Below are positions 1 through 64,000 of a stretch of 64,000 nt of DNA, piece after piece; positions within the stretch are counted from its first letter, which is position 1, and each line of letters opens with the position of its first letter. Origin of the DNA: Terriglobus roseus (GTDB lineage Bacteria > Acidobacteriota > Terriglobia > Terriglobales > Acidobacteriaceae); NCBI RefSeq assembly GCF_900105625.1, contig NZ_FNSD01000001.1:248001-312000 (forward strand), in the 5' to 3' direction. The translations under genes and the position numbers were made by a program. Below the pieces are notes generated by a model, which was not told the DNA's origin, ran no database searches, and was given only the letters and a program-made list of their open reading frames with translations.

Positions 1-1120
1 TTGCTGTCAATTCAGTACCGGTGATGTTCAGCACCTTTGCATCCCAGTGCACGCGCAGACGAGGCGAACGGTTCGAAAGATCCTCCGGTTCCAGGTACTC
101 AAATGTCGTCGACTGCAGCGGCTTCAAACGTGCTTCGATGGTCTTCAGCCAGCCCATCCACATCTTCTGCTCGGCCTCGTGATCACGCTTGCCCCACTGC
201 TGCACAGCAGCGCGGATGCCCATGATCTCTTCCTTGCCAACCTTGTAGGCGCGCCCATAATTGTGGTGCGGCGAGGCCTGGAACCATGCAGCCTTGGTCA
301 GTTCCTTGTCGCCCAGCAACAGACCCGCAGCCTGTGGTCCGCGCATGCACTTACCACCTGAATAACCCACCAGCGATGCTCCAGCCTGCAGGTGCTTGTT
401 CGGTGTCAACGGCTCTTCCGCCGCAGCATCGACAAAGACCGGCACGTTCTTCGCACGCGCGATCTGACAGATGTTCGCTATGGAGAGGGGCCCTCTCTCG
501 GCAAGCGGCGAAGACAGCAAATAGACCATCGCAACCTTGTCCGTCAGCTTCGCCTGCAACTCTTCCGCGCTATCGACTTCCACGATCTCCGCACCGGTCA
601 TGCGAACACCGAAGTCATACGGATTACGCGAATGCTTCGGGATGATCACCTGCGACTTCATGCGCTTGTACGGGAAGGCTTGCGACCATTCCACGTTCGT
701 GCCGCACGAACAGGCGACCGTCGCAAGCGCAATTGCCGCTTCGCAGCCAGTAGTGACGGTGCAGCCGGGCGCGCCTAGCATCTGCGCAATCTCAGACCCG
801 ACCTTATCCATCAGTTCATCGAGGTGCACGAAGTAGAACGAGGCTTCGTACATCGCCTGTTTCACCTCAGGCAAAGAACGCGAGCCCGTGATGATGGTGA
901 AGGTGCCATGCGCGTTCACGATGGGACGAACACCGATCTTCGTGAAGAGGTTGTCCTGCGGTGTGCCGTGCGATGTCGACATCACCGCGGGCGACGACTG
1001 ACCGTCCGCCAGCAATGCGGCGTGTGCGGACAGTGGAGCAGCAACGGCTGCCGCAGAAAGTACACCAGACTGTTTAAGAACATCGCGTCGCGTGGGACGC
1101 GCCTTGCTGAACAGAGACAT
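1..1120 (-). CDS. Tat-exported SelA-like PLP-dependent enzyme (3' end outside window)
   Basis: A PLP-dependent protein of the aminotransferase class V / SelA-DgaE (COG1921) type. About 373 codons are visible and the C-terminus lies beyond position 1. The ATG at 1120 follows a good ribosome site (AAGGA, 5 nt upstream). The N-terminus has a twin-arginine motif, TRRDVLK, then an Ala-rich hydrophobic stretch, so Tat export is predicted. After the signal come the family landmarks RPIVNAHGTFT and GYSGGKCMRGPQAAG; Lys257 in the latter is the expected PLP Schiff-base lysine. Family members such as D-glucosaminate-6-phosphate ammonia-lyase eliminate ammonia from amino sugar acids; this substrate is unknown. 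It lies 42 bp downstream of the RidA gene and is paralogous to the product at 1673-2980. Export of a PLP enzyme is unusual. I am confident of the fold, not of the reaction. Confidence 0.85.
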   Translation of the reverse strand, partial: MSLFSKARPTRRDVLKQSGVLSAAAVAAPLSAHAALLADGQSSPAVMSTSHGTPQDNLFTKIGVRPIVNAHGTFTIITGSRSLPEVKQAMYEASFYFVHLDELMDKVGSEIAQMLGAPGCTVTTGCEAAIALATVACSCGTNVEWSQAFPYKRMKSQVIIPKHSRNPYDFGVRMTGAEIVEVDSAEELQAKLTDKVAMVYLLSSPLAERGPLSIANICQIARAKNVPVFVDAAAEEPLTPNKHLQAGASLVGYSGGKCMRGPQAAGLLLGDKELTKAAWFQASPHHNYGRAYKVGKEEIMGIRAAVQQWGKRDHEAEQKMWMGWLKTIEARLKPLQSTTFEYLEPEDLSNRSPRLRVHWDAKVLNITGTELTA

Positions 1121-1162
1121 GATCTTCCTTTGGTGTTTCGATTCCACAGCAGCCATTTGGAA

Positions 1163-1645
1163 CTAGACGTAAGCGATACAGTCCATCTCGACGAGCGAGT
1201 TGCCCGGTACACCACCTGCGGGAGCAACAGTCGTGCGGACCGGCGGGATTCCGGTGAAACGGCCCATGTAGGTCTCGTTCATCGCCTGGTAGTCCTTCAG
1301 GTCATTCAGGTAAACGTTGACTTTCAGGACCTTGTCCATCGAAGAACCGCACTCGATCAACTGCTTCTCGAGCTCATCAAGCACATGCTTTGTGTGCTCC
1401 TGGATCGTCCCCTGGAAGTGTGCTCCGACGCCCGCGAGATACAGCGTTCCGTTGTGCAGCACAGCGCTGGAGAAGAGACGCTTCTCGCCATCCTTCGGCT
1501 TGGGCCATCCCTGCTTCTGCTCCTTGGGCGCTGCCGCGGCTGCCATCGACGGTGCCAGCGCAGCTGCGCCAGTGACAGCAGCGGCAGCTCCTGCAGCGTT
1601 CTTCAAGAGGTTACGGCGAGTTGTCTTATTTGCGAGGTTCGGCAT
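1163..1645 (-). CDS. Tat-exported RidA-family (YjgF/UK114) protein
   Basis: A 160-residue RidA-family protein. RidA proteins hydrolyse reactive enamine/imine intermediates, such as 2-aminoacrylate, released by PLP-dependent lyases. The ATG at 1645 follows AAGGAG with 4 nt spacing. Residues 8-35 form a Tat signal (TTRRNLLKNAAG, then a poly-Ala hydrophobic run). The Rid core then shows AVLHNGTLYLAGVG, a Tyr/Asn-Asp segment (VNVYLNDLKDYQAMN) and the end motif IPPVRTTVAPAGG, which contains the Arg that contacts substrate carboxylates. The gene sits between two SelA-like PLP genes (27 bp and 42 bp gaps), so it probably works on their unstable products. A periplasmic RidA is atypical because most family members are cytosolic. 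Family assignment is firm and Tat export is a strong prediction. Confidence 0.9.
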   Translation of the reverse strand: MPNLANKTTRRNLLKNAAGAAAAVTGAAALAPSMAAAAAPKEQKQGWPKPKDGEKRLFSSAVLHNGTLYLAGVGAHFQGTIQEHTKHVLDELEKQLIECGSSMDKVLKVNVYLNDLKDYQAMNETYMGRFTGIPPVRTTVAPAGGVPGNSLVEMDCIAYV

Positions 1646-1672
1646 GTTTCTCCTTTTCAGCCCAGGGCTGGT

Positions 1673-2980
1673 TTACGAAGCGTTGGGTTGCGTAAGCAGC
1701 TTGCGTAGCGCGGCAGCGACCACTTCGGCCTCGCCGGGTTGCAGCATCCACGTCGCAAGCACAATCGTATTCTCGTCGGCAGTATGAATGCGGCCACTGT
1801 TGCCGGTCGCAGGATTCAACTCGATGGGAGGTCTCTGAGCGCGCAATTTGTCAGCGACCTGTAGCGGCGTAATGCCCACAACCTTCGGGTCGTAGCGAAG
1901 GAAGAGATGAGGAACATGGTTCGCGATCTTTGGCATGAAGATTTCGGTCTTCATGGTCGGCACATCTTTCAACGCGGCCTGGATGACATGCGTGCGATCG
2001 AGAAATTCTCGTTGCATGGTGGCGTCATCCTGCGAAAGGATCCAGTCGACCGCCGCGACCATTCCGGCAATCTGTTCCTTCGCGACCTTCATGCCTCGGC
2101 CTACGGCATCGCTATTAGGACTGTCGTTGTCGGTTGCCAGATCGATCAACTTCTTCTTGCCCAGCAGCAGGCCAGCGTTCTGAGGCCCGCGGATACCCTT
2201 ACCGCCTGAGAAGCAGACGAAATCAAAGCCCATGCCCGTGTACTTCCACAGATTTTCAATTGGCGGCATGTCGGCTGCTGCGTCGAGGTGGCAAGGCACG
2301 TTCTTTTCGTGCGCAATGTGGAGCCAAGTCTCACGATCAATCAGTGCGGAAGGATTGTTCTCTGGTGCCGCGTCGTTGAAGTAGTTCGTCATCACGGTGC
2401 GGTCGTTGAACGCCTTGCGATAGTCGTCCACCGTGGTAACTTCACGCACCTTCACACCACACAGAATCATGGCGTGGTCGTATTCGTATCGATGCGATTT
2501 CTGCACGATCACTTCGTAGCCGCGATCCAGTGCGGCCTGCGGGATCTCTTCGGGCTTGATGCCGCCCTTCGCGGCAATCGACGCAGCCGTTGCAAGTGTT
2601 AGTGCGGCAGATGCACCAGAGGTGACCAGCGCTCCCTCGCATCGCAGACGCTTCGCGATGTACTCACCCGCTGCTTTGTGTAAATCCTTCAACCGAACAG
2701 GATGATGTGCCGCAACAGCGACCGCACGCTGCACAGAAGGTGGCATAACCGCAGCTGTCAGATAGGTATAGGTTCCGGCCGCGTTAATTACGGTGGAGAC
2801 ACCCAGCTTGGCGTAGTAGTCGTCAGCAGCCGGATCGGCCACCGCTTGGGCCATGGATACACCGGGCAGCACAGCCGACGCTGCAACGGCTGTACTCAAC
2901 TCAAAGAAGCTTCTGCGAGAAAGCAATTGCTGTTCCGTCCGCTGTGTCACGAAAACACCTTTCCCTGGAGAGCGTGCCAT
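1673..2980 (-). CDS. Tat-exported SelA-like PLP-dependent enzyme, second copy
   Basis: A 435-residue PLP enzyme of the SelA/DgaE family. Near the N-terminus LLSRRSFFELS is followed by a hydrophobic stretch ending near GVSMAQA, a Tat signal with a likely cleavage site. Core motifs are VSTVINAAGTYTYLT, the small-residue loop ALVTSGASAALTLATAA and CFSGGKGIRGPQNAG, with Lys261 the predicted cofactor lysine. DAAADMPP supplies the Asp expected to touch the PLP ring nitrogen. The ATG at 2980 has no clear ribosome site; a GTG at 2950 preceded by GGGAAAGG would give a more typical Tat n-region. The protein is clearly related to, but divergent from, the product at 1-1120. It lies 79 bp downstream of the RraA-like gene in what looks like one transcript. 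Ammonia elimination from an amino acid or amino sugar acid is inferred. Confidence 0.9.
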   Translation of the reverse strand: MARSPGKGVFVTQRTEQQLLSRRSFFELSTAVAASAVLPGVSMAQAVADPAADDYYAKLGVSTVINAAGTYTYLTAAVMPPSVQRAVAVAAHHPVRLKDLHKAAGEYIAKRLRCEGALVTSGASAALTLATAASIAAKGGIKPEEIPQAALDRGYEVIVQKSHRYEYDHAMILCGVKVREVTTVDDYRKAFNDRTVMTNYFNDAAPENNPSALIDRETWLHIAHEKNVPCHLDAAADMPPIENLWKYTGMGFDFVCFSGGKGIRGPQNAGLLLGKKKLIDLATDNDSPNSDAVGRGMKVAKEQIAGMVAAVDWILSQDDATMQREFLDRTHVIQAALKDVPTMKTEIFMPKIANHVPHLFLRYDPKVVGITPLQVADKLRAQRPPIELNPATGNSGRIHTADENTIVLATWMLQPGEAEVVAAALRKLLTQPNAS

Positions 2981-3059
2981 TCAACGTAATGAGTCCGAAT
3001 ACCGCTAGCCTACCTGTGCTGCCCAACTGAATGATGGGGCAGATGTCCTAGACTGTTCG

Positions 3060-3830
3060 TCAAATCCGGCCGAACTGCTTCACTGCCGCGACGATGGAGT
3101 GCAGGCGCTCAATATACGGATACATCGCATGCTCCGTCTCGTCCAGCTTCTGCGCAGCGACCAGGACTTCAGCTGCCCGTGCACGAGGGATTACCACCAC
3201 ACCATCCTGATCGGCAGAGATGATATCTCCCGCGTTGACCGTAACGCCATCGCAGTCCACCGGAAGGTTCATGCCGCCGAAGCGATAGTGGCCCACAGAA
3301 GTGGACGGCACAGGGCCAGTCGCATATACAGGAAAACCGATCCGCTTTAACTGTGGAAGATCTCGCACCCCCCCATCGACAACCGCTCCGGTAAAGCCAC
3401 GCGACCACATGGCCGTGCCCATCAGGCCTCCCATACCGGCAATGTCTGCACCGTCTTCGATCTTCATCACATACACCGATCCCGCACCACCGGTATCAAT
3501 GGCCTTCAGCATGCCGCCCAGCGCGTCCGGATCGTGGTTCTCTTCTTTCTTCAGTAGCACCGTCAAAGCCGTTCCGACGAACTTCGTCGGGAAGATCGCC
3601 TGCATCTTGTGACTCATGTAGTGCTTCTCGTGCAAAGTCTGTTCGATCGCATCCGAGACCGACGCAGCCTCGACATGCCGGTATGCCTCAAGCATGCCCG
3701 GAAGATCCTTCTCGTAGTCCGCTGCAGTCTTTGGCGTTTGCGCCATTACCACGGTGCGTGTGCAGACCGCAGCACAGGCTGTAAGACTCAACACAACTGT
3801 TCCAACGATAATCCGCCGATGCAATGCCAT
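3060..3830 (-). CDS. Exported RraA-like protein (possible 4-hydroxy-2-oxo acid aldolase)
   Basis: A 256-residue protein with the RraA / 4-hydroxy-4-methyl-2-oxoglutarate aldolase fold. I start it at the ATG at 3830 because the peptide then opens with a signal sequence (MALHRRIIVGTVVLSL, ending near VVMAQT); an upstream ATG at 3866 adds 12 charged residues. The signature AVVDGGVRDLPQLKRIGFPVY carries the Gly-Gly-x-Arg-Asp motif that binds substrate and the divalent metal, and CDGVTVNAGDIISADQDGVVV completes the pocket. Catalytic family members cleave 4-hydroxy-2-oxo acids to pyruvate plus an aldehyde or keto acid; others (RraA proper) inhibit RNase E. Signal sequence and genomic setting favour a periplasmic enzyme acting after the PLP enzymes. 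The stop is 79 bp from the next gene, consistent with an operon. Confidence 0.85.
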   Translation of the reverse strand: MALHRRIIVGTVVLSLTACAAVCTRTVVMAQTPKTAADYEKDLPGMLEAYRHVEAASVSDAIEQTLHEKHYMSHKMQAIFPTKFVGTALTVLLKKEENHDPDALGGMLKAIDTGGAGSVYVMKIEDGADIAGMGGLMGTAMWSRGFTGAVVDGGVRDLPQLKRIGFPVYATGPVPSTSVGHYRFGGMNLPVDCDGVTVNAGDIISADQDGVVVIPRARAAEVLVAAQKLDETEHAMYPYIERLHSIVAAVKQFGRI

Positions 3831-3875
3831 TCGTTCGTACCTCTGTCGTAAATCTAAACTCTCCACTGGAAAGAT

Positions 3876-3901
3876 TAGCCGCCGGATTGCTCCGGCGGCT
3901 A
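3876..3901 (-). terminator. Hairpin between receptor gene and RraA-like gene
   Basis: A perfect 11-bp inverted repeat, TAGCCGCCGGA / TCCGGCGGCTA, with a 4-nt loop. It sits between the stop of the TonB-dependent receptor gene (3926) and the RraA-like start (3830). On the minus strand it is followed by ATCTTTCC, only a weak T-run, so it may be a partial attenuator or an mRNA-stabilising hairpin that lowers expression of the downstream enzymes relative to the receptor. Confidence 0.5.
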
Positions 3902-3925
3902 GAGACCAGTGAAGTTTGAAGCGGG

Positions 3926-6900
3926 TTAGAAGTTGATCTTGCCTGCCAGCTGCAGGGTACGCGGCTGGTATCCAGAGGCCATCTGCGAAATGGTTCCAAA
4001 GTTCGATCCGCTGAAGTTGAATGCGCCGGCCGTGGTGGCCGAAGGCAGCGTGGAGTTCGGGTTGCCGAGGTTGGCGTGATTGAACAGGTTGAATGCCTCA
4101 CCGCGAAGCTGAAGCTTCAGACGCTCAAAGATCGCGAAGTCTTTGGACATGGAGAAGTTCACGTTGGCAAAGCCCGGTCCCTTGATGTCATTGCGGTGCA
4201 AGGTGCCGAAGGTTCCCAGCGCTGGCAGCGCGTAAGCCGTGGTGTCGATGCAGGCTGTCTTCGAAATGACAGTCGAACGGCCGCAGCTCGCGGAGTTACC
4301 GAGGTGGACGAAGTTCGGACGCTGCGTGCCGATGCCCAGCACATGAGCGCGATCGTCCGTGATGCCAACGTTGAATGGAATGCCGCCCTGCAGGGTGACG
4401 ATACCGTTCGCGTGCCATCCGCCCAGCAGCGAGTTGCCGATGAGGCCAAGCTTCCGGAACTCAGGCATCGCGTAGGTCACCGTGCCGACGAAGCGGTTAC
4501 GGATGTCCCAGTTAGAGTTCGCGTAGTCCGCGCGCAGATTGTTCTGGATCATTGCCGTACCGCCGCCGTTCGCGTCGCTCGACGTATCCATGTTGTGCGC
4601 CCACGTGTAGCCCAACATCACGTCCAGTCCCTTATAAGCATGCTGGCGATAGATAGCACTCAAGCCGTTGTATGTCGAGAAGCTATCGTTGTTGATCTGG
4701 CGGATCTGTCCAAAGAGCTGGTAAGGACGGTTAGCATTCGTCGTGGCGGCAACCGATGGTAGCGGCTGGTTCGGGTAATAGGAACGATCCAGATACACGC
4801 TCTTCGAACCGAGGTATTGCAGCTCAAGAGCGCCTCCCTTCCACATCTCTACTCCGGTATCCAGATTCCACTGGTACATGCGCGGGGTAGGTAAATAGTG
4901 GTTATCCGTGAAGGCGCTGACGTATGTTCCGGGAGTTCCGGCAACCGGAGCAGCAGCGCCCCCCTGTCCACCCGTCGGGTTTGTGTAGGTCAACGGCGCC
5001 GTCGCAGCATTGGCGACAGTGTAAACAACCGACGCTGCAAGGGGGTAGTTCGTGGATGCAAGCGTGAATGCATTCAGGTGGTTCGGGTTGTAGTAGATGC
5101 CGCCACCACCACGGATGACAACCTTCTCATTCGCGCGGTATGCGAGGCCGAGACGCGGAGAGACCAGGTTCGTGTTGGAACCAACAAACTTGAATCCGGG
5201 TGTCGGAACGAACGAAGCTCCAGTGGTAGCGGTGCTATTAGGAATCAGAGCCGTGTAGTCCGAGTTGAGAATGCGAGCAAAGCCATTCAACGAGTACGGC
5301 GCCAGCGGCAGTTCATAACGAACGCCGTACTGTACCGTCAGCTTCTGCGATGCCTGCCAGTTGTCCTGCGCGAAGAAGCCATTACGCCACGATGCTACCG
5401 AACCCTTTACCTGGTAGACCGGTGTCGTGGTCTGGTAGATATCGCCAGCGATGAAATCGGCTGCTGCGTTGCCGGTATATGAGCCGTTGAAATTGAACTG
5501 ACCACGCGGAGTATTGCCAGCGGCACGACCGATGCTCATCTTGCGGATGTCAGCACCTACCATGATGTTGTGCTTGCCGAAGTTGTAGCTGATCTGGTCA
5601 TAGCCATGAATCGTACGGTCATCCTGGAACCAGTTTGTACCTTCTGCACCCAGGCCGGTGTAGTTGGTAATCAGGACCGTGGGGATACCCGGGTTGGCGT
5701 TAGCGGTATCAGCGTTGAAGCCGGGTATACCAAGGGCCGTTCCCGCATTGTTCAGTCCAGCCGTGTAGAAGTAGTTAAGCGCATTGGACGAAAGCTTGTT
5801 GAAACCAATGCGGAAGTCGTTGATCAGGCGTGGCGTGATGATATGCGTGTACGCAATCAGGCCGTTGGTGTTCTTGGTCGGCGACGAACTTGCCGATGTA
5901 GGAACGATGTTGCCCGAGGCCGTTTGGATCGTCTGGTAATCAAAACGTGCAAACAGGCGAACCTTCTCACCGATGTTGTAATCCACGCGATCCAGTGTCT
6001 GGTCCTGCATGAAGCTGTTCGGTACGCTTTGATTCGCATTGTTAGTCAGGCCTGCGACGTTTGGCGTGGCATAGTACTGCAGCAACTTTGCAGCAACGGC
6101 TGACACCGGTACTTGGTTGTTCGTGTAGAAACCGCCGGCTGGATTACGCAATGGCGTTGTAATCGCAGAAAAGTCGCCCCGCTGCATCGCAGAGGTCAGC
6201 AGCGTCGCAACCGTCGTCGTCTCCTGCTTCTGGCGGACGCCTTCGTACGATCCCATGAAGAACAGCTTGTCGCGACCGTTGTACAGGAATGGCAGCACGA
6301 CAGGACCATCAAGGACAAAGCCGAACTGGTTGAAGTGCTGCACGGGCGTCTTCGCAGTCGATGATGCGAGGAAGCTCTTAGCGTTGAAAGCGGTGTTCTG
6401 CACGTAGTCGAACGCAGTTCCGTGGAAGCTGTTGGTGCCTGCTTTGGTGTCCACGTTGATGTGAACGCCCATGTATGCACCGTACTGCGCGGTGTAGTTA
6501 CCGGTCTGCGTCTGCACGGCACCGACGGCGTCTGCATTCGGCGTCACCGGTGAATTCGAGATAAGCGAATTCATGATGGTGATACCGTCCAACGTCAGCG
6601 AGTTCGTGACCTCGCGTGTACCGGCACCGATGTAGTTCGCGCCCGGAGGCGTACCGCTGTAGCTCGTCTTCGGTCCAACAATGATGCTTGGGTTAGTTGA
6701 TGCCAGTTCCATGACGCGGCGGCTGGCCATCGGCAGATTCTCGACCTGCTTGCTCGTCAGTGTCTCGCCGACCAGCGCGTCATCCGTCGAAAGCGCAGGA
6801 GTTTCAGCTGTAACCGTGATTTCCGTACTAGAAGAGCCGACTTTCAGCGTTACATCGGTACGCGCCGCCATGTTCAACAGCACTTCAGTACCACGGCTCG

Positions 6901-7162
6901 TCACATGCGAATAGCCACTTTGCTCAACGCTGACGTCATAGCTGCCCGGTTGCACAAACTGAATCTGATAGAAGCCCTGTTCATTGGTCGTGCCGGCGTA
7001 CTTAACTTTTGTCGCTGTATTCACAGCCGTGACATGTGCACCAGCTACAACTGCACCAGTGGTATCTGTGATAGTTCCTACAAGGGACGTATTGTTCGCG
7101 ACCTGCGCAGACATCACGGCAGGAAGAACGATCGGGGCAAGGTAAAGAAGAGGCTTCTTCAA
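3926..7162 (-). CDS. TonB-dependent receptor, Oar-like, with carboxypeptidase-like N-terminal domain
   Basis: An outer-membrane receptor of 1078 residues, of the large Oar-like class abundant in Acidobacteria. I choose a TTG start at 7162: it lies 6 nt after AGGAG and is followed by a classic signal peptide (KKPLLYLAPIVLPAVMSAQ). An ATG at 7282 would add 40 residues without signal character. Residues 25-110 form a carboxypeptidase-regulatory-like beta-sandwich (SLVGTITDTTGAVVAGA, QGFYQIQFVQPGSYDV). A plug domain (LPMASRRVMELASTNPS; LTLDGITIMN) and a long beta-barrel follow, ending in aromatic RTLQLAGKINF. Such receptors import oligosaccharides or peptides using TonB energy; the ligand is unknown. 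It is the first gene of the leftward set with RraA, PLP and RidA genes, so it probably takes up their substrate. A dyad at 7305-7322 may control it. Confidence 0.9.
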   Translation of the reverse strand: MKKPLLYLAPIVLPAVMSAQVANNTSLVGTITDTTGAVVAGAHVTAVNTATKVKYAGTTNEQGFYQIQFVQPGSYDVSVEQSGYSHVTSRGTEVLLNMAARTDVTLKVGSSSTEITVTAETPALSTDDALVGETLTSKQVENLPMASRRVMELASTNPSIIVGPKTSYSGTPPGANYIGAGTREVTNSLTLDGITIMNSLISNSPVTPNADAVGAVQTQTGNYTAQYGAYMGVHINVDTKAGTNSFHGTAFDYVQNTAFNAKSFLASSTAKTPVQHFNQFGFVLDGPVVLPFLYNGRDKLFFMGSYEGVRQKQETTTVATLLTSAMQRGDFSAITTPLRNPAGGFYTNNQVPVSAVAAKLLQYYATPNVAGLTNNANQSVPNSFMQDQTLDRVDYNIGEKVRLFARFDYQTIQTASGNIVPTSASSSPTKNTNGLIAYTHIITPRLINDFRIGFNKLSSNALNYFYTAGLNNAGTALGIPGFNADTANANPGIPTVLITNYTGLGAEGTNWFQDDRTIHGYDQISYNFGKHNIMVGADIRKMSIGRAAGNTPRGQFNFNGSYTGNAAADFIAGDIYQTTTPVYQVKGSVASWRNGFFAQDNWQASQKLTVQYGVRYELPLAPYSLNGFARILNSDYTALIPNSTATTGASFVPTPGFKFVGSNTNLVSPRLGLAYRANEKVVIRGGGGIYYNPNHLNAFTLASTNYPLAASVVYTVANAATAPLTYTNPTGGQGGAAAPVAGTPGTYVSAFTDNHYLPTPRMYQWNLDTGVEMWKGGALELQYLGSKSVYLDRSYYPNQPLPSVAATTNANRPYQLFGQIRQINNDSFSTYNGLSAIYRQHAYKGLDVMLGYTWAHNMDTSSDANGGGTAMIQNNLRADYANSNWDIRNRFVGTVTYAMPEFRKLGLIGNSLLGGWHANGIVTLQGGIPFNVGITDDRAHVLGIGTQRPNFVHLGNSASCGRSTVISKTACIDTTAYALPALGTFGTLHRNDIKGPGFANVNFSMSKDFAIFERLKLQLRGEAFNLFNHANLGNPNSTLPSATTAGAFNFSGSNFGTISQMASGYQPRTLQLAGKINF

Positions 7163-7304
7163 TGGGGCTCCTGGTCGAACTGGATATGCATACAGGCGAT
7201 GAAGGCGCGGCGATGCCGCACTCACTCGCGAAACTGGTTGTGCTGATAAACGCATTTCATATGACAGCAGCCTTTGGCGCATCGGCCAAATTGCGCAACG
7301 ATGC

Positions 7305-7322
7305 CTAAGTCAAATGACCTAG
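7305..7322. promoter_or_regulatory. Candidate operator dyad upstream of the receptor gene
   Basis: The sequence reads CTAAG, 8 nt, CCTAG. The same half-site at the same spacing occurs at 11209-11226 (CTAAG, 8 nt, CTTAG). It lies about 140 bp upstream of the proposed receptor start and just past the stop of the NarL-type regulator gene. NarL-family regulators commonly bind short inverted repeats, so this is a candidate binding site; that link is inference from repetition and position only. Confidence 0.4.
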
Positions 7323-7353
7323 GAGCGGCTGTTGGTTTCCATGGATGGAAGTT

Positions 7354-7986
7354 CTAAGCCCCGTCCAGATGGACGAGTCCGCGCTGAAGCGCAAAGATGG
7401 TTGCCTGTGTGCGGTCACGGGCGCCGACCTTGTCGAGCACCGCGCTCACATGGATCCGAACCGTCTTCTCCGCAATGTGCAACTCTTCCGCAATCTCGCG
7501 GTTGGAGCGGCCTCGCGTAATGCAGGTCAGCACTTCGGCTTCGCGCGGGGTGAGATCGGTTGCAGGGATGCGTTCCGCCAGACGGTTGAGAACTGCCGAC
7601 GGAATGTAACGAAGATCGCGCCCCACAGCCTCAATCGCATTCAGGACTTCATCGCCACTTGCGTCTTTGGTCAGGTAACCAAGCGCCCCGCCCCGCAGTG
7701 CGCGGTAGATATCCTCACTCCCCTGGTAGGACGACAGCACGATGCACCGTGCCTGCGGAAACTCTTTGCGGATTGTGGTGAGGACCTCAAAGCCGCTCAT
7801 CCTGGGCAGTCGCAGATCCAGCAAGACGATGTCTGGCAGAAGCTCACGGTACATCGCAACGCCCTGCTCGCCATCGACGGCTTGCCCCACAATCTGGAGA
7901 CCGGGCTGCATCGACAAGACGCTGTTGAGCGCCATGCGAGCCAGGAAGTGATCCTCTACCAGCAGGATTCGTGTGAGCTTCGTCAT
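7354..7986 (-). CDS. NarL/FixJ-family response regulator
   Basis: A 210-residue two-component regulator. Starting at the ATG at 7986 gives MTKLTRILLVEDHFLARMAL, a normal receiver start with the acidic pair Glu11-Asp12. Phospho-acceptor Asp57 is in DIVLLDLRLP and the conserved Lys is in GYLTKDAS. Residues about 145-205 form a LuxR-type helix-turn-helix (LTPREAEVLTCI, REIAEELHIAEKTVRIHVSAV). It follows the sensor kinase by 25 bp on the same strand, so the two form a cognate pair. The expected targets are the adjacent receptor/enzyme genes and the divergent amidohydrolase/transporter genes, both of which have a shared dyad upstream. Pairing is strongly supported; the targets are inferred. Confidence 0.92.
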   Translation of the reverse strand: MTKLTRILLVEDHFLARMALNSVLSMQPGLQIVGQAVDGEQGVAMYRELLPDIVLLDLRLPRMSGFEVLTTIRKEFPQARCIVLSSYQGSEDIYRALRGGALGYLTKDASGDEVLNAIEAVGRDLRYIPSAVLNRLAERIPATDLTPREAEVLTCITRGRSNREIAEELHIAEKTVRIHVSAVLDKVGARDRTQATIFALQRGLVHLDGA

Positions 7987-8011
7987 CAGGATCAAAGTAT
8001 CAGAAAGCGGG

Positions 8012-11000
8012 TCACCACATGGCTGCCGAGAGTGCGTTCCGTTGCGGCACCGCTCTCGCGTCAGCCGTGGAAAACGGAACCCGCACAACGATCTCGGTGC
8101 CTCCACGCGGCGTGGATCGCACAGCGAAATCCCCGCCCAGTTTGCGTGCCCGCTCTTCCATCACCATCATGCCGAAGTGTCCGCTCTTGCCGGTGATGCG
8201 CCCCGGCTGGAAGCCGCATCCATCGTCCTTTACTTCCAAGCGGACCTCCCCTTTGCTGAACACCAGTTGCACGTCGATCCGCTGCGGCGAAGCGTGCCGA
8301 AGCGCATTCGAGATGGCTTCCTGCCCGATGCAGACCAGGTGGTGCACCGAGCCCGGTGGCAACATGAGCTCCGTTCCGTCTACATGAAGCTCCACATGAA
8401 TACTGTGTTCGCGGTAGTGCGCATCAATGGCGCGGGACAGCGCGTGCGACAGAACGCCCGAGACTTCCTGCGAGTCGCGCAAATCCCAGATGATGCGACG
8501 TGCCTCGGCCTGGCAGTGCAACACCATGCTGTGCGCCAGTTCACACGACTGAACCGCCGCAGCTGGGTCGGTGCCGTCCACCAGCCGTTTGGCTGTAGCC
8601 TCCACCTGCCATGCCACTGCCGCGAAGCCAGCCATCAGGGTGTCATGGCACTCGCGAGCGATACGATTGCGCTCTTCCACAACGACTGCCAGCGATGCGC
8701 GAACGCGGCTGATGCGCCGCCGATACCAGACCACGGCAGCCATACCGCATAAGAGCAATGCGGCGACCATGAAATACCACGTGGCATACAAATGAGGCAT
8801 CTGCCGCACGCTTAGGGACGACGACGATGAGATCCAGTCGGTGCCACTCTTGCGCGCCTGCACTTCAAAGCGGTACCGCCCTGAAGGCAGATGCTGGTAG
8901 TGCGCCACGCGCGAATGGGTTGTGGTCCATTCGCTGTCATAACCAGCCAGCCGGTAACGGAATTCGATTTGCCCCGGGTTCGAAAGCTCGCGTGCGTCGT
9001 AGAAGATACGCAGATCTGTCTGTCCTGGCTTGAGCACCAGCGAGTCGTCACTCTGCAGCGGCTCCATCTCACCACTGGCTACGGGACTCCATCCTTCGAT
9101 CGACGCCGCGGCAACACGTGGGCCTGCATCTTCCGCAACTGCTGTTGTGTGAACGAATCCGCGTGTCGTCGCAAACCACAAGGTCCCATCAGCCATACGC
9201 GTTGCCGCAGGCTGCGAGGGCCCGCTGCAATCGCTGGATCGCATACCGTCGGCCTTGCCAAAGAGGACGACGTCCGGAACCGTTCCGTGGTGATGTATGG
9301 CGCGCACCATCTGGGCACGCGACACGCGAAGAATTCCGCGCGACGTGCCGAACCACAGGTGCCCATCGAAGTCCTCCAGGCCACTGTAGATCGGGAGGCT
9401 ACCCAGGTCCCCGCCTACGTGCAGCGCCTCCACACGGTTTTCCCGAAGTTGCCCAATGCCGCCTCGTCGCGAGCCTACCCAGACATTCCCCGCCAAATCG
9501 TGCGAGAGGGAGAGCACATAGGGGTGTGGCAGACCCTCGATAGCCGTTACCGTTTCACCGCGCACGCGGAACAGACCTTCGCTGGTGCCAACGAGGACGC
9601 TCCCATCCTGATCCCGTAACAAGCAGGTGATGAGCTTGTTTTCCAGCAGGCGCGTGCTCTGCCCTTTGCCTGGCTCTCCAGAGGCGAAGCGAAAGATGCC
9701 CGTATAGGTACCGATCCATAGCTCACCTTCCTGTGAGTAAAGCAGCGCACTCACAGCGTTCACGGGTGATTCGATCCCTAACCGATAGTGCTGCTTTCCT
9801 CTGTCTGTCACACGGTAAATCCCGTCAAACCAGGTGCCCACCCATATCTCCCCTGGCTTTCCTTCGGTCAGTGCGCGGATCGGCGTAGAGGGCTGCATCT
9901 CAGGCAGCGGCATCGGCACGATGACTTCGCCATGCTTCCGGAACAGACCCTGTCCCCATGACCCGAGCCAGACGTCTCCGCGGCTGTCACCGAAAGCCAC
10001 CGCTGCGTACCCTACGGCCAATCCTTCCTGTCGTCCGTACGGCGCAAAAGGCGCCTTGCGCCAACGGCTGAGTCCCCCCGTCAGCATGCCGATCCAAAGA
10101 TTGTCCTCATCGTCGATAAAGAGCGAACGAACCGTCTCGTCCTCAAAGCCTTCATGAGATCCCCAGTGTGCAACCTCGGCTCCAAGCTTTCCGGTGGGGG
10201 GGCTATAACGCCAAAGGCCATCATGACGCGTACCCACCCACACATTGCGTCCAGCATCGGTAACCAACTGTGTGACGGGGCTCTTCGTGGCCATCACCTC
10301 ACGCACCAACGGGTCATTCCCCGACTCGTCCAGAACCTGCAGGAGCGCGTGGTCCGTGCCAATCCATAGAGCCCCTTCGCGATCTCGAAAGAGGGCTGTC
10401 GGAGATCCAAACTGCTTCGGTAGTGCCAGCGCCTGCAGCGTTTCATTGTTCCAGCGAAACAGACCACTCGAAGTGATGAAGAGTATTGGCCCCGGCCTGC
10501 CGTTCCTCCCAGGCGAGTCCGCGAAGACAACTGTGATGTCACCTGCGATGGTCCCGGTCCCGGGGATGCGTTCCATTCGACCATCGCGAAAACGCTCAAT
10601 GCCGTTCTGCGTCGCCACCCACAGCATCCCGGTGTGGTCGATCACCATGGTACGAATGCGTTCATGAAGAAAACCGGCCTGCTCGCTTACGTTCACCACG
10701 CCGGTCTTGGTCTGGTGCAGAACACCACTGCCGTCTGTGCCTACCCAGAGATCACCGTCCTGACCGGGTAGCATCGCGTTTACCGCTGCGCCATTCACAA
10801 CAGTCGGGTTCTGAACACTGCTCACCGGTGCAAAACGTTGGCCGTCAAAGGTCAGTACGCCCGAAAACGTCGCCAACAGCAGCTTCCTGTCTGGCCCCTG
10901 CGCGATCTGCCGCACATTGCTCTCGGAAAGGCCATCTTCGACCTGCCAGTTCTGTTTCTGGTATTCCGACAGACGCAGTCGCGTCGGAGAATCGTGCGAA

Positions 11001-11146
11001 CGTGTCTGCGAAGGAGGCAAGGGTAAAGAACGTAGCTGTCCAGATGCAAAGCCAATGGACAGGAGCGCCAAGCAGATCGCAGATAAAATCTGCGACTGCA
11101 GAGGCCTTGCGCGCTTTAGGATGCTTCTTTTCACGAGTTCCTTCAT
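8012..11146 (-). CDS. Beta-propeller (Reg_prop/Y_Y_Y) sensor histidine kinase
   Basis: A 1044-residue membrane sensor kinase. An N-terminal signal or anchor (about residues 18-36) precedes two-component propeller repeats, seen as recurring motifs such as GTDGSGVLHQT, LWVATQNGIERF, LWIGMLTGGLSRW and LWFGTSRGILRV, covering about residues 60-650. A Y_Y_Y beta-sandwich follows (IEFRYRLAGYDSEWTTT), then one membrane segment near 775-800. The cytoplasmic part is of the NarX/HisKA_3 type, with ARECHDTLMAG (His834 the likely phosphorylation site) and a HATPase domain (EAISNALRHA, VKDDGCGFQPG, GGTEIVVRVPF). Related propeller sensors in Bacteroidetes detect oligosaccharides in the periplasm; here the kinase is separate from its regulator rather than a hybrid. 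The signal is probably the nutrient imported by the adjacent system. Confidence 0.93.
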   Translation of the reverse strand: MKELVKRSILKRARPLQSQILSAICLALLSIGFASGQLRSLPLPPSQTRSHDSPTRLRLSEYQKQNWQVEDGLSESNVRQIAQGPDRKLLLATFSGVLTFDGQRFAPVSSVQNPTVVNGAAVNAMLPGQDGDLWVGTDGSGVLHQTKTGVVNVSEQAGFLHERIRTMVIDHTGMLWVATQNGIERFRDGRMERIPGTGTIAGDITVVFADSPGRNGRPGPILFITSSGLFRWNNETLQALALPKQFGSPTALFRDREGALWIGTDHALLQVLDESGNDPLVREVMATKSPVTQLVTDAGRNVWVGTRHDGLWRYSPPTGKLGAEVAHWGSHEGFEDETVRSLFIDDEDNLWIGMLTGGLSRWRKAPFAPYGRQEGLAVGYAAVAFGDSRGDVWLGSWGQGLFRKHGEVIVPMPLPEMQPSTPIRALTEGKPGEIWVGTWFDGIYRVTDRGKQHYRLGIESPVNAVSALLYSQEGELWIGTYTGIFRFASGEPGKGQSTRLLENKLITCLLRDQDGSVLVGTSEGLFRVRGETVTAIEGLPHPYVLSLSHDLAGNVWVGSRRGGIGQLRENRVEALHVGGDLGSLPIYSGLEDFDGHLWFGTSRGILRVSRAQMVRAIHHHGTVPDVVLFGKADGMRSSDCSGPSQPAATRMADGTLWFATTRGFVHTTAVAEDAGPRVAAASIEGWSPVASGEMEPLQSDDSLVLKPGQTDLRIFYDARELSNPGQIEFRYRLAGYDSEWTTTHSRVAHYQHLPSGRYRFEVQARKSGTDWISSSSSLSVRQMPHLYATWYFMVAALLLCGMAAVVWYRRRISRVRASLAVVVEERNRIARECHDTLMAGFAAVAWQVEATAKRLVDGTDPAAAVQSCELAHSMVLHCQAEARRIIWDLRDSQEVSGVLSHALSRAIDAHYREHSIHVELHVDGTELMLPPGSVHHLVCIGQEAISNALRHASPQRIDVQLVFSKGEVRLEVKDDGCGFQPGRITGKSGHFGMMVMEERARKLGGDFAVRSTPRGGTEIVVRVPFSTADARAVPQRNALSAAMW

Positions 11147-11208
11147 CTACCAGACCACAAGAGATCAAGCCTCCGCAAGCGTTTGCAGGGCTCGGGGCCT
11201 GCTCTCAC

Positions 11209-11226
11209 CTAAGACTATTGCCTTAG
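11209..11226. promoter_or_regulatory. Candidate operator dyad in divergent promoter region
   Basis: A perfect inverted repeat CTAAG-N8-CTTAG lies between the divergent sensor kinase and amidohydrolase genes, just upstream of a -35-like TTGACA (11229). A near-identical dyad lies at 7305-7322 upstream of the receptor. Position and repetition suggest a binding site for the regulator encoded at 7354-7986. This is a candidate, not a demonstrated site. Confidence 0.45.
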
Positions 11227-11228
11227 AC

Positions 11229-11258
11229 TTGACATGGTCGATGGGCCGATGACAGATA
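11229..11258 (+). promoter_or_regulatory. Possible sigma-70-type promoter for the amidohydrolase
   Basis: TTGACA at 11229-11234 and CAGATA at 11253-11258 are separated by 18 nt. The -35 box is consensus and the -10 box is poor, as expected for an activator-dependent promoter. It lies 53 bp upstream of the start codon at 11312, with the dyad at 11209-11226 immediately before the -35 box, a typical activator position. Confidence 0.35.
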
Positions 11259-11311
11259 CGTAAGCAGGATTGATGATTTGTTTTTCTGCAAGCTAGCCGT
11301 AAGGAGTACCC

Positions 11312-12634
11312 ATGCGTTTCCCGTTCCGGTCCCGCTCTATGGCGTTTGGACTCATCCTGCTGTCTGCCGCCACGCTACACGCTCAGCGCTACGATCTGTT
11401 GCTACAACACGGCCATGTCATCGACCCCCGCAACAACATCGATGCGGTCATGGACGTCGCGATCGGCGGCGGCAAAATTGCGAAGGTCGCCACAACGATT
11501 CCGGCAGCCGATGCCGTTAAGACGGTCAATGCGACAGGCCTGTATGTGACGCCGGGCCTCATCGACATTCACGCGCACGTCTACACCGGGACTGGCGAAA
11601 AGAATTCTTATGCTGGTGACAACGGTATCTATCCGGATGGCTACACCTTCCGCGTTGGCGTAACAACAGTTGTCGATGCAGGCAGTTCCGGCTGGCGCAA
11701 CTTCGAAGATTTCAAGCAGCGCGTCATCGATCGCCAGCAGACGCGCATCCTAGCAGAACTGAACATCGTGGGTGCAGGTATGCGCGGCGCCCACTACGAA
11801 CAGAACCTGGACGACATGGACGGCACTGCAACGGCCGAGATGGCTAAGAAGTATCCAGGGCTCATCGTCGGCATCAAGAGCGCTCACTTCGAGGGTCCGG
11901 AGTGGAAGCCCTATGAGCAGGCCGTGAAGGCCGGCACCATCGCCAACATCCCCGTCATGATCGACTACGGCAACGACCGCAAGGAACGTCCGCTGTATGA
12001 GCTTCTGACCAGGGTTTTGCGCCCCGGCGACATTTACACCCACGTGTACAGCGGTCTGCGTGAAGAGCAGGATCCGGTCACACTGGGACCCCAAAAAGGG
12101 CTGATCAAAGGCCGACAGCGCGGAATCTATTTTGACGTTGGACACGGCGGTGGATCGTTCAACTGGAACGTGGCCTACCCGATTGTGACCAAATTTAAGT
12201 TTCTACCTGACTCCATCTCGACAGATATCCACATCACCAGCATGAACGCTGGCATGAAGGACATGCTGAATGTGATGGATAAATTCCTCGCAATGGGTGA
12301 ACCGCTGCCGCTGGTCATCAAGCAGTCGACGTCGAACCCGGCGCACGAGATGAAGCAGGACCAACTCGGAAACCTGTCGGAAGGTGCAATCGCCGATCTG
12401 GCCGTATTGCGCCTTGAGAATGGTAAGTTTGGTTTTGTCGACATGAATAACGTGCGCGTCGACGGAAAGCAGAAACTCACCTGTGAACTCACCATCAAGG
12501 ACGGCAAGGTGGTCTACGACCTGAACGGTATCTCGGCGGACGCCTACGGCGCACCCGCATCCAGCGCGCAGAAGCAGTCCAAGCGCTGGACGACGATGCA
12601 CACCGTCTACGGCAAGGATCAGGAAGCGCACTAA
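11312..12634 (+). CDS. Exported amidohydrolase / deacetylase-family metallohydrolase
   Basis: A 440-residue metal-dependent hydrolase of the dihydroorotase-like amidohydrolase superfamily (COG3964 type). AAGGAG lies 7 nt before the ATG. Residues 1-25 are a signal peptide (MAFGLILLSAATLHAQ). The TIM-barrel metal site is seen in VTPGLIDIHAHVY (His87, His89), VGIKSAHFEG (Lys189, likely the carbamylated bridging lysine), IYTHVYSG (His244), FDVGHGG (His278) and STDIHIT (Asp305). Relatives remove acyl groups from N- or O-acylated acids and are often encoded beside SelA-like PLP enzymes, as here across the divergent promoter. I infer that it deacylates the imported compound in the periplasm before the PLP step. 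The MFS gene follows by 139 bp. The family is clear; the substrate is not. Confidence 0.87.
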   Translation: MRFPFRSRSMAFGLILLSAATLHAQRYDLLLQHGHVIDPRNNIDAVMDVAIGGGKIAKVATTIPAADAVKTVNATGLYVTPGLIDIHAHVYTGTGEKNSYAGDNGIYPDGYTFRVGVTTVVDAGSSGWRNFEDFKQRVIDRQQTRILAELNIVGAGMRGAHYEQNLDDMDGTATAEMAKKYPGLIVGIKSAHFEGPEWKPYEQAVKAGTIANIPVMIDYGNDRKERPLYELLTRVLRPGDIYTHVYSGLREEQDPVTLGPQKGLIKGRQRGIYFDVGHGGGSFNWNVAYPIVTKFKFLPDSISTDIHITSMNAGMKDMLNVMDKFLAMGEPLPLVIKQSTSNPAHEMKQDQLGNLSEGAIADLAVLRLENGKFGFVDMNNVRVDGKQKLTCELTIKDGKVVYDLNGISADAYGAPASSAQKQSKRWTTMHTVYGKDQEAH

Positions 12635-12657
12635 AAGTCTCACTTCCCTACTATCCC

Positions 12658-12686
12658 GAACGGCGTCCCTTCCGCGGACGCCGTTC
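12658..12686 (+). terminator. Strong hairpin after the amidohydrolase gene
   Basis: An 11-bp perfect inverted repeat, GAACGGCGTCC / GGACGCCGTTC, with a 7-nt loop lies 24 bp after the stop codon. There is no T-run, so it may be a leaky terminator or an mRNA 3'-end stabiliser placed between the amidohydrolase and the transporter. Confidence 0.45.
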
Positions 12687-12708
12687 TCACTTCACGAAAA
12701 GGCATGCA

Positions 12709-12751
12709 GCTAGGACGCCGCGAAGATTTCCGGATTCTTGTGCGTCCTAGC
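12709..12751 (+). promoter_or_regulatory. 10-bp inverted repeat upstream of the MFS gene
   Basis: GCTAGGACGC (12709-12718) and GCGTCCTAGC (12742-12751) are perfect complements separated by 23 nt, ending 22 bp before the ATG at 12774. The pair could be an operator or could form an RNA hairpin near the ribosome site; no consensus that I know is matched. Confidence 0.35.
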
Positions 12752-12773
12752 CGCAAACGGAGACAATTCAGGC

Positions 12774-14066
12774 ATGGTTCCGAAGGCATCATCCGTACGT
12801 GTGCGTTATCTGCTTGGATTTCTCCTCTTTCTGTTGAGCGGCATCGCCTTCCTTGACCGCACGAATATCTCCATCGCCGGCCCGCAGATAAGCCGGGAGT
12901 TTGCGCTGGGGCACGAGCGGCTTGGATGGATTTTTAGCGCCTTCCTGATCGGTTACGCACTCATGCAGGTTCCCGCCGGCTGGATGGCCGCCCGATTCGG
13001 ACCGCGATCCGTGCTGACCGTTGGAACACTCTGGTGGGGTGTCGCGACAATCCTGGCGACGCTGCTGCCGGTAGGTACACCAACTGCCGTCTTCTGGTTG
13101 ATCGCGCTCCGCTTCCTGCTCGGTGCAGGTGAGTCCGTCGTCTACCCCGCCGCCAATCAATTCGTCTCGAACTGGATCCCTGCCGGAGAACGCGGCATCA
13201 TCAACGGCCTGATCTTCGCGGGCGTCGGCGCGGGCAGTGGCCTTACACCGCCGCTGCTGAACTGGATCATCACCCAGCATGGCTGGCGTGCTGCCTTTTG
13301 GTTCAGCGCACTGCTGGGTGCGTTGATCGGCTGCATATGGTGGTTCGCATCCCGCAACATGCCAGAACAGCACCCGTCCGTTTCAAGTGAGGAACTCCAA
13401 GAGATTCGAGCCGGGATCACGACAGACTCACCCGCTGAAATCGCCGCAGCTCCCAAGGTTCAGTGGAAGGCCATGTTCACGCGGAAAGATCTGCCCCTGC
13501 TGATGAGCGCGTACTTCTGCTTCGGCTACATCTCGTGGATTTACTTCAGTTGGTTCTTCACGTACATGTCGGAGGTGCGCGGCTTCAATCCGAAGTCCAG
13601 CGCACTCTTCACGATGTTGCCCTTCATTTCCATGACCTTCTTCTGCCTGCTGGGTGGCGCACTCAGTGATCGCATCACGCGGCGCTTTGGCCTGCGCGCA
13701 GGTCGCTGCTGGCTTGCTTCCGGTGCGCTGTGCCTGACCGCCTGCTTTCTTGTCTTTGGTTCGCAAGCAAAGAACCCGGTCACCGCCGCCATCATCCTCT
13801 CCTTTGGAGCGGGAGCGCTCTACCTTTCGCAGAGTTCCTTCTGGTCTGTCTCGATCGACATTGCCGGGAAGCAGTCGGGCGTTTTCTCCAGCCTTGTGAA
13901 CACGGGCGGTCAGGTAGGAGGAGCCGTCACAGCCTCGCTGACGCCCTGGATCGCACACGGCTTTGGCTGGACCTCGTCCTTCGGAACCGCCGCCTGCATG
14001 GCCCTTCTCGGAGCAACATGCTGGGCTCTGGTGAACCCTGCACCGGTGCCAGCACGGAATGCGTAG
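12774..14066 (+). CDS. MFS transporter, anion:cation symporter type
   Basis: A 430-residue inner-membrane carrier with about 12 hydrophobic segments. The ATG at 12774 gives MVPKASSVRVRYLLGFLLFL; an in-frame ATG further upstream at 12738 adds a non-hydrophobic leader and is less likely. TM1 ends in FLDRTNISIAGPQISREF, the hallmark of the anion:cation symporter branch (hexuronate, galactonate and phthalate carriers). The cytoplasmic loop GWMAARFGPRSVLT is the MFS motif A region, and LGGALSDRITRRFG is its counterpart in the second half. A central cytosolic loop lies near residues 200-235. Located behind the amidohydrolase, it probably carries the organic-acid end product of the periplasmic pathway into the cytoplasm with protons. 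The exact substrate cannot be read from sequence. Confidence 0.88.
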   Translation: MVPKASSVRVRYLLGFLLFLLSGIAFLDRTNISIAGPQISREFALGHERLGWIFSAFLIGYALMQVPAGWMAARFGPRSVLTVGTLWWGVATILATLLPVGTPTAVFWLIALRFLLGAGESVVYPAANQFVSNWIPAGERGIINGLIFAGVGAGSGLTPPLLNWIITQHGWRAAFWFSALLGALIGCIWWFASRNMPEQHPSVSSEELQEIRAGITTDSPAEIAAAPKVQWKAMFTRKDLPLLMSAYFCFGYISWIYFSWFFTYMSEVRGFNPKSSALFTMLPFISMTFFCLLGGALSDRITRRFGLRAGRCWLASGALCLTACFLVFGSQAKNPVTAAIILSFGAGALYLSQSSFWSVSIDIAGKQSGVFSSLVNTGGQVGGAVTASLTPWIAHGFGWTSSFGTAACMALLGATCWALVNPAPVPARNA

Positions 14067-14105
14067 CACGCTAGATTGCCCTCATCTCTACTGGACGTAG
14101 CCTGA

Positions 14106-14135
14106 AGGCGGGAGATCGACCCGCGTCTCCCGCCT
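14106..14135 (+). terminator. Hairpin downstream of the MFS gene
   Basis: AGGCGGGAGA and TCTCCCGCCT form a perfect 10-bp stem with a 10-nt loop, 39 bp after the MFS stop and between convergent genes. No T-run follows on either strand, so terminator function is only suggested. Confidence 0.4.
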
Positions 14136-14284
14136 GCTGCACTACCGCAGAAGGCCTGCCACGGCGCCATCGCCTAACGTCAGCGCTGCAACCGACCCAA
14201 ACCGCTCCGAACTCTCAGAGACGCCATTCGCGATGATATGAAGATCACAGCGGCGAGGGTCCGTCCACAAACGCTCATTGCCGG

Positions 14285-17200
14285 CTAGTTTTTCGTGTCG
14301 GCGCTTGCAGGTCGCGCGGACACCTCTTGCAGATGTTTGATGGCCGCCCGACCGAGCGGACGTTCGTGCAGGAGCAGTTCGGCAGCGCGGACCCTCGGAT
14401 TAGCGTGGAACCACGTCTGGAAGATGTTGTTCCGCAGCAGGTTGGTTGCGGCCAGCAGGCACATGCCTTGGTGGTGAGCCATCCAGCTTCGAACAAGTTC
14501 CGGTGACTTCTCCCCAGCGGTGTAGTCGCACGCCTCGTAGAAACCGTAGTCGCCCACCCAGCCGAGATCTGCCATTTTACGGAGATTCTTCAACGCGATC
14601 TGACGTGCGAACGGCAGGGTCAGAAAGGTTGAGTAAGGAGAGATCACCGGACCATCTTCCGCGCCGTACTTCAACGCGAGTTCCGGGATACCCCAAGCCT
14701 GATAGCCATAACGGCCAAGCGGATCACGCTTCGCCATGCCACTCTCAGAGATGCCCCACGGAATGCGCTTCGTATGGGTGCGTTGGATGGAGACTGCAGA
14801 TTCCATTGCACGAGAGACAAGCGTGTCGTGGTACTGCTTCATCCACAGGGCTGGCATCAGGTACTCGAACATGGTGCCAGTCCAAGAAAGCAGGCTCACC
14901 CGTCCCTTCACGAGAACGTGAGTACGATCGAGCCGAAACCATGCGCGTTGCGGGATGTCGCCCTTTGCGACTGCGAGGAACGTAGCAATGCGGGCTTCCG
15001 AAGCCAGCAGATCGTAACAGGCGGAGTGGAGTTCTTCCTGCTTGCCGTCATAACCGATGGAAAGCAGCTGGCGCGCCTCGACCAGCAGAAAGTCGAAGCG
15101 CATCACGCTGGCGGCCTCTTCGCTGCGGTCAACGATCTGGCTTAGCTGAGTGGCAAGATTGGCGACGTTCTCCTCCGCGGCCGACAACAGGGTACGCAGC
15201 TCAAGCGCAAGCTCTTCGTCTCCGCCTGTCGCGGCGTGAGCCAGTTCACCCAGCCGTTGATTCAGGTTGCGAACGTGCTCGACAGCGCCGATAACGTACG
15301 GGATCACGTCGTTCTCAGGATGCTGGAACTGACTGATTTCAAATAACGGTGCAAAGCGCGGCATGAGCCAAGGCAGGTACTTTTCGATGTACTCCCGGAC
15401 CTGCAGCCTCCGTCGCTCAGCTTCTTCGAGCATCCATTCCCCCTTGCCCGCAACGGGATCAAGGTCGAAGAGCCACTTCACCTGCTGGCGGATAGTTTCG
15501 GTGGAGCGTACCGCTTGCTTCTGGTCCAACATGTGGCGGATGGCCGAGAAAAGTTCGGGCTCGATCAACGGCTTCTTCAGTGAATCCATTGCACCGCCGT
15601 GCAGCGCATACAGACTGGCGGCGAGGTTGCCGCTATCGACCGTTGAGATGGTGAAGGGCTGCACGGCTTGCAGCGTGGGGATGTTGATCCAGTTGTAAAT
15701 ATGCCCGTTTACCTTCTCAAGCCGCGAATATGTGTCGAGTGTGCCGAGCGTTGCGCGGGTAAATTCCGGCAGCGTAATGAAGCCGAGCGCCAGTGCCGCC
15801 TGGCGCGCGTTGAACAGCATGCCAAGGTTTGTTGGTGTCAGTGTCAATACCTCGTGGCGGTTCTTCTCCTCCACATTGTCAGGGATCAGCCAGTGGTTGT
15901 CTTCGCCACCGAAGTCCGAATAGTAGCGCCAGGTGAGCAGCGCCTGCCGTTCAAGGAAATGCTGGTCGTCCGCGCTCAAGGGACCTTCGAGCTTCCGAGG
16001 TGGCGAGTTGAGCCATCCAGTGATCAGCGGAGCGCAAGCCCACAGGATCAGGATGGGACCGGTTACGAACAGGTCGAAGTGGTGGCGTAGAGCACTGAGT
16101 CCTGCGATGACCAGTGCGACAACTGGCGAGGCCTGTAGATAAAGATCGAGCGAACTGCGTGATTGCTTCGCCTCGGCCTGCGCCGCTGTCTCCCATTCGA
16201 GAAGCGAACGACCGGTGAGGAAGCTACGCACCAGCGAACGCACGATAGCGTCGATCGCGAGCAGTGTCTGATGCGGCAGGAAGGCGAGGTTTAGGATCTG
16301 GAAACCAAGTGAGCTCCAGAATGCGCGGAACGCGTCGAGGCACCCTTCCCAGCTTGCATTCAGCAGCGCGCGGCCGAACGTGAAGACAAGCTGAACGAAT
16401 ACAGGCAACAGCATGAGCGTAAGTACTACAAACGTCCAGTAGCGCGCGCCACCGGGCAGGATCAGCCAGCCACAGATCAGCAGGATGAATGTCACCGGCT
16501 CGACAAGGCTTCTGCGAAGGTTATCGACGATCTTCCATTGCGACAGCAACGAGATCGGATTGCGAACTTTCTTGCCGGATTCTTCCGGAACGCGGTCGAG
16601 CAACCACTGCGTGATTTGCCAGTCGCCACGCACCCAGCGATGCTTGCGGCGTGTGTACGCTGAATAGTGCGAGGGATAGTCGTCGATGATCTCGATATCG
16701 GTGACTAGCCCTGCACGCGCGTACGCCCCTTCAATGAGATCGTGCGACAGTAGCGTGTCCCGTGGAAAGCGCCGGTCGAGCACTTCATGCAGCACGCTTG
16801 CTTCATAGATACCTTTGCCCGTGAAAATGCCTTCCCTGAAGAGATCCTGATACACGTCGCTTACGGCCCGTGTGTAGATATCAAATCCCGTTTCGCCGGA
16901 GTAGAGCGTCGCAAGACGTGACCGCGATGCCGAAGCAACGCTGACGCCCACGCGCGGCTGCAGAATGCCATAGCCCTTTGTCACGATGCGAAGCTGCGGA
17001 TCGATGATGGCCTGGTTGAGCGGATGCGCCATGGTGGCGATCATGCGCGCGGCGGTCTTGCGTGGCAACTGCGTGTCTGAGTCAAGCGTGATGACGTAGC
17101 GAATGCGGCTGAGGAGGTGTGTTGGACCAGCCTTTACCGGGAAGCTGTCAAACTCGCCTCGCAGCAGCTTGTTCAGGTCGAGCAGCTTGCCGCGCTTGCG

Positions 17201-18757
17201 CTCCCAACCCATCCACACGCCCTGCTTTTGGTTGAAGACACGATGACGGTGCAGCAGCAGGAAGGACCCGCCACCGTCATTGCCGTACTTTGCGTTCAGG
17301 TCATCGGTGAGACGAACCGCGAGGTTTACGAGTTCGTTGCGATCTTCTGTCTGCGGACGCGTAGCCGAGTCCGGCAAATCCGTAAGCAGGCCAAAGTGGA
17401 GGTTCGGATCTGTGTTCGAAAGCCAGCGGGCCTCGATCTCTTCGAACAGTTCGAACACCTGTGCTTCATTCAGCAGCAAAGTCGGCACTACGACGAACGT
17501 GGATGATTCGTCCGGAATGCTCTTCATGTAATCAAGTTTGGGCAGTGCCCGAGGTTTGATGAAGGCAGTCACGGCATTATTGACGATGTCGCTTGCGCCC
17601 TGTGTTGAAGGCAGAAGAGCGAGCAGCAGGGCCGCAATCGTCCAGATGAATTCGTGGTGCGGCACCAGCGGCCGAATGAGTGCTGCGACGCAGGTGATGG
17701 AAAGGACAATGATGCCGATGATGTAGACATCTTCCGCGTACTTCATCAGCCATGTGTGGAGTCGCTCGCGGAACGGTGGATGATAGCCGATTCTATGCGA
17801 CAGCTCAGGTACACCTTCTTCAAAAAGAAAGTACCCAACGTGCCCCCTGCGGCGATCCAGACGCGTGTTGGACGTCGAGTTTCCTGCTGCGGCCTGCGCC
17901 AGCTCGATCGCCGTCTGCGCAACCTGAACTTCGTTATAGTTTGAGCGTTTCGCGAGCTCTGCCACGCGCTCCATGTAGCTGGTGCGCGTCTCTTCATCCA
18001 TGCACAGGAAAACGGTATGCGGATCTTGCGCAAGCACGGAGTAAAAGGCCACTAGAGGCTCAAGCAATTCCGGCCACTCGTACTGATTCAATCGACGCAG
18101 CGAATGGAGCGGACCGGAGAATGGTGACTGCTCGATAGGCGGAATGACACTGGCAAATGTTTCATCTGCACGATCGAGAACAAACTCAAGCTGGGCGAGC
18201 TTGAGGAAGGTTGGCAGCATCTGAATCTCACGCAGGTTCAGAGATTCCTCTTGCTGTATAGCATTGATGAAAGTTGAGAGAGACTCACCGGACCAGATGC
18301 CGTGCGCCGTGTCGAGGTACTCTTCCGTGACCCGCATCACGCGGGGAATCTTGTCTCCTTCCGGACTTTCGACCAGCAGAAGCTGCAGGATCTGTTTTTC
18401 TGAACTCTCTGCTTCTTTCAGCACGTTCTGCAACATGCGCGTGCTTTCCAGTAGCTCGAGCTGCGGAGTCAGCTCTGAGAGCCTGGAGATTTTTTCGCAG
18501 GCGGCCAGGCGTTCCTCAAGCCGCTTCTCCAGCTTTGCAAGCTTGGTTTGCAAAGCTAGGGTGACCTTGCCCTGCAGACCTGCCGGGTGAAGCTCCCGTG
18601 CCAGTTCATGCGCTCGGTGCTGTAGGACCTCGTCGCTTACATCTGGTCTCTCGATCAGACCAGATGTCTCAAAAACCGGAGCGATGAGGGGAACCTGCCC
18701 CACGTTGGCTTGTGACTGCGACTCTGTCAGATTCTTAATCTCGTTCACTTGATCCAT
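14285..18757 (-). CDS. Cyclic beta-1,2-glucan synthase-like protein lacking the GH94 domain
   Basis: A 1490-residue membrane protein resembling the first half to two thirds of NdvB/Cgs (normally about 2800 residues). The N-terminal region is helical with a coiled-coil-like stretch. Membrane segments begin near residue 345. The GT84 glycosyltransferase core shows YVITLDSDTQLPRKTA (the Asp-x-Asp near residue 558), TLLSHDLIEGAYARAG and RRKHRWVRGDWQITQW; more membrane spans follow. The C-terminal part matches the glucoamylase-like cyclisation domain (GH189-type): SWTGTMFEYLMPALW, GYQAWGIPELALKYG and SWMAHHQGMCLL near 1425. It ends about 65 residues later, where full-length enzymes continue into GH94, which controls chain length. 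The ABC exporter stop and this ATG overlap by 1 nt (TAATG), so translation is coupled. The product may be a linear or irregular beta-1,2-glucan. Confidence 0.85.
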   Translation of the reverse strand: MDQVNEIKNLTESQSQANVGQVPLIAPVFETSGLIERPDVSDEVLQHRAHELARELHPAGLQGKVTLALQTKLAKLEKRLEERLAACEKISRLSELTPQLELLESTRMLQNVLKEAESSEKQILQLLLVESPEGDKIPRVMRVTEEYLDTAHGIWSGESLSTFINAIQQEESLNLREIQMLPTFLKLAQLEFVLDRADETFASVIPPIEQSPFSGPLHSLRRLNQYEWPELLEPLVAFYSVLAQDPHTVFLCMDEETRTSYMERVAELAKRSNYNEVQVAQTAIELAQAAAGNSTSNTRLDRRRGHVGYFLFEEGVPELSHRIGYHPPFRERLHTWLMKYAEDVYIIGIIVLSITCVAALIRPLVPHHEFIWTIAALLLALLPSTQGASDIVNNAVTAFIKPRALPKLDYMKSIPDESSTFVVVPTLLLNEAQVFELFEEIEARWLSNTDPNLHFGLLTDLPDSATRPQTEDRNELVNLAVRLTDDLNAKYGNDGGGSFLLLHRHRVFNQKQGVWMGWERKRGKLLDLNKLLRGEFDSFPVKAGPTHLLSRIRYVITLDSDTQLPRKTAARMIATMAHPLNQAIIDPQLRIVTKGYGILQPRVGVSVASASRSRLATLYSGETGFDIYTRAVSDVYQDLFREGIFTGKGIYEASVLHEVLDRRFPRDTLLSHDLIEGAYARAGLVTDIEIIDDYPSHYSAYTRRKHRWVRGDWQITQWLLDRVPEESGKKVRNPISLLSQWKIVDNLRRSLVEPVTFILLICGWLILPGGARYWTFVVLTLMLLPVFVQLVFTFGRALLNASWEGCLDAFRAFWSSLGFQILNLAFLPHQTLLAIDAIVRSLVRSFLTGRSLLEWETAAQAEAKQSRSSLDLYLQASPVVALVIAGLSALRHHFDLFVTGPILILWACAPLITGWLNSPPRKLEGPLSADDQHFLERQALLTWRYYSDFGGEDNHWLIPDNVEEKNRHEVLTLTPTNLGMLFNARQAALALGFITLPEFTRATLGTLDTYSRLEKVNGHIYNWINIPTLQAVQPFTISTVDSGNLAASLYALHGGAMDSLKKPLIEPELFSAIRHMLDQKQAVRSTETIRQQVKWLFDLDPVAGKGEWMLEEAERRRLQVREYIEKYLPWLMPRFAPLFEISQFQHPENDVIPYVIGAVEHVRNLNQRLGELAHAATGGDEELALELRTLLSAAEENVANLATQLSQIVDRSEEAASVMRFDFLLVEARQLLSIGYDGKQEELHSACYDLLASEARIATFLAVAKGDIPQRAWFRLDRTHVLVKGRVSLLSWTGTMFEYLMPALWMKQYHDTLVSRAMESAVSIQRTHTKRIPWGISESGMAKRDPLGRYGYQAWGIPELALKYGAEDGPVISPYSTFLTLPFARQIALKNLRKMADLGWVGDYGFYEACDYTAGEKSPELVRSWMAHHQGMCLLAATNLLRNNIFQTWFHANPRVRAAELLLHERPLGRAAIKHLQEVSARPASADTKN

Positions 18758-20580
18758 TACCGATAACTCGCGGCTTGCAGTTCGAACATTTCGGCGTAGA
18801 GACCGCCCTGCTCCATAAGCTTCTGGTGATTGCCTTCTTCAAGCAGACGTCCTCCGCTGAGGACGACGATGCGGTCGGCCATTCGTACGGTTGAGAAGCG
18901 ATGCGAGATGAGCAGTGCCATCTTGCCCTGCGTCAACTCCGCAAACCGGTCAAACACTTCCAGTTCGCTTCGGGCATCTAACGCGGCCGTCGGCTCATCG
19001 AGAATGAGCAACTGCGCGTCTCGTAAATACGCCCTTGCCAATGCGACGCGCTGCCACTCGCCGCCTGAGAGCTCAACGCCGCCCTCAAAGCGACGGCCCA
19101 GAATCTGGTCGTAGCCATGCTCCAGTTTGGCCACGACGGAATCCGCCAGGCTCTTATGAGCCGCGTACTCAATATCACTGTCGCCATCTTCGCTGGGACG
19201 ATCGATACGACCGACGGCAATGTTCTCACGCGCCGTCATTTCATAGCGCATGAAGTCCTGAAAGATGACACCGATCTCGCGGTGCAGATCTTCGAGTTTG
19301 TACTCGCGCAGATCCTTGCCATCCAGCAGAATCTCACCTTCGGTCGGATCGTAGAGCCGCGTTATCAGCTTCACAATCGTCGTCTTGCCCTGACCGTTTT
19401 CCCCGATCAAAGCCACCCGCTCACCTGGTCGCAGCGTAAACGTAAAGTTCTTGAGCACGGTGCGATTGGTTCCGGGGTAGGTAAACGAAACGTTGCGGAA
19501 CTCGAAGCCTTGGCGAATCGGTACCGGCGCGGCTAAGCCATCGGGTTTGGAGTAAACCGTAGGCTCCATCTTGAAGAACTCGATGAGGTCCGTGAGGAAT
19601 AACGCCTGATCCGCAATGCCGGAAGCTGTTGAGAACAACTGCTGCAAATTGGAATTCGCCTGCTGAATTGACGCGGTGAGAAACGTGAAGTAGCCGATGC
19701 TATACGCGCCGTGGATGGTGCGCATGATTACGAACAGGTATGCGCCGTAGTAACCCAGGGTGCTGATGACTCCAAGTAGACCGCCGAGCCAAAGCTTTTT
19801 GCGTGAGAGCTCAACATCCTCGCGATAAATCTGGCGCGCAAGCACTTCGAAGCGTTCCGTGAAGTATTTGCTGAGCCCGAAGAGCTTAATTTCCTTGGCG
19901 CCGTCGCGACTGCCCGCAACCGTTCGCAGGTAGTCCATCTGGCGCTTGGCGGGAGTTTGACGGAAGTTCTTCGCGTAGCCCAGGAAGGCGAAGTGTGTCT
20001 CTCCAAGGAATGATGGCAGCACTCCCACCAGCATCAGCAGCACAAGCCATGGCGAGGCAAGCACCAGCGCAATCGAAAACACCAGCGTGGTGATGCTTTG
20101 CTGCAACAGTCTGCCGATCTGCTGGATCATGACGAGGCGGTCCGTCGCCTGCACTCGCGCACGTTCGAGGCGGTCATAAAAGACCGGATTCTCGTAGGTG
20201 GTCAGATCAAGCCGCGACGCCTGCTCCATAACTTTTACGGAGGCGTAATGAGTGTAGCTGTTGGCCAGGAGCGCATCGCTGTAGTCGGTGCCTCGCATCA
20301 ACAGGCCGATCGCTACGTTGATGCCGACCTCTGCGCCGACAAAGTACCAAAAGTGCGGGTCGACTGGCTTGCCCCGCAGCTTGTCAGCGATGTCGTTGAT
20401 GATGTACTGGACGACCTTCGCCGCGGCGAAGGGTAGCACTGCCACCATGAGACGCAGGAGAACGCCCCAGACAACTGCCTGGTGACTCGATTCCCAAAGA
20501 ATTCGCAGAACCAGCGGAACGTTACGGAGAGCAACGATGCGTTCGCGCCACGGGTTCGTATTGCCGGAGGTTTCAGTCAT
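18757..20580 (-). CDS. ABC exporter with fused membrane and ATPase domains
   Basis: A 607-residue half-transporter of the exporter type. The N-terminal 340 residues contain about six membrane segments. The ATPase part has Walker A GENGQGKTTIVKL (near residue 392), the signature LSGGEWQRVALARAYL, Walker B AQLLILDEPTAALD and the switch His in LLISHRFSTVRMADR. Its stop overlaps the glucan synthase start by one base, so the two are co-translated. This arrangement parallels rhizobial ndvA (exporter) with ndvB (cyclic beta-1,2-glucan synthase), and I infer that it exports the glucan or a related product. Sequence alone cannot exclude a lipid or drug substrate. ABC identity is certain; the substrate is inferred from coupling. 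Confidence 0.92.
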   Translation of the reverse strand: MTETSGNTNPWRERIVALRNVPLVLRILWESSHQAVVWGVLLRLMVAVLPFAAAKVVQYIINDIADKLRGKPVDPHFWYFVGAEVGINVAIGLLMRGTDYSDALLANSYTHYASVKVMEQASRLDLTTYENPVFYDRLERARVQATDRLVMIQQIGRLLQQSITTLVFSIALVLASPWLVLLMLVGVLPSFLGETHFAFLGYAKNFRQTPAKRQMDYLRTVAGSRDGAKEIKLFGLSKYFTERFEVLARQIYREDVELSRKKLWLGGLLGVISTLGYYGAYLFVIMRTIHGAYSIGYFTFLTASIQQANSNLQQLFSTASGIADQALFLTDLIEFFKMEPTVYSKPDGLAAPVPIRQGFEFRNVSFTYPGTNRTVLKNFTFTLRPGERVALIGENGQGKTTIVKLITRLYDPTEGEILLDGKDLREYKLEDLHREIGVIFQDFMRYEMTARENIAVGRIDRPSEDGDSDIEYAAHKSLADSVVAKLEHGYDQILGRRFEGGVELSGGEWQRVALARAYLRDAQLLILDEPTAALDARSELEVFDRFAELTQGKMALLISHRFSTVRMADRIVVLSGGRLLEEGNHQKLMEQGGLYAEMFELQAASYR

Positions 20581-21256
20581 CTCACCGAACCAGATTTTTG
20601 CCAGAAGTCGACAGTTAAATCCTTAGGATGCACAAATGCACAGATCAGTCGACGCGGAATGCCATTGATGTTCATTTGCAGGCGAATTGACGCTCGTCTG
20701 CCTTGCCAGTCGGTGCACGCGAGACGCGAAACGCTTCACCTCATGGAGAGTTCCTGTATCCCCAGACTTCACCTTTGCACGCACGGCGGGGACTAGTCAG
20801 AGCGGGTCTAGCATACGGTGGCATGGTTTTCGTGGAGAATCGGAGTTCGACGGTCATCGAAGACATAGAGACGCAGATTTCCCTTTGCTGTGTCACAGTG
20901 GCAGTGAGTGGCTTGAAAGTCGTTTGCTCCTACGAGCGTCGTCATCGAGAAGGCGATGCTCGTTGTTTAAAGGGAAGACCGATTGACTGCGTCGAGATCG
21001 TTGCCCTTCATCGAGATCGCTTCCAAACGAAGGGTGCTCTTCCTGGAATGCAATGGACACGAACGGGGGCCACCGGCACATCCGGGCCCATTGACTTCAT
21101 CAGAGCAGTTTGGGAACGCGAAGCTCAGAAGATCCGGGCGACGTGGTCCCGAAGCGTATAGAGCTGGGCTAAATAGGGCATCGGGGAGCTTTAGTCCAAA
21201 GCACGCGAAGGATCTACGGCGTCTGCGGCGTCTGGATGCATTCGCACAGGAGAAAT
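20581..21256. other. Divergent intergenic region, no supported gene
   Basis: About 675 bp separate the leftward exporter gene from the rightward acyltransferase gene. Several open frames of 60-150 codons cross it on both strands. None has a recognisable domain, a convincing ribosome site or protein-like composition. Promoters for both flanking genes must lie here, but I cannot point to a clear -35/-10 pair. The size suggests remnant coding DNA or extended regulation. Confidence 0.5.
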
Positions 21257-23176
21257 GTGCTGACCGCGATGCCCACGCCATCCCGAGCCAAATCTTCTGA
21301 GCGTGTCTACCGTCCGGATATCGACGGCTTGCGTGCTGTTGCCGTTCTCATGGTTCTCGGTGCGCACTTTCGCACGCGCTTCCGCGGCGGATACGTAGGT
21401 GTTGATATCTTCTTCGTGATTTCCGGCTACCTCATCAGTGGCCATGTGATCTCGCAGCTCGAAGTCGATTCCTTCTCCATTGTCGGCTTCTACGAACGCC
21501 GCATCCGACGAATCTTTCCAGCACTGGTCGTGGTCTTGATCTTCACAACTGTGCTCGCCTGGCACTACCTCTTCCCTGCGGAATTTAGCGACTATGCGAA
21601 GTCGCTGCTTGCGGCGATTTTCTCTTACTCCAACCTGCTGTTCTGGAAGCAATCTGGCTACTTTGATGCACCAAGCCAGACCAAGCCGTTGCTTCACACC
21701 TGGTCCCTTGGAGTTGAAGAGCAGTTCTACATCTTCCTCCCGATTTTTCTGATTGCAATCCGCCGTTTCGCCCGCCAGCACATGAGGACAGCGATCTACC
21801 TGGTCTCAGCGCTTACCTTTTCACTCTCCATCTACTGGGTGCGTCGCGATGCAACCGCGGCTTTCTTCTGGGCACCACTGCGCGCGTGGGAGCTGCTGAT
21901 TGGCACCATCATTTCGCAGCATTACTTGCCGGTGATCAAAGATTCATTTGCTCGCAATGTCGCGTCTGCCACTGGTCTCATCACGCTGCTGGTGGTAGCG
22001 CTCCGTTACACGGATGCGACGTCTTTCCCAGGGGTCGCGGCACTTGCACCGTGTGTCGGAACGGCGCTCATCATCTCTGCCGGCGAAACCGGATCGTCAA
22101 TCGTCAGCGGGATCCTGAGCTTGAGGCCGGTTGTCTTCCTCGGCACGATCTCCTACTCGCTTTATCTCTGGCATTGGCCTCTGCTTGCCTTCAACAGCAT
22201 TGGAGACCTTGTCATCGATGGCCCACCTTGGTCACGCTCGTTGAAGAGCGCTCTCTTCGCGCTGTCAACCGCAGCTGCAGTCCTGTCCTGGCGCTTTGTG
22301 GAGCGGCCATTTCGCGAAGGATGTTTTCTCTCTACGAGGAAACCTTTGTTCCTTTGCACCGGAATCGCTGTCGCTTGCTTCACGATGGCTGCAATGGCTG
22401 CGATCAATTCCGAGGGAGCACCATCGCGCTTCTCTCGACCTGCTCTCGATGCGGCTAGCTATCTCTCCACGGACGTAGAGAAGTCTTTCGGAGACGAGTG
22501 TTTCCTGGGAGGTTCGGATTCCCTCATAAAGTTGAATCAGCCCATCTGTCTGCACGCGAGCTCATCCGGTACGTCTTATCTCCTTTACGGTGACAGTCAC
22601 GCTGCGCAACTCTGGCACGGGCTGACCCAGATCTTTCCCGATCGCAACATATCGCAAGCGACAGCCGCTTTCTGCACACCATACGTACATCAACCCTCTG
22701 GAGTTCGCCTTACTTGCGTGCAGCTCAGTGATCTTATCTATCGCGACTACCTTCCCAGACATCCCGGACAGACCGTCATCTTGAGTGGCCGATGGGAGCG
22801 TCAGGACCAAGTTGCGATTGGCGATATGATCGATGCCATTCACGCAGCAGGTTCCGAAGTGATCCTGCTGGGCCCCATGATTTACTACACGTTGCCTTTA
22901 CCAAGACTCATCGCCGAGTCGATTCAGCGAAGACAACCTGGTTATGTGGAATCACACCGCGACCTTGAGGCGCAGGTCCTGGATCAAGAGTTACAGCACC
23001 TCGCCCAGACGATTTGGAAGGTACACTACATATCTTTCTACCAAGACCTCTGCACGCCCGTTTGCCCCGCGTATGCAACTCACGACGTTCCTATGCTCTT
23101 CGATGCTCACCACTTCACGCCGCAAGGATCCATCGCATTCGCACTCGCGATGAAGGCACGCAACCAGCTTCTTTGA
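21257..23176 (+). CDS. Acyltransferase 3 / SGNH-fused O-acetyltransferase
   Basis: A 639-residue membrane acyltransferase of the OafA/YrhL class. I use a GTG start at 21257 because AGGAG lies 4 nt upstream; ATGs at 21236 and 21269 are alternatives. The N-terminal 360 residues form the ten-helix acyltransferase-3 domain: YRPDIDGLRAVAVLMVLGAH, GGYVGVDIFFVISGYLIS, RRIRRIFPALVVV, HTWSLGVEEQFYIF and FVERPFRE. The C-terminal periplasmic SGNH domain shows LLYGDSHAAQLW (the nucleophile Ser in GDSH) and the Asp-x-x-His pair in FDAHHFTPQGS. Such proteins move acetyl groups from the cytosol to sugars of exported polysaccharides. It stands next to the polysaccharide locus, so O-acetylation of that polymer is likely, though not shown. 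Confidence 0.9.
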   Translation: MLTAMPTPSRAKSSERVYRPDIDGLRAVAVLMVLGAHFRTRFRGGYVGVDIFFVISGYLISGHVISQLEVDSFSIVGFYERRIRRIFPALVVVLIFTTVLAWHYLFPAEFSDYAKSLLAAIFSYSNLLFWKQSGYFDAPSQTKPLLHTWSLGVEEQFYIFLPIFLIAIRRFARQHMRTAIYLVSALTFSLSIYWVRRDATAAFFWAPLRAWELLIGTIISQHYLPVIKDSFARNVASATGLITLLVVALRYTDATSFPGVAALAPCVGTALIISAGETGSSIVSGILSLRPVVFLGTISYSLYLWHWPLLAFNSIGDLVIDGPPWSRSLKSALFALSTAAAVLSWRFVERPFREGCFLSTRKPLFLCTGIAVACFTMAAMAAINSEGAPSRFSRPALDAASYLSTDVEKSFGDECFLGGSDSLIKLNQPICLHASSSGTSYLLYGDSHAAQLWHGLTQIFPDRNISQATAAFCTPYVHQPSGVRLTCVQLSDLIYRDYLPRHPGQTVILSGRWERQDQVAIGDMIDAIHAAGSEVILLGPMIYYTLPLPRLIAESIQRRQPGYVESHRDLEAQVLDQELQHLAQTIWKVHYISFYQDLCTPVCPAYATHDVPMLFDAHHFTPQGSIAFALAMKARNQLL

Positions 23177-23671
23177 CCTTGGAATGTATGTCGGCTTCCT
23201 AATCTCTTCGAACATCGCAACCTTGTTCTGGTTAGCACCGGATGCCGCGATTTTCCGTGCGGCTCAATCCGTCGAAGTACGGATGCTGATCTCCAAAGGC
23301 GTCTGAAAGCTTCCGGTTAGCAAATCCGTATCCGAAGCGGGCGCAACACCTTCGCGTGCGAGAAGGATTGATAAGACAATCTGATCTCGATTCGTCAGCG
23401 CTAGATCAGCGTTCGCGACACGCAGTCTACTTCGCTTCTCAGCAGCAAATCTGGAAATGCAGGGTGGTCGTTCATTTCACGTTTTTTCCCGTTCATACAT
23501 GCTGACTTCTACATGCAAGGGATTATCTTCGGGTTTCTTAAAACTCAGGGAGGCGGTCTTAATACTTACGTTTCCCTCGACACATTTACTCGTGCATTTA
23601 TGACCCTTAGGATCGTTACATTGGGCGAGCGCGCTCAAAACAGCATTGAAGACGTACGCCCCCCGGTATGA
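23177..23671. other. Long, comparatively AT-rich upstream region of the GH39-like gene
   Basis: About 500 bp without a supported gene. The part from about 23460 to 23650 is visibly richer in A/T than its surroundings (for example TTTCACGTTTTTTCCCGTTC and TCTTAAAACTCAGG), as expected for a promoter and regulator-binding zone. A 68-codon minus-strand frame across 23477-23683 has no recognisable domain. A structured leader follows at 23672-23760. Confidence 0.45.
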
Positions 23672-23760
23672 AACCAGACCCACCAGTTCAGGTTGGGTTG
23701 GTTACGAAACCACACTCACGTCCGGCTTCGCCGGCTTAATCAATCACCTCGGCGAAAGGA
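23672..23760 (+). promoter_or_regulatory. Structured 5' leader with alternative pairing at the start codon
   Basis: Three hairpins follow one another: 23672-23703 (13-bp arms with two mismatches), 23700-23711 (GGTT/AACC, overlapping the first) and 23722-23734 (CCGGC-TTC-GCCGG). TTCGCCG at 23727-23733 can instead pair with CGGCGAA at 23750-23756, directly before the AAAGGA ribosome-site region. Mutually exclusive pairing of this kind is typical of a translational switch. It does not match the c-di-GMP (GEMM) consensus or another riboswitch that I recognise. Confidence 0.35.
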
Positions 23761-26591
23761 TGCGCTTGCATCTGCGCGCCCTATGCAAGTCTGTGCGTTC
23801 CTGCGTTGCGGTTCATGGAAACTCATTGAGAAAATTCCCCGTTGTTGTGCTGTTGTTCCTCTTGACTGTGGTCTTTCATCGTACTGCGAGTGCTACGGCG
23901 ACCGTAGATATTGCGGTGGGATCCGCTACCACGATTCCTCTCAACACCCACAGCAGTCTCTCCGGCATGTGCGATGACGCCAATGGTGCCACGTATGACC
24001 TGGGCTGTGTCGTCAGCGGAGGATACGCCACGTACAACCTAAGCGTGCAGCAAGCAGGCACTTACAACATGACGCTGAATTATGCCAGCCCCGTCGGAGG
24101 TACATCTGCGGCGATTCTGGTAAACGGTGTGAAGGCAGCAAGCGTCGCGTTTGCAAATACAAACGGATGGGGGAACTATGTGAATGCGGCACCAGTCGCC
24201 GTTATTCTGCCAGCCGGCCAGGTCAGCTTCACAGTGTTGGCACAGAACTCCGGCTTCAACCTGGATGGCGTCATGCTTACGCCAGCGATCCCCACGATCA
24301 CAGCCAGCGGTTCCACACCAATTCCGTTGCAGGGATACACTGCAATCTCTGGAATGTGCCCTGACGCTAACGGAGCGACTTTCGACTTGGGTTGCGTGCA
24401 AGCGAACGGTTATGCGACCTACGCGCTAAACGTTACGCAGGCAGGCAATTACACCGTCACTGCGACGTACGCCAGCCCGACTAATGATTCAGCCGCTTAT
24501 CTACTGGTAAACGGTAGCGTCGCGGCAAGTGTGTCCTTTCCAAACACCGGCACGTGGTCAAACTACATCAACGCGTCACCTGTGACAGTCACATTACCGG
24601 CGGGGCCCGTGACCTTCAAGGTACAAGCGCAAAGCGCCGGTTTCAATCTTGCTGGGTTGGCGTTTGCGTCGGCCACCTCCGCTGCTCCCATTACGCCATC
24701 TCCAACGACAACTACCTTGCCCGAACCGACGCCGATCGCCTGGTGGAAATTTGACCAGAACAGCGGAACATCCGCAGCCGATTCAATCGGAGGCTCCACG
24801 GGCGCTCTGCTGAACGGTGCGTCGTGGACGTCGGGTGCAAGCGGTAACGCGATCGCAGTGGGGAGTCCTTACTACGGTGGTGGCGGCGCGGTCTCATTAC
24901 CGGTCAGCCTTCCACCGACCTTCACCCTTTCATTCTGGGCCAAGGCAAATGGCTATAGCAATGCCACGAACATCGAAAACAATGTTGTGTTGGGCGGTGG
25001 CACGTACCAGACCAATGGCTTCCGAGCAGGCTTCAACAGCGAAGGCGTCTTTACCTTTTGGACGACGGAGTCGGGCGGCACGCTGCAGCTATCGGACATC
25101 CAGGCAGCGCCCGTGGGCACATGGAATCAGTTCGTCATTTCCTACCAGAACGGCACAGCCGCCCTTTACCGCAACGGTACGCTGGTTTCCACCGCGAACG
25201 GAACCTATGTTCCCGGTGCAACGTCCATCGGTATCGACACGGGTGTAGGCGGCGTCAATACGTTCTGGGGTGCCGTGGATGATCTCCGCGTATTCAATGT
25301 GGCGCTGCCCGGAACCCTGACAAATAACTTCGGGACGTTTGGATCGTCGCAGAACCAGGTGATCGCTACCTACACGCCGAAGTTCGACGACGGCACAGTT
25401 CCGGCAAGCTACTTCGGAATGACAGTTCACAGTCTGGGCCAGCCCAATATTGCCGGCGCCACTAACACGACGCCGTTTCCACCGTTCTCGATAGCCACAT
25501 TAAGATTGTGGGACGTGGCCTACTGGCAACAGATCGAACCATCGTCCGGCCAGTTCAACTGGACCAACATGGACAAGACCATTCTTTCGGGTACACAGAA
25601 CGGAACGACGGATTTCATTTTTACCCTTGGTCATGTACCGGCCTGGGCATCCAGCAAGCCCACGGACTACACCTGCAGCGAAGGTCCAGGGTCCTGCGAT
25701 TATCCAACCATGGCCGCCTTCGATGACTTCCTGACGCACGTTGTGCAACGTTACTGCGGGACGGTGAAGTACTACGAAGCATGGAATGAACCGGATAACT
25801 ACACGTTCTGGAATGGCACGAACCAGCAACTGCTTGAGATCGCGAGCCATGTCTACAGCATCGTGAAGAGCCCCGCCAATTGCGCGATCGGCGGTGTCAA
25901 CCCCAACCAAGTGCTCTTGCCGCCCGTGTCTTCAACGGGGCTGCAGTCCCTGTCGTGGCTGGATAGCTTTCTCGCAGTAGCAGGCTCAAAGTATCCCTAC
26001 GCCGATATCACGGCCTTTCACGGATATGGCTATGACAATTCTCCTGAGGGCATCACGCAGGGAGTGGCTGCCTTCAAGCAGGTGGTGCAGCGGTATGGAC
26101 TGGGAAATCTGCCGATATGGAACACTGAGGCAAATTGGGGAACACGCAACGCGTATGTGTCGCAGGACCAGGATGCCGCATGGCTTATGCGGTACTACCT
26201 GGCGCAGGCGGGTACAGGCGTTTCGCGCTTTGTGTGGTACGCCTATGACAACTGCGCATGGGGCCCGCTGTGGGGATCGTCGTGCGACGCCTCAAACAAG
26301 CCTTTGGACAGTTGGAGCGGCATACGTCAGGCAGGCCTGTCATTTGGCGTGCTGGAGCAATGGATTGTCGGCAAGACTGTGAGCGAATGCGATCGCTATC
26401 AGAACGGCCTCTGGTCGTGCAGGGTGCAAGGCGCGTCCGGCTATAACGGCTGGATCGTGTGGAGCACATCTGGCAGCCTCCCTGTGACTGTGCCTTCCGG
26501 CATGACAGACTACCGTGACTACCTGAACAATACGCACTCCGTCCCGGCGGCACTGACAGTGAGTAGCCTGCCTCTACTGCTGGAGAATTAG
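23760..26591 (+). CDS. Secreted multidomain GH39-like glycosidase with duplicated beta-sandwich module and LamG domain
   Basis: About 943 residues. The ATG at 23760 (or a TTG at 23766, better spaced from AAAGGA) gives a long signal peptide ending near FHRTASATA. Residues about 48-175 and 176-303 are two copies of a CBM6/35-like beta-sandwich, each with a paired-Cys motif (SGMCDDANGATYDLGCV; SGMCPDANGATFDLGCV). A LamG/concanavalin-like domain follows (IAWWKFDQNSGTSAADS to AVDDLRVFNVALPG). The C-terminal part is a GH39-like TIM barrel: SYFGMTVHSLG, YEAWNEPDNYTFW with the acid/base Glu, and LPIWNTEANWGTRN with the nucleophile Glu, plus a small beta-domain ending PLLLEN. It is homologous to the product at 36117-37301. 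PslG, a GH39 in the Pseudomonas Psl locus, is the nearest functional parallel, so trimming or release of the exopolysaccharide is a reasonable role. Confidence 0.85.
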   Translation: MRLHLRALCKSVRSCVAVHGNSLRKFPVVVLLFLLTVVFHRTASATATVDIAVGSATTIPLNTHSSLSGMCDDANGATYDLGCVVSGGYATYNLSVQQAGTYNMTLNYASPVGGTSAAILVNGVKAASVAFANTNGWGNYVNAAPVAVILPAGQVSFTVLAQNSGFNLDGVMLTPAIPTITASGSTPIPLQGYTAISGMCPDANGATFDLGCVQANGYATYALNVTQAGNYTVTATYASPTNDSAAYLLVNGSVAASVSFPNTGTWSNYINASPVTVTLPAGPVTFKVQAQSAGFNLAGLAFASATSAAPITPSPTTTTLPEPTPIAWWKFDQNSGTSAADSIGGSTGALLNGASWTSGASGNAIAVGSPYYGGGGAVSLPVSLPPTFTLSFWAKANGYSNATNIENNVVLGGGTYQTNGFRAGFNSEGVFTFWTTESGGTLQLSDIQAAPVGTWNQFVISYQNGTAALYRNGTLVSTANGTYVPGATSIGIDTGVGGVNTFWGAVDDLRVFNVALPGTLTNNFGTFGSSQNQVIATYTPKFDDGTVPASYFGMTVHSLGQPNIAGATNTTPFPPFSIATLRLWDVAYWQQIEPSSGQFNWTNMDKTILSGTQNGTTDFIFTLGHVPAWASSKPTDYTCSEGPGSCDYPTMAAFDDFLTHVVQRYCGTVKYYEAWNEPDNYTFWNGTNQQLLEIASHVYSIVKSPANCAIGGVNPNQVLLPPVSSTGLQSLSWLDSFLAVAGSKYPYADITAFHGYGYDNSPEGITQGVAAFKQVVQRYGLGNLPIWNTEANWGTRNAYVSQDQDAAWLMRYYLAQAGTGVSRFVWYAYDNCAWGPLWGSSCDASNKPLDSWSGIRQAGLSFGVLEQWIVGKTVSECDRYQNGLWSCRVQGASGYNGWIVWSTSGSLPVTVPSGMTDYRDYLNNTHSVPAALTVSSLPLLLEN

Positions 26592-26605
26592 CTTCATGGA
26601 ATAAC

Positions 26606-26650
26606 GACCATGCCCGTTCACAGGACCTGTGAACGGGCATGGTCTTTTTA
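26606..26650 (+). terminator. Strong Rho-independent terminator
   Basis: A perfect 19-bp inverted repeat (GACCATGCCCGTTCACAGG and its complement, one base between) is followed by TTTTT. It lies 14 bp after the stop of the GH39-like gene and before the convergent epimerase gene. The T-run is on the plus-strand side only. Confidence 0.9.
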
Positions 26651-26665
26651 GTACAAACTCGTTGT

Positions 26666-27661
26666 CTAGAGGATCGAACCCGGGACACCCCAGAACGAAT
26701 CCTGTTGTCGCAGCCACTCCACCGTGCTGCGTACGCCTTGCTCCATGCTGATGGGCGGCATGCCCAGCACCTCGAAAGTGGGACCCATCGGTGTGAGATA
26801 GTCCTGCGTCATACTGTGAAAGCGAGAGCTATAGAGCGGCGGCTTTGCGCCACAAATTACCAATGCATCGCCCGCCAGAGCCAGGGCACGCATCACTGCG
26901 CGCGGAACGGTGCGCACCGACTTCCCTGTCAGTGCCCGTGAGAACGCATTGGTCCACTCGATAATTTCGATTGGCTCATCGCCAACGTAAAAGACTTTGC
27001 GATCTACCTTGTCGCGTTCTGCTTCGAGGATTGACATCACCTGGTGTACGACATTGCCAACGTATCCATAGCATCTACGCACCTTATAGCCGCCCGGATG
27101 GACATAGCGCCCCTGTCGCAGCACACGCCAAAACTCCTGTGGGTATCGCGGATGCTTTGGGCCCCAAATATTCGTTGGACGGATGATCGTCCATGTTGCG
27201 GTAAGAGGTGCGCGCCAGACCGCCTGCTCGCTCAAGACCTTACTTCGACCGTACGGTGTGTGCGGCCTGTAATCGAAGGCATCGCGCGGAGGCGCGCCAG
27301 GCCCCACGACAAACTGGCTTGAGGTGAAGACGACTCGTTCAAGATCGTGGCATTCCTGCAACGCTACCAGCAGATTCGCCGTGCCCACGTGGTTTCCAGG
27401 ATAGTCGTCGGCGGTGGAACCATACATGTCTGTGCGGCCTGCAAGGTGAACGACATGGGTCGGTTCAAAATCCTGAACGGCGCGAATCAAGCTCACTTTG
27501 TCGAGCAGATCCGCCCGCTGGAACATGTACCAGTGCTCGCGCTCCGGTGGGGGAACAAGGTCAAGATTCAAGACACTGTCCTCTCCGCGCCGTATAACCT
27601 CATCGATGAAGTTCGAGCCGATGAAGCCGCTGCCTCCCGTCACCAATATGCGTCGCGCCAT
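26666..27661 (-). CDS. NAD-dependent epimerase/dehydratase (extended SDR)
   Basis: A 331-residue sugar-nucleotide-type enzyme starting at the ATG at 27661; a much longer open frame upstream overlaps the divergent glycosyltransferase and is rejected. MARRILVTGGSGFIGSNFID is the Rossmann Gly-x-x-Gly-x-x-Gly motif. VVFTSSQFVVG supplies the catalytic Ser, and the catalytic Tyr and Lys are in TPYGRSKVLSEQAVW (Tyr-x-x-x-Lys). TNIWGPKHPRYP is the substrate-side loop. Family members act on nucleotide sugars or on sterol or flavonoid substrates. The setting beside a glycosyltransferase and export genes suggests a sugar precursor role, but the substrate is unknown. Near the 3' end the minus strand reads CGGGTTCGATCC, resembling a tRNA T-loop; it is coding sequence here. 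Confidence 0.85.
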   Translation of the reverse strand: MARRILVTGGSGFIGSNFIDEVIRRGEDSVLNLDLVPPPEREHWYMFQRADLLDKVSLIRAVQDFEPTHVVHLAGRTDMYGSTADDYPGNHVGTANLLVALQECHDLERVVFTSSQFVVGPGAPPRDAFDYRPHTPYGRSKVLSEQAVWRAPLTATWTIIRPTNIWGPKHPRYPQEFWRVLRQGRYVHPGGYKVRRCYGYVGNVVHQVMSILEAERDKVDRKVFYVGDEPIEIIEWTNAFSRALTGKSVRTVPRAVMRALALAGDALVICGAKPPLYSSRFHSMTQDYLTPMGPTFEVLGMPPISMEQGVRSTVEWLRQQDSFWGVPGSIL

Positions 27662-27859
27662 AAGTGCTTCACTCCCTATGAAGATTGTGCAAGCGGATTC
27701 CGGCGGGTCGGCGCAAATATGTCTCGCAATCCGCTGAGTGACGGCAACAGTCCGAAGAAGGACGTTTGAGGCCTTTGCAGGTTGTTCTTCGGCCCCTGGT
27801 GCGCGAAGCTGGAAACTCTGATCGAGTGCAAATTTCATTCCGTCAGAGAGGAAGGCCGG

Positions 27860-29038
27860 TTGAAGATTCTTTCCGTTAACAATACTTCGGACCTTTACGG
27901 TGCAAGCCGTTGTATGGAACGGCTCTTCCGACAGTTCGTTCTGGCCGGACACGAAGTACATGCTGTCCTGCCCGGCACCGGTCCGCTCGTGGCACTGCTG
28001 CGATCGAGCGGTGTTCAAGTCCATATTCAGCCCGGAATTTCCATCGTTGATCGCGCACGCATGCGCACCGCCTGGGGCGTAGTCAGCTTTGCAGTGTCAA
28101 CGCCTTTGTCCGTGCTCCGGCTTGCGTGGCTCATCGGACGTTTGCGTATCGACGTAGTTCACACCAACACGGTGGTGATGCCCACACCCGCGTTTGCCGC
28201 GTACCTCATGGGTGTGCCGCATGTCTGGCACGTTCGCGAAATCCTTTCGGAGTTTGAAGCCTTTTGGAGACCCTTTCAGCACGTGGTCACCGGCTTATCG
28301 AACTCCGTGATCGCTGTCTCACAGAGTGTGCGACAACAGTTTCTACCGGGGCTGCAGCATCAAGTCACAGTCATCTACGATGGGCTTGGCGATGAAGCAG
28401 CAACGGTAAACGAGGCGTATAGGACCGCACTCCGCGAGCGCTTCTGTGCGGATGCGCTCCTTGTTGGCGTGGTGGGTCGTATCAAATTCCATCGCAAAGG
28501 CCAAGAGATTCTGGTGCAGGCCGTTAGCCTGCTGAAAGGCAAGTACCCGGAGGCGCGCTTCCTTGTGGTGGGATCGCCACCACCGAGGTCCCCGGACGAA
28601 CTCGGCAGGCTGTCAGCGCTGATGGAAGAGTGCGGCGTGCGTGAGCGCTTCACGCTGCTGGGCGAGATCGACGATCCGGCCTCGCTGTTTGCCGCATTGG
28701 ACATCACCGTGGTTCCCTCGGTACACCCGGAACCGTTCGGTTGCGTCGTGATTGAAGCAATGGCAGTGGGGACGCCAGTCATCGGCAGCGACTGCGGCGG
28801 CATCGCGGAGCAGATCGTAGACGGGCAGACAGGCCTGCTTTTTAAACCGGGTGACGCGGCCGCGCTTGCAATCGCACTTGACAGGATGCTCTCGGACGCG
28901 GACTTACGCTATCGCATGTCACAGCAGGCATCGATTCGAATGAAAACCTGCTTCCGCACCGAAGATACCTTCCTTGCGACTAACGTCATGTTCCAGTACG
29001 CCATGGGGACAACGAGCATCCGTAACACCGGCTCGTAG
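27860..29038 (+). CDS. Glycosyltransferase family 4
   Basis: A 392-residue GT-B glycosyltransferase. I use the TTG at 27860, preceded by AGAGGAAGG, because it begins directly with the first Rossmann strand (LKILSVNNTSDLYGASRCME); an ATG at 27782 would add 26 non-conserved residues. The C-terminal nucleotide-sugar domain shows VGVVGRIKFHRKGQEIL and the E-x7-E signature region HPEPFGCVVIEAMAVGTPVI, followed by EQIVDGQTGLLFKPGD. The enzyme retains or inverts sugar linkages on a lipid-linked repeat unit in the cytosol; donor and acceptor are unknown. It is divergent from the epimerase gene and heads a plus-strand set with the following export and Wzz genes (286 bp gap). Confidence 0.9.
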   Translation: MKILSVNNTSDLYGASRCMERLFRQFVLAGHEVHAVLPGTGPLVALLRSSGVQVHIQPGISIVDRARMRTAWGVVSFAVSTPLSVLRLAWLIGRLRIDVVHTNTVVMPTPAFAAYLMGVPHVWHVREILSEFEAFWRPFQHVVTGLSNSVIAVSQSVRQQFLPGLQHQVTVIYDGLGDEAATVNEAYRTALRERFCADALLVGVVGRIKFHRKGQEILVQAVSLLKGKYPEARFLVVGSPPPRSPDELGRLSALMEECGVRERFTLLGEIDDPASLFAALDITVVPSVHPEPFGCVVIEAMAVGTPVIGSDCGGIAEQIVDGQTGLLFKPGDAAALAIALDRMLSDADLRYRMSQQASIRMKTCFRTEDTFLATNVMFQYAMGTTSIRNTGS

Positions 29039-29324
29039 CAGTCATCTGTATGACTTAGCACACGCGGCAGCAAATCCAAGTCGGAACCGCCGAGATACCT
29101 CGACGCAAAGGGCATTTCATCGTAGCATTCGGCGGACGCTGCACTGTCGACTTCAGCCGGAACGCTCACAAGCCACGGTCCCCTACACTGTTCGTGCGTG
29201 CCTCTCTTCACCCAAGTTAATCGTCGTTCCGTCTGTGGACGCGCGGTCGGAATCTCTAACACGCTTCTGATTGAATCGGCTCCAGGGTGACCGTTTCTCT
29301 GGGTAGGCTGCGAGGAAGTGAGCT

Positions 29325-30038
29325 ATGCGTCATGTTGAATCATGGCAGTGGTCATTTGCGATTCTCCTGCAATGGGGAATGTCTGGCTACCTTGCTGCAG
29401 GCATGATAGCGAACGCGCAGACCGATGCGACACGGTCTAAATGCCCACCAGAAAAGAGCGGCCTTTGCCTTCGCGAGGACTATCACATTCAATTGAGTGA
29501 TGTCATCGAAATCCATCTGCCTTTCTCGCCGGAATACGATGAGACAGCAACGGTGCAGCCAGATGGTTTCATTCGCATGCACGAGGCTTCTCCTGTGCAC
29601 GCGGCCGGCATGAAGGTGACGGATCTCGAATCTGCAATCGCGCAGGTGTATCGCCCCATCCTGCGCGATCCTGTCGTGTCCATCGTTCTGAAGGACTTCC
29701 AAAAGCCATCCTTCTTTGCTGGAGGCGAGGTCGGCCATCCTGGCCGCTATGAGCTCAGGAGCAACATCACGCTGATGCAGGCAATCACTGAGGCCGGTGG
29801 GCTGATCAGTGAACGTTCCAGCAGGAAGCAGATCATTCTCATGCGGCCGGAAGGCAACAGCATGTATCGGACAAAGGTCGTGGATGTCAGCGCGTTGATG
29901 AAACCGTCCGGTATGCACGAGGACCTTGTGATGCAGCCGGGCGATGTGATCTATGTCCCACAAAAGAAGATGGCGAAGATTGCCCGCTTTTTACCCACTC
30001 CGAGCCTCGGAGCTTACTTGGGGCCGGGTGTCTTTTAG
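29325..30038 (+). CDS. Polysaccharide export protein (Wza-like), short form
   Basis: A 237-residue periplasmic/outer-membrane export protein. An N-terminal hydrophobic segment ends near GMIANAQT, a probable Sec cleavage site; no lipobox is evident. The Poly_export domain follows (YHIQLSDVIEIHLPFSPEYD, TVQPDGFIRMH, VTDLESAIAQVY), then one SLBB domain (FFAGGEVGHPGRYELRSNIT, ITEAGGLISERSS) and the closing MQPGDVIYVPQKKM. Typical Wza proteins have two SLBB domains and a C-terminal helix in the outer membrane; this one is short and ends soon after the first. It is 31 bp upstream of the Wzz gene. A second Wza-like protein lies at 47301-48320. Confidence 0.9.
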   Translation: MRHVESWQWSFAILLQWGMSGYLAAGMIANAQTDATRSKCPPEKSGLCLREDYHIQLSDVIEIHLPFSPEYDETATVQPDGFIRMHEASPVHAAGMKVTDLESAIAQVYRPILRDPVVSIVLKDFQKPSFFAGGEVGHPGRYELRSNITLMQAITEAGGLISERSSRKQIILMRPEGNSMYRTKVVDVSALMKPSGMHEDLVMQPGDVIYVPQKKMAKIARFLPTPSLGAYLGPGVF

Positions 30039-30069
30039 GACGCCAACTTTGTTGCTATAGGAGCATGCG

Positions 30070-31536
30070 ATGCTGTTGCTCGAATCAGACTCGTCCCTTC
30101 TGCCTACGGCACGGGATATGGCGGCTCGCATTTTTCGCCAGCGATATGTCGCCAGCATCGTCATATTGCTCGTAGTGCTGTTTTTTTTGCTCAGTGGTCA
30201 GTTCCGCCCGAAGTATATGGCGGAGATGAAAGTGTTGGTCCGCAAGCAGCGCGTCGACCCTGTCGTGACCACAGGCAACAACAGCATGCCGCAACTTCTT
30301 CAACTCAATGTCTCGGAAGAAGAGATCAACTCCGAGATGTCGTTATTAAAGGGTGAAGGCTTGCTAAAGCAGGTAGCGCTTCAGTCGGGCCTGGTGGAGG
30401 GATCGACGTCCGACCCGGTGAACATTGCTAAGGTCCTGCGCAAACTTAGCAAAAACCTCGAAGTCTCCGTGATTCCAAAGACCAACCTTATCTCAGCGAA
30501 GTACGAGGGCCGCACGCCAGAGAAAGCACAGACTGTCCTCAAGAACCTTGGATCACTTTTCTTGTTACAGGCACGCGAGACGCCGGGACGCGCTTATGAG
30601 GTGAAGTTCTTCGAGAACCAGGTGAAACAACACCGCGAGGCACTCCGGGAGGCAGAAGCCAGGCTCAACGAGTTCACGCAGCGCACCGGCGTCGTCTCCG
30701 GCGACCTCGAGCGGGAACTGTCGGTACGCAACCTTAGCGAAGTACGGCAGCAGCAGAAGCAGACTGCAACCGCACTGTCGGAGGTGCACGCCCGGGAGAA
30801 GGACCTGGTCTACGAGATGGTTGGCCAGCCAGAGCGCATTCCCACAGAAAACATCTCACGGGACAACCCGCAACTATTGCAGCAATTGAATACGACGCTG
30901 CTGCAGCTTCGGCTGAAGCGCCAGGAGTTAGCCAACAAGTACGACGACAGCTACCGACTCGTACGTGACGCGGACCGCGACATCGCCGTAACGGAGCAGA
31001 CCATTGCAGCCCAGGCGCAGGCGCCAGTTCGCGACCTGAGCTCTAACGTCAATCCAATACACCAGTCGATCGAACGTGATCTGCAGCAAACACGTACAGA
31101 GCTTATGGCATTGAACGCGCGTGCAGGTCAGCTTGCGGAGACTGCAGCATCACTCAAGCAATCTGCAGAGAACCTTGTAGGCCAGGACACCGAGCAGAAC
31201 GAACTGATGCGCACTGTAAAGCTCGAAGGGAATCAGTTCCAGCTCTACCACGACAAGCTCGAAGAGGCGCAGATTACGGCGGCCCTCGACAGCAATGGAA
31301 TTCTGAATGTAGCGATCGTTGAGCCACCCGAAGAGCCTGCGCTACCGCAGCGCTCGATTGGAGCGGTGCTCGGCATCATGGCTTTCACATCAATTGTGCT
31401 CAGCATGGGGACCGCGTTTCTATACGACGTTCTGGATCCAACCGTTCGCACCCGCGGCGAATTAATCACCACGCTGGATCTGCCTGCGCTTGGCGGTTTC
31501 CACCGCGAGCTCTATCTCGAGGGGACCGATCGATGA
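30070..31536 (+). CDS. Wzz/GumC-type chain-length determinant protein
   Basis: A 488-residue inner-membrane polysaccharide co-polymerase. ATAGGAG lies just before the ATG. TM1 is near residues 27-46 (YVASIVILLVVLFFLLSG), followed by the Wzz domain (KYMAEMKVLVRKQRVDP), long periplasmic coiled coils of roughly residues 170-380 rich in Glu, Gln and Arg, and TM2 near 445-465 (IGAVLGIMAFTSIVLSMG). No kinase domain is attached. The next gene overlaps its stop by 4 nt (ATGA) and encodes a degenerate kinase-like protein, so the two probably form the split equivalent of a Wzc protein. Confidence 0.92.
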   Translation: MLLLESDSSLLPTARDMAARIFRQRYVASIVILLVVLFFLLSGQFRPKYMAEMKVLVRKQRVDPVVTTGNNSMPQLLQLNVSEEEINSEMSLLKGEGLLKQVALQSGLVEGSTSDPVNIAKVLRKLSKNLEVSVIPKTNLISAKYEGRTPEKAQTVLKNLGSLFLLQARETPGRAYEVKFFENQVKQHREALREAEARLNEFTQRTGVVSGDLERELSVRNLSEVRQQQKQTATALSEVHAREKDLVYEMVGQPERIPTENISRDNPQLLQQLNTTLLQLRLKRQELANKYDDSYRLVRDADRDIAVTEQTIAAQAQAPVRDLSSNVNPIHQSIERDLQQTRTELMALNARAGQLAETAASLKQSAENLVGQDTEQNELMRTVKLEGNQFQLYHDKLEEAQITAALDSNGILNVAIVEPPEEPALPQRSIGAVLGIMAFTSIVLSMGTAFLYDVLDPTVRTRGELITTLDLPALGGFHRELYLEGTDR

Positions 31537-32186
31537 TGACAAAACTTGCAGTGCACACGGTGACGCGAGAAGAGACGGAGCAGACTGCCATCGATGGCGT
31601 AAGTCCGGTGCTCCTGCGTCCCTTGAATAAGGCCTCACGCGCGGAGATTGAGCGGCTGGCGCGGGTGCTGTTTCGGGGTGCAGAGGGCAGCGCGCGGGCC
31701 ATCCTGCTAGCGAGTCTTGAAGACGACGGGGGCTCGTCCGAATGGGTCGCGCTACACATAGGCCACGCACTCGCTTCGAACGGCAGCCCCACGCACGTGC
31801 TTTGTCTTCAACAGCGCTCCGAGGCTGAACCTGCCGACAGATATGAGGTTAGTGTGGTGCTATCGGAGCGCTGTAAGGCCGTGTGGGTCGATGAACGCGG
31901 GACTCACGAAGACACGTCACGGCAGGTTGGGCTGCACCTTATCGAGGCACGCAAGTGTGGCGCGCAGGCGATTGTCCATGTGTCCAACCTTCTGCACAGA
32001 CCTGGGGTTCTTACCTGCTCCCGCCTACTCGATGGAGCCGCACTCCTTGTACGCTCTGGCTATACGCGTAAGTTGTCGCTGGCTGCTGCGAGGCAGCAGA
32101 TTGCAGCGGCGGATCTCGCAGTGCTCGGCGGTATTCTGACCGACCAGACCCATCCCATACCAGAAAAGATCTACCGGATGCTCTGA
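31533..32186 (+). CDS. Degenerate BY-kinase-like (pseudo-ATPase) protein
   Basis: A 217-residue protein coupled to the Wzz gene by an ATGA overlap. It follows the outline of a bacterial tyrosine kinase / CpsD ATPase: EIERLARVLFRG helix, AILLASLEDDGGSSEWVAL in the Walker A position, HVLCLQQRS in the Walker A' position, AIVHVSNLLH in the Walker B position, then LLDGAALLVRSGYTRK and LGGILTDQTHPIPEKIYRML, which resemble the family's C-terminal strands. The phosphate-binding Lys-Ser/Thr of Walker A and the Asp residues of A' and B are absent, as is the C-terminal Tyr cluster. It is therefore unlikely to bind ATP normally. I infer a structural or regulatory partner of Wzz. The resemblance is by eye and needs structural confirmation. 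Confidence 0.65.
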   Translation: MMTKLAVHTVTREETEQTAIDGVSPVLLRPLNKASRAEIERLARVLFRGAEGSARAILLASLEDDGGSSEWVALHIGHALASNGSPTHVLCLQQRSEAEPADRYEVSVVLSERCKAVWVDERGTHEDTSRQVGLHLIEARKCGAQAIVHVSNLLHRPGVLTCSRLLDGAALLVRSGYTRKLSLAAARQQIAAADLAVLGGILTDQTHPIPEKIYRML

Positions 32187-32239
32187 TTTTGCGACGCTGC
32201 ATCTCGGGTGTCGGCTTCAACTCAGCTCGCATTCACGAA

Positions 32240-33610
32240 TCATGATGGCAGAGCGTGGACCGCATCGCTTACATGCTGCGCCAGAAGAGCAGGTCTCCCG
32301 GCAGATGCAAGCACCCATCCACGGTGCTTTAACGCATCGTAAGCCAGTGACACTATCACCGCATCCGCGAAGAACGAGTAGAAAGTGAAGATGGGACCGA
32401 TCGCTGACAAGATCACGATCATGCAGTGCAGCACCCCGACACGCACAATCCACACACGCGAGCCATGCAGGCTGATGAAAGCCACACGGACGTATCCAAA
32501 CGTAAAGAACAAGCCACCGAGCACGCCTCCGTCGAGCACGATTTCCAGCAGTCCATTGTGCGCCTGCCCAGACCAATAAACAGCCTTCAACAATTCTTCG
32601 CGTGCACCTTCGAAACCGTAGCCAACGAGGACGCCATCGGAAGCGAGTTCCAGTGTCTTTTTCCAGACGAGATCGCGGCCGTCGAGTGTTGAGACTTCGT
32701 GGCTGACCTTGTCACCGTAAATCTGCGATGCCGCGACCGTGACATAACGTGCTGGGATCAGGTCGACCACATCGCTGGCTGCGAGCACCGCGCCCACCAC
32801 GATCCAGGACAGTCCAATAGCAGCCAGAGTGACGCTCTTTACACTCCACCGCCGCTCCATCAAGTAGCCTGCGACGGCAAGGAAGAGCAGCGCCGCAGTT
32901 GCAGTTTTTTCCCCTGCGAGGATATTGATGGTCAAGAGGAATGCCTGCGATATCCAGCGATAGCGACCGCCCAGCAGGCGCCCCAGCAGAAACATCAGCG
33001 CACTCGTCTCGGCAACGGAATTAGGGTGCATGTCAAAAAGGGTGAGGCGGTTGCGGTGAGTCCATTCCTCAGACAGGATGAGCGGGTATCGTGACGGAAA
33101 CGCAAGCGCCACCGCCAGCCCGAGCAGCGAGAGGGAGATGTAGCCCGCGTAGATACCCCTCAGAAAGCTCCACGTCAAATTGATCTGGGCCATCCACGAT
33201 GCCATGGCCAGCACGGCGAAAAAAAGCGCTGTCTTCGTGACGCTAAGCGATGGGCTGAAGGATCGAAAGGCGGAGGCAAGCGTTAACACGCCGAATGCAG
33301 CGAGGTAAGCCATAGCAGGCTGAGGCGGAACGCGTCTGTGCCCGCGCCAAGACATAATCAGCGCAACCGCAAAGGCCAACGCCACAGATCCCGTCTCAAG
33401 CACCGCCTCCAGCCCGAGCGATCCACTCAGTGGGTCACGTTTGATGAACTTCCAGATAGAGACGCTATAGATGAACCCGGCCAGCACGCCGAGCCGAGCG
33501 TCCCATCGCGCGGACATCCCCCTTGTCATCCGGACAGGCCCGGTAACCCGATGACTCTCGGCGCGATTGACTACGGTGGACATGGCAGCACTCCGCACGA
33601 AATCTTTCAT
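32240..33610 (-). CDS. O-antigen ligase/polymerase-like membrane protein (first copy)
   Basis: A 456-residue polytopic membrane protein of the Wzy/WaaL O-antigen ligase type. The ATG at 33610 overlaps the upstream flippase stop (ATGA). There are about 10-12 hydrophobic segments. The characteristic periplasmic loop near residues 300-365 contains STLDGRDLVWKKTLELASD, GVLVGYGFEGA and AHNGLLEIVLDGGVLGG, matching the conserved Wzy_C pattern with Arg and His residues. It either polymerises lipid-linked repeat units or transfers chains to an acceptor. A second protein of this family is encoded at 43610-44881, so one may be the polymerase and the other a ligase. It is the last gene of the leftward flippase-ligase set. 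Confidence 0.87.
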   Translation of the reverse strand: MKDFVRSAAMSTVVNRAESHRVTGPVRMTRGMSARWDARLGVLAGFIYSVSIWKFIKRDPLSGSLGLEAVLETGSVALAFAVALIMSWRGHRRVPPQPAMAYLAAFGVLTLASAFRSFSPSLSVTKTALFFAVLAMASWMAQINLTWSFLRGIYAGYISLSLLGLAVALAFPSRYPLILSEEWTHRNRLTLFDMHPNSVAETSALMFLLGRLLGGRYRWISQAFLLTINILAGEKTATAALLFLAVAGYLMERRWSVKSVTLAAIGLSWIVVGAVLAASDVVDLIPARYVTVAASQIYGDKVSHEVSTLDGRDLVWKKTLELASDGVLVGYGFEGAREELLKAVYWSGQAHNGLLEIVLDGGVLGGLFFTFGYVRVAFISLHGSRVWIVRVGVLHCMIVILSAIGPIFTFYSFFADAVIVSLAYDALKHRGWVLASAGRPALLAQHVSDAVHALPS

Positions 33611-34917
33611 CCTGCCTGCTCCTCTGCTCCAGGCACGAATGTCTGCTTTACGCTCCACGAATATCTAAGCGCATACAGTGCAAGCGCCACGCCGCAGACG
33701 GCGCGTGTCACATTCACCAGCAGCAGACCGACCGCTGCAGCAGCAAGCCCCTGCCGGTACACCATCGGAAGCGCAATAAGCCCGGCAGCCATGAATCCAG
33801 AGGACTGCACCCAAAACAAGCCTCTCGCACGTTCCATCCCACCCAGTACCGATGTGCTGATGAGTGCAACCACCTCGAAGCTCCAAGCCATTGCCAGGGT
33901 CCGCAGCTCCGATCCGAAGGCTACATAGCGCCCGTGCGAGCCGTACAACAGCGAAAGGACCTGGGGGCCGGCAGTCCCCACCAGTAGCAGGTAGGCCCCG
34001 GTGAACACCGCCGTAAGGAGAATGTAGCGATAGCCTTCGCGCGGGGAGTCACCCCGAGTTCGCGCGAAGCTTGCGGTTATGAGACTGCCCATGCTCAGCA
34101 GGACCGGGTTCGCCAAGGCGATGATCTGAAATAGCGCCTGATAGGTCGCCACTTGGCTTGTCCCATGGCGGAGCGCAATCGCCCATGGAAAGGCCTGGAG
34201 GGTAAAGAATCCCATGATCCGGGCAGGTACCGCCCACCTTCCCAGGCTCCAACAGTCACGGAACATTGTGGTCATCGACGCAACGGAAGGTCGCTGGAGC
34301 CGAAGCTGCCACAGTTGCACCAACAGACCCAGCAAGGAGGTACCACCGACGACGCTCCATGCCAGTGGTACGGAAACATGATGTGCGCGGCAGAGCATCC
34401 CGATCACAGCAGCCTGGCCAAGATAGCTGATCGAGTCGCCCGGCACCGCTTCACGCTGCCGCAGCTGCGATTGGAAGGCTCCGCGGAGCGTGTCCTGAAG
34501 CTGCCACAGCAGAACCGCCAGAGCCAGCGGCACCGCCAGCGCCGGTCGTTCCATTCCAACACAGACACCAAACAGTATTAACGAGTTCAACAGCGAAAGA
34601 GCACCGGTCGCGCCCATGGCGCTGGCGACCAGATCACGGAAGTGGCGTGTGTTCGACTGGGCGCCTCTCACGCAAAGCGGGTAGCCGATCACCGACTGCT
34701 GCATCGTATTCAGAAAAATCGCGGCGTTCAGTATCAGCGCGTACACGCCGAATTCATCGGGCGGCAGCGTACGGATCAGCAGGAGCGTGGTGCAGAAGTT
34801 ACCAAGGCTCACAATGGCCTGATCAACCAGGCCCCATGCACTATTACGAAGAGCCTCGGCCCGGCGCAGGCGAGGCCGAGATTGAACTGGCCCTAAGCCT
34901 TCCTCTACTGCCTTCAT
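33607..34917 (-). CDS. Oligosaccharide flippase (Wzx-type), first copy
   Basis: A 436-residue multi-pass membrane protein of the MATE/PST flippase superfamily. The ATG at 34917 lies 4 nt after the regulator's stop. The opening NSAWGLVDQAIVSLGNFCTT and LLIRTLPPDEFGVYALIL is the standard Wzx N-terminal pattern, and about 12 membrane segments follow. It would move undecaprenyl-linked repeat units across the inner membrane. The stop overlaps the ligase start by 4 nt, so the pair is co-translated. A different flippase, with little visible similarity, is encoded at 40811-42310. Confidence 0.87.
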   Translation of the reverse strand: MKAVEEGLGPVQSRPRLRRAEALRNSAWGLVDQAIVSLGNFCTTLLLIRTLPPDEFGVYALILNAAIFLNTMQQSVIGYPLCVRGAQSNTRHFRDLVASAMGATGALSLLNSLILFGVCVGMERPALAVPLALAVLLWQLQDTLRGAFQSQLRQREAVPGDSISYLGQAAVIGMLCRAHHVSVPLAWSVVGGTSLLGLLVQLWQLRLQRPSVASMTTMFRDCWSLGRWAVPARIMGFFTLQAFPWAIALRHGTSQVATYQALFQIIALANPVLLSMGSLITASFARTRGDSPREGYRYILLTAVFTGAYLLLVGTAGPQVLSLLYGSHGRYVAFGSELRTLAMAWSFEVVALISTSVLGGMERARGLFWVQSSGFMAAGLIALPMVYRQGLAAAAVGLLLVNVTRAVCGVALALYALRYSWSVKQTFVPGAEEQAG

Positions 34918-34921
34918 GGGC

Positions 34922-35785
34922 TTAAACGGCGTAGCTTGCAGCGGACGAGGATGCCCGCCCAAGAGAGGCTTTTGGTGCAGGCAACGGAGCGGGCACCGCG
35001 CTTGAACAGGTAGGCGGTCGAATCGCTGCCTTGCGCGTGCGCGACGGCGTAGCAGCGACGCTGCTGGTGGAACGAGCAGTGTTGGCTGCAGATTGACGCG
35101 AGGGCGCGGGAGATGGCCTTCGTGATGCGTTCGTCGCGTAGGCCATCAACTCCGTGCGGCTCGAGACTCCGAGTTTATCGAACACATGGAACATGTAGTT
35201 CTTCACAGTGTGTTCACTCAACTCAAGCGTGGTCGCAATATCTCGATTCGAAAGCCCGTCCATCACCAGCAGCACAACTTCTTCTTCCCTGCCTGTCAGT
35301 AGCTTCAATCCCGCAGCGTCAACGATATTCAGCTTGGCACTTCGCTGCGGCGTGGTTTCAAACGCGGTCATCACCCAACCGATCTCTTCGTTGCTGGCCC
35401 AGATCTGTCCCCGCTCAACGCAGTCGACGCAACGACACAGCAGTTCGAATTCCACGTGTGGCAGCGATATCACACCGCGCGCGCCCTGGCGGAATGCGTC
35501 CACAACGACATCCCTATCGCGAAGCTCGAGCAAGGCGACCAGCTTCGCATGAGGTAGTTCGCGAAGCAGGCGGCGGAAGAGGTTCGGCTTCGGAGTAGCG
35601 ACGGCCAAAGCGGGACTAACCAAGGCGATATCAATGCACTCCCGGTCTATGATGCCGGAGATCTCTTCGGCAGAATTAATATGAGCTACAACACGGAAGC
35701 GCGGACTGGCGCTCAGCGCAACTTTGAGTAAGTCCAGCATCAACCCTTTCGGAGATGCAATCAGGATATTGATCACGTTCTTCAC
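34922..35785 (-). CDS. LuxR/NarL-type regulator with degenerate receiver domain
   Basis: A 287-residue protein. Residues 1-125 align with a receiver, but the key residues are gone: Ser11-Pro12 replace the acidic pair, Ser57 replaces the phospho-Asp (DIALVSPALA), and GVISLPH lacks the conserved Lys. Residues about 150-215 are an intact LuxR-type helix-turn-helix (LLTGREEEVVLLVMDG, SNRDIATTLELSEHTVKNYM). The last 70 residues are a low-complexity Ala/Ser/Pro/Arg tail. It lies directly before a flippase gene (4 nt gap), so it probably regulates exopolysaccharide genes without phosphorylation, perhaps through ligand or protein binding. No partner kinase is adjacent. Confidence 0.88.
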   Translation of the reverse strand: MKNVINILIASPKGLMLDLLKVALSASPRFRVVAHINSAEEISGIIDRECIDIALVSPALAVATPKPNLFRRLLRELPHAKLVALLELRDRDVVVDAFRQGARGVISLPHVEFELLCRCVDCVERGQIWASNEEIGWVMTAFETTPQRSAKLNIVDAAGLKLLTGREEEVVLLVMDGLSNRDIATTLELSEHTVKNYMFHVFDKLGVSSRTELMAYATNASRRPSPAPSRQSAANTARSTSSVAATPSRTRKAAIRPPTCSSAVPAPLPAPKASLGRASSSAASYAV

Positions 35786-36116
35786 GTTAAATGTCCTCGC
35801 AGAAGGGCTTAATCAATCGGTAGATACCCCCACCGCTCGCACAAGATGACCATCGAGTTCGCCGTCAGCTCAGAGGGGCCGCGTCCGCAAAGAGTCTGAA
35901 ACCCCGCGAATTCAGCCTTACTGCCTCTGTCTCCGCTCGCACAGAAGCGCCAATCAGCAGGTCCGGCAGTCAGCTTTGCATGTCAGGGGACTTGGGACCA
36001 TGCAGTTCAGAAGCTCTTTATTGGTGAATGATGGGATGAGTCTCCCATTGCCTGTGCTTGCTGTCAATGAAATGACTCTATCTGTAGGCCACGACCTACT
36101 AAATTCGTGGAATGCA
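35786..36116. other. Intergenic region between GH39-like gene and regulator
   Basis: About 330 bp with no supported gene. It may hold a promoter for the regulator-flippase-ligase set. At 36084-36110 two inverted repeats interleave (GTAGG/CCTAC and CCACGA/TCGTGG), close to the end of the GH39-like gene; they could be a transcript-end structure or an operator. A 67-codon minus frame at 35954-36157 overlaps the GH39-like stop and shows no domain. Confidence 0.4.
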
Positions 36117-37301
36117 CTAACCACGCAGAAGAATCGGTGAGATTCCGATGGATACACTCGCGCCAGCGACCGGCCGTGTCGTTCCCTGCAGATCGGTTAC
36201 AGTGCGAACGTGCCACTCCGCAGGTATGTTGAAGAACATCAAAGAGTTAACATTCCAAACTATCCATGAGCGCCCTTCGGGGCGGTTCAGGGCGCATGTC
36301 CATGTGCCGCCCAGTTGCGCCTTACATGGCTTCATGCTTGCGCCAAGCATCCAAAACCGCGTTGTGGCATATGCCCTCGCCGCGGAGGTCGGAGCCTGCG
36401 TCTCTGCGGTCACCATCTCCAGCGTGACCCACTGGTGATTATCCCAGGCATACCAGTAGAGACGTTGCACACCCATGGGCCAGTTGACAATCAACGTGCG
36501 CGACACGAAGGCAGCCTTTTCCTCCTGCGACTGAAAGACCTTTGGCTTGGCCCATCCGGTCTCTGTGTCCCACAGGGGTTTGTTGCCGATGCCGTGCATC
36601 TTCATGGCATGCCGCACGGCCTCCCCCAGCGGCAACATTTCTTCGGGTGGCAACGGATTGACATACAGGTGGTACCCCACTGCATCGACATAGCGCCCCG
36701 CGCCCAGGGCAAGATATTGATTGAACCAATCGATGCCATTGCTTGCCGTGGCCGACGCAGATACCACCAGTGCACCAGGATCCACCTTCTTGATGATTCC
36801 GTAAGCTTCGCGTGTCATCATCACAAGCTGCGGTACGGTGCCGCTGAAAGCATCTTTGCGATTTGGTTCATTCCAGATCTCATAGGCTTCGATGCGACCC
36901 TTGTAGCGCGTTGCAACAGCGCGCACATAGTCCCTCCACCACTGCATATTGCTTGGCTCAGCGGCGTTGCCGGGTTGGTAATCCGATTTCTCTTTCGGGC
37001 GCGCAGTCGCCCACGCGGGCGTCAATCCCAAGGTCAGCAGTATGTGAACATGGTGTTGCTGCGCCAGGGTTACATACTGGTCGAGCCGTTCGAAATGCCA
37101 CTCGCTATACCTGGGCTCGAGGTCGGGCCACGCGACACCCGCATCCCATAACATCCACGAGCGAAATGGCGTGTCGGGCCAAGGCGTACCCGTGGCAGCG
37201 TTGTGGATGTGCATGCCAAAGTACTCTTCGGGTAGAGGTTTCTGTCCGCCAGCCGAAGGGGCAAGCAGACACAACAGAAGCGAGAAGAGATGCAGGCACA
37301 C
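36117..37301 (-). CDS. Secreted GH39-like glycosidase
   Basis: A 394-residue protein with a signal peptide (MCLHLFSLLLCLLAPSAGGQ). It is a GH39-like TIM barrel: EYFGMHIHNAATG at the start, EAYEIWNEPNRKDAF carrying the predicted acid/base Glu, KPLWDTETGWAKP carrying the nucleophile Glu, and a small C-terminal beta-domain (SWIVWNVNSLMFF to SPILLRG). The same barrel and tail occur at the C-terminus of the product at 23760-26591. It follows a glycosyltransferase gene by 41 bp and is the last gene before a 330-bp gap, so it belongs to the polysaccharide transcript. By analogy with PslG it may hydrolyse the lipid-linked or secreted polymer in the periplasm. Substrate linkage is unknown. Confidence 0.87.
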   Translation of the reverse strand: MCLHLFSLLLCLLAPSAGGQKPLPEEYFGMHIHNAATGTPWPDTPFRSWMLWDAGVAWPDLEPRYSEWHFERLDQYVTLAQQHHVHILLTLGLTPAWATARPKEKSDYQPGNAAEPSNMQWWRDYVRAVATRYKGRIEAYEIWNEPNRKDAFSGTVPQLVMMTREAYGIIKKVDPGALVVSASATASNGIDWFNQYLALGAGRYVDAVGYHLYVNPLPPEEMLPLGEAVRHAMKMHGIGNKPLWDTETGWAKPKVFQSQEEKAAFVSRTLIVNWPMGVQRLYWYAWDNHQWVTLEMVTAETQAPTSAARAYATTRFWMLGASMKPCKAQLGGTWTCALNRPEGRSWIVWNVNSLMFFNIPAEWHVRTVTDLQGTTRPVAGASVSIGISPILLRG

Positions 37302-37342
37302 ATGAAGCCTGTGGTGTATGGAAGATTGGATCTCTAGCGCGC

Positions 37343-38560
37343 TCAGGATGTTAACTCCTCGCTCTCCGTCAGGCTGACCGCGGCGCTCTCAAAGGCAGAG
37401 GTTTTCGATGTCCGTGCGATGGCCTCGACCACCGTCGCAGCGACACGCGGAGGCGCAATCTGCGCGATCATCTTCTTCGCGTTGTTCGACATCGCAACCA
37501 GGGTCTCCGGCGTCGCACCCAGGGAACGGTCGAGCGCACGAGACATATCTCGCACGTCCCACGGCGAAAACAGCCAACCGGTTTCGCCCTCGACTACCAG
37601 TTCGTCCGTGGCGCCGCTGCAAATGCTTCCCAGAACTGGGAGACCCGCAATCATCGCTTCGTTGACTACGACACCCCATTCATCGCCGAGGCTTGGAAAG
37701 ACATAGATGTCAGCCTGCTCGTAGTGCTGGCTAAGGCCTTCCTGTGCTGTCCCCTCCAGCAGTTCCAGATCAAGATTCTCCGGTGTTCGGACGGCCTGAA
37801 GCGCTGCGTGCTCGGTGCCGTCACCGACGATGCGAAAGATCACTCGCTTGTCGGGGTGCTCAGCGCACCAGTGACTCAGCACCATGCAGAACGGCAGTAG
37901 GCCTTTGCGTTCGATCAACTGGCCCGTAAACAAAAGGCGTCGGACATCCGACGAAGGACTATAGCTCTCCCGCGTGAACAACCCAGAATCGATTGTGTAT
38001 GGGACCGTAAAGATCTGTCCCTCGAATCCCAGGCTTCGGATATAGCTGTCACCGCTTCTACCGTTCACGAACACGGCGTCTGTGTGCTTCAGTATCCAGC
38101 GACGCACAGCGTGTCGGAGCTTCCCGCGCGCGACCTCGGTGTGCTCTGTTACATGCGCCCACACAATCAGGGTCACATCGGGATGTGCCATACGGTAAAG
38201 CGTGCTCAGCACGCTGCGCGCGCCACACTCTGTGGAGATGATCACATCCGGGGCAAACTCTCCTAGCTGTTGCCACGTGTCATAAGGAAGATTGATATAA
38301 GACACATCCCGGTAGCCATGCCGATTGCGAAAGCGGTGAGCCCAGTTGATCGACTTTTGAATAACGACGTCAACTTCACCTTTGGCCAGCGAGAATTTGT
38401 GGGGCTCGTCATAGGGTGAGGAGACAAAGACCCGTAGCTTAGTGAACTGGCGCGCAACGTTCTGGATTAGTGGCAGGCGATGGGGGGTAAGCACATGAGT
38501 CAGAACCGCAACCTTAAGGGCCACTTTGTTGTAGTCAAGGACCGCTTCATTGCTGCTCAT
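37343..38560 (-). CDS. Glycosyltransferase family 4
   Basis: A 405-residue GT-B enzyme. The ATG at 38560 is 5 nt after AGGAG; a GTG two codons upstream is also possible. The N-terminal half has VALKVAVLTHVLTPHRLPLI and DVIISTECGARSVLS. The donor-binding half has LLFTGQLIERKGLLPFCM, VFPSLGDEWGVVVNEAMIAG (the E-x7-E region) and DELVVEGETGWLFSPWD. It likely adds one sugar of the repeat unit on the cytosolic face. It lies 50 bp downstream of another transferase gene. Specificity cannot be read. Confidence 0.9.
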   Translation of the reverse strand: MSSNEAVLDYNKVALKVAVLTHVLTPHRLPLIQNVARQFTKLRVFVSSPYDEPHKFSLAKGEVDVVIQKSINWAHRFRNRHGYRDVSYINLPYDTWQQLGEFAPDVIISTECGARSVLSTLYRMAHPDVTLIVWAHVTEHTEVARGKLRHAVRRWILKHTDAVFVNGRSGDSYIRSLGFEGQIFTVPYTIDSGLFTRESYSPSSDVRRLLFTGQLIERKGLLPFCMVLSHWCAEHPDKRVIFRIVGDGTEHAALQAVRTPENLDLELLEGTAQEGLSQHYEQADIYVFPSLGDEWGVVVNEAMIAGLPVLGSICSGATDELVVEGETGWLFSPWDVRDMSRALDRSLGATPETLVAMSNNAKKMIAQIAPPRVAATVVEAIARTSKTSAFESAAVSLTESEELTS

Positions 38561-38610
38561 AGTCACTCCTATGCAAATTAGCTTCGGGACATTGCCAGAG
38601 AAGCATTGGT

Positions 38611-39744
38611 TCAGCTCACCCAGGCCATCACAGGCTCGGCCAGGCTCCCGCCTGTAGCCTGCCGCAAGAACGAAAGTTCGGGACGGGGGGCGGTGCCGCC
38701 CTGTCGCCGCGCTGTCTGCACGTCACTCACGATTGAAGTCATCTCACGGCACCGGCTGTACTGTGTGTGTTCCGCCAGGATGCGGGCCCGCGACACACCG
38801 GCGATAGCGTGCCGCGCTTCCAGCGAAAGTTGCAGCAACTCATCACAGAGCCCGACGGTTTCTTTGACGTTGTGAGCGAGCCACCAGTCACGGCCCGGCT
38901 CCAGCAGCCGCTCCACGCCCGGCACGTGATAGTCCACCAACGGGACGCCGGATGCCGCTGCAATGAAAGGGCGGTCCGACGCATAGAAGTCGTAGTAGGC
39001 ATTGGGCGTTCCACCCAGCACCACTGCTGACCGCTGATAGATCTGCTGCTGCTGTAAAAAGGGCGCGTATCCCTGCCACGAAGCGTTGCCCTCCCACCCT
39101 TTGCCGAAAAGACCGAAGCGCGGTCCGTAGCAGTTGGTCAGCGCTTCGACAAAGGCGACTCGCTTCTTCGCCACCCAATAGAAATGGCTTAACGGATCGC
39201 GAGACTGCATGCGGTTGCCCACAAACAGTACATCGAACTCAGGCTGCTTCGCTGGCTCCGGAGGCGGCGCGGCGAATCGCACCTGGCAGCAGCCGTGTGG
39301 CATTAGCACCAGGTTCTGACTACCGTTCGAAATAAGCTGCTGGGCGAGGTAGCCCATGCCAGTCAGAAACGTGAGATCACAAAGCGCACTTGCAGACTGG
39401 AAAGCCCGCGGAACACGCCGCGTCCAGCGACCATACGGATCGCCCAAACTGCAGAACACGATTGGTCGACCCGGTAGCTGCTTCAGTCGCCGAATTCCCC
39501 CGCTTGGGTCGGGCATGGACACGTGGAAAAAATGCAGAAAGATAGCGTCTGCCTTCATCTCCTTTGCGGCAGCGCACGCCTTATCCCATACCGCCTGCCA
39601 GCCCTCGCGTCTTGCGATGCCTACGTAGCCGAGTCCACGATGCATCGCAAGTTTTCCTTCATATACGAGACGCTCGAAGCCGTCATAATACCCGGGATGA
39701 TCTGTGGCGGGATCATCCGCCTGGTAAAGGACCAACAATCTCAT
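38611..39744 (-). CDS. CgeB-like glycosyltransferase
   Basis: A 377-residue protein resembling the CgeB / spore-maturation glycosyltransferase group. It opens with MRLLVLYQADDPATDH. The middle shows PIVFCSLGDPYGRWTRR and LVLMPHGCCQVRF. The second domain has FDVLFVGNRMQSRDP, RFGLFGKGWEG and PYFQ-like loops, then DFYASDRPFIAAASGVPLVD and the late helix KETVGLCDELLQ, which match the Glyco_trans_1_2 pattern. The acceptor is presumably a lipid-linked oligosaccharide of this locus. It is 53 bp from the fucosyltransferase stop. Family assignment is moderate; a transferase role fits the context well. Confidence 0.8.
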   Translation of the reverse strand: MRLLVLYQADDPATDHPGYYDGFERLVYEGKLAMHRGLGYVGIARREGWQAVWDKACAAAKEMKADAIFLHFFHVSMPDPSGGIRRLKQLPGRPIVFCSLGDPYGRWTRRVPRAFQSASALCDLTFLTGMGYLAQQLISNGSQNLVLMPHGCCQVRFAAPPPEPAKQPEFDVLFVGNRMQSRDPLSHFYWVAKKRVAFVEALTNCYGPRFGLFGKGWEGNASWQGYAPFLQQQQIYQRSAVVLGGTPNAYYDFYASDRPFIAAASGVPLVDYHVPGVERLLEPGRDWWLAHNVKETVGLCDELLQLSLEARHAIAGVSRARILAEHTQYSRCREMTSIVSDVQTARRQGGTAPRPELSFLRQATGGSLAEPVMAWVS

Positions 39745-39797
39745 GTGGCCTCATTTCGAGGACGCTTCCGCGTCAGCATTGACATGCATTTGTCGGC

Positions 39798-40814
39798 TCA
39801 TAGGTTTTGCACGGTCTCCCACCCTGCCGGGTAGAGATCAGGAAAATAACTATCCGGCGTGTTTCCCCAAAAGCGTGGTGCGAAGACACGCTTGTCAGAC
39901 TTTTCGTTCAGCCAAGCTCCCCACCAAGAGAAACTGCTGTTGGCAATAATGTGGTGACGGTATAGCGACATCAGCATCATCTCTTCCTGCGCGGTGTCCG
40001 GGCCATTGCCTTCGACGAATATGCAATTAGCAATGCCGCCCAGTAATTCGCGTGCTTTCGGAGGATCGTCAGAGAAAACCACTAACGTGAAGCTGCTGTC
40101 GCAAGCCGCTTCCAGCGCAACGATCGCACGCTTGTAGTACTCCCACGAGAGCACCTGGCTCACTGTCTTTTCATTCCCGGTCGCGTGCCGAATCAGTGTG
40201 TAATCGCCCATGCGCACGTGCACCGAAACCGGACACAGCAGCCTGCGGATTTTATCGGCGAATCTGAGGTTGTGCTCCTTGAGTGGCTGTTTCAGCGCGA
40301 ACTGCTCACGCACTTGCGGCGCGACTGCCTCAACATAAGCAGCGGCCTGCCAGTACCCAACGAGATACGCACTCCGCTGCAAGGACGTACCAATGCGAGC
40401 CGGCTGCCAAGTGTAGGCTTGTGGCTCCTCGAGTGCCTCCGCGCCAAGCAATGACCGGAGCATACCGCGCAAGCGCCTCGTCTTTGCGCTTCGCGACACC
40501 AATAGGCGGTCGAGGATTCCGGCCTCGCGCACGGGCGCAGTTATACAGAATTCGCTCAACTGGAACGGCCGCCTGTATCCGTTCCACTGCTGGTGCGCAG
40601 CGATTGGTTTGAGCACCTCCAAGGTGCGAGAAAACTCCCGCGCGAAGTATAGGCCGGCAGCATATTCAAACATCTGATTACCCAGGCCGCCATCGCAGTT
40701 CACAATCAACCGCCCTCGATTCCAAGCACCTTCTTTCGGAAGCGATGGCGCAGCCTCTACCTCAGTCGCCGTCTCCCTCTCGTCCGCCAAATCAAGTACA
40801 GAGGGCTTCGTCAT
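39798..40814 (-). CDS. Alpha-1,2-fucosyltransferase family (GT11)
   Basis: A 338-residue enzyme. The ATG at 40814 overlaps the flippase stop (ATGA), which fixes the start; a longer upstream frame lies inside the flippase gene. GT11 motifs are clear: IVNCDGGLGNQMFEYAAGLY at the N-terminus, VSVHVRMGDYTLIRHA (equivalent to the GDP-fucose-binding His-x-Arg-x-Gly-Asp-Tyr), and ANSSFSWWGAWLNE near the end. It would transfer L-fucose from GDP-fucose in alpha-1,2 linkage, though some GT11 proteins use other acceptors. The dehydratase (51541) and GDP-fucose synthase (56192) needed to make the donor are in the same locus, which strengthens the call. Confidence 0.9.
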   Translation of the reverse strand: MTKPSVLDLADERETATEVEAAPSLPKEGAWNRGRLIVNCDGGLGNQMFEYAAGLYFAREFSRTLEVLKPIAAHQQWNGYRRPFQLSEFCITAPVREAGILDRLLVSRSAKTRRLRGMLRSLLGAEALEEPQAYTWQPARIGTSLQRSAYLVGYWQAAAYVEAVAPQVREQFALKQPLKEHNLRFADKIRRLLCPVSVHVRMGDYTLIRHATGNEKTVSQVLSWEYYKRAIVALEAACDSSFTLVVFSDDPPKARELLGGIANCIFVEGNGPDTAQEEMMLMSLYRHHIIANSSFSWWGAWLNEKSDKRVFAPRFWGNTPDSYFPDLYPAGWETVQNL

Positions 40815-42310
40815 GCGACACCCACTTCCTCTTGAATCTGCACCACCGCTGTTCTGCCGCGAACCCCTCCAAAGACGCTCGCCCACGGCTGGAACATGCT
40901 GTCGTAGAAAAACATCCGATACAGCAACGTTCCAACTGCCAGGCCCGCGAAGATCAGCAGCAGCAGACGAAACAGCAGCGGCGTATCCGGGCGGAAGCGG
41001 CTGATGCTGGTCTGCAGTGTATAGACCACTCCACCGACTATCGCGCCGCAGAGCGCACCAGGTACCCAGGAGTTCAGCAGTTTGAAGAGGCTCGTTCCGA
41101 GCGAACGCGCACTGAGCCAGTGCAGCCAAAGCGTGCGCAAGAACTGCAGTACAACGAAGACGTACGCGACCATCACGATCCCGCGCGGAGCGGCAACCAC
41201 CGCAGAAGCTGCAAGGACCATTCCGTAGAGCACCTGAACGATCAACTTCGCCCGAAACCGACTCAGCACTTCGAGTTGAATCGTCGGCAGGTGAAAGCTC
41301 GCATCCAACGCCGCATCGATACAAAGCGCCTGGTAAACCGGTATGCTGCCTGCCCACTGCCTGCCGAAGATGGCAGGGATCAGCGTAGGGGCGGCCACCG
41401 CAGCTCCGATGCACACTGGCAGGATTACCCCCATTAACTGCTGCTCGCTACTCTGCAACATACTGCGGCACTCGGCCAGCGTACGCTCCGCGGCGCGCGC
41501 AATCGATGGATGAAACACACGCGAGAGTCCCGTCGAAAGCGCGTAGATAGGTTGCATACTCAGCGTAAGGCTGCGGTTATAAAGTCCCAGCACTTGCGGG
41601 CTCACCAAGCGGCCAAGAACCAGTGTGTCGGCGGAGCCACTCAGTGCCTCAACCATCGTAGTGACAGAAACCTTTGCGCCGAACCCGGTGATATCCCGGA
41701 AGTTTTCGCGGACGAACGTTAGCCGCACCGAGTGACGCCGCGCAATGTAATAGCCAATGGCTGCGAACAGCGTCTGCGAAACATTACTCGCCACCAGCGC
41801 CCACACGCCATAGCCTTTCATCGCCAGCGGTAAGCCTAGACCAAACGTTGAAAGTAGATAGGCCGCGATGTCACAGATGGCGAGCTTGCGGATCTGCAGT
41901 TCACGCCGCAGCAGACCACCGGCAATCATCGCAAACGATTGGAACAGCAGGTTCAAGCCGAAGGCAATGATGATGCCCGGAAGTCTCGGCTCGCGGAAGT
42001 AGAGTGCCAACCCGTGCGATGCCGCGGCGAGACCAGTGAAGCCGACCAGCCCTGTAGCCAGGCTTGCTGTGAGTGCGGCTTGGATGTTCCCTTCCGTAAG
42101 GTCCGGCCGCTGTATGATGGCACGATCCATGCCGAGTTGGGTGAAGTACGACGCCAGATTCGAGCAGACCATCGCCATCGCTGCCAGGCCATAGTCACTC
42201 GGCTTGAGGAAGCGCGTGATCACGGTTGCAGCAATCAATTGCAGTGAGGCCGTGGAGAGCGTCGAGATGTAACTCCATCGAAGGAGGGATTCCCTGCTGT
42301 TACTGCCCAT
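40811..42310 (-). CDS. Oligosaccharide flippase (Wzx-type), second copy
   Basis: A 499-residue membrane protein of the PST/MOP flippase class. I start it at the ATG at 42310, 5 nt after GAGGAA; the open frame continues to 42556 but that extension is charged and unlike a flippase N-terminus. The N-terminus shows LLRWSYISTLSTASLQLIA and FLKPSDYGLAAMAMVCSNLA, followed by about 12-14 membrane segments. GLYNRSLTLSMQPIYALSTG is the mid-protein pattern of WzxC/TuaB-like members. It would export a lipid-linked unit. Its stop overlaps the fucosyltransferase start. Because another flippase is encoded at 33607-34917, two substrates or two repeat units may be involved. Confidence 0.88.
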   Translation of the reverse strand: MGSNSRESLLRWSYISTLSTASLQLIAATVITRFLKPSDYGLAAMAMVCSNLASYFTQLGMDRAIIQRPDLTEGNIQAALTASLATGLVGFTGLAAASHGLALYFREPRLPGIIIAFGLNLLFQSFAMIAGGLLRRELQIRKLAICDIAAYLLSTFGLGLPLAMKGYGVWALVASNVSQTLFAAIGYYIARRHSVRLTFVRENFRDITGFGAKVSVTTMVEALSGSADTLVLGRLVSPQVLGLYNRSLTLSMQPIYALSTGLSRVFHPSIARAAERTLAECRSMLQSSEQQLMGVILPVCIGAAVAAPTLIPAIFGRQWAGSIPVYQALCIDAALDASFHLPTIQLEVLSRFRAKLIVQVLYGMVLAASAVVAAPRGIVMVAYVFVVLQFLRTLWLHWLSARSLGTSLFKLLNSWVPGALCGAIVGGVVYTLQTSISRFRPDTPLLFRLLLLIFAGLAVGTLLYRMFFYDSMFQPWASVFGGVRGRTAVVQIQEEVGVA

Positions 42311-42664
42311 GTATTCCTCTTCCTGCTGACTCGTCCGCTGCTGACCGCGCGGCGCGATCCACTTCTCGAGTTGGTAATACTGGATTGGATCTTGAAAGAT
42401 CTTCCGCGCAGTTCGTGCGTTGTGAGGAACGCGCACATTGCTCAGGTGTGTCCGTTGGCAACTCGCAACTGCGATGTCGTCATGACCCGCACGAGCAGCC
42501 GGACCATTGAAATTTTTAGGACCGGAGTGTCGATTCTGCGTCGATCGTCCATGCATCCATTGATGCCTGCCTTACTTCTCTTGCGCGGGACAGATCAGCG
42601 GGTTACCCCTCGCATCGATTCGATCGAGCATGTTGATTGCGCCGCACGCCCGACGCAGGCAGAT
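42311..42664. other. Gap inside the polysaccharide operon
   Basis: A 354-bp stretch between the GT2 gene and the flippase, the largest gap in the cluster between 43570 and 36117. An open frame continues upstream of the flippase for 82 codons, but its composition (Arg, His, Gln and Ser rich) is not that of a membrane protein. An internal promoter or a lost gene would explain the spacing; I see no clear motif. Confidence 0.4.
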
Positions 42665-43570
42665 TCACCGATGGGTAACCAGACTCGATACAAGTGTTCT
42701 TGCATAGGGTGACAGCGCGTAGTGCATCCAACGCCAGCCGTAGTGGCGACGTGTGAAGAGCAACCATTCCGTGAAAGGCACGCCCTTTGGCGACATCAGA
42801 TTTTTCCAGCGCTTGCGCATAGGAGCACTCGCGTCCTTCCATGTGCCTTCGGGATTGCCGACAGTGCACTGCCCTACGTATCCCGGAGCTACCATCAGAT
42901 CGAATCCCATCCGCTTTGCGCGCAAGCCGTAATCCACGTCTCCAAACTGGTGCCGGAAGCCCGGTTCAATGTTCCCCACGGACTTCGCCACTTCGCGCGG
43001 AATCAGCGTGAAGTTGCCGTTGACAGTGTCACAGCGCATCACTTCGTAGGTGTGTGGCTTGATCTTCTCAAACTCCAAGACCAAGCCGTGGGCATGCAAT
43101 TGGAATCCTCCGTAACTGTGCTCGCCTGTGGCCGGGCTAACGGTGCTACCCGCCACGATGGCCGGCTTGCCATGAGCGCTGGCTTCGCGTGCGCATGCAA
43201 CCACACGAGACATCGCGTCGCGGTAAAGAATGGTGTCATCGTTGAACCACAGGTAAGCGTCAAAGTCCCCTTTCAGCGCTTCGGCAAACGCCGTCCGCAT
43301 ACCACCATTCCAGAAAAGATTGCCGCAACCCTGCAGAATGCAAACCTCAGGAAACAGCTTCCGTACTGCGTCTGCCGTGCCGTCGGTGCTGCCGTCGTCC
43401 ACCAGGAAGACTTTCATCTCGACGTCATCGATGCCCTGCTGCTGATGCAGCGAACGGAGCGCCATCAATGTAAGTTCGCAGCGGTTGTGGCAGGTCACCA
43501 GGACAGCGATCCGGTAAGGTGCGATTGCCCTGGACCACGGCATGGTGTGTTCTTCGGTGTAGGTCATCAT
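42665..43570 (-). CDS. Glycosyltransferase family 2 (rhamnosyltransferase-like)
   Basis: A 301-residue GT-A enzyme. YRIAVLVTCHNRCELTLMAL is the nucleotide-binding start, KVFLVDDGSTDGTADAV holds the first Asp pair, and AYLWFNDDTILYRDA is the Asp-Asp metal motif. NGNFTLIPREVAKSVG and FGDVDYGLRAKRMGFD match the acceptor-side Glu/Asp-rich motif of the WcaA/rhamnosyltransferase branch. Two possible starts lie close together (43570 and the next Met). It sits 39 bp downstream of the ligase/polymerase gene in the leftward operon. It transfers one sugar to the growing repeat unit; identity unknown. Confidence 0.9.
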   Translation of the reverse strand: MMTYTEEHTMPWSRAIAPYRIAVLVTCHNRCELTLMALRSLHQQQGIDDVEMKVFLVDDGSTDGTADAVRKLFPEVCILQGCGNLFWNGGMRTAFAEALKGDFDAYLWFNDDTILYRDAMSRVVACAREASAHGKPAIVAGSTVSPATGEHSYGGFQLHAHGLVLEFEKIKPHTYEVMRCDTVNGNFTLIPREVAKSVGNIEPGFRHQFGDVDYGLRAKRMGFDLMVAPGYVGQCTVGNPEGTWKDASAPMRKRWKNLMSPKGVPFTEWLLFTRRHYGWRWMHYALSPYARTLVSSLVTHR

Positions 43571-43609
43571 CGTATGGGTCTCCCTGCAGGTTACTTTTGC
43601 TGGTAGGGC

Positions 43610-44881
43610 CTATGGCAAAACGGCCGCGGGTGGAAGAATCTCGATCGCTCGATCCCGGTGTCTCCGTGTAACGGCAGTCGTCATTGCCAAATACTCGGCC
43701 TTCCGCGCGGAAAACACGGCCATCAGCATCGTGCTCCAGGTAAGCGAAAGGTCGAGGAAGCTCGCCTCTGCAAAGTTGCGAACCAGCAGCATCAGCACGA
43801 CCATCAGGAGCCAGACACCAGCTCTGCTCCGATACTCGGACCGCAGGCGCCTGGCACGGCGGAGCGACTCTGCAATGAGAAACAGAACAAGCAGCAGTCC
43901 AGACACCCCCAGGTTCAGGCAGATGTCCAAGTAGCCGTTATGCGACTGTCCAGGCTTCCAGACTGAAAACTGGTTAATGGAATCTGCCTGCGTTGCCCAG
44001 AAGGCGCCGTAGCCATAACCCAGCACCGGTCTCTCGAGAATCTTGGCTGCGACCATCGACCAAATCTCCGTGCGTCCTGTGAAGGTGAGGTCTTTACCCG
44101 TGGTGCTCGTAAAGAAGTCGCCAAGGCTGCTGACGGTGAAAGCAAAGATCATAGCGGCGCCGGCGAGTGAAACAAGCAAGACCATGCGGATTTGGCCACT
44201 GGATCGCGCATAGAACACACCAATCAGTGCGATTGCCGCAGTCACGACTGCCGTGAACGATTGCGAAAGCACCAGCAGCGCGACGCATACCGCGAGGGCG
44301 CCGATGCGAGACAGCGTCCACTTGCGCCCTGCAGCAGCCAGCGCTGCGACTCCGATCGCCATGGCTGCTCCCAGGTCATTCTTTTGTGGGAATACGCCTG
44401 TCCATCCCGGAGCAAAATCGCCGTTAGCTGGGAGTGTGAACTGCGCTGGGATGCTCAGTAGACCAAGCACCACCATGCTCGTCGCAGTACATCGCACCAG
44501 TTCGGCCGGTCTTAATTCTGCCGCGATGTATGCAGCAGCGACAAGGTAGATCATCAGGTAAGCGCAGGCGCGCACCGTCTCGATAGCGCCGGCGGTCCAT
44601 AGTATGGACATGGCTGCAAACAGGTACAGCGCCGGTATAGCGGCCATGCTGAACAAGACTGTGCGAATCCGGCGAAGCTTGAGGAATCCCCCAAGGATCG
44701 CCGCGCTCGTGAGAAGCACCGTAAACATCAGCAGTAGCGGATCCGAGTTGCCGCCCGAGATTGCAGTCGAGTTACTCCCACCCGCCTGCAGAGCCCCGTG
44801 CCCCCCAAGGACGCGCCGCACCGCTCCTGAGGTCATTGCCAGGAAGAAGAACAGGAACACTTTGTCGAATGTCTGCTTCAT
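43610..44881 (-). CDS. O-antigen ligase/polymerase-like membrane protein (second copy)
   Basis: A 423-residue polytopic protein. About 10-12 hydrophobic segments surround the conserved periplasmic loop: TGRTEIWSMVAAKILERPVL, GYGYGAFWA and QSHNGYLDICLNLGVSG, the Wzy_C pattern with Arg and His. PQKNDLGAAMAIGVAAL is also typical of O-antigen ligases. It probably polymerises or ligates repeat units at the periplasmic face. The gene lies 32 bp downstream of a GT4 gene. Compared with the copy at 32240-33610 it keeps the same loop but diverges elsewhere, so the two probably have separate roles. Confidence 0.88.
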   Translation of the reverse strand: MKQTFDKVFLFFFLAMTSGAVRRVLGGHGALQAGGSNSTAISGGNSDPLLLMFTVLLTSAAILGGFLKLRRIRTVLFSMAAIPALYLFAAMSILWTAGAIETVRACAYLMIYLVAAAYIAAELRPAELVRCTATSMVVLGLLSIPAQFTLPANGDFAPGWTGVFPQKNDLGAAMAIGVAALAAAGRKWTLSRIGALAVCVALLVLSQSFTAVVTAAIALIGVFYARSSGQIRMVLLVSLAGAAMIFAFTVSSLGDFFTSTTGKDLTFTGRTEIWSMVAAKILERPVLGYGYGAFWATQADSINQFSVWKPGQSHNGYLDICLNLGVSGLLLVLFLIAESLRRARRLRSEYRSRAGVWLLMVVLMLLVRNFAEASFLDLSLTWSTMLMAVFSARKAEYLAMTTAVTRRHRDRAIEILPPAAVLP

Positions 44882-44913
44882 CTCACTCTTTCATCCGAGG
44901 AACGAAAGTGTCG

Positions 44914-46122
44914 CTAGACTTCCGTAGCAAGCTGCTCTGTGGCCGTGGGTAGTTTCGAGTCCTGCATCATGCTGCGGTACAAGGCTTCATACTTGGACAC
45001 CGTGCTTTCCAGGCGGTAGGTTGAAGCGGCATGCTCGTATCCGGCATCGCCCACTCGCCGCCGCTGCTCCGGACTGCGGCCGAGTTGAATCATCGCTGCC
45101 GCAAGCTCAATGGGATCGCGCATGTTCACCAGGACGCCTGCCTCGCCGTAATTCAAAACCTCTCGAACACCAGGCGTGAAAACACCTGCAAGGACCGGTT
45201 TACGCAACGCCATCGCTTCTAAAGCGGCCATCGAAAAAGATTCATCCAGCGACGGATGGACCAATACATCGACGTGGTCGCTCACGCGCGTCAGCAATTC
45301 TTCGTAAGGGACGGGACCGACGAACGTTACGCCAACGTTCAGTTTCTGCTTGATCGCCCAGCGGTGCGCCGGACCTCCGGGTTGGTAGTCATAGCCGAAC
45401 ATCAACATCCGAGATTCTGGCGCCGCACGCCGGACACGATCGAAGGCGTATAAGGCTACGGATGCGTTCTTGCGTCTCGACCATCCCTGCAGCACAGTGG
45501 CGAAGGTACAGCCCTTACTCTGCGCCATAGGTTTAATCTCAGCTGCGAACCTTTCCGACGACAGCCCATTGTGGATGACGGCGATCTCCGCACCTGTTTT
45601 GAAGTAACGGCAAAAGTGTGTCGCTGCATCCTGCGAAACTGCCGTGAAGCGCACACCGCGGGCCGCCACCTCGTATGCCATGAGCAACCGCATCACACGA
45701 TGCGGATCGCGATAGTAACGGAGGACATTCCATGGCAGATCATGAATGGTAGTGACAGTCCTGACACCAGACCGCAGAGCTCCCAGCGCGAACTCATAGG
45801 TCCAATGCGCATGCACGAACGGTGGCGCTGTGCGCTCAATCCTCTCTCGCAGCCAGTCGATCTCTTGGCGATAGTAGTTCCTCGCCAAATGACGTGTGCG
45901 GCACGGTCCAACGTGCACCGTCAGCTCTCCCCATCGATACGTCTCTGCGTTCTCGAGGTTTTCGCTTAGCGTGTAAACCGTGACGCTATGCCCGCGTTGC
46001 AGCAGCCCGATGATGAGCGGAGTGGTTGCAGTACTGCCAAGACCGGGCGCGACTCCCGCGGTGTCCTGTCCGCAAAATCTTGCCAGAGCATGAATGTCAG
46101 TTGGAGCGCAAAGGGCGATCAT
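44914..46122 (-). CDS. Glycosyltransferase family 4
   Basis: A 402-residue GT-B enzyme. The ATG at 46122 overlaps the upstream stop (ATGA). An opening loop, GVAPGLGSTATTPLIIGLLQ, precedes the acceptor domain; TVTTIHDLPWNVLRY and TAVSQDAATHFCRYF are GT4-like. The donor domain shows TFATVLQGWSRRKNASVALY, VLVHPSLDESFSMAALEAMA (the E-x7-E region) and VREVLNYGEAGVLVN. Co-translated with the preceding GT4. Sugar specificity unknown. Confidence 0.9.
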   Translation of the reverse strand: MIALCAPTDIHALARFCGQDTAGVAPGLGSTATTPLIIGLLQRGHSVTVYTLSENLENAETYRWGELTVHVGPCRTRHLARNYYRQEIDWLRERIERTAPPFVHAHWTYEFALGALRSGVRTVTTIHDLPWNVLRYYRDPHRVMRLLMAYEVAARGVRFTAVSQDAATHFCRYFKTGAEIAVIHNGLSSERFAAEIKPMAQSKGCTFATVLQGWSRRKNASVALYAFDRVRRAAPESRMLMFGYDYQPGGPAHRWAIKQKLNVGVTFVGPVPYEELLTRVSDHVDVLVHPSLDESFSMAALEAMALRKPVLAGVFTPGVREVLNYGEAGVLVNMRDPIELAAAMIQLGRSPEQRRRVGDAGYEHAASTYRLESTVSKYEALYRSMMQDSKLPTATEQLATEV

Positions 46123-47276
46123 AGTGGGATCCAACTTTCTTGCTGCACTGGCAGCACGTGAGTGTCGCGTTCGTAGAGCTCGCGCACGATGGTTTGGACA
46201 CCGCTGCGCGCAGAAAAGCGCTGTCGCACACGGCCACTATCCTCCCTGGCCCTGCCCGCTCGCACGGTTGCGGGCGTAGCCATCAACATACGCAGACCCT
46301 CGGCGATGGTCTCCTCGTCCGTTCCGGTCACGACAGTCCAGTGTGTCTCCGCTGCAACATCGCTGAGGCCTTCTACGTTCGAGCACAACAGAGGCACACC
46401 AGCAGCAACTGCCTCAATGGCCGAAAGCCCCAACCCCTCCACCAGCGAAGGCATCAGGAATGCATCCGAAGCCCACAGGTACGGCAGCGGGTCGAGCTGC
46501 GATCCGGCAAACTTGACTACGTGGGCAAGTCCCAGTTCCGCGGCGGTCGCGCGTTCCGGGAAGTTTGCCTCTTCGCGTCCTACATGCAGGTGGATCAACT
46601 GCCTCTCAGACCCCAACCGCGCGAGCGCACGAAGCATCGCCGTATGATTCTTTGCAGAATTGCAATTGCCCACCGATGACGTGACAAATGCATCTTCCGG
46701 GAGGTCAAACGACCTGCGCGCAGCCGCGCGTTCTTCGGGCGTCGCCGGGCGAAAATGCGTAACGTCAATCCAGTTCCACGTCCTCACTCCCGGATTGCGG
46801 AATCTGTCCCACTCACACGTTCTGACGCCGTCACTCACCATGCCATAGCGCCCCCCGAGGCTACGCACAAAGCCACGTTCGTATCGCTTTCGTGCCTTCA
46901 GGAATCCGTCAAACTTGAAGGCATTGTGAGGCGTTACAGCAATGCGCGGTACTCCGGCAAGCTTCGCCAGCGGCGCCACAACCAAAGGAGCAGATTCGGA
47001 ATGAATGTGCACCACGTCATAACCCGACCTGCACAAGGAATAAACTTCGCGCACGAAGCTCATCCGCGGCAAGAAACGATGGCCACTGCGGAACGGGATG
47101 TGAAACACCGCGTAGCCACATGCCCTTATCAGTTCCGCGGCCGGTCCTTCACTTCGCGCTGTTGCCAGTACGTCGCACTCGTACCCCAGCCGCCGCCACT
47201 CTGCGTAACTGCTCAGCAACATAGTCTCCATGCCCGAGCGCTCGAGACTATCCATTACATGCAGAACTCGTTTCAT
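46119..47276 (-). CDS. Glycosyltransferase family 4
   Basis: A 385-residue GT-B enzyme. MKRVLHVMDSLERSGMETML is the typical GT4 start. DVVHIHSESAPLVVAPLAKL and RIAVTPHNAFKF form the acceptor domain. The donor domain shows VTSSVGNCNSAKNHTAMLRA, FLMPSLVEGLGLSAIEAVAA (E-x7-E region) and PLLCSNVEGLSDVA. It lies 24 bp downstream of the Wza-like gene and overlaps the next transferase by 4 nt. It likely adds a core sugar early in repeat-unit assembly. Confidence 0.9.
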   Translation of the reverse strand: MKRVLHVMDSLERSGMETMLLSSYAEWRRLGYECDVLATARSEGPAAELIRACGYAVFHIPFRSGHRFLPRMSFVREVYSLCRSGYDVVHIHSESAPLVVAPLAKLAGVPRIAVTPHNAFKFDGFLKARKRYERGFVRSLGGRYGMVSDGVRTCEWDRFRNPGVRTWNWIDVTHFRPATPEERAAARRSFDLPEDAFVTSSVGNCNSAKNHTAMLRALARLGSERQLIHLHVGREEANFPERATAAELGLAHVVKFAGSQLDPLPYLWASDAFLMPSLVEGLGLSAIEAVAAGVPLLCSNVEGLSDVAAETHWTVVTGTDEETIAEGLRMLMATPATVRAGRAREDSGRVRQRFSARSGVQTIVRELYERDTHVLPVQQESWIPL

Positions 47277-47300
47277 ACCGTTTGCTCCGTCCGTGTGGAC

Positions 47301-48320
47301 TTAGGGTGCGCGATAGATCGAGGCCGAAGTCGCTGCGCTCAGAACACTGGAGCCATTGCTAACGGCGACCTTCCAGCCGCTCAACGGCACATAGAGCACA
47401 TCGTTACGCTGGAGTAGCACCTGCTCTGCGTTGCCCTTCTGCATCTTGTTCAGTGGCACGCGGATTTGGGTGTAGCTGTCGCCCTTCGGTCGCACCACCG
47501 TCGCCCAGCGCGTCCCCGCTTGCAACGTCGTGCCGCCAGCCAACGAGACCGCCTGAGTCACATTTAGCGATCCGCCATCGACCATCAGGTAGCCACCCGG
47601 CCGATTCACCGCGCCCAACACGTACACAATGCCGGACTTGTGCACGATGACCGTGTCACCTGGCTCGATCACCGTAGTCTGCAGTACGTTGCTCTCCTTG
47701 CCGCGGACGTAATCCACGTGGCGTGTGGTGGTTCCGCCTTCCTCGGCAGGATGCTGGATCTCGATATCGTTACCGGCAACGTCTGTCTCTCCCGCGGCCA
47801 GGGCCAGCACGTCTGCTAAAGGCTTAGGACCAAGCAGCTGGACCCGCCCCGGACTACGTACCTCGCCTAGTACCGAGATGTTCTTGCCTGTGAATTCGAT
47901 AACGTTCAGCGTCACCTGGGGTCCGATCAGGATCTTTTGCTGCACAAGCTCTTTCGACAACATCGATTCGGCTTCGGCCAGGGTCTTGTCGGCGAGATGA
48001 ATGCTGCCGAGCAGTGGGACGGTTACATTGCCCTGCGCGTCGATGCGCATCTCGCGAGACATCTCTGGCGTGTCATATATCTCCATCTGCAAGAGGTAAC
48101 CGGGTGCAAGCTTCAGCTTCTCAAAGTCCTCCGGAGACACCGTCATGCCGCTGCGGCCAACCGAGGAGTTCTTCGTTCCTGGGCTTGAGCTTTCGATGAT
48201 TCCCGCGTTCACCATTCCGTTCTGCATGTTCTGGGACTGCAGTGGAAATGAGAACGAAACCGCAGCGACCACCGCAGTCGCGCACGCGAGCTTACGCCTG
48301 GAACTGGGGAGTTTCGCCAT
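47301..48320 (-). CDS. Polysaccharide export protein (Wza-like), long form
   Basis: A 339-residue outer-membrane export protein. The ATG at 48320 follows AAGGGAAG and gives a signal peptide (ATAVVAAVSFSFPLQSQ); it overlaps the kinase gene by 29 nt. The Poly_export domain (LKLAPGYLLQMEIYDTPEMS, DAQGNVTVPLLGSIHLADKT) is followed by SLBB domains (ISVLGEVRSPGRVQLLG; VYVLGAVNRPGGYLMVDGGS) and the final VLLQRNDVLYVPLSGWKVAV. Two SLBB-like units are visible, as in typical Wza. It would form the outer-membrane channel paired with the tyrosine autokinase encoded just upstream. Confidence 0.92.
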   Translation of the reverse strand: MAKLPSSRRKLACATAVVAAVSFSFPLQSQNMQNGMVNAGIIESSSPGTKNSSVGRSGMTVSPEDFEKLKLAPGYLLQMEIYDTPEMSREMRIDAQGNVTVPLLGSIHLADKTLAEAESMLSKELVQQKILIGPQVTLNVIEFTGKNISVLGEVRSPGRVQLLGPKPLADVLALAAGETDVAGNDIEIQHPAEEGGTTTRHVDYVRGKESNVLQTTVIEPGDTVIVHKSGIVYVLGAVNRPGGYLMVDGGSLNVTQAVSLAGGTTLQAGTRWATVVRPKGDSYTQIRVPLNKMQKGNAEQVLLQRNDVLYVPLSGWKVAVSNGSSVLSAATSASIYRAP

Positions 48321-50613
48321 AGTAGTTGCTTCCCTTCTTGTCGTTGCGATACATGGGATATCCGACAACACGTGTATTCATTCCGTTCAGCACAACACCG
48401 AGCGGTCGCGCGCGCGAGTTTTCCAAGACGGACAGAGAACTTCGAAGTGCAGACTTCGTCGTCTTTCCCGCGCGCAGCACGAGCAAGTAGCCGTCCGCAT
48501 AAAGTGACAGCATCTGACCGTCGGCAACTAACAACAGGGGCGGTGAGTCGAGAAAGACATAGTCGTATTGCTTTCTCAATTGATCGAGCATCTGGCGGAA
48601 GCGAAGGGAGCCGATTAATTCGGCCGGGTTCTTCGGGATCGCTCCGGCCGGCAGGATCGATAGGCTATCCACATCCGCGGAACGATGGATCGCCTCGGTC
48701 AGCGGCACCGATCCGCTCAGGTAATCGCTCAGCCCTTTCCGCTCGGGCCAGTCCACAATGCGTCCCTCAAACGGCCGCCGCATGTCCGCATCAACATACA
48801 GCACGCGGTTACCCTGAATTGCAAAGGCCGACGCCGTATTGAAGCACGTCGACGATTTCCCTTCCTGAGGCGCGCCACTTAATACTGCGACCACCGTCGC
48901 TGTTGTGTCCCGCTTGCTCACCAACAGCGCTGTGCGCAAGCCACGGTATGCTTCGGAGATGTGCGACTGCGGGGCATGCACCAGCCAGGCATTGGGGCTA
49001 GTGGCAGCACCGATCGACATCCGAGCACCATTCGTCGGCAGCGGTTTTCGCTTCGACGGAAAGTCCGGGATGACGCCCAACATGCGGATGGAAGTGACCT
49101 CTGCGATCTGTGCAGGGGTAGAGATCGACTCGTCACTATAGTCCCATAGGCATGCGGAGAGCAGACCACAGATCAGGCCAAGTGCACCGCCCATCTCAAG
49201 CCGTGTCAGTTCGCGCAGCGAAGACGGTTGCACCGGAACGCGCCCCGGGTCTACCGGCGTAACCTTCGAAGCGTTGATGCCCGCAGCTACCGTCGCCTCT
49301 TGCAGTTTCGTATAAAGATCCTGGTAGAGGTTACGGTTCGAATTAGCTTCCTGCTGTAGCAACAGCAATTGGTCAGACTTGGCGCTGATGTTTTGGACCT
49401 GCTGCTCCTGCGCTGCGATGCGTCCACGGATTGCGCTGGTCGCAAGCGATGCCATGGTGAAGTCGTTCTTCGCCTGCGCGCGGATGCGCCCCATCTCCGT
49501 CTGGATTTGTTCGGCTTGCGCGGTCTCCTGATCGTGAAGCCTTATCAGAATCGGGTTGCGCTCACCATATTTCGACGCGGCGGCAACGATCTGCACCTGC
49601 AACTGCCCCTGTTGTTGACGAAGCTGCTGCAGCAGCGCGACATCCGGATTGCCAGGTGACAGCACAGTATCCGCGCCCAGGCTCTGTGCTAGTGTGCTCG
49701 ACTTACTGCCGAGCACTGCATCGGGATCCTGCGTCTGTGTGGTGCGATAGACAGCTTCCTTTGCAATGCGCGAGACCTCTGCGCTGGTGAGGTCGTGATT
49801 CAGCTCAATCAGCCTCTCCACCGGAATGGAATTCGCCGAGGTCATGAGGCCCGCATCCCCCGGATGACCGGTCATGCTCATACCCACCAGCCCAGACTCC
49901 TGCTGATACTTCTCCACCTTCGTCTGGCTCTCAGCTACCTTGTTCTTTAGATCCGCAAGCTGCGTCGCCAGCCATGAGGAAGCCTTGGTGCTTGCCTGAA
50001 AACGCGACTGAGTGTAATCCGTCATGTAGGAATCCACGATGGCGTTCGCGACCTGACTGCTGCGTACAGGGTCAGGATCCCTGTACGTGATCTCAATCAA
50101 GCGAGTTCCTTTAACAAGGCTCACGTTCAACCGCGACTTGAACATGCGCAGAAGTTTGTCGTCTCGGAGGGGGGCCTGCCCCAGCTTCGCATCATCACCA
50201 TTCATCAAGCTCAGGTAAGGCGGATACTTGTACAGACGAAGCTTTTCGATCACGCGCATCGCGATGTTGTCACTCATAATCACCGCCTGTTGCGTCAGCA
50301 GATCGTTGTTCAGATCGTCGATCGTGGCGGAGGCAGAGGAGTTTCCGGAAAGATCGCGCAGGCCAAGCGCGTTTTCCTGCTGCTTGTTCACTTCGACCGT
50401 CGCCGTGGAACTGAACTCTCGCGCCGCAAAAAGGCCGGAAGCGCCCCCAAGCACGATGCCAAGAACAAACAGCAACAGAACGATGAACTTTCGCCGCTGA
50501 AGGATCTGCAGCACATCGCGAAGTTCCATGTCGCGGCGCGAGTGCGAGCAAAAGTCTTCAGGCTCAGAGAAAGCCAACCCGGCCTTGGATGAAATGGACA
50601 AATCAGATGGCAT
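48292..50613 (-). CDS. Polysaccharide co-polymerase with tyrosine autokinase (Wzc-like)
   Basis: A 773-residue inner-membrane protein. The Wzz part has TM1 near residues 42-65 (FIVLLLFVLGIVLGGASG) and TM2 near 475-495, separated by periplasmic coiled coils. The cytosolic BY-kinase shows Walker A AVLSGAPQEGKSSTCFNTAS (near residue 575), Walker A' VLYVDADMRRPFEG and Walker B YVFLDSPPLLLVADG. The C-terminal Tyr cluster is YPMYRNDKKGSNYYGE, the expected autophosphorylation site. It controls chain length and drives export with Wza. It overlaps both neighbours: the start lies 11 nt inside the GT26 gene and the stop 29 nt inside the Wza gene. Confidence 0.94.
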   Translation of the reverse strand: MPSDLSISSKAGLAFSEPEDFCSHSRRDMELRDVLQILQRRKFIVLLLFVLGIVLGGASGLFAAREFSSTATVEVNKQQENALGLRDLSGNSSASATIDDLNNDLLTQQAVIMSDNIAMRVIEKLRLYKYPPYLSLMNGDDAKLGQAPLRDDKLLRMFKSRLNVSLVKGTRLIEITYRDPDPVRSSQVANAIVDSYMTDYTQSRFQASTKASSWLATQLADLKNKVAESQTKVEKYQQESGLVGMSMTGHPGDAGLMTSANSIPVERLIELNHDLTSAEVSRIAKEAVYRTTQTQDPDAVLGSKSSTLAQSLGADTVLSPGNPDVALLQQLRQQQGQLQVQIVAAASKYGERNPILIRLHDQETAQAEQIQTEMGRIRAQAKNDFTMASLATSAIRGRIAAQEQQVQNISAKSDQLLLLQQEANSNRNLYQDLYTKLQEATVAAGINASKVTPVDPGRVPVQPSSLRELTRLEMGGALGLICGLLSACLWDYSDESISTPAQIAEVTSIRMLGVIPDFPSKRKPLPTNGARMSIGAATSPNAWLVHAPQSHISEAYRGLRTALLVSKRDTTATVVAVLSGAPQEGKSSTCFNTASAFAIQGNRVLYVDADMRRPFEGRIVDWPERKGLSDYLSGSVPLTEAIHRSADVDSLSILPAGAIPKNPAELIGSLRFRQMLDQLRKQYDYVFLDSPPLLLVADGQMLSLYADGYLLVLRAGKTTKSALRSSLSVLENSRARPLGVVLNGMNTRVVGYPMYRNDKKGSNYYGETPQFQA

Positions 50614-51496
50614 AGAGATCTTTCTTTTCGGGCAGAGATTCCTGCCGTTGTACGGGTGCCTGCAGTGCTATCGAAGAACTGGGGCAAAACGGATAAGATA
50701 CCGACCGCTGGAGTTCCTCCGCCATCGCGGCAGCCCGAATCAGCCGTTCCGTCGGACGCCGCGATCTCATCCATTGCAAGAGGAAAAACACCATGAAGCG
50801 TGGGTTGTGCTTGAGATAGCGATGCGCCAACCGACGCGGTTCTGAGGCTAGTCGGAAGACCCATTCCAGACCACTGCGCATCATCCATCGCGGTGCTTGA
50901 GGCTTGGTTCCCGCAAGAAAATCGAAAGCTGCACCCACCGCCAGCAGCACCATCTGGAACTTCCCTCGGTGATCGAAGATCCACTGTTCCTGCTTGGGGC
51001 ATCCAAGACCGATGAAGAGCATCCGCGCACCCGACTCTGCGAGTTTGCGGACCACTTCCGTATCTTCTTCAGGGCTCAGCGCCCGAAACGGGGGTGAGAT
51101 CGCGCAGCGCACATCAATCCCCTGAAAGCGCTCCTCCACGACCTTCACCAAGGTCTGCAGCGTATCCTCCCGGCCGCCATAAAAGGCAATCGGTACATGC
51201 TCGTCCCGTGCTGCTTCCAGCAAAACTACCGTTGCATCCGGGCCGTAAACTCGCGCTGCCTTGCGGTGCCCAAGCGCGCGCAAGCCCCATACGATGGGCA
51301 TGCCGTCTGGATTGACAAGATCGGCGGAATTCATACTCGTGCGGAAACCGGGGTTGTCCCACGCCTCCATCACCATATGAACGTTGGCGAATACTACCTC
51401 GCGGGGTTCACCCTTCTGGGCCCACGCGATACAACGCGCAGCCGTATCCGCACAACTGCTCACAGCGACATTCACGCCGAGTATCTGGTTCACCAT
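50603..51496 (-). CDS. WecG/TagA/CpsF glycosyltransferase (GT26)
   Basis: A 297-residue GT26 protein. Family motifs are EVVFANVHMVMEAWDNPGFR, LVNPDGMPIVWGLRALGH, the catalytic-site region ERFQGIDVRCAISPPF, ARMLFIGLGCPKQEQWIFDH and AVGAAFDFLAGTKPQAPRWM. These enzymes transfer ManNAcA, ManNAc or glucose to undecaprenyl-diphospho-sugar, usually as the second step after initiation, which matches its place next to the WcaJ-type initiating transferase. It lies 44 bp downstream of the dehydratase gene and overlaps the kinase start by 11 nt. Donor uncertain. Confidence 0.92.
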   Translation of the reverse strand: MVNQILGVNVAVSSCADTAARCIAWAQKGEPREVVFANVHMVMEAWDNPGFRTSMNSADLVNPDGMPIVWGLRALGHRKAARVYGPDATVVLLEAARDEHVPIAFYGGREDTLQTLVKVVEERFQGIDVRCAISPPFRALSPEEDTEVVRKLAESGARMLFIGLGCPKQEQWIFDHRGKFQMVLLAVGAAFDFLAGTKPQAPRWMMRSGLEWVFRLASEPRRLAHRYLKHNPRFMVFFLLQWMRSRRPTERLIRAAAMAEELQRSVSYPFCPSSSIALQAPVQRQESLPEKKDLYAI

Positions 51497-51540
51497 TTCT
51501 GCTCCTCACATGCGCGCGATCAAGCAACAACAAAAGAACT

Positions 51541-52623
51541 TCAGTTCTCGTGATAAGCGAAGACGGGATAACCATGCCCTTTGACCAGAGCATCGCGTTG
51601 AGCGTGCTTCAGGTCTTCGGCGACCATCTCTTCCACCAACGCGCGGAAGCTCGTGGTTGGAACCCATCCAAGATCCCGCTTGGCCTTTGCGGGATCACCG
51701 AGCAGCGTCTCTACCTCGGTTGGGCGGTAGTAACGCGGGTCGATTGCAACCGCGAGGTTCCCAGCCTGGTCATAGCCGCGCTCATCTTCGCCGCTACCTT
51801 CCCAACGAATCGCCAGATCCAGGAAGTGCGCCGCCATCTCCACGAACTCGCGGACGGAGTGTTGCTCGCCGGTAGCGATTACATAATCGCTTGGGGTCTC
51901 CTGCTGCAACATGCGCCACTGCATCTCCACGTAATCGCGGGCATGCCCCCAATCGCGCAGAGCATCGATGTTGCCCAGGTAAAGAGTGTCCTGCAGACCC
52001 ATCTTGATGCGGGCCAGGGCCCGTGTGATCTTGCGAGTGACAAAGGTCTCCCCACGCATCGGCGACTCGTGATTGAAGAGAATGCCATTGCACGCATACA
52101 TGCCGTAGGCCTCTCGATAGTTCACCGTGATCCAGTAGGCATAAAGCTTTGCCACCGCGTACGGCGAGCGCGGATAGAAAGGCGTGGTCTCTGTCTGAGG
52201 GATCTCCTGCACCAGGCCGTAGAGTTCGGAGGTTGACGCCTGGTAGAAACGCGTCACCTTCTCCAGACCACAGATGCGAATGGCTTCCAATAAGCGCAGC
52301 GTGCCCAAACCATCCGTATCCGCCGTATACTCTGGCGAATCGAATGACACCTTCACGTGGCTCTGCGCCCCGAGGTTATAAATCTCATCCGGCTGAACTT
52401 TTTGGACCAGTCGAATCAGGTTGCTCGAATCCGTCAGATCACCATGGTGAAGGATGAAGCGACGATCCTCGACGTGCGGATCTTCGTAGAGGTGGTCGAT
52501 GCGTTGCGTGTTGAAGACAGAGGCGCGACGTATGATGCCGTGTACCTCATAGCCTTTTTCAAGCAGAAGCTCCGCTAGATATGACCCGTCCTGTCCCGTG
52601 ACGCCAGTGATCAGTGCTTTCAT
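51541..52623 (-). CDS. gmd: GDP-mannose 4,6-dehydratase
   Basis: A 360-residue extended SDR enzyme, normal length for the family. It converts GDP-D-mannose to GDP-4-keto-6-deoxy-D-mannose with [24 protein letters not shown] is the Gly-x-x-Gly-x-x-Gly motif, [17 protein letters not shown] is specific to Gmd, [10 protein letters not shown] gives the catalytic Thr/Ser and Glu, [20 protein letters not shown] the Tyr-x-x-x-Lys pair, and [16 protein letters not shown] the GDP-mannose-binding segment. It is followed leftward by the GT26 gene. With GDP-fucose synthase at 56192 it forms the GDP-L-fucose pathway; the two genes are separated by about 3.5 kb and lie on opposite strands. Confidence 0.95.
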
Positions 52624-52698
52624 TTTGAATAAGCCCTCCAGGTTGGTAGAAGCTCTTCGGACACCACCACAGCAGATCGCCGCGCTAGGGTCGGACCT

Positions 52699-54171
52699 CT
52701 AGACGCCGCGCATGGCAAACATCACCGTGTGCAGCAAAAGGGCCACGTCCATAAAGAAATTGCGGTGACGTATGTAGTACGCGTCGTACTGAGGGTTTTC
52801 GTGGATCAGAAACGCTCGGTCTGCACTAAGCTGCCACAGCCCGGTAAGACCCGGAGTGACCTGCAGCCGCTGACGTTGCAGATCGCTGTAGCTCTCCACA
52901 ATGAATGGCATCTCGGGTCGCGGTCCCACGAGAGACATCTCTCCGCGAAAAATATTCAACAACTGGGGCAGCTCGTCCAGACTGGTGCGTCGCAGCCAAC
53001 GACCAACACGCGTCACACGCGGATCATGCGAGCTCTGGGGATGGAAACCATATTTCGGCGCGTCTATTCGCATGGAACGGAACTTGTAAAGGCAGAACGG
53101 AAAGCCATTCTTGCCGATGCGGTCCTGAGTAAAGAAGACGGGCCCAGCCGAATCAAGCCGAATCGCGAGGGCTATCGCAGCCCATAAGGGCAACAGGAGA
53201 ACAAGCATTACCGCTGACAACGAAAGGTCAAAGACGCGCTTGCCGAGGTCGTAGCTGCGCCTCGCCGATGGCGCAGCAAGTGACGATATCAGTAGCCCAT
53301 CGACATCCACGTAACCGGCGGACATCTCAGCCCCGCAGTTCAGAGCGGGCACAAGCGAAACGTTGCATCCCTCTGCAAAAGCCTCGGCGGCCGCTTGGTC
53401 GCGTTGCCTGCAATCAATCGAAGGAATACCGATCAGTAGAAGAGTTGCATTGAAACTGCGAATGAGATCGCGAGTCACTGGCCCCCGCGTGATTCGTAGA
53501 CTATGCTGCCGGCGATATCCCGAGTCATATACCGGCACATCGGCTAACCGCTCATCATCGTCAATGATCGCTACGGGCTGCAGGCCAAGCTTGGGAGAAT
53601 GTACCAGCGCAGAGAAGATTCTGCGTCCAGTCGCTCCGCCGCCATAGATGATGACATTTTGTATGCCGTATCCGCGGGCGTGCATCGTCCGCACCAGATG
53701 CACTTTCAATTGCTTCACGCAGGCAAGTGCAAGTGGTACCATCACGACCGCTCCGGCAAGAACTGCGCGGGATAGCTGGTGTGCCCACAAGAAGTTGAGG
53801 AAGAACACCGTGCTGAACGCCATCACCGAAACGCGAAGCACTCGCTCTGTCTCGCGAATGCCCAGCAAACTGCTCGCCGGCGCATACGCCCCATCCCGAT
53901 CCAGAAGCACAACGTACATTACCGCGAACGCCACCGTCGCGATGATCAATTCCTCGAGTCTGTATTGAACAGTCTTACCGATGTGCAGCTTCTGGTAGAG
54001 CCAGTACGAGAAGAGGACAGCGAAAGCGATCGTGGTGAGGTCCACCAGCACCTCAACCAACGTCATCGCGCTCACAAAGCGCTGACGACTCCAGAGCACC
54101 GTGTCGGCCAGCTTTGGATTCACTGATGCCGTTAAGGAGAATGCGGGAACTCGAGCTCTTATGCTTTCCAT
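52699..54171 (-). CDS. Undecaprenyl-phosphate sugar phosphotransferase (WcaJ/exopolysaccharide type)
   Basis: A 490-residue membrane enzyme that starts the repeat unit by moving a sugar-1-phosphate, often glucose, from its nucleotide to undecaprenyl phosphate. N-terminal membrane segments (about residues 38-60, 75-95, 112-130, 135-150) are followed by a CoA-binding-like cytosolic domain (VIIYGGGATGRRIFSALV). The C-terminal catalytic domain has KRVFDLSLSAVMLVLLLPL, FRSMRIDAPKYGF, LDELPQLLNIFRGEMSLVGP, then RPE, and VTPGLTGLWQLS. It is the second gene after the antiterminator (114 bp gap), the expected place for the initiating step. Confidence 0.94.
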   Translation of the reverse strand: MESIRARVPAFSLTASVNPKLADTVLWSRQRFVSAMTLVEVLVDLTTIAFAVLFSYWLYQKLHIGKTVQYRLEELIIATVAFAVMYVVLLDRDGAYAPASSLLGIRETERVLRVSVMAFSTVFFLNFLWAHQLSRAVLAGAVVMVPLALACVKQLKVHLVRTMHARGYGIQNVIIYGGGATGRRIFSALVHSPKLGLQPVAIIDDDERLADVPVYDSGYRRQHSLRITRGPVTRDLIRSFNATLLLIGIPSIDCRQRDQAAAEAFAEGCNVSLVPALNCGAEMSAGYVDVDGLLISSLAAPSARRSYDLGKRVFDLSLSAVMLVLLLPLWAAIALAIRLDSAGPVFFTQDRIGKNGFPFCLYKFRSMRIDAPKYGFHPQSSHDPRVTRVGRWLRRTSLDELPQLLNIFRGEMSLVGPRPEMPFIVESYSDLQRQRLQVTPGLTGLWQLSADRAFLIHENPQYDAYYIRHRNFFMDVALLLHTVMFAMRGV

Positions 54172-54285
54172 CGAGACCTCACGAATGAGTCAGTATGCGA
54201 CGGGTCCACCGCGCCCCCGTGTGGGTAACGCGAAGTGATTGCAAGCTCCTGCTGCTTGAAAGAGAAGACTGGGAAGAAAGGGCGC

Positions 54286-54819
54286 CTACTTCACTGGCGT
54301 GGACAGAGCTTCAAGATCAGCCTCATCCACTTCCACCGAGATGCTTTGTTGAATGAGTTCCACCGAGATCACTACGCGGAGCTCATTCTTTTTACGGATC
54401 AGAAGGCCTTCATAACCGAAAAGCGGTCCACGCTTTATCCGAACGTTTTCGCCGATCGCAAGGTACGGCTGCGGCTCTACCGACCGCATTTCGAGACCGG
54501 CACGCAGGAGATCGATCTCGGTGTCTGGAATCGAAAGCGACTGCCGACGGTTACCGACAATTGACAGCACTCCGGGGATGCCCAGAATCGAACCCCGTTG
54601 AGATTGCCGAATACGCGCAAACACATACGTTGGAAACAACGGGAGTTCCAGGACTACCGGCACTCTCTTCTTCCATTCCCGTTCTTGTTGATAGACCGGG
54701 AGAAAAGACTCAATCCGACGCAGGCCGATAAGTTCGGCAACGCGCTTTTCGTGACGAGGCAACGTACATACTGCAAACCACCGGAGAACATCGGATTCGC
54801 CTCTATCATCGAGAGTCAT
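54286..54819 (-). CDS. UpxY/LoaP-type NusG-like transcription antiterminator
   Basis: A 177-residue NusG paralogue. The ATG at 54819 lies 8 nt after GGAGGG; a longer frame to 54990 has no NusG character. The NGN domain is clear: LRWFAVCTLPRHEKRVAELI, RIESFLPVYQQEREWKKRVP and LPLFPTYVFARI. The KOW region is IGENVRIKRGPLFGYEGLL. Relatives (UpxY in Bacteroides, RfaH, LoaP) travel with RNA polymerase and allow it to read through long polysaccharide operons. It is the first gene of the leftward locus, exactly where such a factor is expected, and probably enables a transcript of 18 kb or more. Confidence 0.92.
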   Translation of the reverse strand: MTLDDRGESDVLRWFAVCTLPRHEKRVAELIGLRRIESFLPVYQQEREWKKRVPVVLELPLFPTYVFARIRQSQRGSILGIPGVLSIVGNRRQSLSIPDTEIDLLRAGLEMRSVEPQPYLAIGENVRIKRGPLFGYEGLLIRKKNELRVVISVELIQQSISVEVDEADLEALSTPVK

Positions 54820-55334
54820 TGACAGAACCCTCCGTGGGTAGATACGAGCTATTGAGATACAGTCAGGGCTTGCAGTCGAACTCCCGCATCTTCGGGCAAG
54901 GCTTCGCCAGGCTTGCTCGGCAGTGCATCTACCGTTCGCTATCGTGAGCCGCATCGGAGATCCATAGCCGCAGACCTCGCGGTGCTGCACCTGGGGCCAA
55001 GCGCCTGTACCTGTCGATCTGCACCAGTTTTGAGTGAAGCAAAAACGAGGAAGTATTCCCGGATCATCAAAAGTTCAGCTCTATGTCGCGGAGAGAGCGT
55101 TTCAACCCTGCGCTGAGGCTAAGTTTCTTGGTGTCCTGCTACAAGAGGAGAAATGTCTTTGAGAATATCTTCTCTAGTTCGGCACCCACCGGTGGTGGCA
55201 CCGGGCGTGCAGCTCACAGGATCGATCCCGCTGTACATGAACGATGTCTTTGATCAGTGGAGACACGCGCAGCGCGCCGCCTACCCAGACGTTAATACAC
55301 CGAGGAGACGAGCGATCATGATCGCCGGGTCGTG
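54820..55334. other. Upstream region of the polysaccharide operon
   Basis: About 515 bp between the antiterminator start and the XRE regulator's stop. It should contain the main leftward promoter and any antitermination signal, but I find no consensus -35/-10 pair and no ops-like GGCGGTAG. A 61-codon plus-strand frame at 55153-55338 has a GAGGAG only 2 nt before its ATG and ends at the XRE stop; its peptide has no recognised domain, so I leave it unannotated. CCACCGGTGG near 55184 is a short palindrome. Confidence 0.4.
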
Positions 55335-55691
55335 CTAGATATCGCGTAAGAGTTCCGAGAGAGGCATTTTAAAGCCGACCGCGAATATCTCCAACGTTGT
55401 GAGACTTAGGGATTTATGGCCGCGTTCCAGCTCGCTAACATAGGAGCGGTCAATCCCGAAGCGATCCGCTAATTGTCGTTGAGTCAAATTGTGCTTCTTG
55501 CGAAGATCGCGTAGACGCATTCCCAAGCGAACCGTGACGGGAGTATGCATCTGCTTCGGCACAATAGCTAAGCGGGGGGCGGGCCGCGTCGCAACGCTCT
55601 GGGCAGAGGAACTGATCATGAGAGGGACCCGTAAGAGAAATGACGTTCCAGGTACAGGCACAGCAATTTTCAGTCGAGGCGGCCGTATCAT
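55335..55691 (-). CDS. XRE-family helix-turn-helix regulator
   Basis: About 118 residues, depending on start. ATGs at 55691, 55619 and 55550 are all possible and none has a good ribosome site. The C-terminal 65 residues form a clear Cro/CI-type HTH: RLRDLRKKHNLTQRQLADRF, IDRSYVSELERGHKSLS and LTTLEIFAVGFKMPLSELLR. The N-terminal 50 residues have no recognised domain and may not be translated. It lies upstream of the antiterminator on the same strand (515 bp apart) and may control the locus. The CCCTATAGGG palindrome at 55971-55980, upstream of this gene, is a possible target; that is speculation. Confidence 0.75.
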   Translation of the reverse strand: MIRPPRLKIAVPVPGTSFLLRVPLMISSSAQSVATRPAPRLAIVPKQMHTPVTVRLGMRLRDLRKKHNLTQRQLADRFGIDRSYVSELERGHKSLSLTTLEIFAVGFKMPLSELLRDI

Positions 55692-56191
55692 GCTCTGCTG
55701 AAGACGCCTACTACCCAAAGATATAAAACAGCTCCTTCGCGATTATGCAAGAGGTTCTCGAAAATGTGGATTGTAGCCTGCAGTTGCTAAGACCGAAAGC
55801 AGCCATAAGCATCACGAATTTGCATCAATGTGCCGAATTATCGCAAATAAGTCGCAGGCATCGAGGGATCACATCCAAGGACGCCAAGGATCTCATTGAG
55901 ATCAGGTAAGGGTCGAGATATTCATAAGATTCCGGTCCGAACTCCTAGAGAGATTACTGTCCGCATGATCTCCCTATAGGGGATCCAGCGGGTCCGCACC
56001 GGCTCCTCCGGGTATTTTTTTGCCGGACGCCTCATTTTCTGCTGGACGCCGCTTATTGTTGCGAGAGTGGCCAGTCCTATCGGTAATATGGGGCATTCAA
56101 TGGTGGAAATTCGATGTAAGAACACTTCTTGGGCGATCCCATGAAGGAACAGTGAATGGCGCGAAGGTTGAGATCTTTTGAGGAGAACAAG
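55692..56191. other. Divergent intergenic region with a palindrome
   Basis: About 500 bp between the XRE gene and GDP-fucose synthase. GATCTCCCTATAGGGGATC at 55967-55985 contains the perfect 10-bp palindrome CCCTATAGGG flanked by GATC on both sides, a candidate operator. A 273-codon minus-strand frame (55922-56743) overlaps the synthase gene antisense and is not supported. A GGGTATTTTTTTGCC run occurs near 56010. Confidence 0.4.
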
Positions 56192-57166
56192 ATGTCTGGA
56201 TACATGCCGGTTGACGCACCGATTTTCATTGCGGGCCATCGCGGCCTGGTAGGTTCTGCGATTGGGCGTGAACTGCGAAGGCTGGGTTACACGAATCTGT
56301 TGACGCGGTCTCGTGCAGAGTTGGACCTGTTGCATGCTGACTCTGTTGCCGACTTCTTTTTGAAGGAGCGACCGAAGTTCGTCGTGCTGGCTGCGGCGAA
56401 GGTTGGCGGCATTCTGGCGAACAACAGCTATCCGGCAGATTTCATAAGGCAGAACCTGGCGATTCAGAGCAACATCATCGAAGCGAGCTACGCGAATGGC
56501 GTCGACCGCCTGTTGTTCCTTGGGTCGAGCTGTATCTATCCGAAGATGGCGCCACAGCCGATGCCGGAGAGCTGCCTGCTGACCGGGCCGCTGGAGCCCA
56601 CCAACCGACCCTACGCGCTGGCAAAGATCGCCGGCATCGAGATGTGCTGGTCGTTCAATCGGCAGTACGGCACCCGTTACCTGGCGGCGATGCCGACCAA
56701 CCTCTACGGGCCGAACGACAACTTCGACCTCAACACATCGCACGTCCTGCCCGCGCTGATGCGCAAGACGGCGAAGGCCATTGCAGAGGGTGCGCCAGAG
56801 GTCGAGGTGTGGGGCAGCGGAACGCCGAAGCGCGAACTGCTGTACTCCGACGACCTGGCCGAGGCATGCGTCTACCTGCTGAATCTGTCCCAGGAGAAGT
56901 ACAGCACGCTGCTGCGTGACGACGTTCCGCCGCTGATCAATATCGGCACCGGCGAAGATGTAACGATTCGTGAACTGGCCGAAACTGTTGCTCGTGTCCT
57001 CGGGTTCAAAGGAGTGCTACGCTTCGATCCCTCAAAGCCAGACGGTACACCGCGAAAGCTGATGGACGTAAGCCTCATCCACGCGCTTGGCTGGCAACAC
57101 AGCGTCGCACTGGAAGAAGGGATCAAGCGTACGTGGGAGGCCGTCCAAGGTGAAATCGGAAACTGA
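56192..57166 (+). CDS. fcl: GDP-L-fucose synthase
   Basis: A 324-residue epimerase/reductase that turns GDP-4-keto-6-deoxymannose into GDP-L-fucose with NADPH. The ATG at 56192 follows GAGGAG at good spacing; an ATG at 56156 lacks one. APIFIAGHRGLVGSAIGREL is the Fcl nucleotide-binding motif, LAAAKVGGILANNSYPADF is family-specific, FLGSSCIYPKMAPQPMPE carries catalytic Ser and Cys, and NRPYALAKIAGIEM the Tyr-x-x-x-Lys. Length and order match Escherichia coli Fcl. It is the only polysaccharide gene on the plus strand at this end and is apart from gmd, so it has its own promoter. Confidence 0.95.
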   Translation: MSGYMPVDAPIFIAGHRGLVGSAIGRELRRLGYTNLLTRSRAELDLLHADSVADFFLKERPKFVVLAAAKVGGILANNSYPADFIRQNLAIQSNIIEASYANGVDRLLFLGSSCIYPKMAPQPMPESCLLTGPLEPTNRPYALAKIAGIEMCWSFNRQYGTRYLAAMPTNLYGPNDNFDLNTSHVLPALMRKTAKAIAEGAPEVEVWGSGTPKRELLYSDDLAEACVYLLNLSQEKYSTLLRDDVPPLINIGTGEDVTIRELAETVARVLGFKGVLRFDPSKPDGTPRKLMDVSLIHALGWQHSVALEEGIKRTWEAVQGEIGN

Positions 57167-57381
57167 TACAACGGCAAAGGAAACAGTGGATGGGGCCGCC
57201 TTGCTATATCGGTTTCCGCGATGCAGTAGTCATAGACTACAGTCGACAGCCTTAAGGATTCAGAAGATTTGAAGGCAAGACATGGATGCTACCTTTCGTT
57301 ATCTGATGCATATCCATTTCGTAAGATCAGCGACGAGTCAATCTGCTTCGCATGGTCGCCCGAAACCGCCCCGTACATCGA

Positions 57382-58908
57382 TCAGTGGGCGGTTGAATCG
57401 GTCTGATAACCATCAGTCAGCGTCTTCAAAAATGAAACGATCGCAGCTTCTTCCTGTGGACTCAGACCGAGGTCTCCCAACTGCTTCTTATTCACGTTTA
57501 CAGAGCTCTCCGGCGGTGGCCAGCATGAGAGTTTTTCGCCCGGATGTTCGGGCGTGCAGATGGGCAGGACATCGCGGGTGTTATAGAAATGAACTACTTC
57601 CTGCAAACTCTTGAAGTATCCGTTATGCATGTAGGCCTTCACGAATTCCGGCGAAGGGCGCATGTCGACGTTGCGTAAGGTCGGGACCTGGAATTTGCTC
57701 TCAAACTGAGTGGCTAGCGGGGTCCAGGATGAATCCGGGTTGGACTGTCCGCTCAGGCTCCTTGACTTTCGTAGAAATCCCCCGACACCTGGATCGACGT
57801 ACCGCTGTCCGTCTGGGTTGGGCTTATAGCCCAAAGCGTCTGTTCCGCCTTCGAAGTAAATCTGCAAGTCGGGATTTCGGGGTACGCCGAGATTCGAAGC
57901 GGTGAAATCCGTGAACAAAGGTTCTTCTCCTGGGCCACCGTCACGGTGGCAGGCGTTGCACTGCGCCTTCCCGCGGAAGAGCGAGTAGCCAAGAGCTTCC
58001 TGCGCGGTGAACTTCGCTCTCCCGGTCTGGACGAAGTCATACTTCGATGTAAATGGGCTCACTTCTGGAGAGATTTCATAAGCGGAGATCGCGAGGGCAA
58101 AGCCATCGTAGGCTCGATCGGCCCGGGCACGATCCGAGTTGTTAAGGTGCACGGGGTAAGGGTCGCTCCCGGGCGCGGGCGCGGGCGTTGAACACACGCG
58201 TTCGACATTCGCGGGCCAACGGATCGAGAAGGAGTCCTGGCCCCACACGGTCTCAAAGAGTCGCCTGTAGCTGGCCTGCGAGAGACGATAGACCAGGCAT
58301 GCCGAGTCGGGTAAGCCCATCTCGACGGGGTTAGTCGGCGGTGCCTGGGCCTGCTCCGCATTGGGGCTTTGCAGGCGATACCCGCTCGCCCTCATATCCC
58401 AGAAGTTGCCACCGACAAGGTCGCCTTGCAGGGCATCGTAGTGCAGAACGGGCGCATATGCAGCGTACATATAGCTTTGCGGCTTGCGGTTGCTGAATCG
58501 GGCTCTTACCGAACCTGGATAGGCGATTGCGCTCTGATTCAAGGATTCGATGGGCCCCGTAAAGCCGGTATTTGGCGTATGACAGAAGCTGCAAGCTTCG
58601 TTCTTGTGAACGGACAGGTTCTTGTCGAAGATAAGCAGTTTTCCGAGGGTGCGTATCTGCCCTTGTCGATCGAGCGTGGTGATCGCTTTCTGATCGAAGG
58701 CTTTCTTTTCGATGTCGTCGATCTCAGCGACGACGCGAGCCACCTCCCTGTCGAAATTGGCGGGCATCTTTCCGCAACAAGGAGTCCCTTGCAGGCCTGT
58801 CGTTGACTGAGCGGTCCGCCGCGCTTTCTCTTGGTTCTTGGCGGCGACTGGAAACAACGCCACCGCGATCGCGGAGCAAAGCATCACCTTCCTGAATCTG
58901 AGTGTCAC
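57382..58908 (-). CDS. MauG-like dihaem cytochrome c peroxidase family protein
   Basis: A 508-residue exported protein. The signal peptide (MLCSAIAVALFPVAA) is followed by two c-type haem sites: EACSFCHTPNTGF (Cys106-x-x-Cys-His110) and AQCNACHRDGGPG (Cys317-x-x-Cys-His321). The layout, haem spacing and late motifs (QVPTLRNVDMRPSPEFVKAY, MHNGYFKSLQEVVHFYN) fit the MauG/CcpA family, which reduces peroxide or oxidises protein substrates in the periplasm. It is longer than classical CcpA (about 340 residues), with an insert rich in Pro/Ala between the haems. A GGGCGC hexanucleotide repeats about three times near 58170-58188 in a Pro-Ala stretch. The gene stands alone; substrate unknown. Confidence 0.92.
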   Translation of the reverse strand: MTLRFRKVMLCSAIAVALFPVAAKNQEKARRTAQSTTGLQGTPCCGKMPANFDREVARVVAEIDDIEKKAFDQKAITTLDRQGQIRTLGKLLIFDKNLSVHKNEACSFCHTPNTGFTGPIESLNQSAIAYPGSVRARFSNRKPQSYMYAAYAPVLHYDALQGDLVGGNFWDMRASGYRLQSPNAEQAQAPPTNPVEMGLPDSACLVYRLSQASYRRLFETVWGQDSFSIRWPANVERVCSTPAPAPGSDPYPVHLNNSDRARADRAYDGFALAISAYEISPEVSPFTSKYDFVQTGRAKFTAQEALGYSLFRGKAQCNACHRDGGPGEEPLFTDFTASNLGVPRNPDLQIYFEGGTDALGYKPNPDGQRYVDPGVGGFLRKSRSLSGQSNPDSSWTPLATQFESKFQVPTLRNVDMRPSPEFVKAYMHNGYFKSLQEVVHFYNTRDVLPICTPEHPGEKLSCWPPPESSVNVNKKQLGDLGLSPQEEAAIVSFLKTLTDGYQTDSTAH

Positions 58909-59172
58909 GATGTTCCTCTCTTATGGCGAACGCCATGACATCCTGCGTCGATCATGGAAGGGAGCTTAGCCCCTTCGCGGACCTTCTGCCTCCCCCTTTC
59001 GAGGAGTTCCGAGGCACCCATAACTTGCAATGACTTCGTTCTTACTTCACCCGATACTGAAAGCGGCGAGCCAGTCACCGCGGCGCCAAGAATGCTGGCC
59101 TGGTGATTCCGAATCAATACGGAACGACGGTTGTTTTATAGATAGGCGCAGATTCGCGCGAGGAGATTTGCA
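58909..59172. other. Divergent promoter region
   Basis: A 264-bp region between the leftward peroxidase and rightward SDR genes. No gene is supported and no clear operator is visible. GAGGAG lies 9 nt before the SDR start. Confidence 0.4.
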
Positions 59173-59970
59173 ATGAACATGCAGCTACAAGGAAAGACAG
59201 CCATCATCACCGGAGGCACAGGTGGTATCGGTTTTGCAATTGCTGCATCGCTCGCTGCCGAGGGCGCTGAGGTCACCATCACCGGGCGTACGCAGGAGTC
59301 GATCGACAAGGCTTTGGGCGAGTTAAGTGCTTCTGTCGGATCGGATGCCAAAGTGAAGGGACTTGCGGCGGATCTCGGAACGGCGGGCGGAGCCAGGACG
59401 CTTCTCTCAGCCCTTCCGGCGACCGACATTCTGGTGAATAACCTCGGCATCTATGAGGCCAAGGCGTTTGGCGACATCACAGACGAAGACTGGCTGCACC
59501 TGTTCGAAGTCAACGTGATGAGTGGCGTGCGAGCTTCGCGCGGCTATCTACCGGGCATGATCGGGAAGAATTGGGGACGCATCATCTTCATCGCCAGTGA
59601 GTCCGCGATCATGGTGCCGCAGGAGATGATTCACTACGGCATGACGAAGACGGCTCAACTCACCATCTCGCGCGGCCTGGCGGAGACCACCAAGGGCACC
59701 GGCGTTACTGTCAACGCAGTGCTTCCCGGCCCTACCCGGTCCGCGAACATCATGGAGTTTTTGCGTTCGGTCTCGGAGCATCCTGACGCTGGTGAAGCCG
59801 CTGTTGAGGCAGAGTTTTTCGATAAGTACCGTCCAACGTCGCTCCTGCATCGGCTGATTGAGTCGGAAGAGATCGCGCACCTTGTGACCTATCTTGCAAG
59901 TCCGCTCTCTTCGGCCACCAACGGTGCCGCACTTCGTGCCGAAGGCGGCCTTGTTCGCAGCATCGTCTAG
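59173..59970 (+). CDS. SDR-family oxidoreductase
   Basis: A 265-residue classical short-chain dehydrogenase. GAGGAGATTTGCA precedes the ATG. KTAIITGGTGGIGFAIAASL is the Thr-Gly-x3-Gly-x-Gly nucleotide motif, ILVNNLGIYEAKAF the Asn-Asn-x-Gly structural motif, and catalytic Ser, Tyr and Lys are in IASESAIM and IHYGMTKTAQ. VNAVLPGPTRSANIMEF is the post-catalytic loop. It reduces or oxidises a carbonyl/alcohol with NAD(P)H; the substrate is unknown. It is convergent with the acetolactate decarboxylase gene (33 bp apart), so a role in acetoin or diacetyl metabolism is possible but unproven. Confidence 0.9.
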   Translation: MNMQLQGKTAIITGGTGGIGFAIAASLAAEGAEVTITGRTQESIDKALGELSASVGSDAKVKGLAADLGTAGGARTLLSALPATDILVNNLGIYEAKAFGDITDEDWLHLFEVNVMSGVRASRGYLPGMIGKNWGRIIFIASESAIMVPQEMIHYGMTKTAQLTISRGLAETTKGTGVTVNAVLPGPTRSANIMEFLRSVSEHPDAGEAAVEAEFFDKYRPTSLLHRLIESEEIAHLVTYLASPLSSATNGAALRAEGGLVRSIV

Positions 59971-60003
59971 CGTCTTGAGGTGAGTAGTGGAACTTCCCTA
60001 TCC

Positions 60004-60753
60004 TCACCCCTCGGCCTGCTGGATCGCGCGATTCACATCGCTTCCATTCATCTCTGCATTCAGGAATGCCACGGACGTTGGCAGCTCGACGTGCAGACGA
60101 TGAATGGGAGAGATTCTTATCGTTACGTCCTGCGCAATAAAATCGAGCATATGGCCGCCGACCGTCTTGTCTTCGCTCAGAAAATGAAGGTGGAAGCCAG
60201 CGACTTGAAATCCCTGCGCGTAATCGGGTGAGAGAAACCCAACCAGAGTACCCTTTGTCAGGCGGACGATGTTCTCCGCGTCGTCTCCAGCTGCTTCCGT
60301 CAGGGGTGGGTATGGTCTGGTCTGCTTTGCGACCGTTCGCGTTCGTACCTCTTGGAACAGTCCTTCGATTTGCACCGCGGTGAAGAGATTCTTCTGGGCT
60401 GCCCATGCAATGATCGGCAGCAAGTCATTCCTGCTGACTGTGGCCGTGACACGCAATTCCTGCTGTGGAACGAAGTGCGTGACAGCGGCAAAGGGCGTCT
60501 TCTGGTCTGGACGCACGGGCGTTGCGGTGCCGTCTGAGTGCAACTGATAGAACTCACCCTCGGCGGCGACCATCTCGCCATCCAGACCGTTGAACGTTCC
60601 AAGACCAAAGTCACCGTGACGCATAACTTCGACGAACTCCATCTCGCCGTCGTACACGCCTTGCAGTAGTGCTGTGATGAGTGACGTTTGATAAAGCTCA
60701 CCGGACGCCGTATCCCCAGCGATCCTGCGCCATGCAACCTTGCTCGCGTCCAT
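60004..60753 (-). CDS. alsD: Alpha-acetolactate decarboxylase
   Basis: A 249-residue zinc enzyme that converts (S)-2-acetolactate to (R)-acetoin plus CO2. The ATG at 60753 is preceded by AAGGA; a GTG at 60774 would overlap the synthase stop. The family motif QGFQVAGFHLHFLSEDKTVG then GHMLDF contains the three zinc ligands His188, His190 and His201. GEFVEVMRHGDFGLGTFNGL is weakly varied here as EMEFVEVMRHGDFGLGTFNG, the standard N-terminal strand pair. It lies 11 bp downstream of acetolactate synthase, forming the usual catabolic alsS-alsD pair. Together they drain two pyruvates to acetoin, a neutral product, which limits acidification. Confidence 0.95.
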   Translation of the reverse strand: MDASKVAWRRIAGDTASGELYQTSLITALLQGVYDGEMEFVEVMRHGDFGLGTFNGLDGEMVAAEGEFYQLHSDGTATPVRPDQKTPFAAVTHFVPQQELRVTATVSRNDLLPIIAWAAQKNLFTAVQIEGLFQEVRTRTVAKQTRPYPPLTEAAGDDAENIVRLTKGTLVGFLSPDYAQGFQVAGFHLHFLSEDKTVGGHMLDFIAQDVTIRISPIHRLHVELPTSVAFLNAEMNGSDVNRAIQQAEG

Positions 60754-60764
60754 GCCAATAGTCC

Positions 60765-62462
60765 TTAGTCCCACGCGTTGGGCAGCACGTGTTGTCCGAT
60801 CTCGAGATTGTGGCTGTAGTCAACGGGCATATCCACAACGACGACGCCGGGAGTGTTCAACGCCTTCTCAATGACCGTACGCAGACTGGAAGGTGTTTCG
60901 ACCCGCATGCCGATCGCTCCCATACTCTCCGCGTAGCGGACAAGATCAGGATTGCCAAACTGTACGCCAGAGGTGCGGCCAAAGCGAAGCTGCTGCTGGA
61001 AGGCCACCATGTTGTAGCCTCCATCGCGAAAGACGAACACTGTGAGATTGAGCTTGTGCCGGACCGCTGTCTCCAGTTCCATGGAGGAGTAGAGGAAGCC
61101 TCCATCGCCGACCGTCGCGACAGCCTTCCTGCCGGGATAGAGGAAGCTTGCCGCCATGGCCCACGGAATGCCTACCCCCAGGGTCTGCTGACCATTGCTG
61201 AAGAGCAACCGGCGAGGCTCGTACTCGAAAAAGTGACGGGCCATCCAGATGTGATGGGATCCCATGTCACTCGCAATCACCGTACTATCGTCCACGAGTT
61301 CGCGCAAAGTGAGCACAAAGTGCAAAGGATGCACAAGCGGGCCAGTCTCCCTGGCCGGCGGGGTCTGCAGCAAGCGTAACTCCTGCTGAATGGCCTGCAA
61401 TTCCGGCGTAGAAACACCCGTGCGCGTCCCAAGCTCCTCCGCAAGTGCGGCCATGGTGGCGGAGACATCGCCGATCAGTTGCACTTGAGGCTGATAGTGG
61501 TTATCGATCACTGCTGCAGTGTCGTCCAGATGAAGGATGGTCGCGCGTCCCGCAGCGTTCCACGCATCCGGACCATACTCGACGGGGTCGTAGCCGATGG
61601 TGAGCACGACGTCAGAGAGTGCAAGGACCTTATCGCCTGGTTGGTTGCGAAAGAGACCAATGCGTCCATGGAAGTTGGCCGTGAGATCCCGCGAAACAGT
61701 GCCCGCTCCCTGGTAGGTGCCGACAGTGGCCATGGGGTACGAAGTCAGAAAGGCGCGGATGGCACTCACTGCCGCAGGTTCACTTGCCCCCATGCCTAAG
61801 AGAAGCACCGGCAGCTTTGCCTTGCGCAGCGTCAACGCTGCATCGTGGATACACTCGGACGGCGCTGCACCGAGACGTGGTGCCTCACTCCAAGGCATTG
61901 CAGGAATATCGGTTGCAACGGACTGCACATCCTGCGGGAAAGCGAGGAATGCAGCACCGGCCCGTGGGGATACGGCTGCGGCGAAGGCATTGGCAACGAC
62001 CTCGCCCGCTGCTTCCGGCGTTGGGATGGCGGCGCTGTACTTCGTCACCGGCTTCATGATGGTGACGGAGTCCATGGTTTGATGGACTTGCTTAAGAGTG
62101 TCCGTGAGCGGCACGACACCCCCGATGGCGACCATGGGATCGCCCTCGGACGTAGCCGTCGCGGCAGCCGTCACGAGGTTGGACGTGCCGGGGCCCGATG
62201 TGACAAGACATACACCGGGCCGGCCAGTAAGACGACCGACCGCCGCCGACATGAATCCTGCGTTCTGTTCATGTCGGCAGACAATAAGCTTCGGCACATC
62301 TGGAATATCCAACATCGCGTCGAAGACAGGCATGATCTTCCCGCCGGGGATCCCGAAGATGTGCGAGACACGCTGCTCGGTCAGGCCTTGGACAAGAAGG
62401 TGTGCCGATCTCCTGGTCCATGCCGACGTCTTCCCCGTGTTGCCCTCCGATTCACTTTGCAA
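60765..62462 (-). CDS. alsS: Catabolic acetolactate synthase
   Basis: About 565 residues from a TTG at 62462 (GAGG 6 nt upstream); an ATG at 62507 would lie deeper inside the oxalate decarboxylase gene. This TPP enzyme joins two pyruvates to acetolactate with loss of CO2. HIFGIPGGKIMPVFDAML and CRHEQNAGFMSAAVGRLTG (with the catalytic Glu) form the PYR domain; ATVGDGGFLYSSMELETAV is the TPP-binding GDG. MVAFQQQLRFGRTSGVQFGN and VDMPVDYSHNL match catabolic AlsS rather than IlvB, and no FAD-type or regulatory-subunit partner is present. The start lies within the last bases of the upstream gene, and alsD follows by 11 bp. Confidence 0.94.
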   Translation of the reverse strand: MQSESEGNTGKTSAWTRRSAHLLVQGLTEQRVSHIFGIPGGKIMPVFDAMLDIPDVPKLIVCRHEQNAGFMSAAVGRLTGRPGVCLVTSGPGTSNLVTAAATATSEGDPMVAIGGVVPLTDTLKQVHQTMDSVTIMKPVTKYSAAIPTPEAAGEVVANAFAAAVSPRAGAAFLAFPQDVQSVATDIPAMPWSEAPRLGAAPSECIHDAALTLRKAKLPVLLLGMGASEPAAVSAIRAFLTSYPMATVGTYQGAGTVSRDLTANFHGRIGLFRNQPGDKVLALSDVVLTIGYDPVEYGPDAWNAAGRATILHLDDTAAVIDNHYQPQVQLIGDVSATMAALAEELGTRTGVSTPELQAIQQELRLLQTPPARETGPLVHPLHFVLTLRELVDDSTVIASDMGSHHIWMARHFFEYEPRRLLFSNGQQTLGVGIPWAMAASFLYPGRKAVATVGDGGFLYSSMELETAVRHKLNLTVFVFRDGGYNMVAFQQQLRFGRTSGVQFGNPDLVRYAESMGAIGMRVETPSSLRTVIEKALNTPGVVVVDMPVDYSHNLEIGQHVLPNAWD

Positions 62463-63603
62463 TGGTTGCCTCGCGATCCTGCGGTGCGGAGCGAATCGTG
62501 GACACATCGAGCTTCAGGTGCGCCTGCGCCATCTTGTCCGGCATGCTTGCGATCCACTGGTTGAGCGAGATGTCCGCATAGGTGTGGCTCTTGAACGCCT
62601 CGAGAAAGACGATGTCTTCCGTGCCGGTGTTCTCAATGCAGTGACCTGCCATGCTGGGGACGAAGCCCACATCATTCGCATTGAAGTCCATGGTGCGAGC
62701 GGTACCACCGGTCGTCACGACGGTCATGCGGCCCTTGCCCTGCAACCAGTACTGCCACTCCCCTGTGTTCGGGTGCCAGTGCATTTCACGCATGGCTCCG
62801 GGCTTGATGATTACGATAGCCGCGGAGATCGTCGTTGACACCGGGAAATTCTTCGAGTCGATGATGTAGACACTGCCCGTGGACGTAAGCTGTGCCGGTT
62901 CCATCTCAGACTTCTTGAACGTGTACCGATTCACGGTCTCCAGTCGATCTCCAAGAAATTCCTTATCGGACTCAAGGGAATCTGGAAGCGCGGCCGGGAA
63001 GATGTAGAGCTGCTTATCAGGAAGCTGCTTCCACTGCTCTTCTGTCCATCCGGTATTCTTCTGGACGAGTTCCGGCGATGTATGCGCAAGAAACTCCGAC
63101 AGCAGAAACGTGTCGTCCTCCGAGAAGTCTCCCTGATCGAAGACGAGCAGGAACTCGCAACCCTCACCGCCCAGGCCCTGGATCGAATGGGGCATGCCCG
63201 CAGGGAAATACCAGAGATCACCCGCCGCAAGATCATCGATGAACATTTTGCCGTTTGGCTGGAAGACGGTAACGCGTGCCTTCCCGGTAAGCATCAGTGC
63301 CCACTCATTCGCGTGGTGCCAATGCAGTTCACGAAATGAACCATCCGTCAGCCGCATGTTTACGCCGGCGATGTCCGTGGAGGAAGGCAGTTCTCTTTGC
63401 GTGACCTGGTGCGTCCAGCCGCCAGGCTGCACTCGCTTCGGGGCGAGGTCAAAGGAATACCATAAGGGGCCCGGATTGCCATGGTCCGTTGCGGGAGGCG
63501 TGTTGGAGTCCGGGTTTTCGATAAGAAGCACTTCGTTCTCAGGGCCGGGATCGTTCTGTGCGATGGCGTTTCGCTTCGCATCGGGGACAGTGTTGGAATT
63601 CAT
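62452..63603 (-). CDS. oxdC: Oxalate decarboxylase (bicupin)
   Basis: A 383-residue manganese bicupin. It splits oxalate to formate and CO2, consuming a proton. Site 1 is RELHWHHANEW (His94, His96, Glu100) with His139; site 2 is REMHWHPNTGEW (His275, His277, Glu282) with His321, and FLEAFK gives Glu335. The active-site lid at residues 161-165 is SEDDT, at the same numbering as SENST in Bacillus subtilis OxdC; it keeps Glu162, the proton donor needed for decarboxylase rather than oxidase activity, while Asn163 and Ser164 are both Asp. The ATG at 63603 directly abuts the stop of the DUF1275 gene, with AGGAG inside that gene's end. No signal peptide, so cytosolic. Confidence 0.93.
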   Translation of the reverse strand: MNSNTVPDAKRNAIAQNDPGPENEVLLIENPDSNTPPATDHGNPGPLWYSFDLAPKRVQPGGWTHQVTQRELPSSTDIAGVNMRLTDGSFRELHWHHANEWALMLTGKARVTVFQPNGKMFIDDLAAGDLWYFPAGMPHSIQGLGGEGCEFLLVFDQGDFSEDDTFLLSEFLAHTSPELVQKNTGWTEEQWKQLPDKQLYIFPAALPDSLESDKEFLGDRLETVNRYTFKKSEMEPAQLTSTGSVYIIDSKNFPVSTTISAAIVIIKPGAMREMHWHPNTGEWQYWLQGKGRMTVVTTGGTARTMDFNANDVGFVPSMAGHCIENTGTEDIVFLEAFKSHTYADISLNQWIASMPDKMAQAHLKLDVSTIRSAPQDREATIAK

Positions 63604-64000
63604 TCATTTCTCCTGTCGAGCAGTTTGTGCTTGAGTAACGGGCAGGTTGGAGATGCGTGCGATGTTGGCCGGATGACTGGCAAGCGTTGCCAGGATCAAG
63701 GGGAGGCAAAGAAACAGTGGCGCGTATGTTGTCGACGCGCGTTGGGCTGCAACCGCAGAGAGTGCTCCTGTGACGAAGCCCACGAGGACAGAGCAGGAGA
63801 TGATGGCTGCGATCCCGGCCCCTGCTTGGTCAGTCCCCCTGCGACCACGGGTCAGGGTGATGACCGCCTTCGTGAGTCTTGTCACGGTGCCGGTCATATA
63901 ACTGACATGCACAACAACACCGTCGGCGACGCCTGTGTAGCCGTTCTGTACTCCGAGGCAGAGGGCGAGCACGACCAAGAGCGCCCATGTAAACCAATGC
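63604..64000 (-). CDS. DUF1275 (YoaK-family) membrane protein, 5' end outside window
   Basis: The C-terminal 131 codons of a DUF1275 protein; the frame is open to the right edge. LCLGVQNGYTGVADGVVVHV and SYMTGTVTRLTKAVITL are the family's repeated Asn/Gly-rich and Thr-Gly-Thr motifs, followed by two hydrophobic segments (AAIISCSVLVGFVTGAL; APLFLCLPLILATLA). Function of the family is unknown; members are predicted inner-membrane proteins. Its stop directly abuts the oxalate decarboxylase ATG, so it is the upstream gene of the same operon and could, by inference, carry oxalate, formate or another metabolite. Confidence 0.85.
   Translation of the reverse strand, partial: HWFTWALLVVLALCLGVQNGYTGVADGVVVHVSYMTGTVTRLTKAVITLTRGRRGTDQAGAGIAAIISCSVLVGFVTGALSAVAAQRASTTYAPLFLCLPLILATLASHPANIARISNLPVTQAQTARQEK

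Follow-up and report, generated by a model that had tools for sequence, protein, structure and literature searches.

The Ong oxidative chitin pathway of the marine strain ACAM 620 comprises OngB, OngC, the RidA protein OngD and KdgK, and in it a deacetylase, a PLP-dependent deaminase and an essential RidA serve the use of N-acetylglucosaminate (PMC9537276). A gene cluster of the acidobacterium Terriglobus roseus appears to share with it the deacetylase, the PLP deaminase, a RidA encoded in the cluster, an outer-membrane receptor and an inner-membrane carrier. The Ong pathway converts an N-acetylated sugar acid to KDG, and by analogy a similar role is proposed for the T. roseus set. In contrast, OngB and OngC are predicted to be cytoplasmic, whereas all of the T. 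roseus enzymes carry predicted export signals. The families differ as well. OngC is described as a fold-type III PLP enzyme and OngB as belonging to the D-aminoacylase line, while the T. roseus PLP enzymes are DgaE/SelA-like and the deacylase is of the COG3964 type. The set is thus not an Ong cluster, given PLP folds resembling DgaE, Cap15 and SelA and an amidohydrolase that scores 139.7 bits against 2ogj but 23.9 bits against PpOngB (PDB 9kb1), outside the OngB family.

Other systems share single features with the locus. The same amidohydrolase/RidA/PLP trio occurs in Sinorhizobium sp. B11 and Paracoccus alcaliphilus, but there the proteins lack signals and are encoded beside ABC importers instead of a barrel and an MFS carrier; no characterised function of this trio was found in the literature searched. 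In the chitinase clusters of Natrarchaeobius a RutC-family gene accompanies a putative D-glucosaminate-6-P lyase, which brings DgaE-like and Rid-type genes into one predicted route for amino sugars as well (PMC12343721). However, that route is archaeal, is known from prediction only and is proposed to involve a phosphorylated intermediate, and the available part of the source mentions no exported enzymes (PMC12343721). PvdN and PtaA of Pseudomonas are likewise Tat-exported periplasmic PLP enzymes, but they tailor pyoverdine, and the accessible part of that paper names neither a RidA nor an amidohydrolase partner for them (PMC6206403). Among the titles and abstract openings searched, in a collection with few subscription papers, no periplasmic PLP-lyase/RidA catabolic route was recognised. 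The first-pass annotation was aware of no described pathway of this kind, and this agrees with the search as far as complete routes are concerned but must be qualified for single periplasmic PLP enzymes such as PvdN and PtaA. What appears to be new, within the literature covered, is a catabolic PLP/RidA set with predicted export signals; single periplasmic PLP enzymes and the logic of the Ong pathway were already known.

Organization of the locus

The window, a 64,000-nucleotide stretch of the T. roseus genome, opens with a run of seven minus-strand genes in the transcriptional order HK-RR-OMP-RraA-PLP2-RidA-PLP1. All genes of the set were confirmed at the positions first given, and domains were assigned from Pfam and NCBIfam profile matches. 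The gaps range from 6 to 79 bp and the kinase and regulator ORFs overlap, which suggests that the seven genes probably form one operon; because of the overlap, the true start of the regulator probably lies inside its annotated ORF. The sensor histidine kinase (8012-11146; PF07494, PF07495, PF07730 and PF02518) combines a Reg_prop propeller with a Y_Y_Y domain, the part of the protein that we take to face the periplasm. Its partner is a NarL/LuxR-type response regulator (7354-8106; PF00072 and PF00196), so the propeller sensor/regulator pair reported at first reading is indeed found beside the enzymes. The outer-membrane gene (3926-7282) encodes a beta-barrel with a carboxypeptidase-regulatory-like domain (PF25183, 656.1 bits; PF13620, 59.4 bits). 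It is called Oar-type here on the strength of PF25183 plus CarboxypepD_reg, and it is likely an outer-membrane importer. The grouping of the enzymes with an outer-membrane protein therefore stands, but the earlier name of TonB receptor does not, since the Pfam profile search gave no match to the TonB plug family in this barrel. On the plus strand, the MFS carrier (12738-14066; PF07690, 218.1 bits) is of the anion/sugar-acid type, in line with the anion type first annotated, and its best NCBIfam match is the D-galactonate transporter TIGR00893 (217.9 bits, below the cut-off of 395).

Predicted export of the five enzymes

Three of the enzymes possess Tat-type N-termini followed by a hydrophobic stretch: PLP1 (1-1156, minus strand; TRRDVLK), RidA (1163-1645, minus strand, 160 aa; TRRNLLK) and PLP2 (1673-2980, minus strand, 435 aa; SRRSFFE). 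PLP1 is cut by the left edge of the window, which holds residues 1-385 of 547, and is complete in the genome (L004:15513-17156). The RraA-like protein (3060-3866, minus strand, 268 aa) and the amidohydrolase (11312-12634, plus strand, 440 aa) have hydrophobic, Sec-type N-termini that lack the Tat motif. TatC is encoded in the genome.

These signals are conserved. Among homologues of at least 50% identity, and leaving out L007, the second copy in the genome of L006, a loose twin-arginine motif is present in 22/22 PLP1, 44/45 PLP2 and 34/34 RidA sequences, the single PLP2 exception having lost its N-terminus at a contig end. The strict motif plus hydrophobic stretch occurs in 25 of 27 PLP1, 61 of 76 PLP2 and 28 of 43 RidA matches, compared with 10 of 544 background ORFs, a rough rate because these ORFs came from a length-based caller and some are false. 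Under the same strict test the PLP matches of outgroup loci score 0/7 and 0/5, these twelve including the acidobacterial L082, a PLP protein of 28% identity without a signal. In a survey of N-termini by eye, in which L006 and L007, two copies in one genome, were both counted, nearly all inspected acidobacterial and Bacteroidota homologues bear the motif; the exceptions are L027, which is cut off, and L082. Loss of the signals in most related genomes, named in the first-pass annotation as refuting, was not seen, and its assignment of three Tat and two Sec-type signals is borne out by conserved sequence features.

Export of the five enzymes to the periplasm is thus a supported prediction. That the extensions do not work as signals and the enzymes stay cytosolic is very improbable, even though the case for export consists of motif and hydrophobicity tests: the Tat motif and hydrophobic stretch are kept while the remaining N-terminus drifts, none of the 12 outgroup PLP proteins has them, residues 1-50 of PLP2 are modelled with very low confidence outside the fold, and lipobox-like signal ends occur in L070-L072. 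Vitamin B6-dependent breakdown enzymes are normally cytosolic, and for this reason the move of such a pathway to the periplasm would be unusual.

The PLP phylogeny was computed from 75 of 115 collected sequences after manual thinning, which took out close relatives, incomplete rows, the duplicate from T. roseus and the PLP1 of L011, which retains the PLP lysine but has a changed motif. A single branch (SH-aLRT 97) separates all 63 motif-bearing sequences from the others, and the support is again 97 after removal of 7 long or odd rows. Rows were labelled exported or cytosolic by locus, L082 being cytosolic, and the loose motif was afterwards found in 63/63 of the exported rows.

The PLP enzymes and their partners

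Both PLP enzymes belong to the SelA/DgaE-like group. The family models score 130 and 152.5 bits for PLP1 (over the 385 residues in the window) and 104.6 and 150.7 bits for PLP2, the higher value in each case being that of TIGR01437 (DgaE family), below its cut-off of 385.3. The best folds of the models are those of D-glucosaminate-6-P lyase, Cap15 and SelA. For PLP1, of which the T. roseus copy was modelled, the best PDB matches are 7lc0 (D-glucosaminate-6-P ammonia-lyase) and 8t7j (Cap15), and the model includes a small C-terminal domain of eight beta-strands (model residues 393-485).

D-glucosaminate-6-P lyase is the closest solved fold for PLP1, and the PLP lysine and its Asp are common to both. 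In the exported sequences the lysine (K213), its Asp partner (D189) and Arg242 are invariant in the alignment (63/63). In contrast, none of the 63 has the three phosphate-binding arginines of the lyase together, or Arg346, in an alignment that is gappy around 332, and none has the His162-His163 pair. The arginine triad is present in a DgaE-family protein of Enterococcus faecalis that is encoded beside a PTS. It is never found in the haloarchaeal homologues, so its loss is not special to exported forms, and four proteobacterial homologues retain two of the three arginines. The same four possess His162-His163 together with a RidA neighbour, which indicates that RidA is no simple replacement for that histidine. 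PLP1 and PLP2 thus differ from the lyase in scoring far below the family cut-offs, in lacking the arginine triad and proton-donating histidine and in their predicted export; on the cut-offs and missing residues an identity as D-glucosaminate-6-P lyases was rejected, and the assignment to the SelA/DgaE-like group stands.

A different PLP chemistry, such as Cap15-like oxygen-dependent decarboxylation/deamination or C-S cleavage on a nucleoside-like or sulfur substrate, is improbable. It would accommodate the top structural match of the PLP2 model, Cap15 (8t7j_A, TM-score 0.85 on the target), an entry whose title calls the enzyme oxygen- and PLP-dependent, and the score of PLP1 against Cys_Met_Meta_PP (PF01053, 31 bits, above the cut-off of 27). 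However, 7lc0 follows closely for PLP2 (0.82 on the target), DgaE/D-glucosaminate-6-P lyase ranks first for PLP1 in the NCBIfam, PDB sequence and fold searches, and the amidohydrolase and sugar-acid carrier would be left unexplained.

RidA matches PF01042 at 68.3 bits (cut-off 27.3), TIGR00004 at 59 bits (below 106.25) and the model of RutC, presumably a Rid superfamily member, at 39.7 bits. The R...E/D pattern, which we take to be the catalytic Arg/Glu motif of the Rid family, is present in 35 of 44 matches; the other nine consist of divergent copies and of two that lie beside PLP3. The RraA-like protein scores 124.7 bits against PF03737 (cut-off 24.5), and its D-G-x-x-R-D is invariant in 25/25 aligned sequences. 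The R-D motif presumably marks the RraA-like/4-hydroxy-2-oxo acid aldolase family, and the protein is possibly a class II aldolase of this kind. The amidohydrolase exceeds the cut-off of NF006689 (408.6 against 371 bits), and its metal-binding D-x-H-x-H is invariant in all 40 aligned homologues. For the activity of COG3964 proteins on acetyl-(R)-mandelate, a literature search gave nothing usable.

Gene neighbours and the proposed pathway

The comparison of the gene set across acidobacterial genomes, suggested at the outset, shows co-occurrence: among 396 genomes, 35 hold PLP and amidohydrolase relatives, 8 PLP alone, 5 amidohydrolase alone and 348 neither, with Fisher tests that ignore kinship. 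RidA relatives occur in 30 genomes, 29 of which have both other genes, and 14 of the 43 PLP genomes have no close RidA relative. Starts lie within 5 kb in 26/35 genomes for PLP and amidohydrolase and 26/29 for PLP and RidA, counted from recorded start positions that did not cover every extra copy. Copies per genome may be undercounted, since few candidates were scored in each.

The neighbours of relatives include a GntP permease, elsewhere a PTS with a MupG-family protein and sugar kinase, and also a D-aminoacylase, a PIG-L deacetylase, GH20, a galactonate-dehydratase-like enzyme with a Tat-type start, a fucosidase, GH125, GH35, a lactonase and a BBE oxidase. A lactonase match occurs in 10 of 27 loci holding PLP, RidA and amidohydrolase (limited flanks; T. 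roseus counted twice), and both copies inspected (L004 and L012) have a Tat-type start; the lactonases are retained as a hint. The BBE sugar oxidase is near 8/27 of these loci and by eye has no signal in 13/13 copies, so a periplasmic origin of the sugar acid from this oxidase was rejected.

These neighbours and the analogy with the Ong pathway best support an N-acylated amino sugar acid as the substrate class. The first reading had allowed either an N-acylated amino acid or an amino sugar acid; the latter is now favoured and the former is a rival. In that rival, the deacylase would act with PLP dehydratases of beta-hydroxy amino acids (D-Ser, D-Thr, hydroxyaspartate) and RidA would act on 2-aminoacrylate or 2-aminocrotonate in a periplasmic N-acyl-D-amino acid pathway. 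The sugar-acid-type carriers, glycosidases, lactonase and galactonate-dehydratase-like enzyme around relatives make this rather unlikely, as does RraA, presumably suited to 4-hydroxy-2-oxo acids longer than the Ser/Thr products. Nevertheless, the ABC importers of the rhizobial relatives look dipeptide-type and could serve N-acyl amino acids, the action of RidA on 2-aminoacrylate is well established (PMC5636819), and the Ong deaminase reportedly accepts D-Ser and D-Thr too (PMC9537276). A tailoring or biosynthetic role in the periplasm, for which PvdN and PtaA provide the precedent (PMC6206403), is somewhat less probable than a different PLP chemistry: no biosynthetic genes were seen among the adjoining genes examined, a barrel, a sensor pair and a carrier are in keeping with the use of nutrients, and the Granulicella neighbours include glycosidases.

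The preferred reading, with a probability of roughly 0.55, sees the set as a periplasmic module that breaks down an N-acylated amino sugar acid; the likeliest substrate is an N-acetyl-hexosaminate, of which N-acetylglucosaminate is one example. The barrel would import the oxidised amino sugar and the amidohydrolase would strip the acyl group. The free 2-amino sugar acid would then lose water and ammonia through PLP1 and PLP2, which would be exported folded with their cofactor. Because the protonating histidine of D-glucosaminate-6-P lyase is missing, the two enzymes may release a reactive enamine or imine, which the exported RidA would hydrolyse. The MFS carrier would import the 2-keto-3-deoxy acid, either KDG or one of its epimers, to be processed in the cytosol by a KDG-kinase-like enzyme and KDPG aldolase, and part of it may undergo RraA cleavage in the periplasm. 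A gene pair for such a kinase and aldolase lies elsewhere in the genome; neither in the region nor in locus L004 was a gene recognised as KdgK. If this reading is right, multi-step amino-acid-type catabolism, complete with cofactor-dependent enzymes and a dedicated scavenger of the enamine, sits in the periplasm, for the testable reason that a toxic intermediate is made out of reach of the cell's own PLP enzymes. The reading would also point to a way in which oxidised amino sugars are used by soil Acidobacteria, and to functions for the uncharacterised rhizobial trio and Tat-exported RidA proteins.

The first-pass annotation placed the processing wholly in the periplasm. The carrier and the kinase/aldolase pair make import of the 2-keto-3-deoxy acid at least as likely. 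A route of single export origin in Acidobacteriota and some Bacteroidota that takes N-acetyl-hexosaminate to pyruvate-type products entirely in the periplasm, by deacetylation, elimination, RidA and RraA cleavage, is a doubtful extension. Such a route, if it exists, would form a deaminating branch of Entner-Doudoroff-like metabolism outside the cytoplasm and keep the enamine from cytosolic PLP enzymes.

The presence of two PLP enzymes possibly reflects two epimeric substrates or a hetero-oligomer. In 21 of 51 loci PLP2 is unaccompanied, the flanks covered containing no RidA, amidohydrolase or RraA match above 100 bits, which suggests that PLP2-type enzymes are also used outside this set. Many of these loci are short contigs; in seven the flanks reach about 10 kb in both directions (L028, L030, L035, L038, L040, L047 and L055), and L055 has a weaker RidA match.

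Gene Content and Family Assignment

The window (G000:C1:248001-312000) lies within a genome of 4.8 Mb in which one copy was detected of PLP2, one of two SelA/DgaE-like PLP enzymes of the cluster. The nearest relative of PLP2 in a genome-contig scan is from Terriglobus roseus DSM 18391 (92%). Seven minus-strand genes, encoding a sensor histidine kinase, a response regulator, an outer-membrane beta-barrel, RraA, PLP2, RidA and PLP1, are spaced by 6 to 79 bp, and the kinase and regulator ORFs overlap. On the plus strand, 103 bp separate the amidohydrolase and MFS carrier genes. PLP1 (547 aa; L004:15513-17156) crosses the window edge and is whole in the genome.

Family searches bore out most assignments of the first-pass annotation, namely the DgaE/SelA-like PLP enzymes, RidA, RraA, the amidohydrolase, the MFS carrier and the kinase, which is a propeller sensor paired with a NarL-type regulator. 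The amidohydrolase exceeds the cut-off of NF006689, a COG3964-type deacetylase model, while the closest model for the carrier, that of a D-galactonate transporter, scores below its own. The supposed TonB receptor proved instead to be an Oar-type barrel, with no match to any TonB plug model. The T. roseus chromosome NC_018014.1 holds the cluster twice, at 2825429-2846715 (L006) and 2364911-2386197 (L007). The copies, of 21,287 bp each, differ at 2 positions and are a recent large duplication.

Export Signals and Their Origin

Judged from the N-termini, export of the enzyme set is well supported. PLP1, PLP2 and RidA begin with a twin-arginine motif and a hydrophobic stretch, RraA and the amidohydrolase with plain hydrophobic termini, and the genome encodes TatC. 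In the model of PLP2, residues 1-50 have very low confidence, as a signal would. Signals were counted over 51 contig-scan loci, two stretches of the window genome and six annotated plasmid loci. A strict Tat motif precedes PLP1 in 23 of 26 matches (those without are from Rhizobium, E. faecalis and Paraburkholderia) and PLP2 in 51 of 54, the others being one cut off by a contig end, one reading SHRRGFL and one from a haloarchaeon. RidA carries the strict motif in 26/29 and a looser pattern in 29/29, both Bacteroidota copies having only the latter. Sec-like starts were recognized by eye in 27 of 29 amidohydrolases, not in those of E. faecalis and Mesorhizobium, and in all 23 RraA proteins. At ≥50% identity, with a duplicate locus dropped, the loose motif is present in PLP1 (22/22), PLP2 (44/45) and RidA (34/34). 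When the strict motif was combined with a hydrophobicity test, 25/27 PLP1, 61/76 PLP2 and 28/43 RidA sequences passed, the last set including other RidA copies, as did 10 of 544 other ORFs and none of 12 PLP matches from outgroup loci.

Signal-less homologues in most relatives, which the first-pass annotation regarded as fatal to export, were not what was found. In 20 further stretches from relatives, nearly all beyond the family, the PLP homologues retain a twin-arginine motif, and the signal of some ends in a lipobox-like sequence. The exception, in L082, is 28% identical and has no signal. The PLP2 relatives of three loci (L070-L072) combine the Tat motif with a lipobox-like cysteine, which suggests that they are Tat lipoproteins; an SSF transporter lies near PLP2 in L070.

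When 75 PLP sequences were placed in a quick maximum-likelihood tree, all 63 exported members fell on one side of a single branch (SH-aLRT 97), and the same result was obtained when seven long or odd rows were dropped, which left 7 unsignalled sequences. PLP1 forms a separate group, and PLP3, a third Tat-signalled SelA-like paralogue, falls inside PLP2. Because of this arrangement, export most simply predates the split of PLP1 and PLP2, as read from a tree with a small unsignalled sample (12 sequences) and no known root. PLP3 is encoded at L005:9473-10915, at about 1.93 Mb of G000:C1, where a GH29-type fucosidase and a BBE oxidase adjoin it and a further Oar-type barrel is encoded close by. 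In some relatives (L022-L024) it shares the cluster locus.

Distribution of the Gene Set

The full order, from MFS carrier through kinase, regulator, barrel, RraA, PLP2, RidA and PLP1 to amidohydrolase, is found in 10 of the 51 contig-scan loci (L009, L010, L013, L015-L018, L022, L037 and L056). The window and T. roseus differ in having the amidohydrolase and carrier genes at the opposite end, in divergent orientation. A Granulicella tundricola plasmid has the full order followed by a lactonase and a BBE oxidase, flanked by fucosidase, GH125 and GH35 genes. Seven loci (L021, L022, L024, L029, L037, L044 and L053) match the kinase in its kinase part only; there the propeller sensor may have been exchanged for another while the regulator was retained.

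PLP2 is accompanied by both RidA and amidohydrolase in 21/51 loci. In another 21, no RidA, amidohydrolase or RraA match above 100 bits was present in the flanks examined, which reach about 10 kb per side in seven of them. The pathway reading does not account for such solitary Tat-signalled relatives (L028, L030, L035, L038, L040, L047 and others). Beyond the family, the PLP/RidA/amidohydrolase core recurs in families f59, f40 and f85, with or without an RraA-like gene and barrel, and in two Bacteroidota loci as amidohydrolase-RidA-PLP2; several other stretches have PLP2 alone. Among 396 Acidobacteriota genomes, 43 matched the PLP enzyme, 40 the amidohydrolase and 30 RidA. All three occur in 29, and the PLP enzyme and amidohydrolase in 35, with starts at most 5 kb apart in 26 of these. 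One acidobacterial protein (L063:7713-9179), encoded between amidohydrolase and PLP2, contains three RidA-family stretches, and its RidA match lacks the usual C-terminal acidic pattern.

Active Sites and the Proposed Pathway

The models of T. roseus PLP1 and window PLP2 (mean pLDDT 81.6 and 78.8) have the same best fold matches, the D-glucosaminate-6-phosphate ammonia-lyase 7lc0, which ranks first for PLP1, and Cap15 (8t7j), first for PLP2. At its C-terminus, the T. roseus PLP1 model carries an additional domain of eight strands, which all 19 aligned homologues share, with invariant positions; this domain, residues about 450-547 of the window-genome PLP1, has no Pfam match. When aligned to the lyase, all 63 exported sequences retain the PLP lysine (213 in the PDB letters, Lys-217 in PMC9529869), Asp189 and Arg242. 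None has the complete triad of phosphate-binding arginines defined in PMC9529869, and Arg346 is absent from all. The loss fits an unphosphorylated substrate, as would be expected outside the cytoplasm, and is not exclusive to exported forms: the triad is complete in the E. faecalis protein, two-thirds present in four proteobacterial proteins and never complete in haloarchaeal ones. The exported sequences also lack the His162-His163 pair (0/63). Since His163 is described as the proton donor that may prevent release of a reactive enamine (PMC9529869), an exported RidA partner would make sense. However, RidA also adjoins the four proteobacterial enzymes, in which both histidines are conserved.

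In the proposed pathway, the barrel would import the substrate, which would then be deacylated. The PLP enzymes would eliminate water and ammonia, followed by RidA clean-up, and the MFS carrier would take up the 2-keto-3-deoxy acid for a 2-keto-3-deoxygluconate (KDG)-kinase-like enzyme and 2-keto-3-deoxy-6-phosphogluconate (KDPG) aldolase; RraA could split some of this keto acid while it is still periplasmic. Genes for the kinase-like enzyme and aldolase lie together elsewhere in the genome (L093), where a PQQ dehydrogenase and a further sugar-acid-type carrier are also encoded. Among described systems, the nearest analogue is the marine N-acetylglucosaminate (Ong) pathway, where RidA is essential for unexplained reasons and OngB and OngC are predicted to be cytoplasmic (PMC9537276, PMC12017989). 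The claim that no periplasmic PLP-lyase/RidA route had been described holds for catabolic sets, none of which appeared in the literature searched, and needs narrowing for single enzymes. Individual PLP enzymes of the periplasm have been described (PMC6206403, PMC6085387), so the novelty, within the reach of the searches, lies in a periplasmic set that combines PLP-lyase, RidA and deacylase for catabolism.

Amino sugar acids are the best of several candidate substrates, and the neighbors of other homologues point to them. Unsignalled amidohydrolase, RidA and PLP enzyme genes adjoin an ABC importer in Sinorhizobium sp. B11 and Paracoccus alcaliphilus, as do RidA and PLP enzyme genes in R. leguminosarum. 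Paraburkholderia has RidA, IclR, the PLP enzyme, a porin and a GntP permease; E. faecalis a PTS, a MupG-family protein, amidohydrolase, a DgaE-family enzyme and a sugar kinase; and Halomontanus a D-aminoacylase, the PLP enzyme, a PIG-L deacetylase, heparinase-family proteins and GH20. Little hint of substrate came from Natrononativus, two Mesorhizobium loci, Thermomicrobium and one Salmonella record, or from Halosolutus and Haloarcula besides a GntP permease and a sugar ABC importer, respectively. In one acidobacterial locus, a galactonate-dehydratase-like enzyme of the enolase superfamily (L081:7904-9274) adjoins the amidohydrolase, RidA and PLP enzyme trio; its twin-arginine-type start makes a further periplasmic sugar-acid dehydratase possible.
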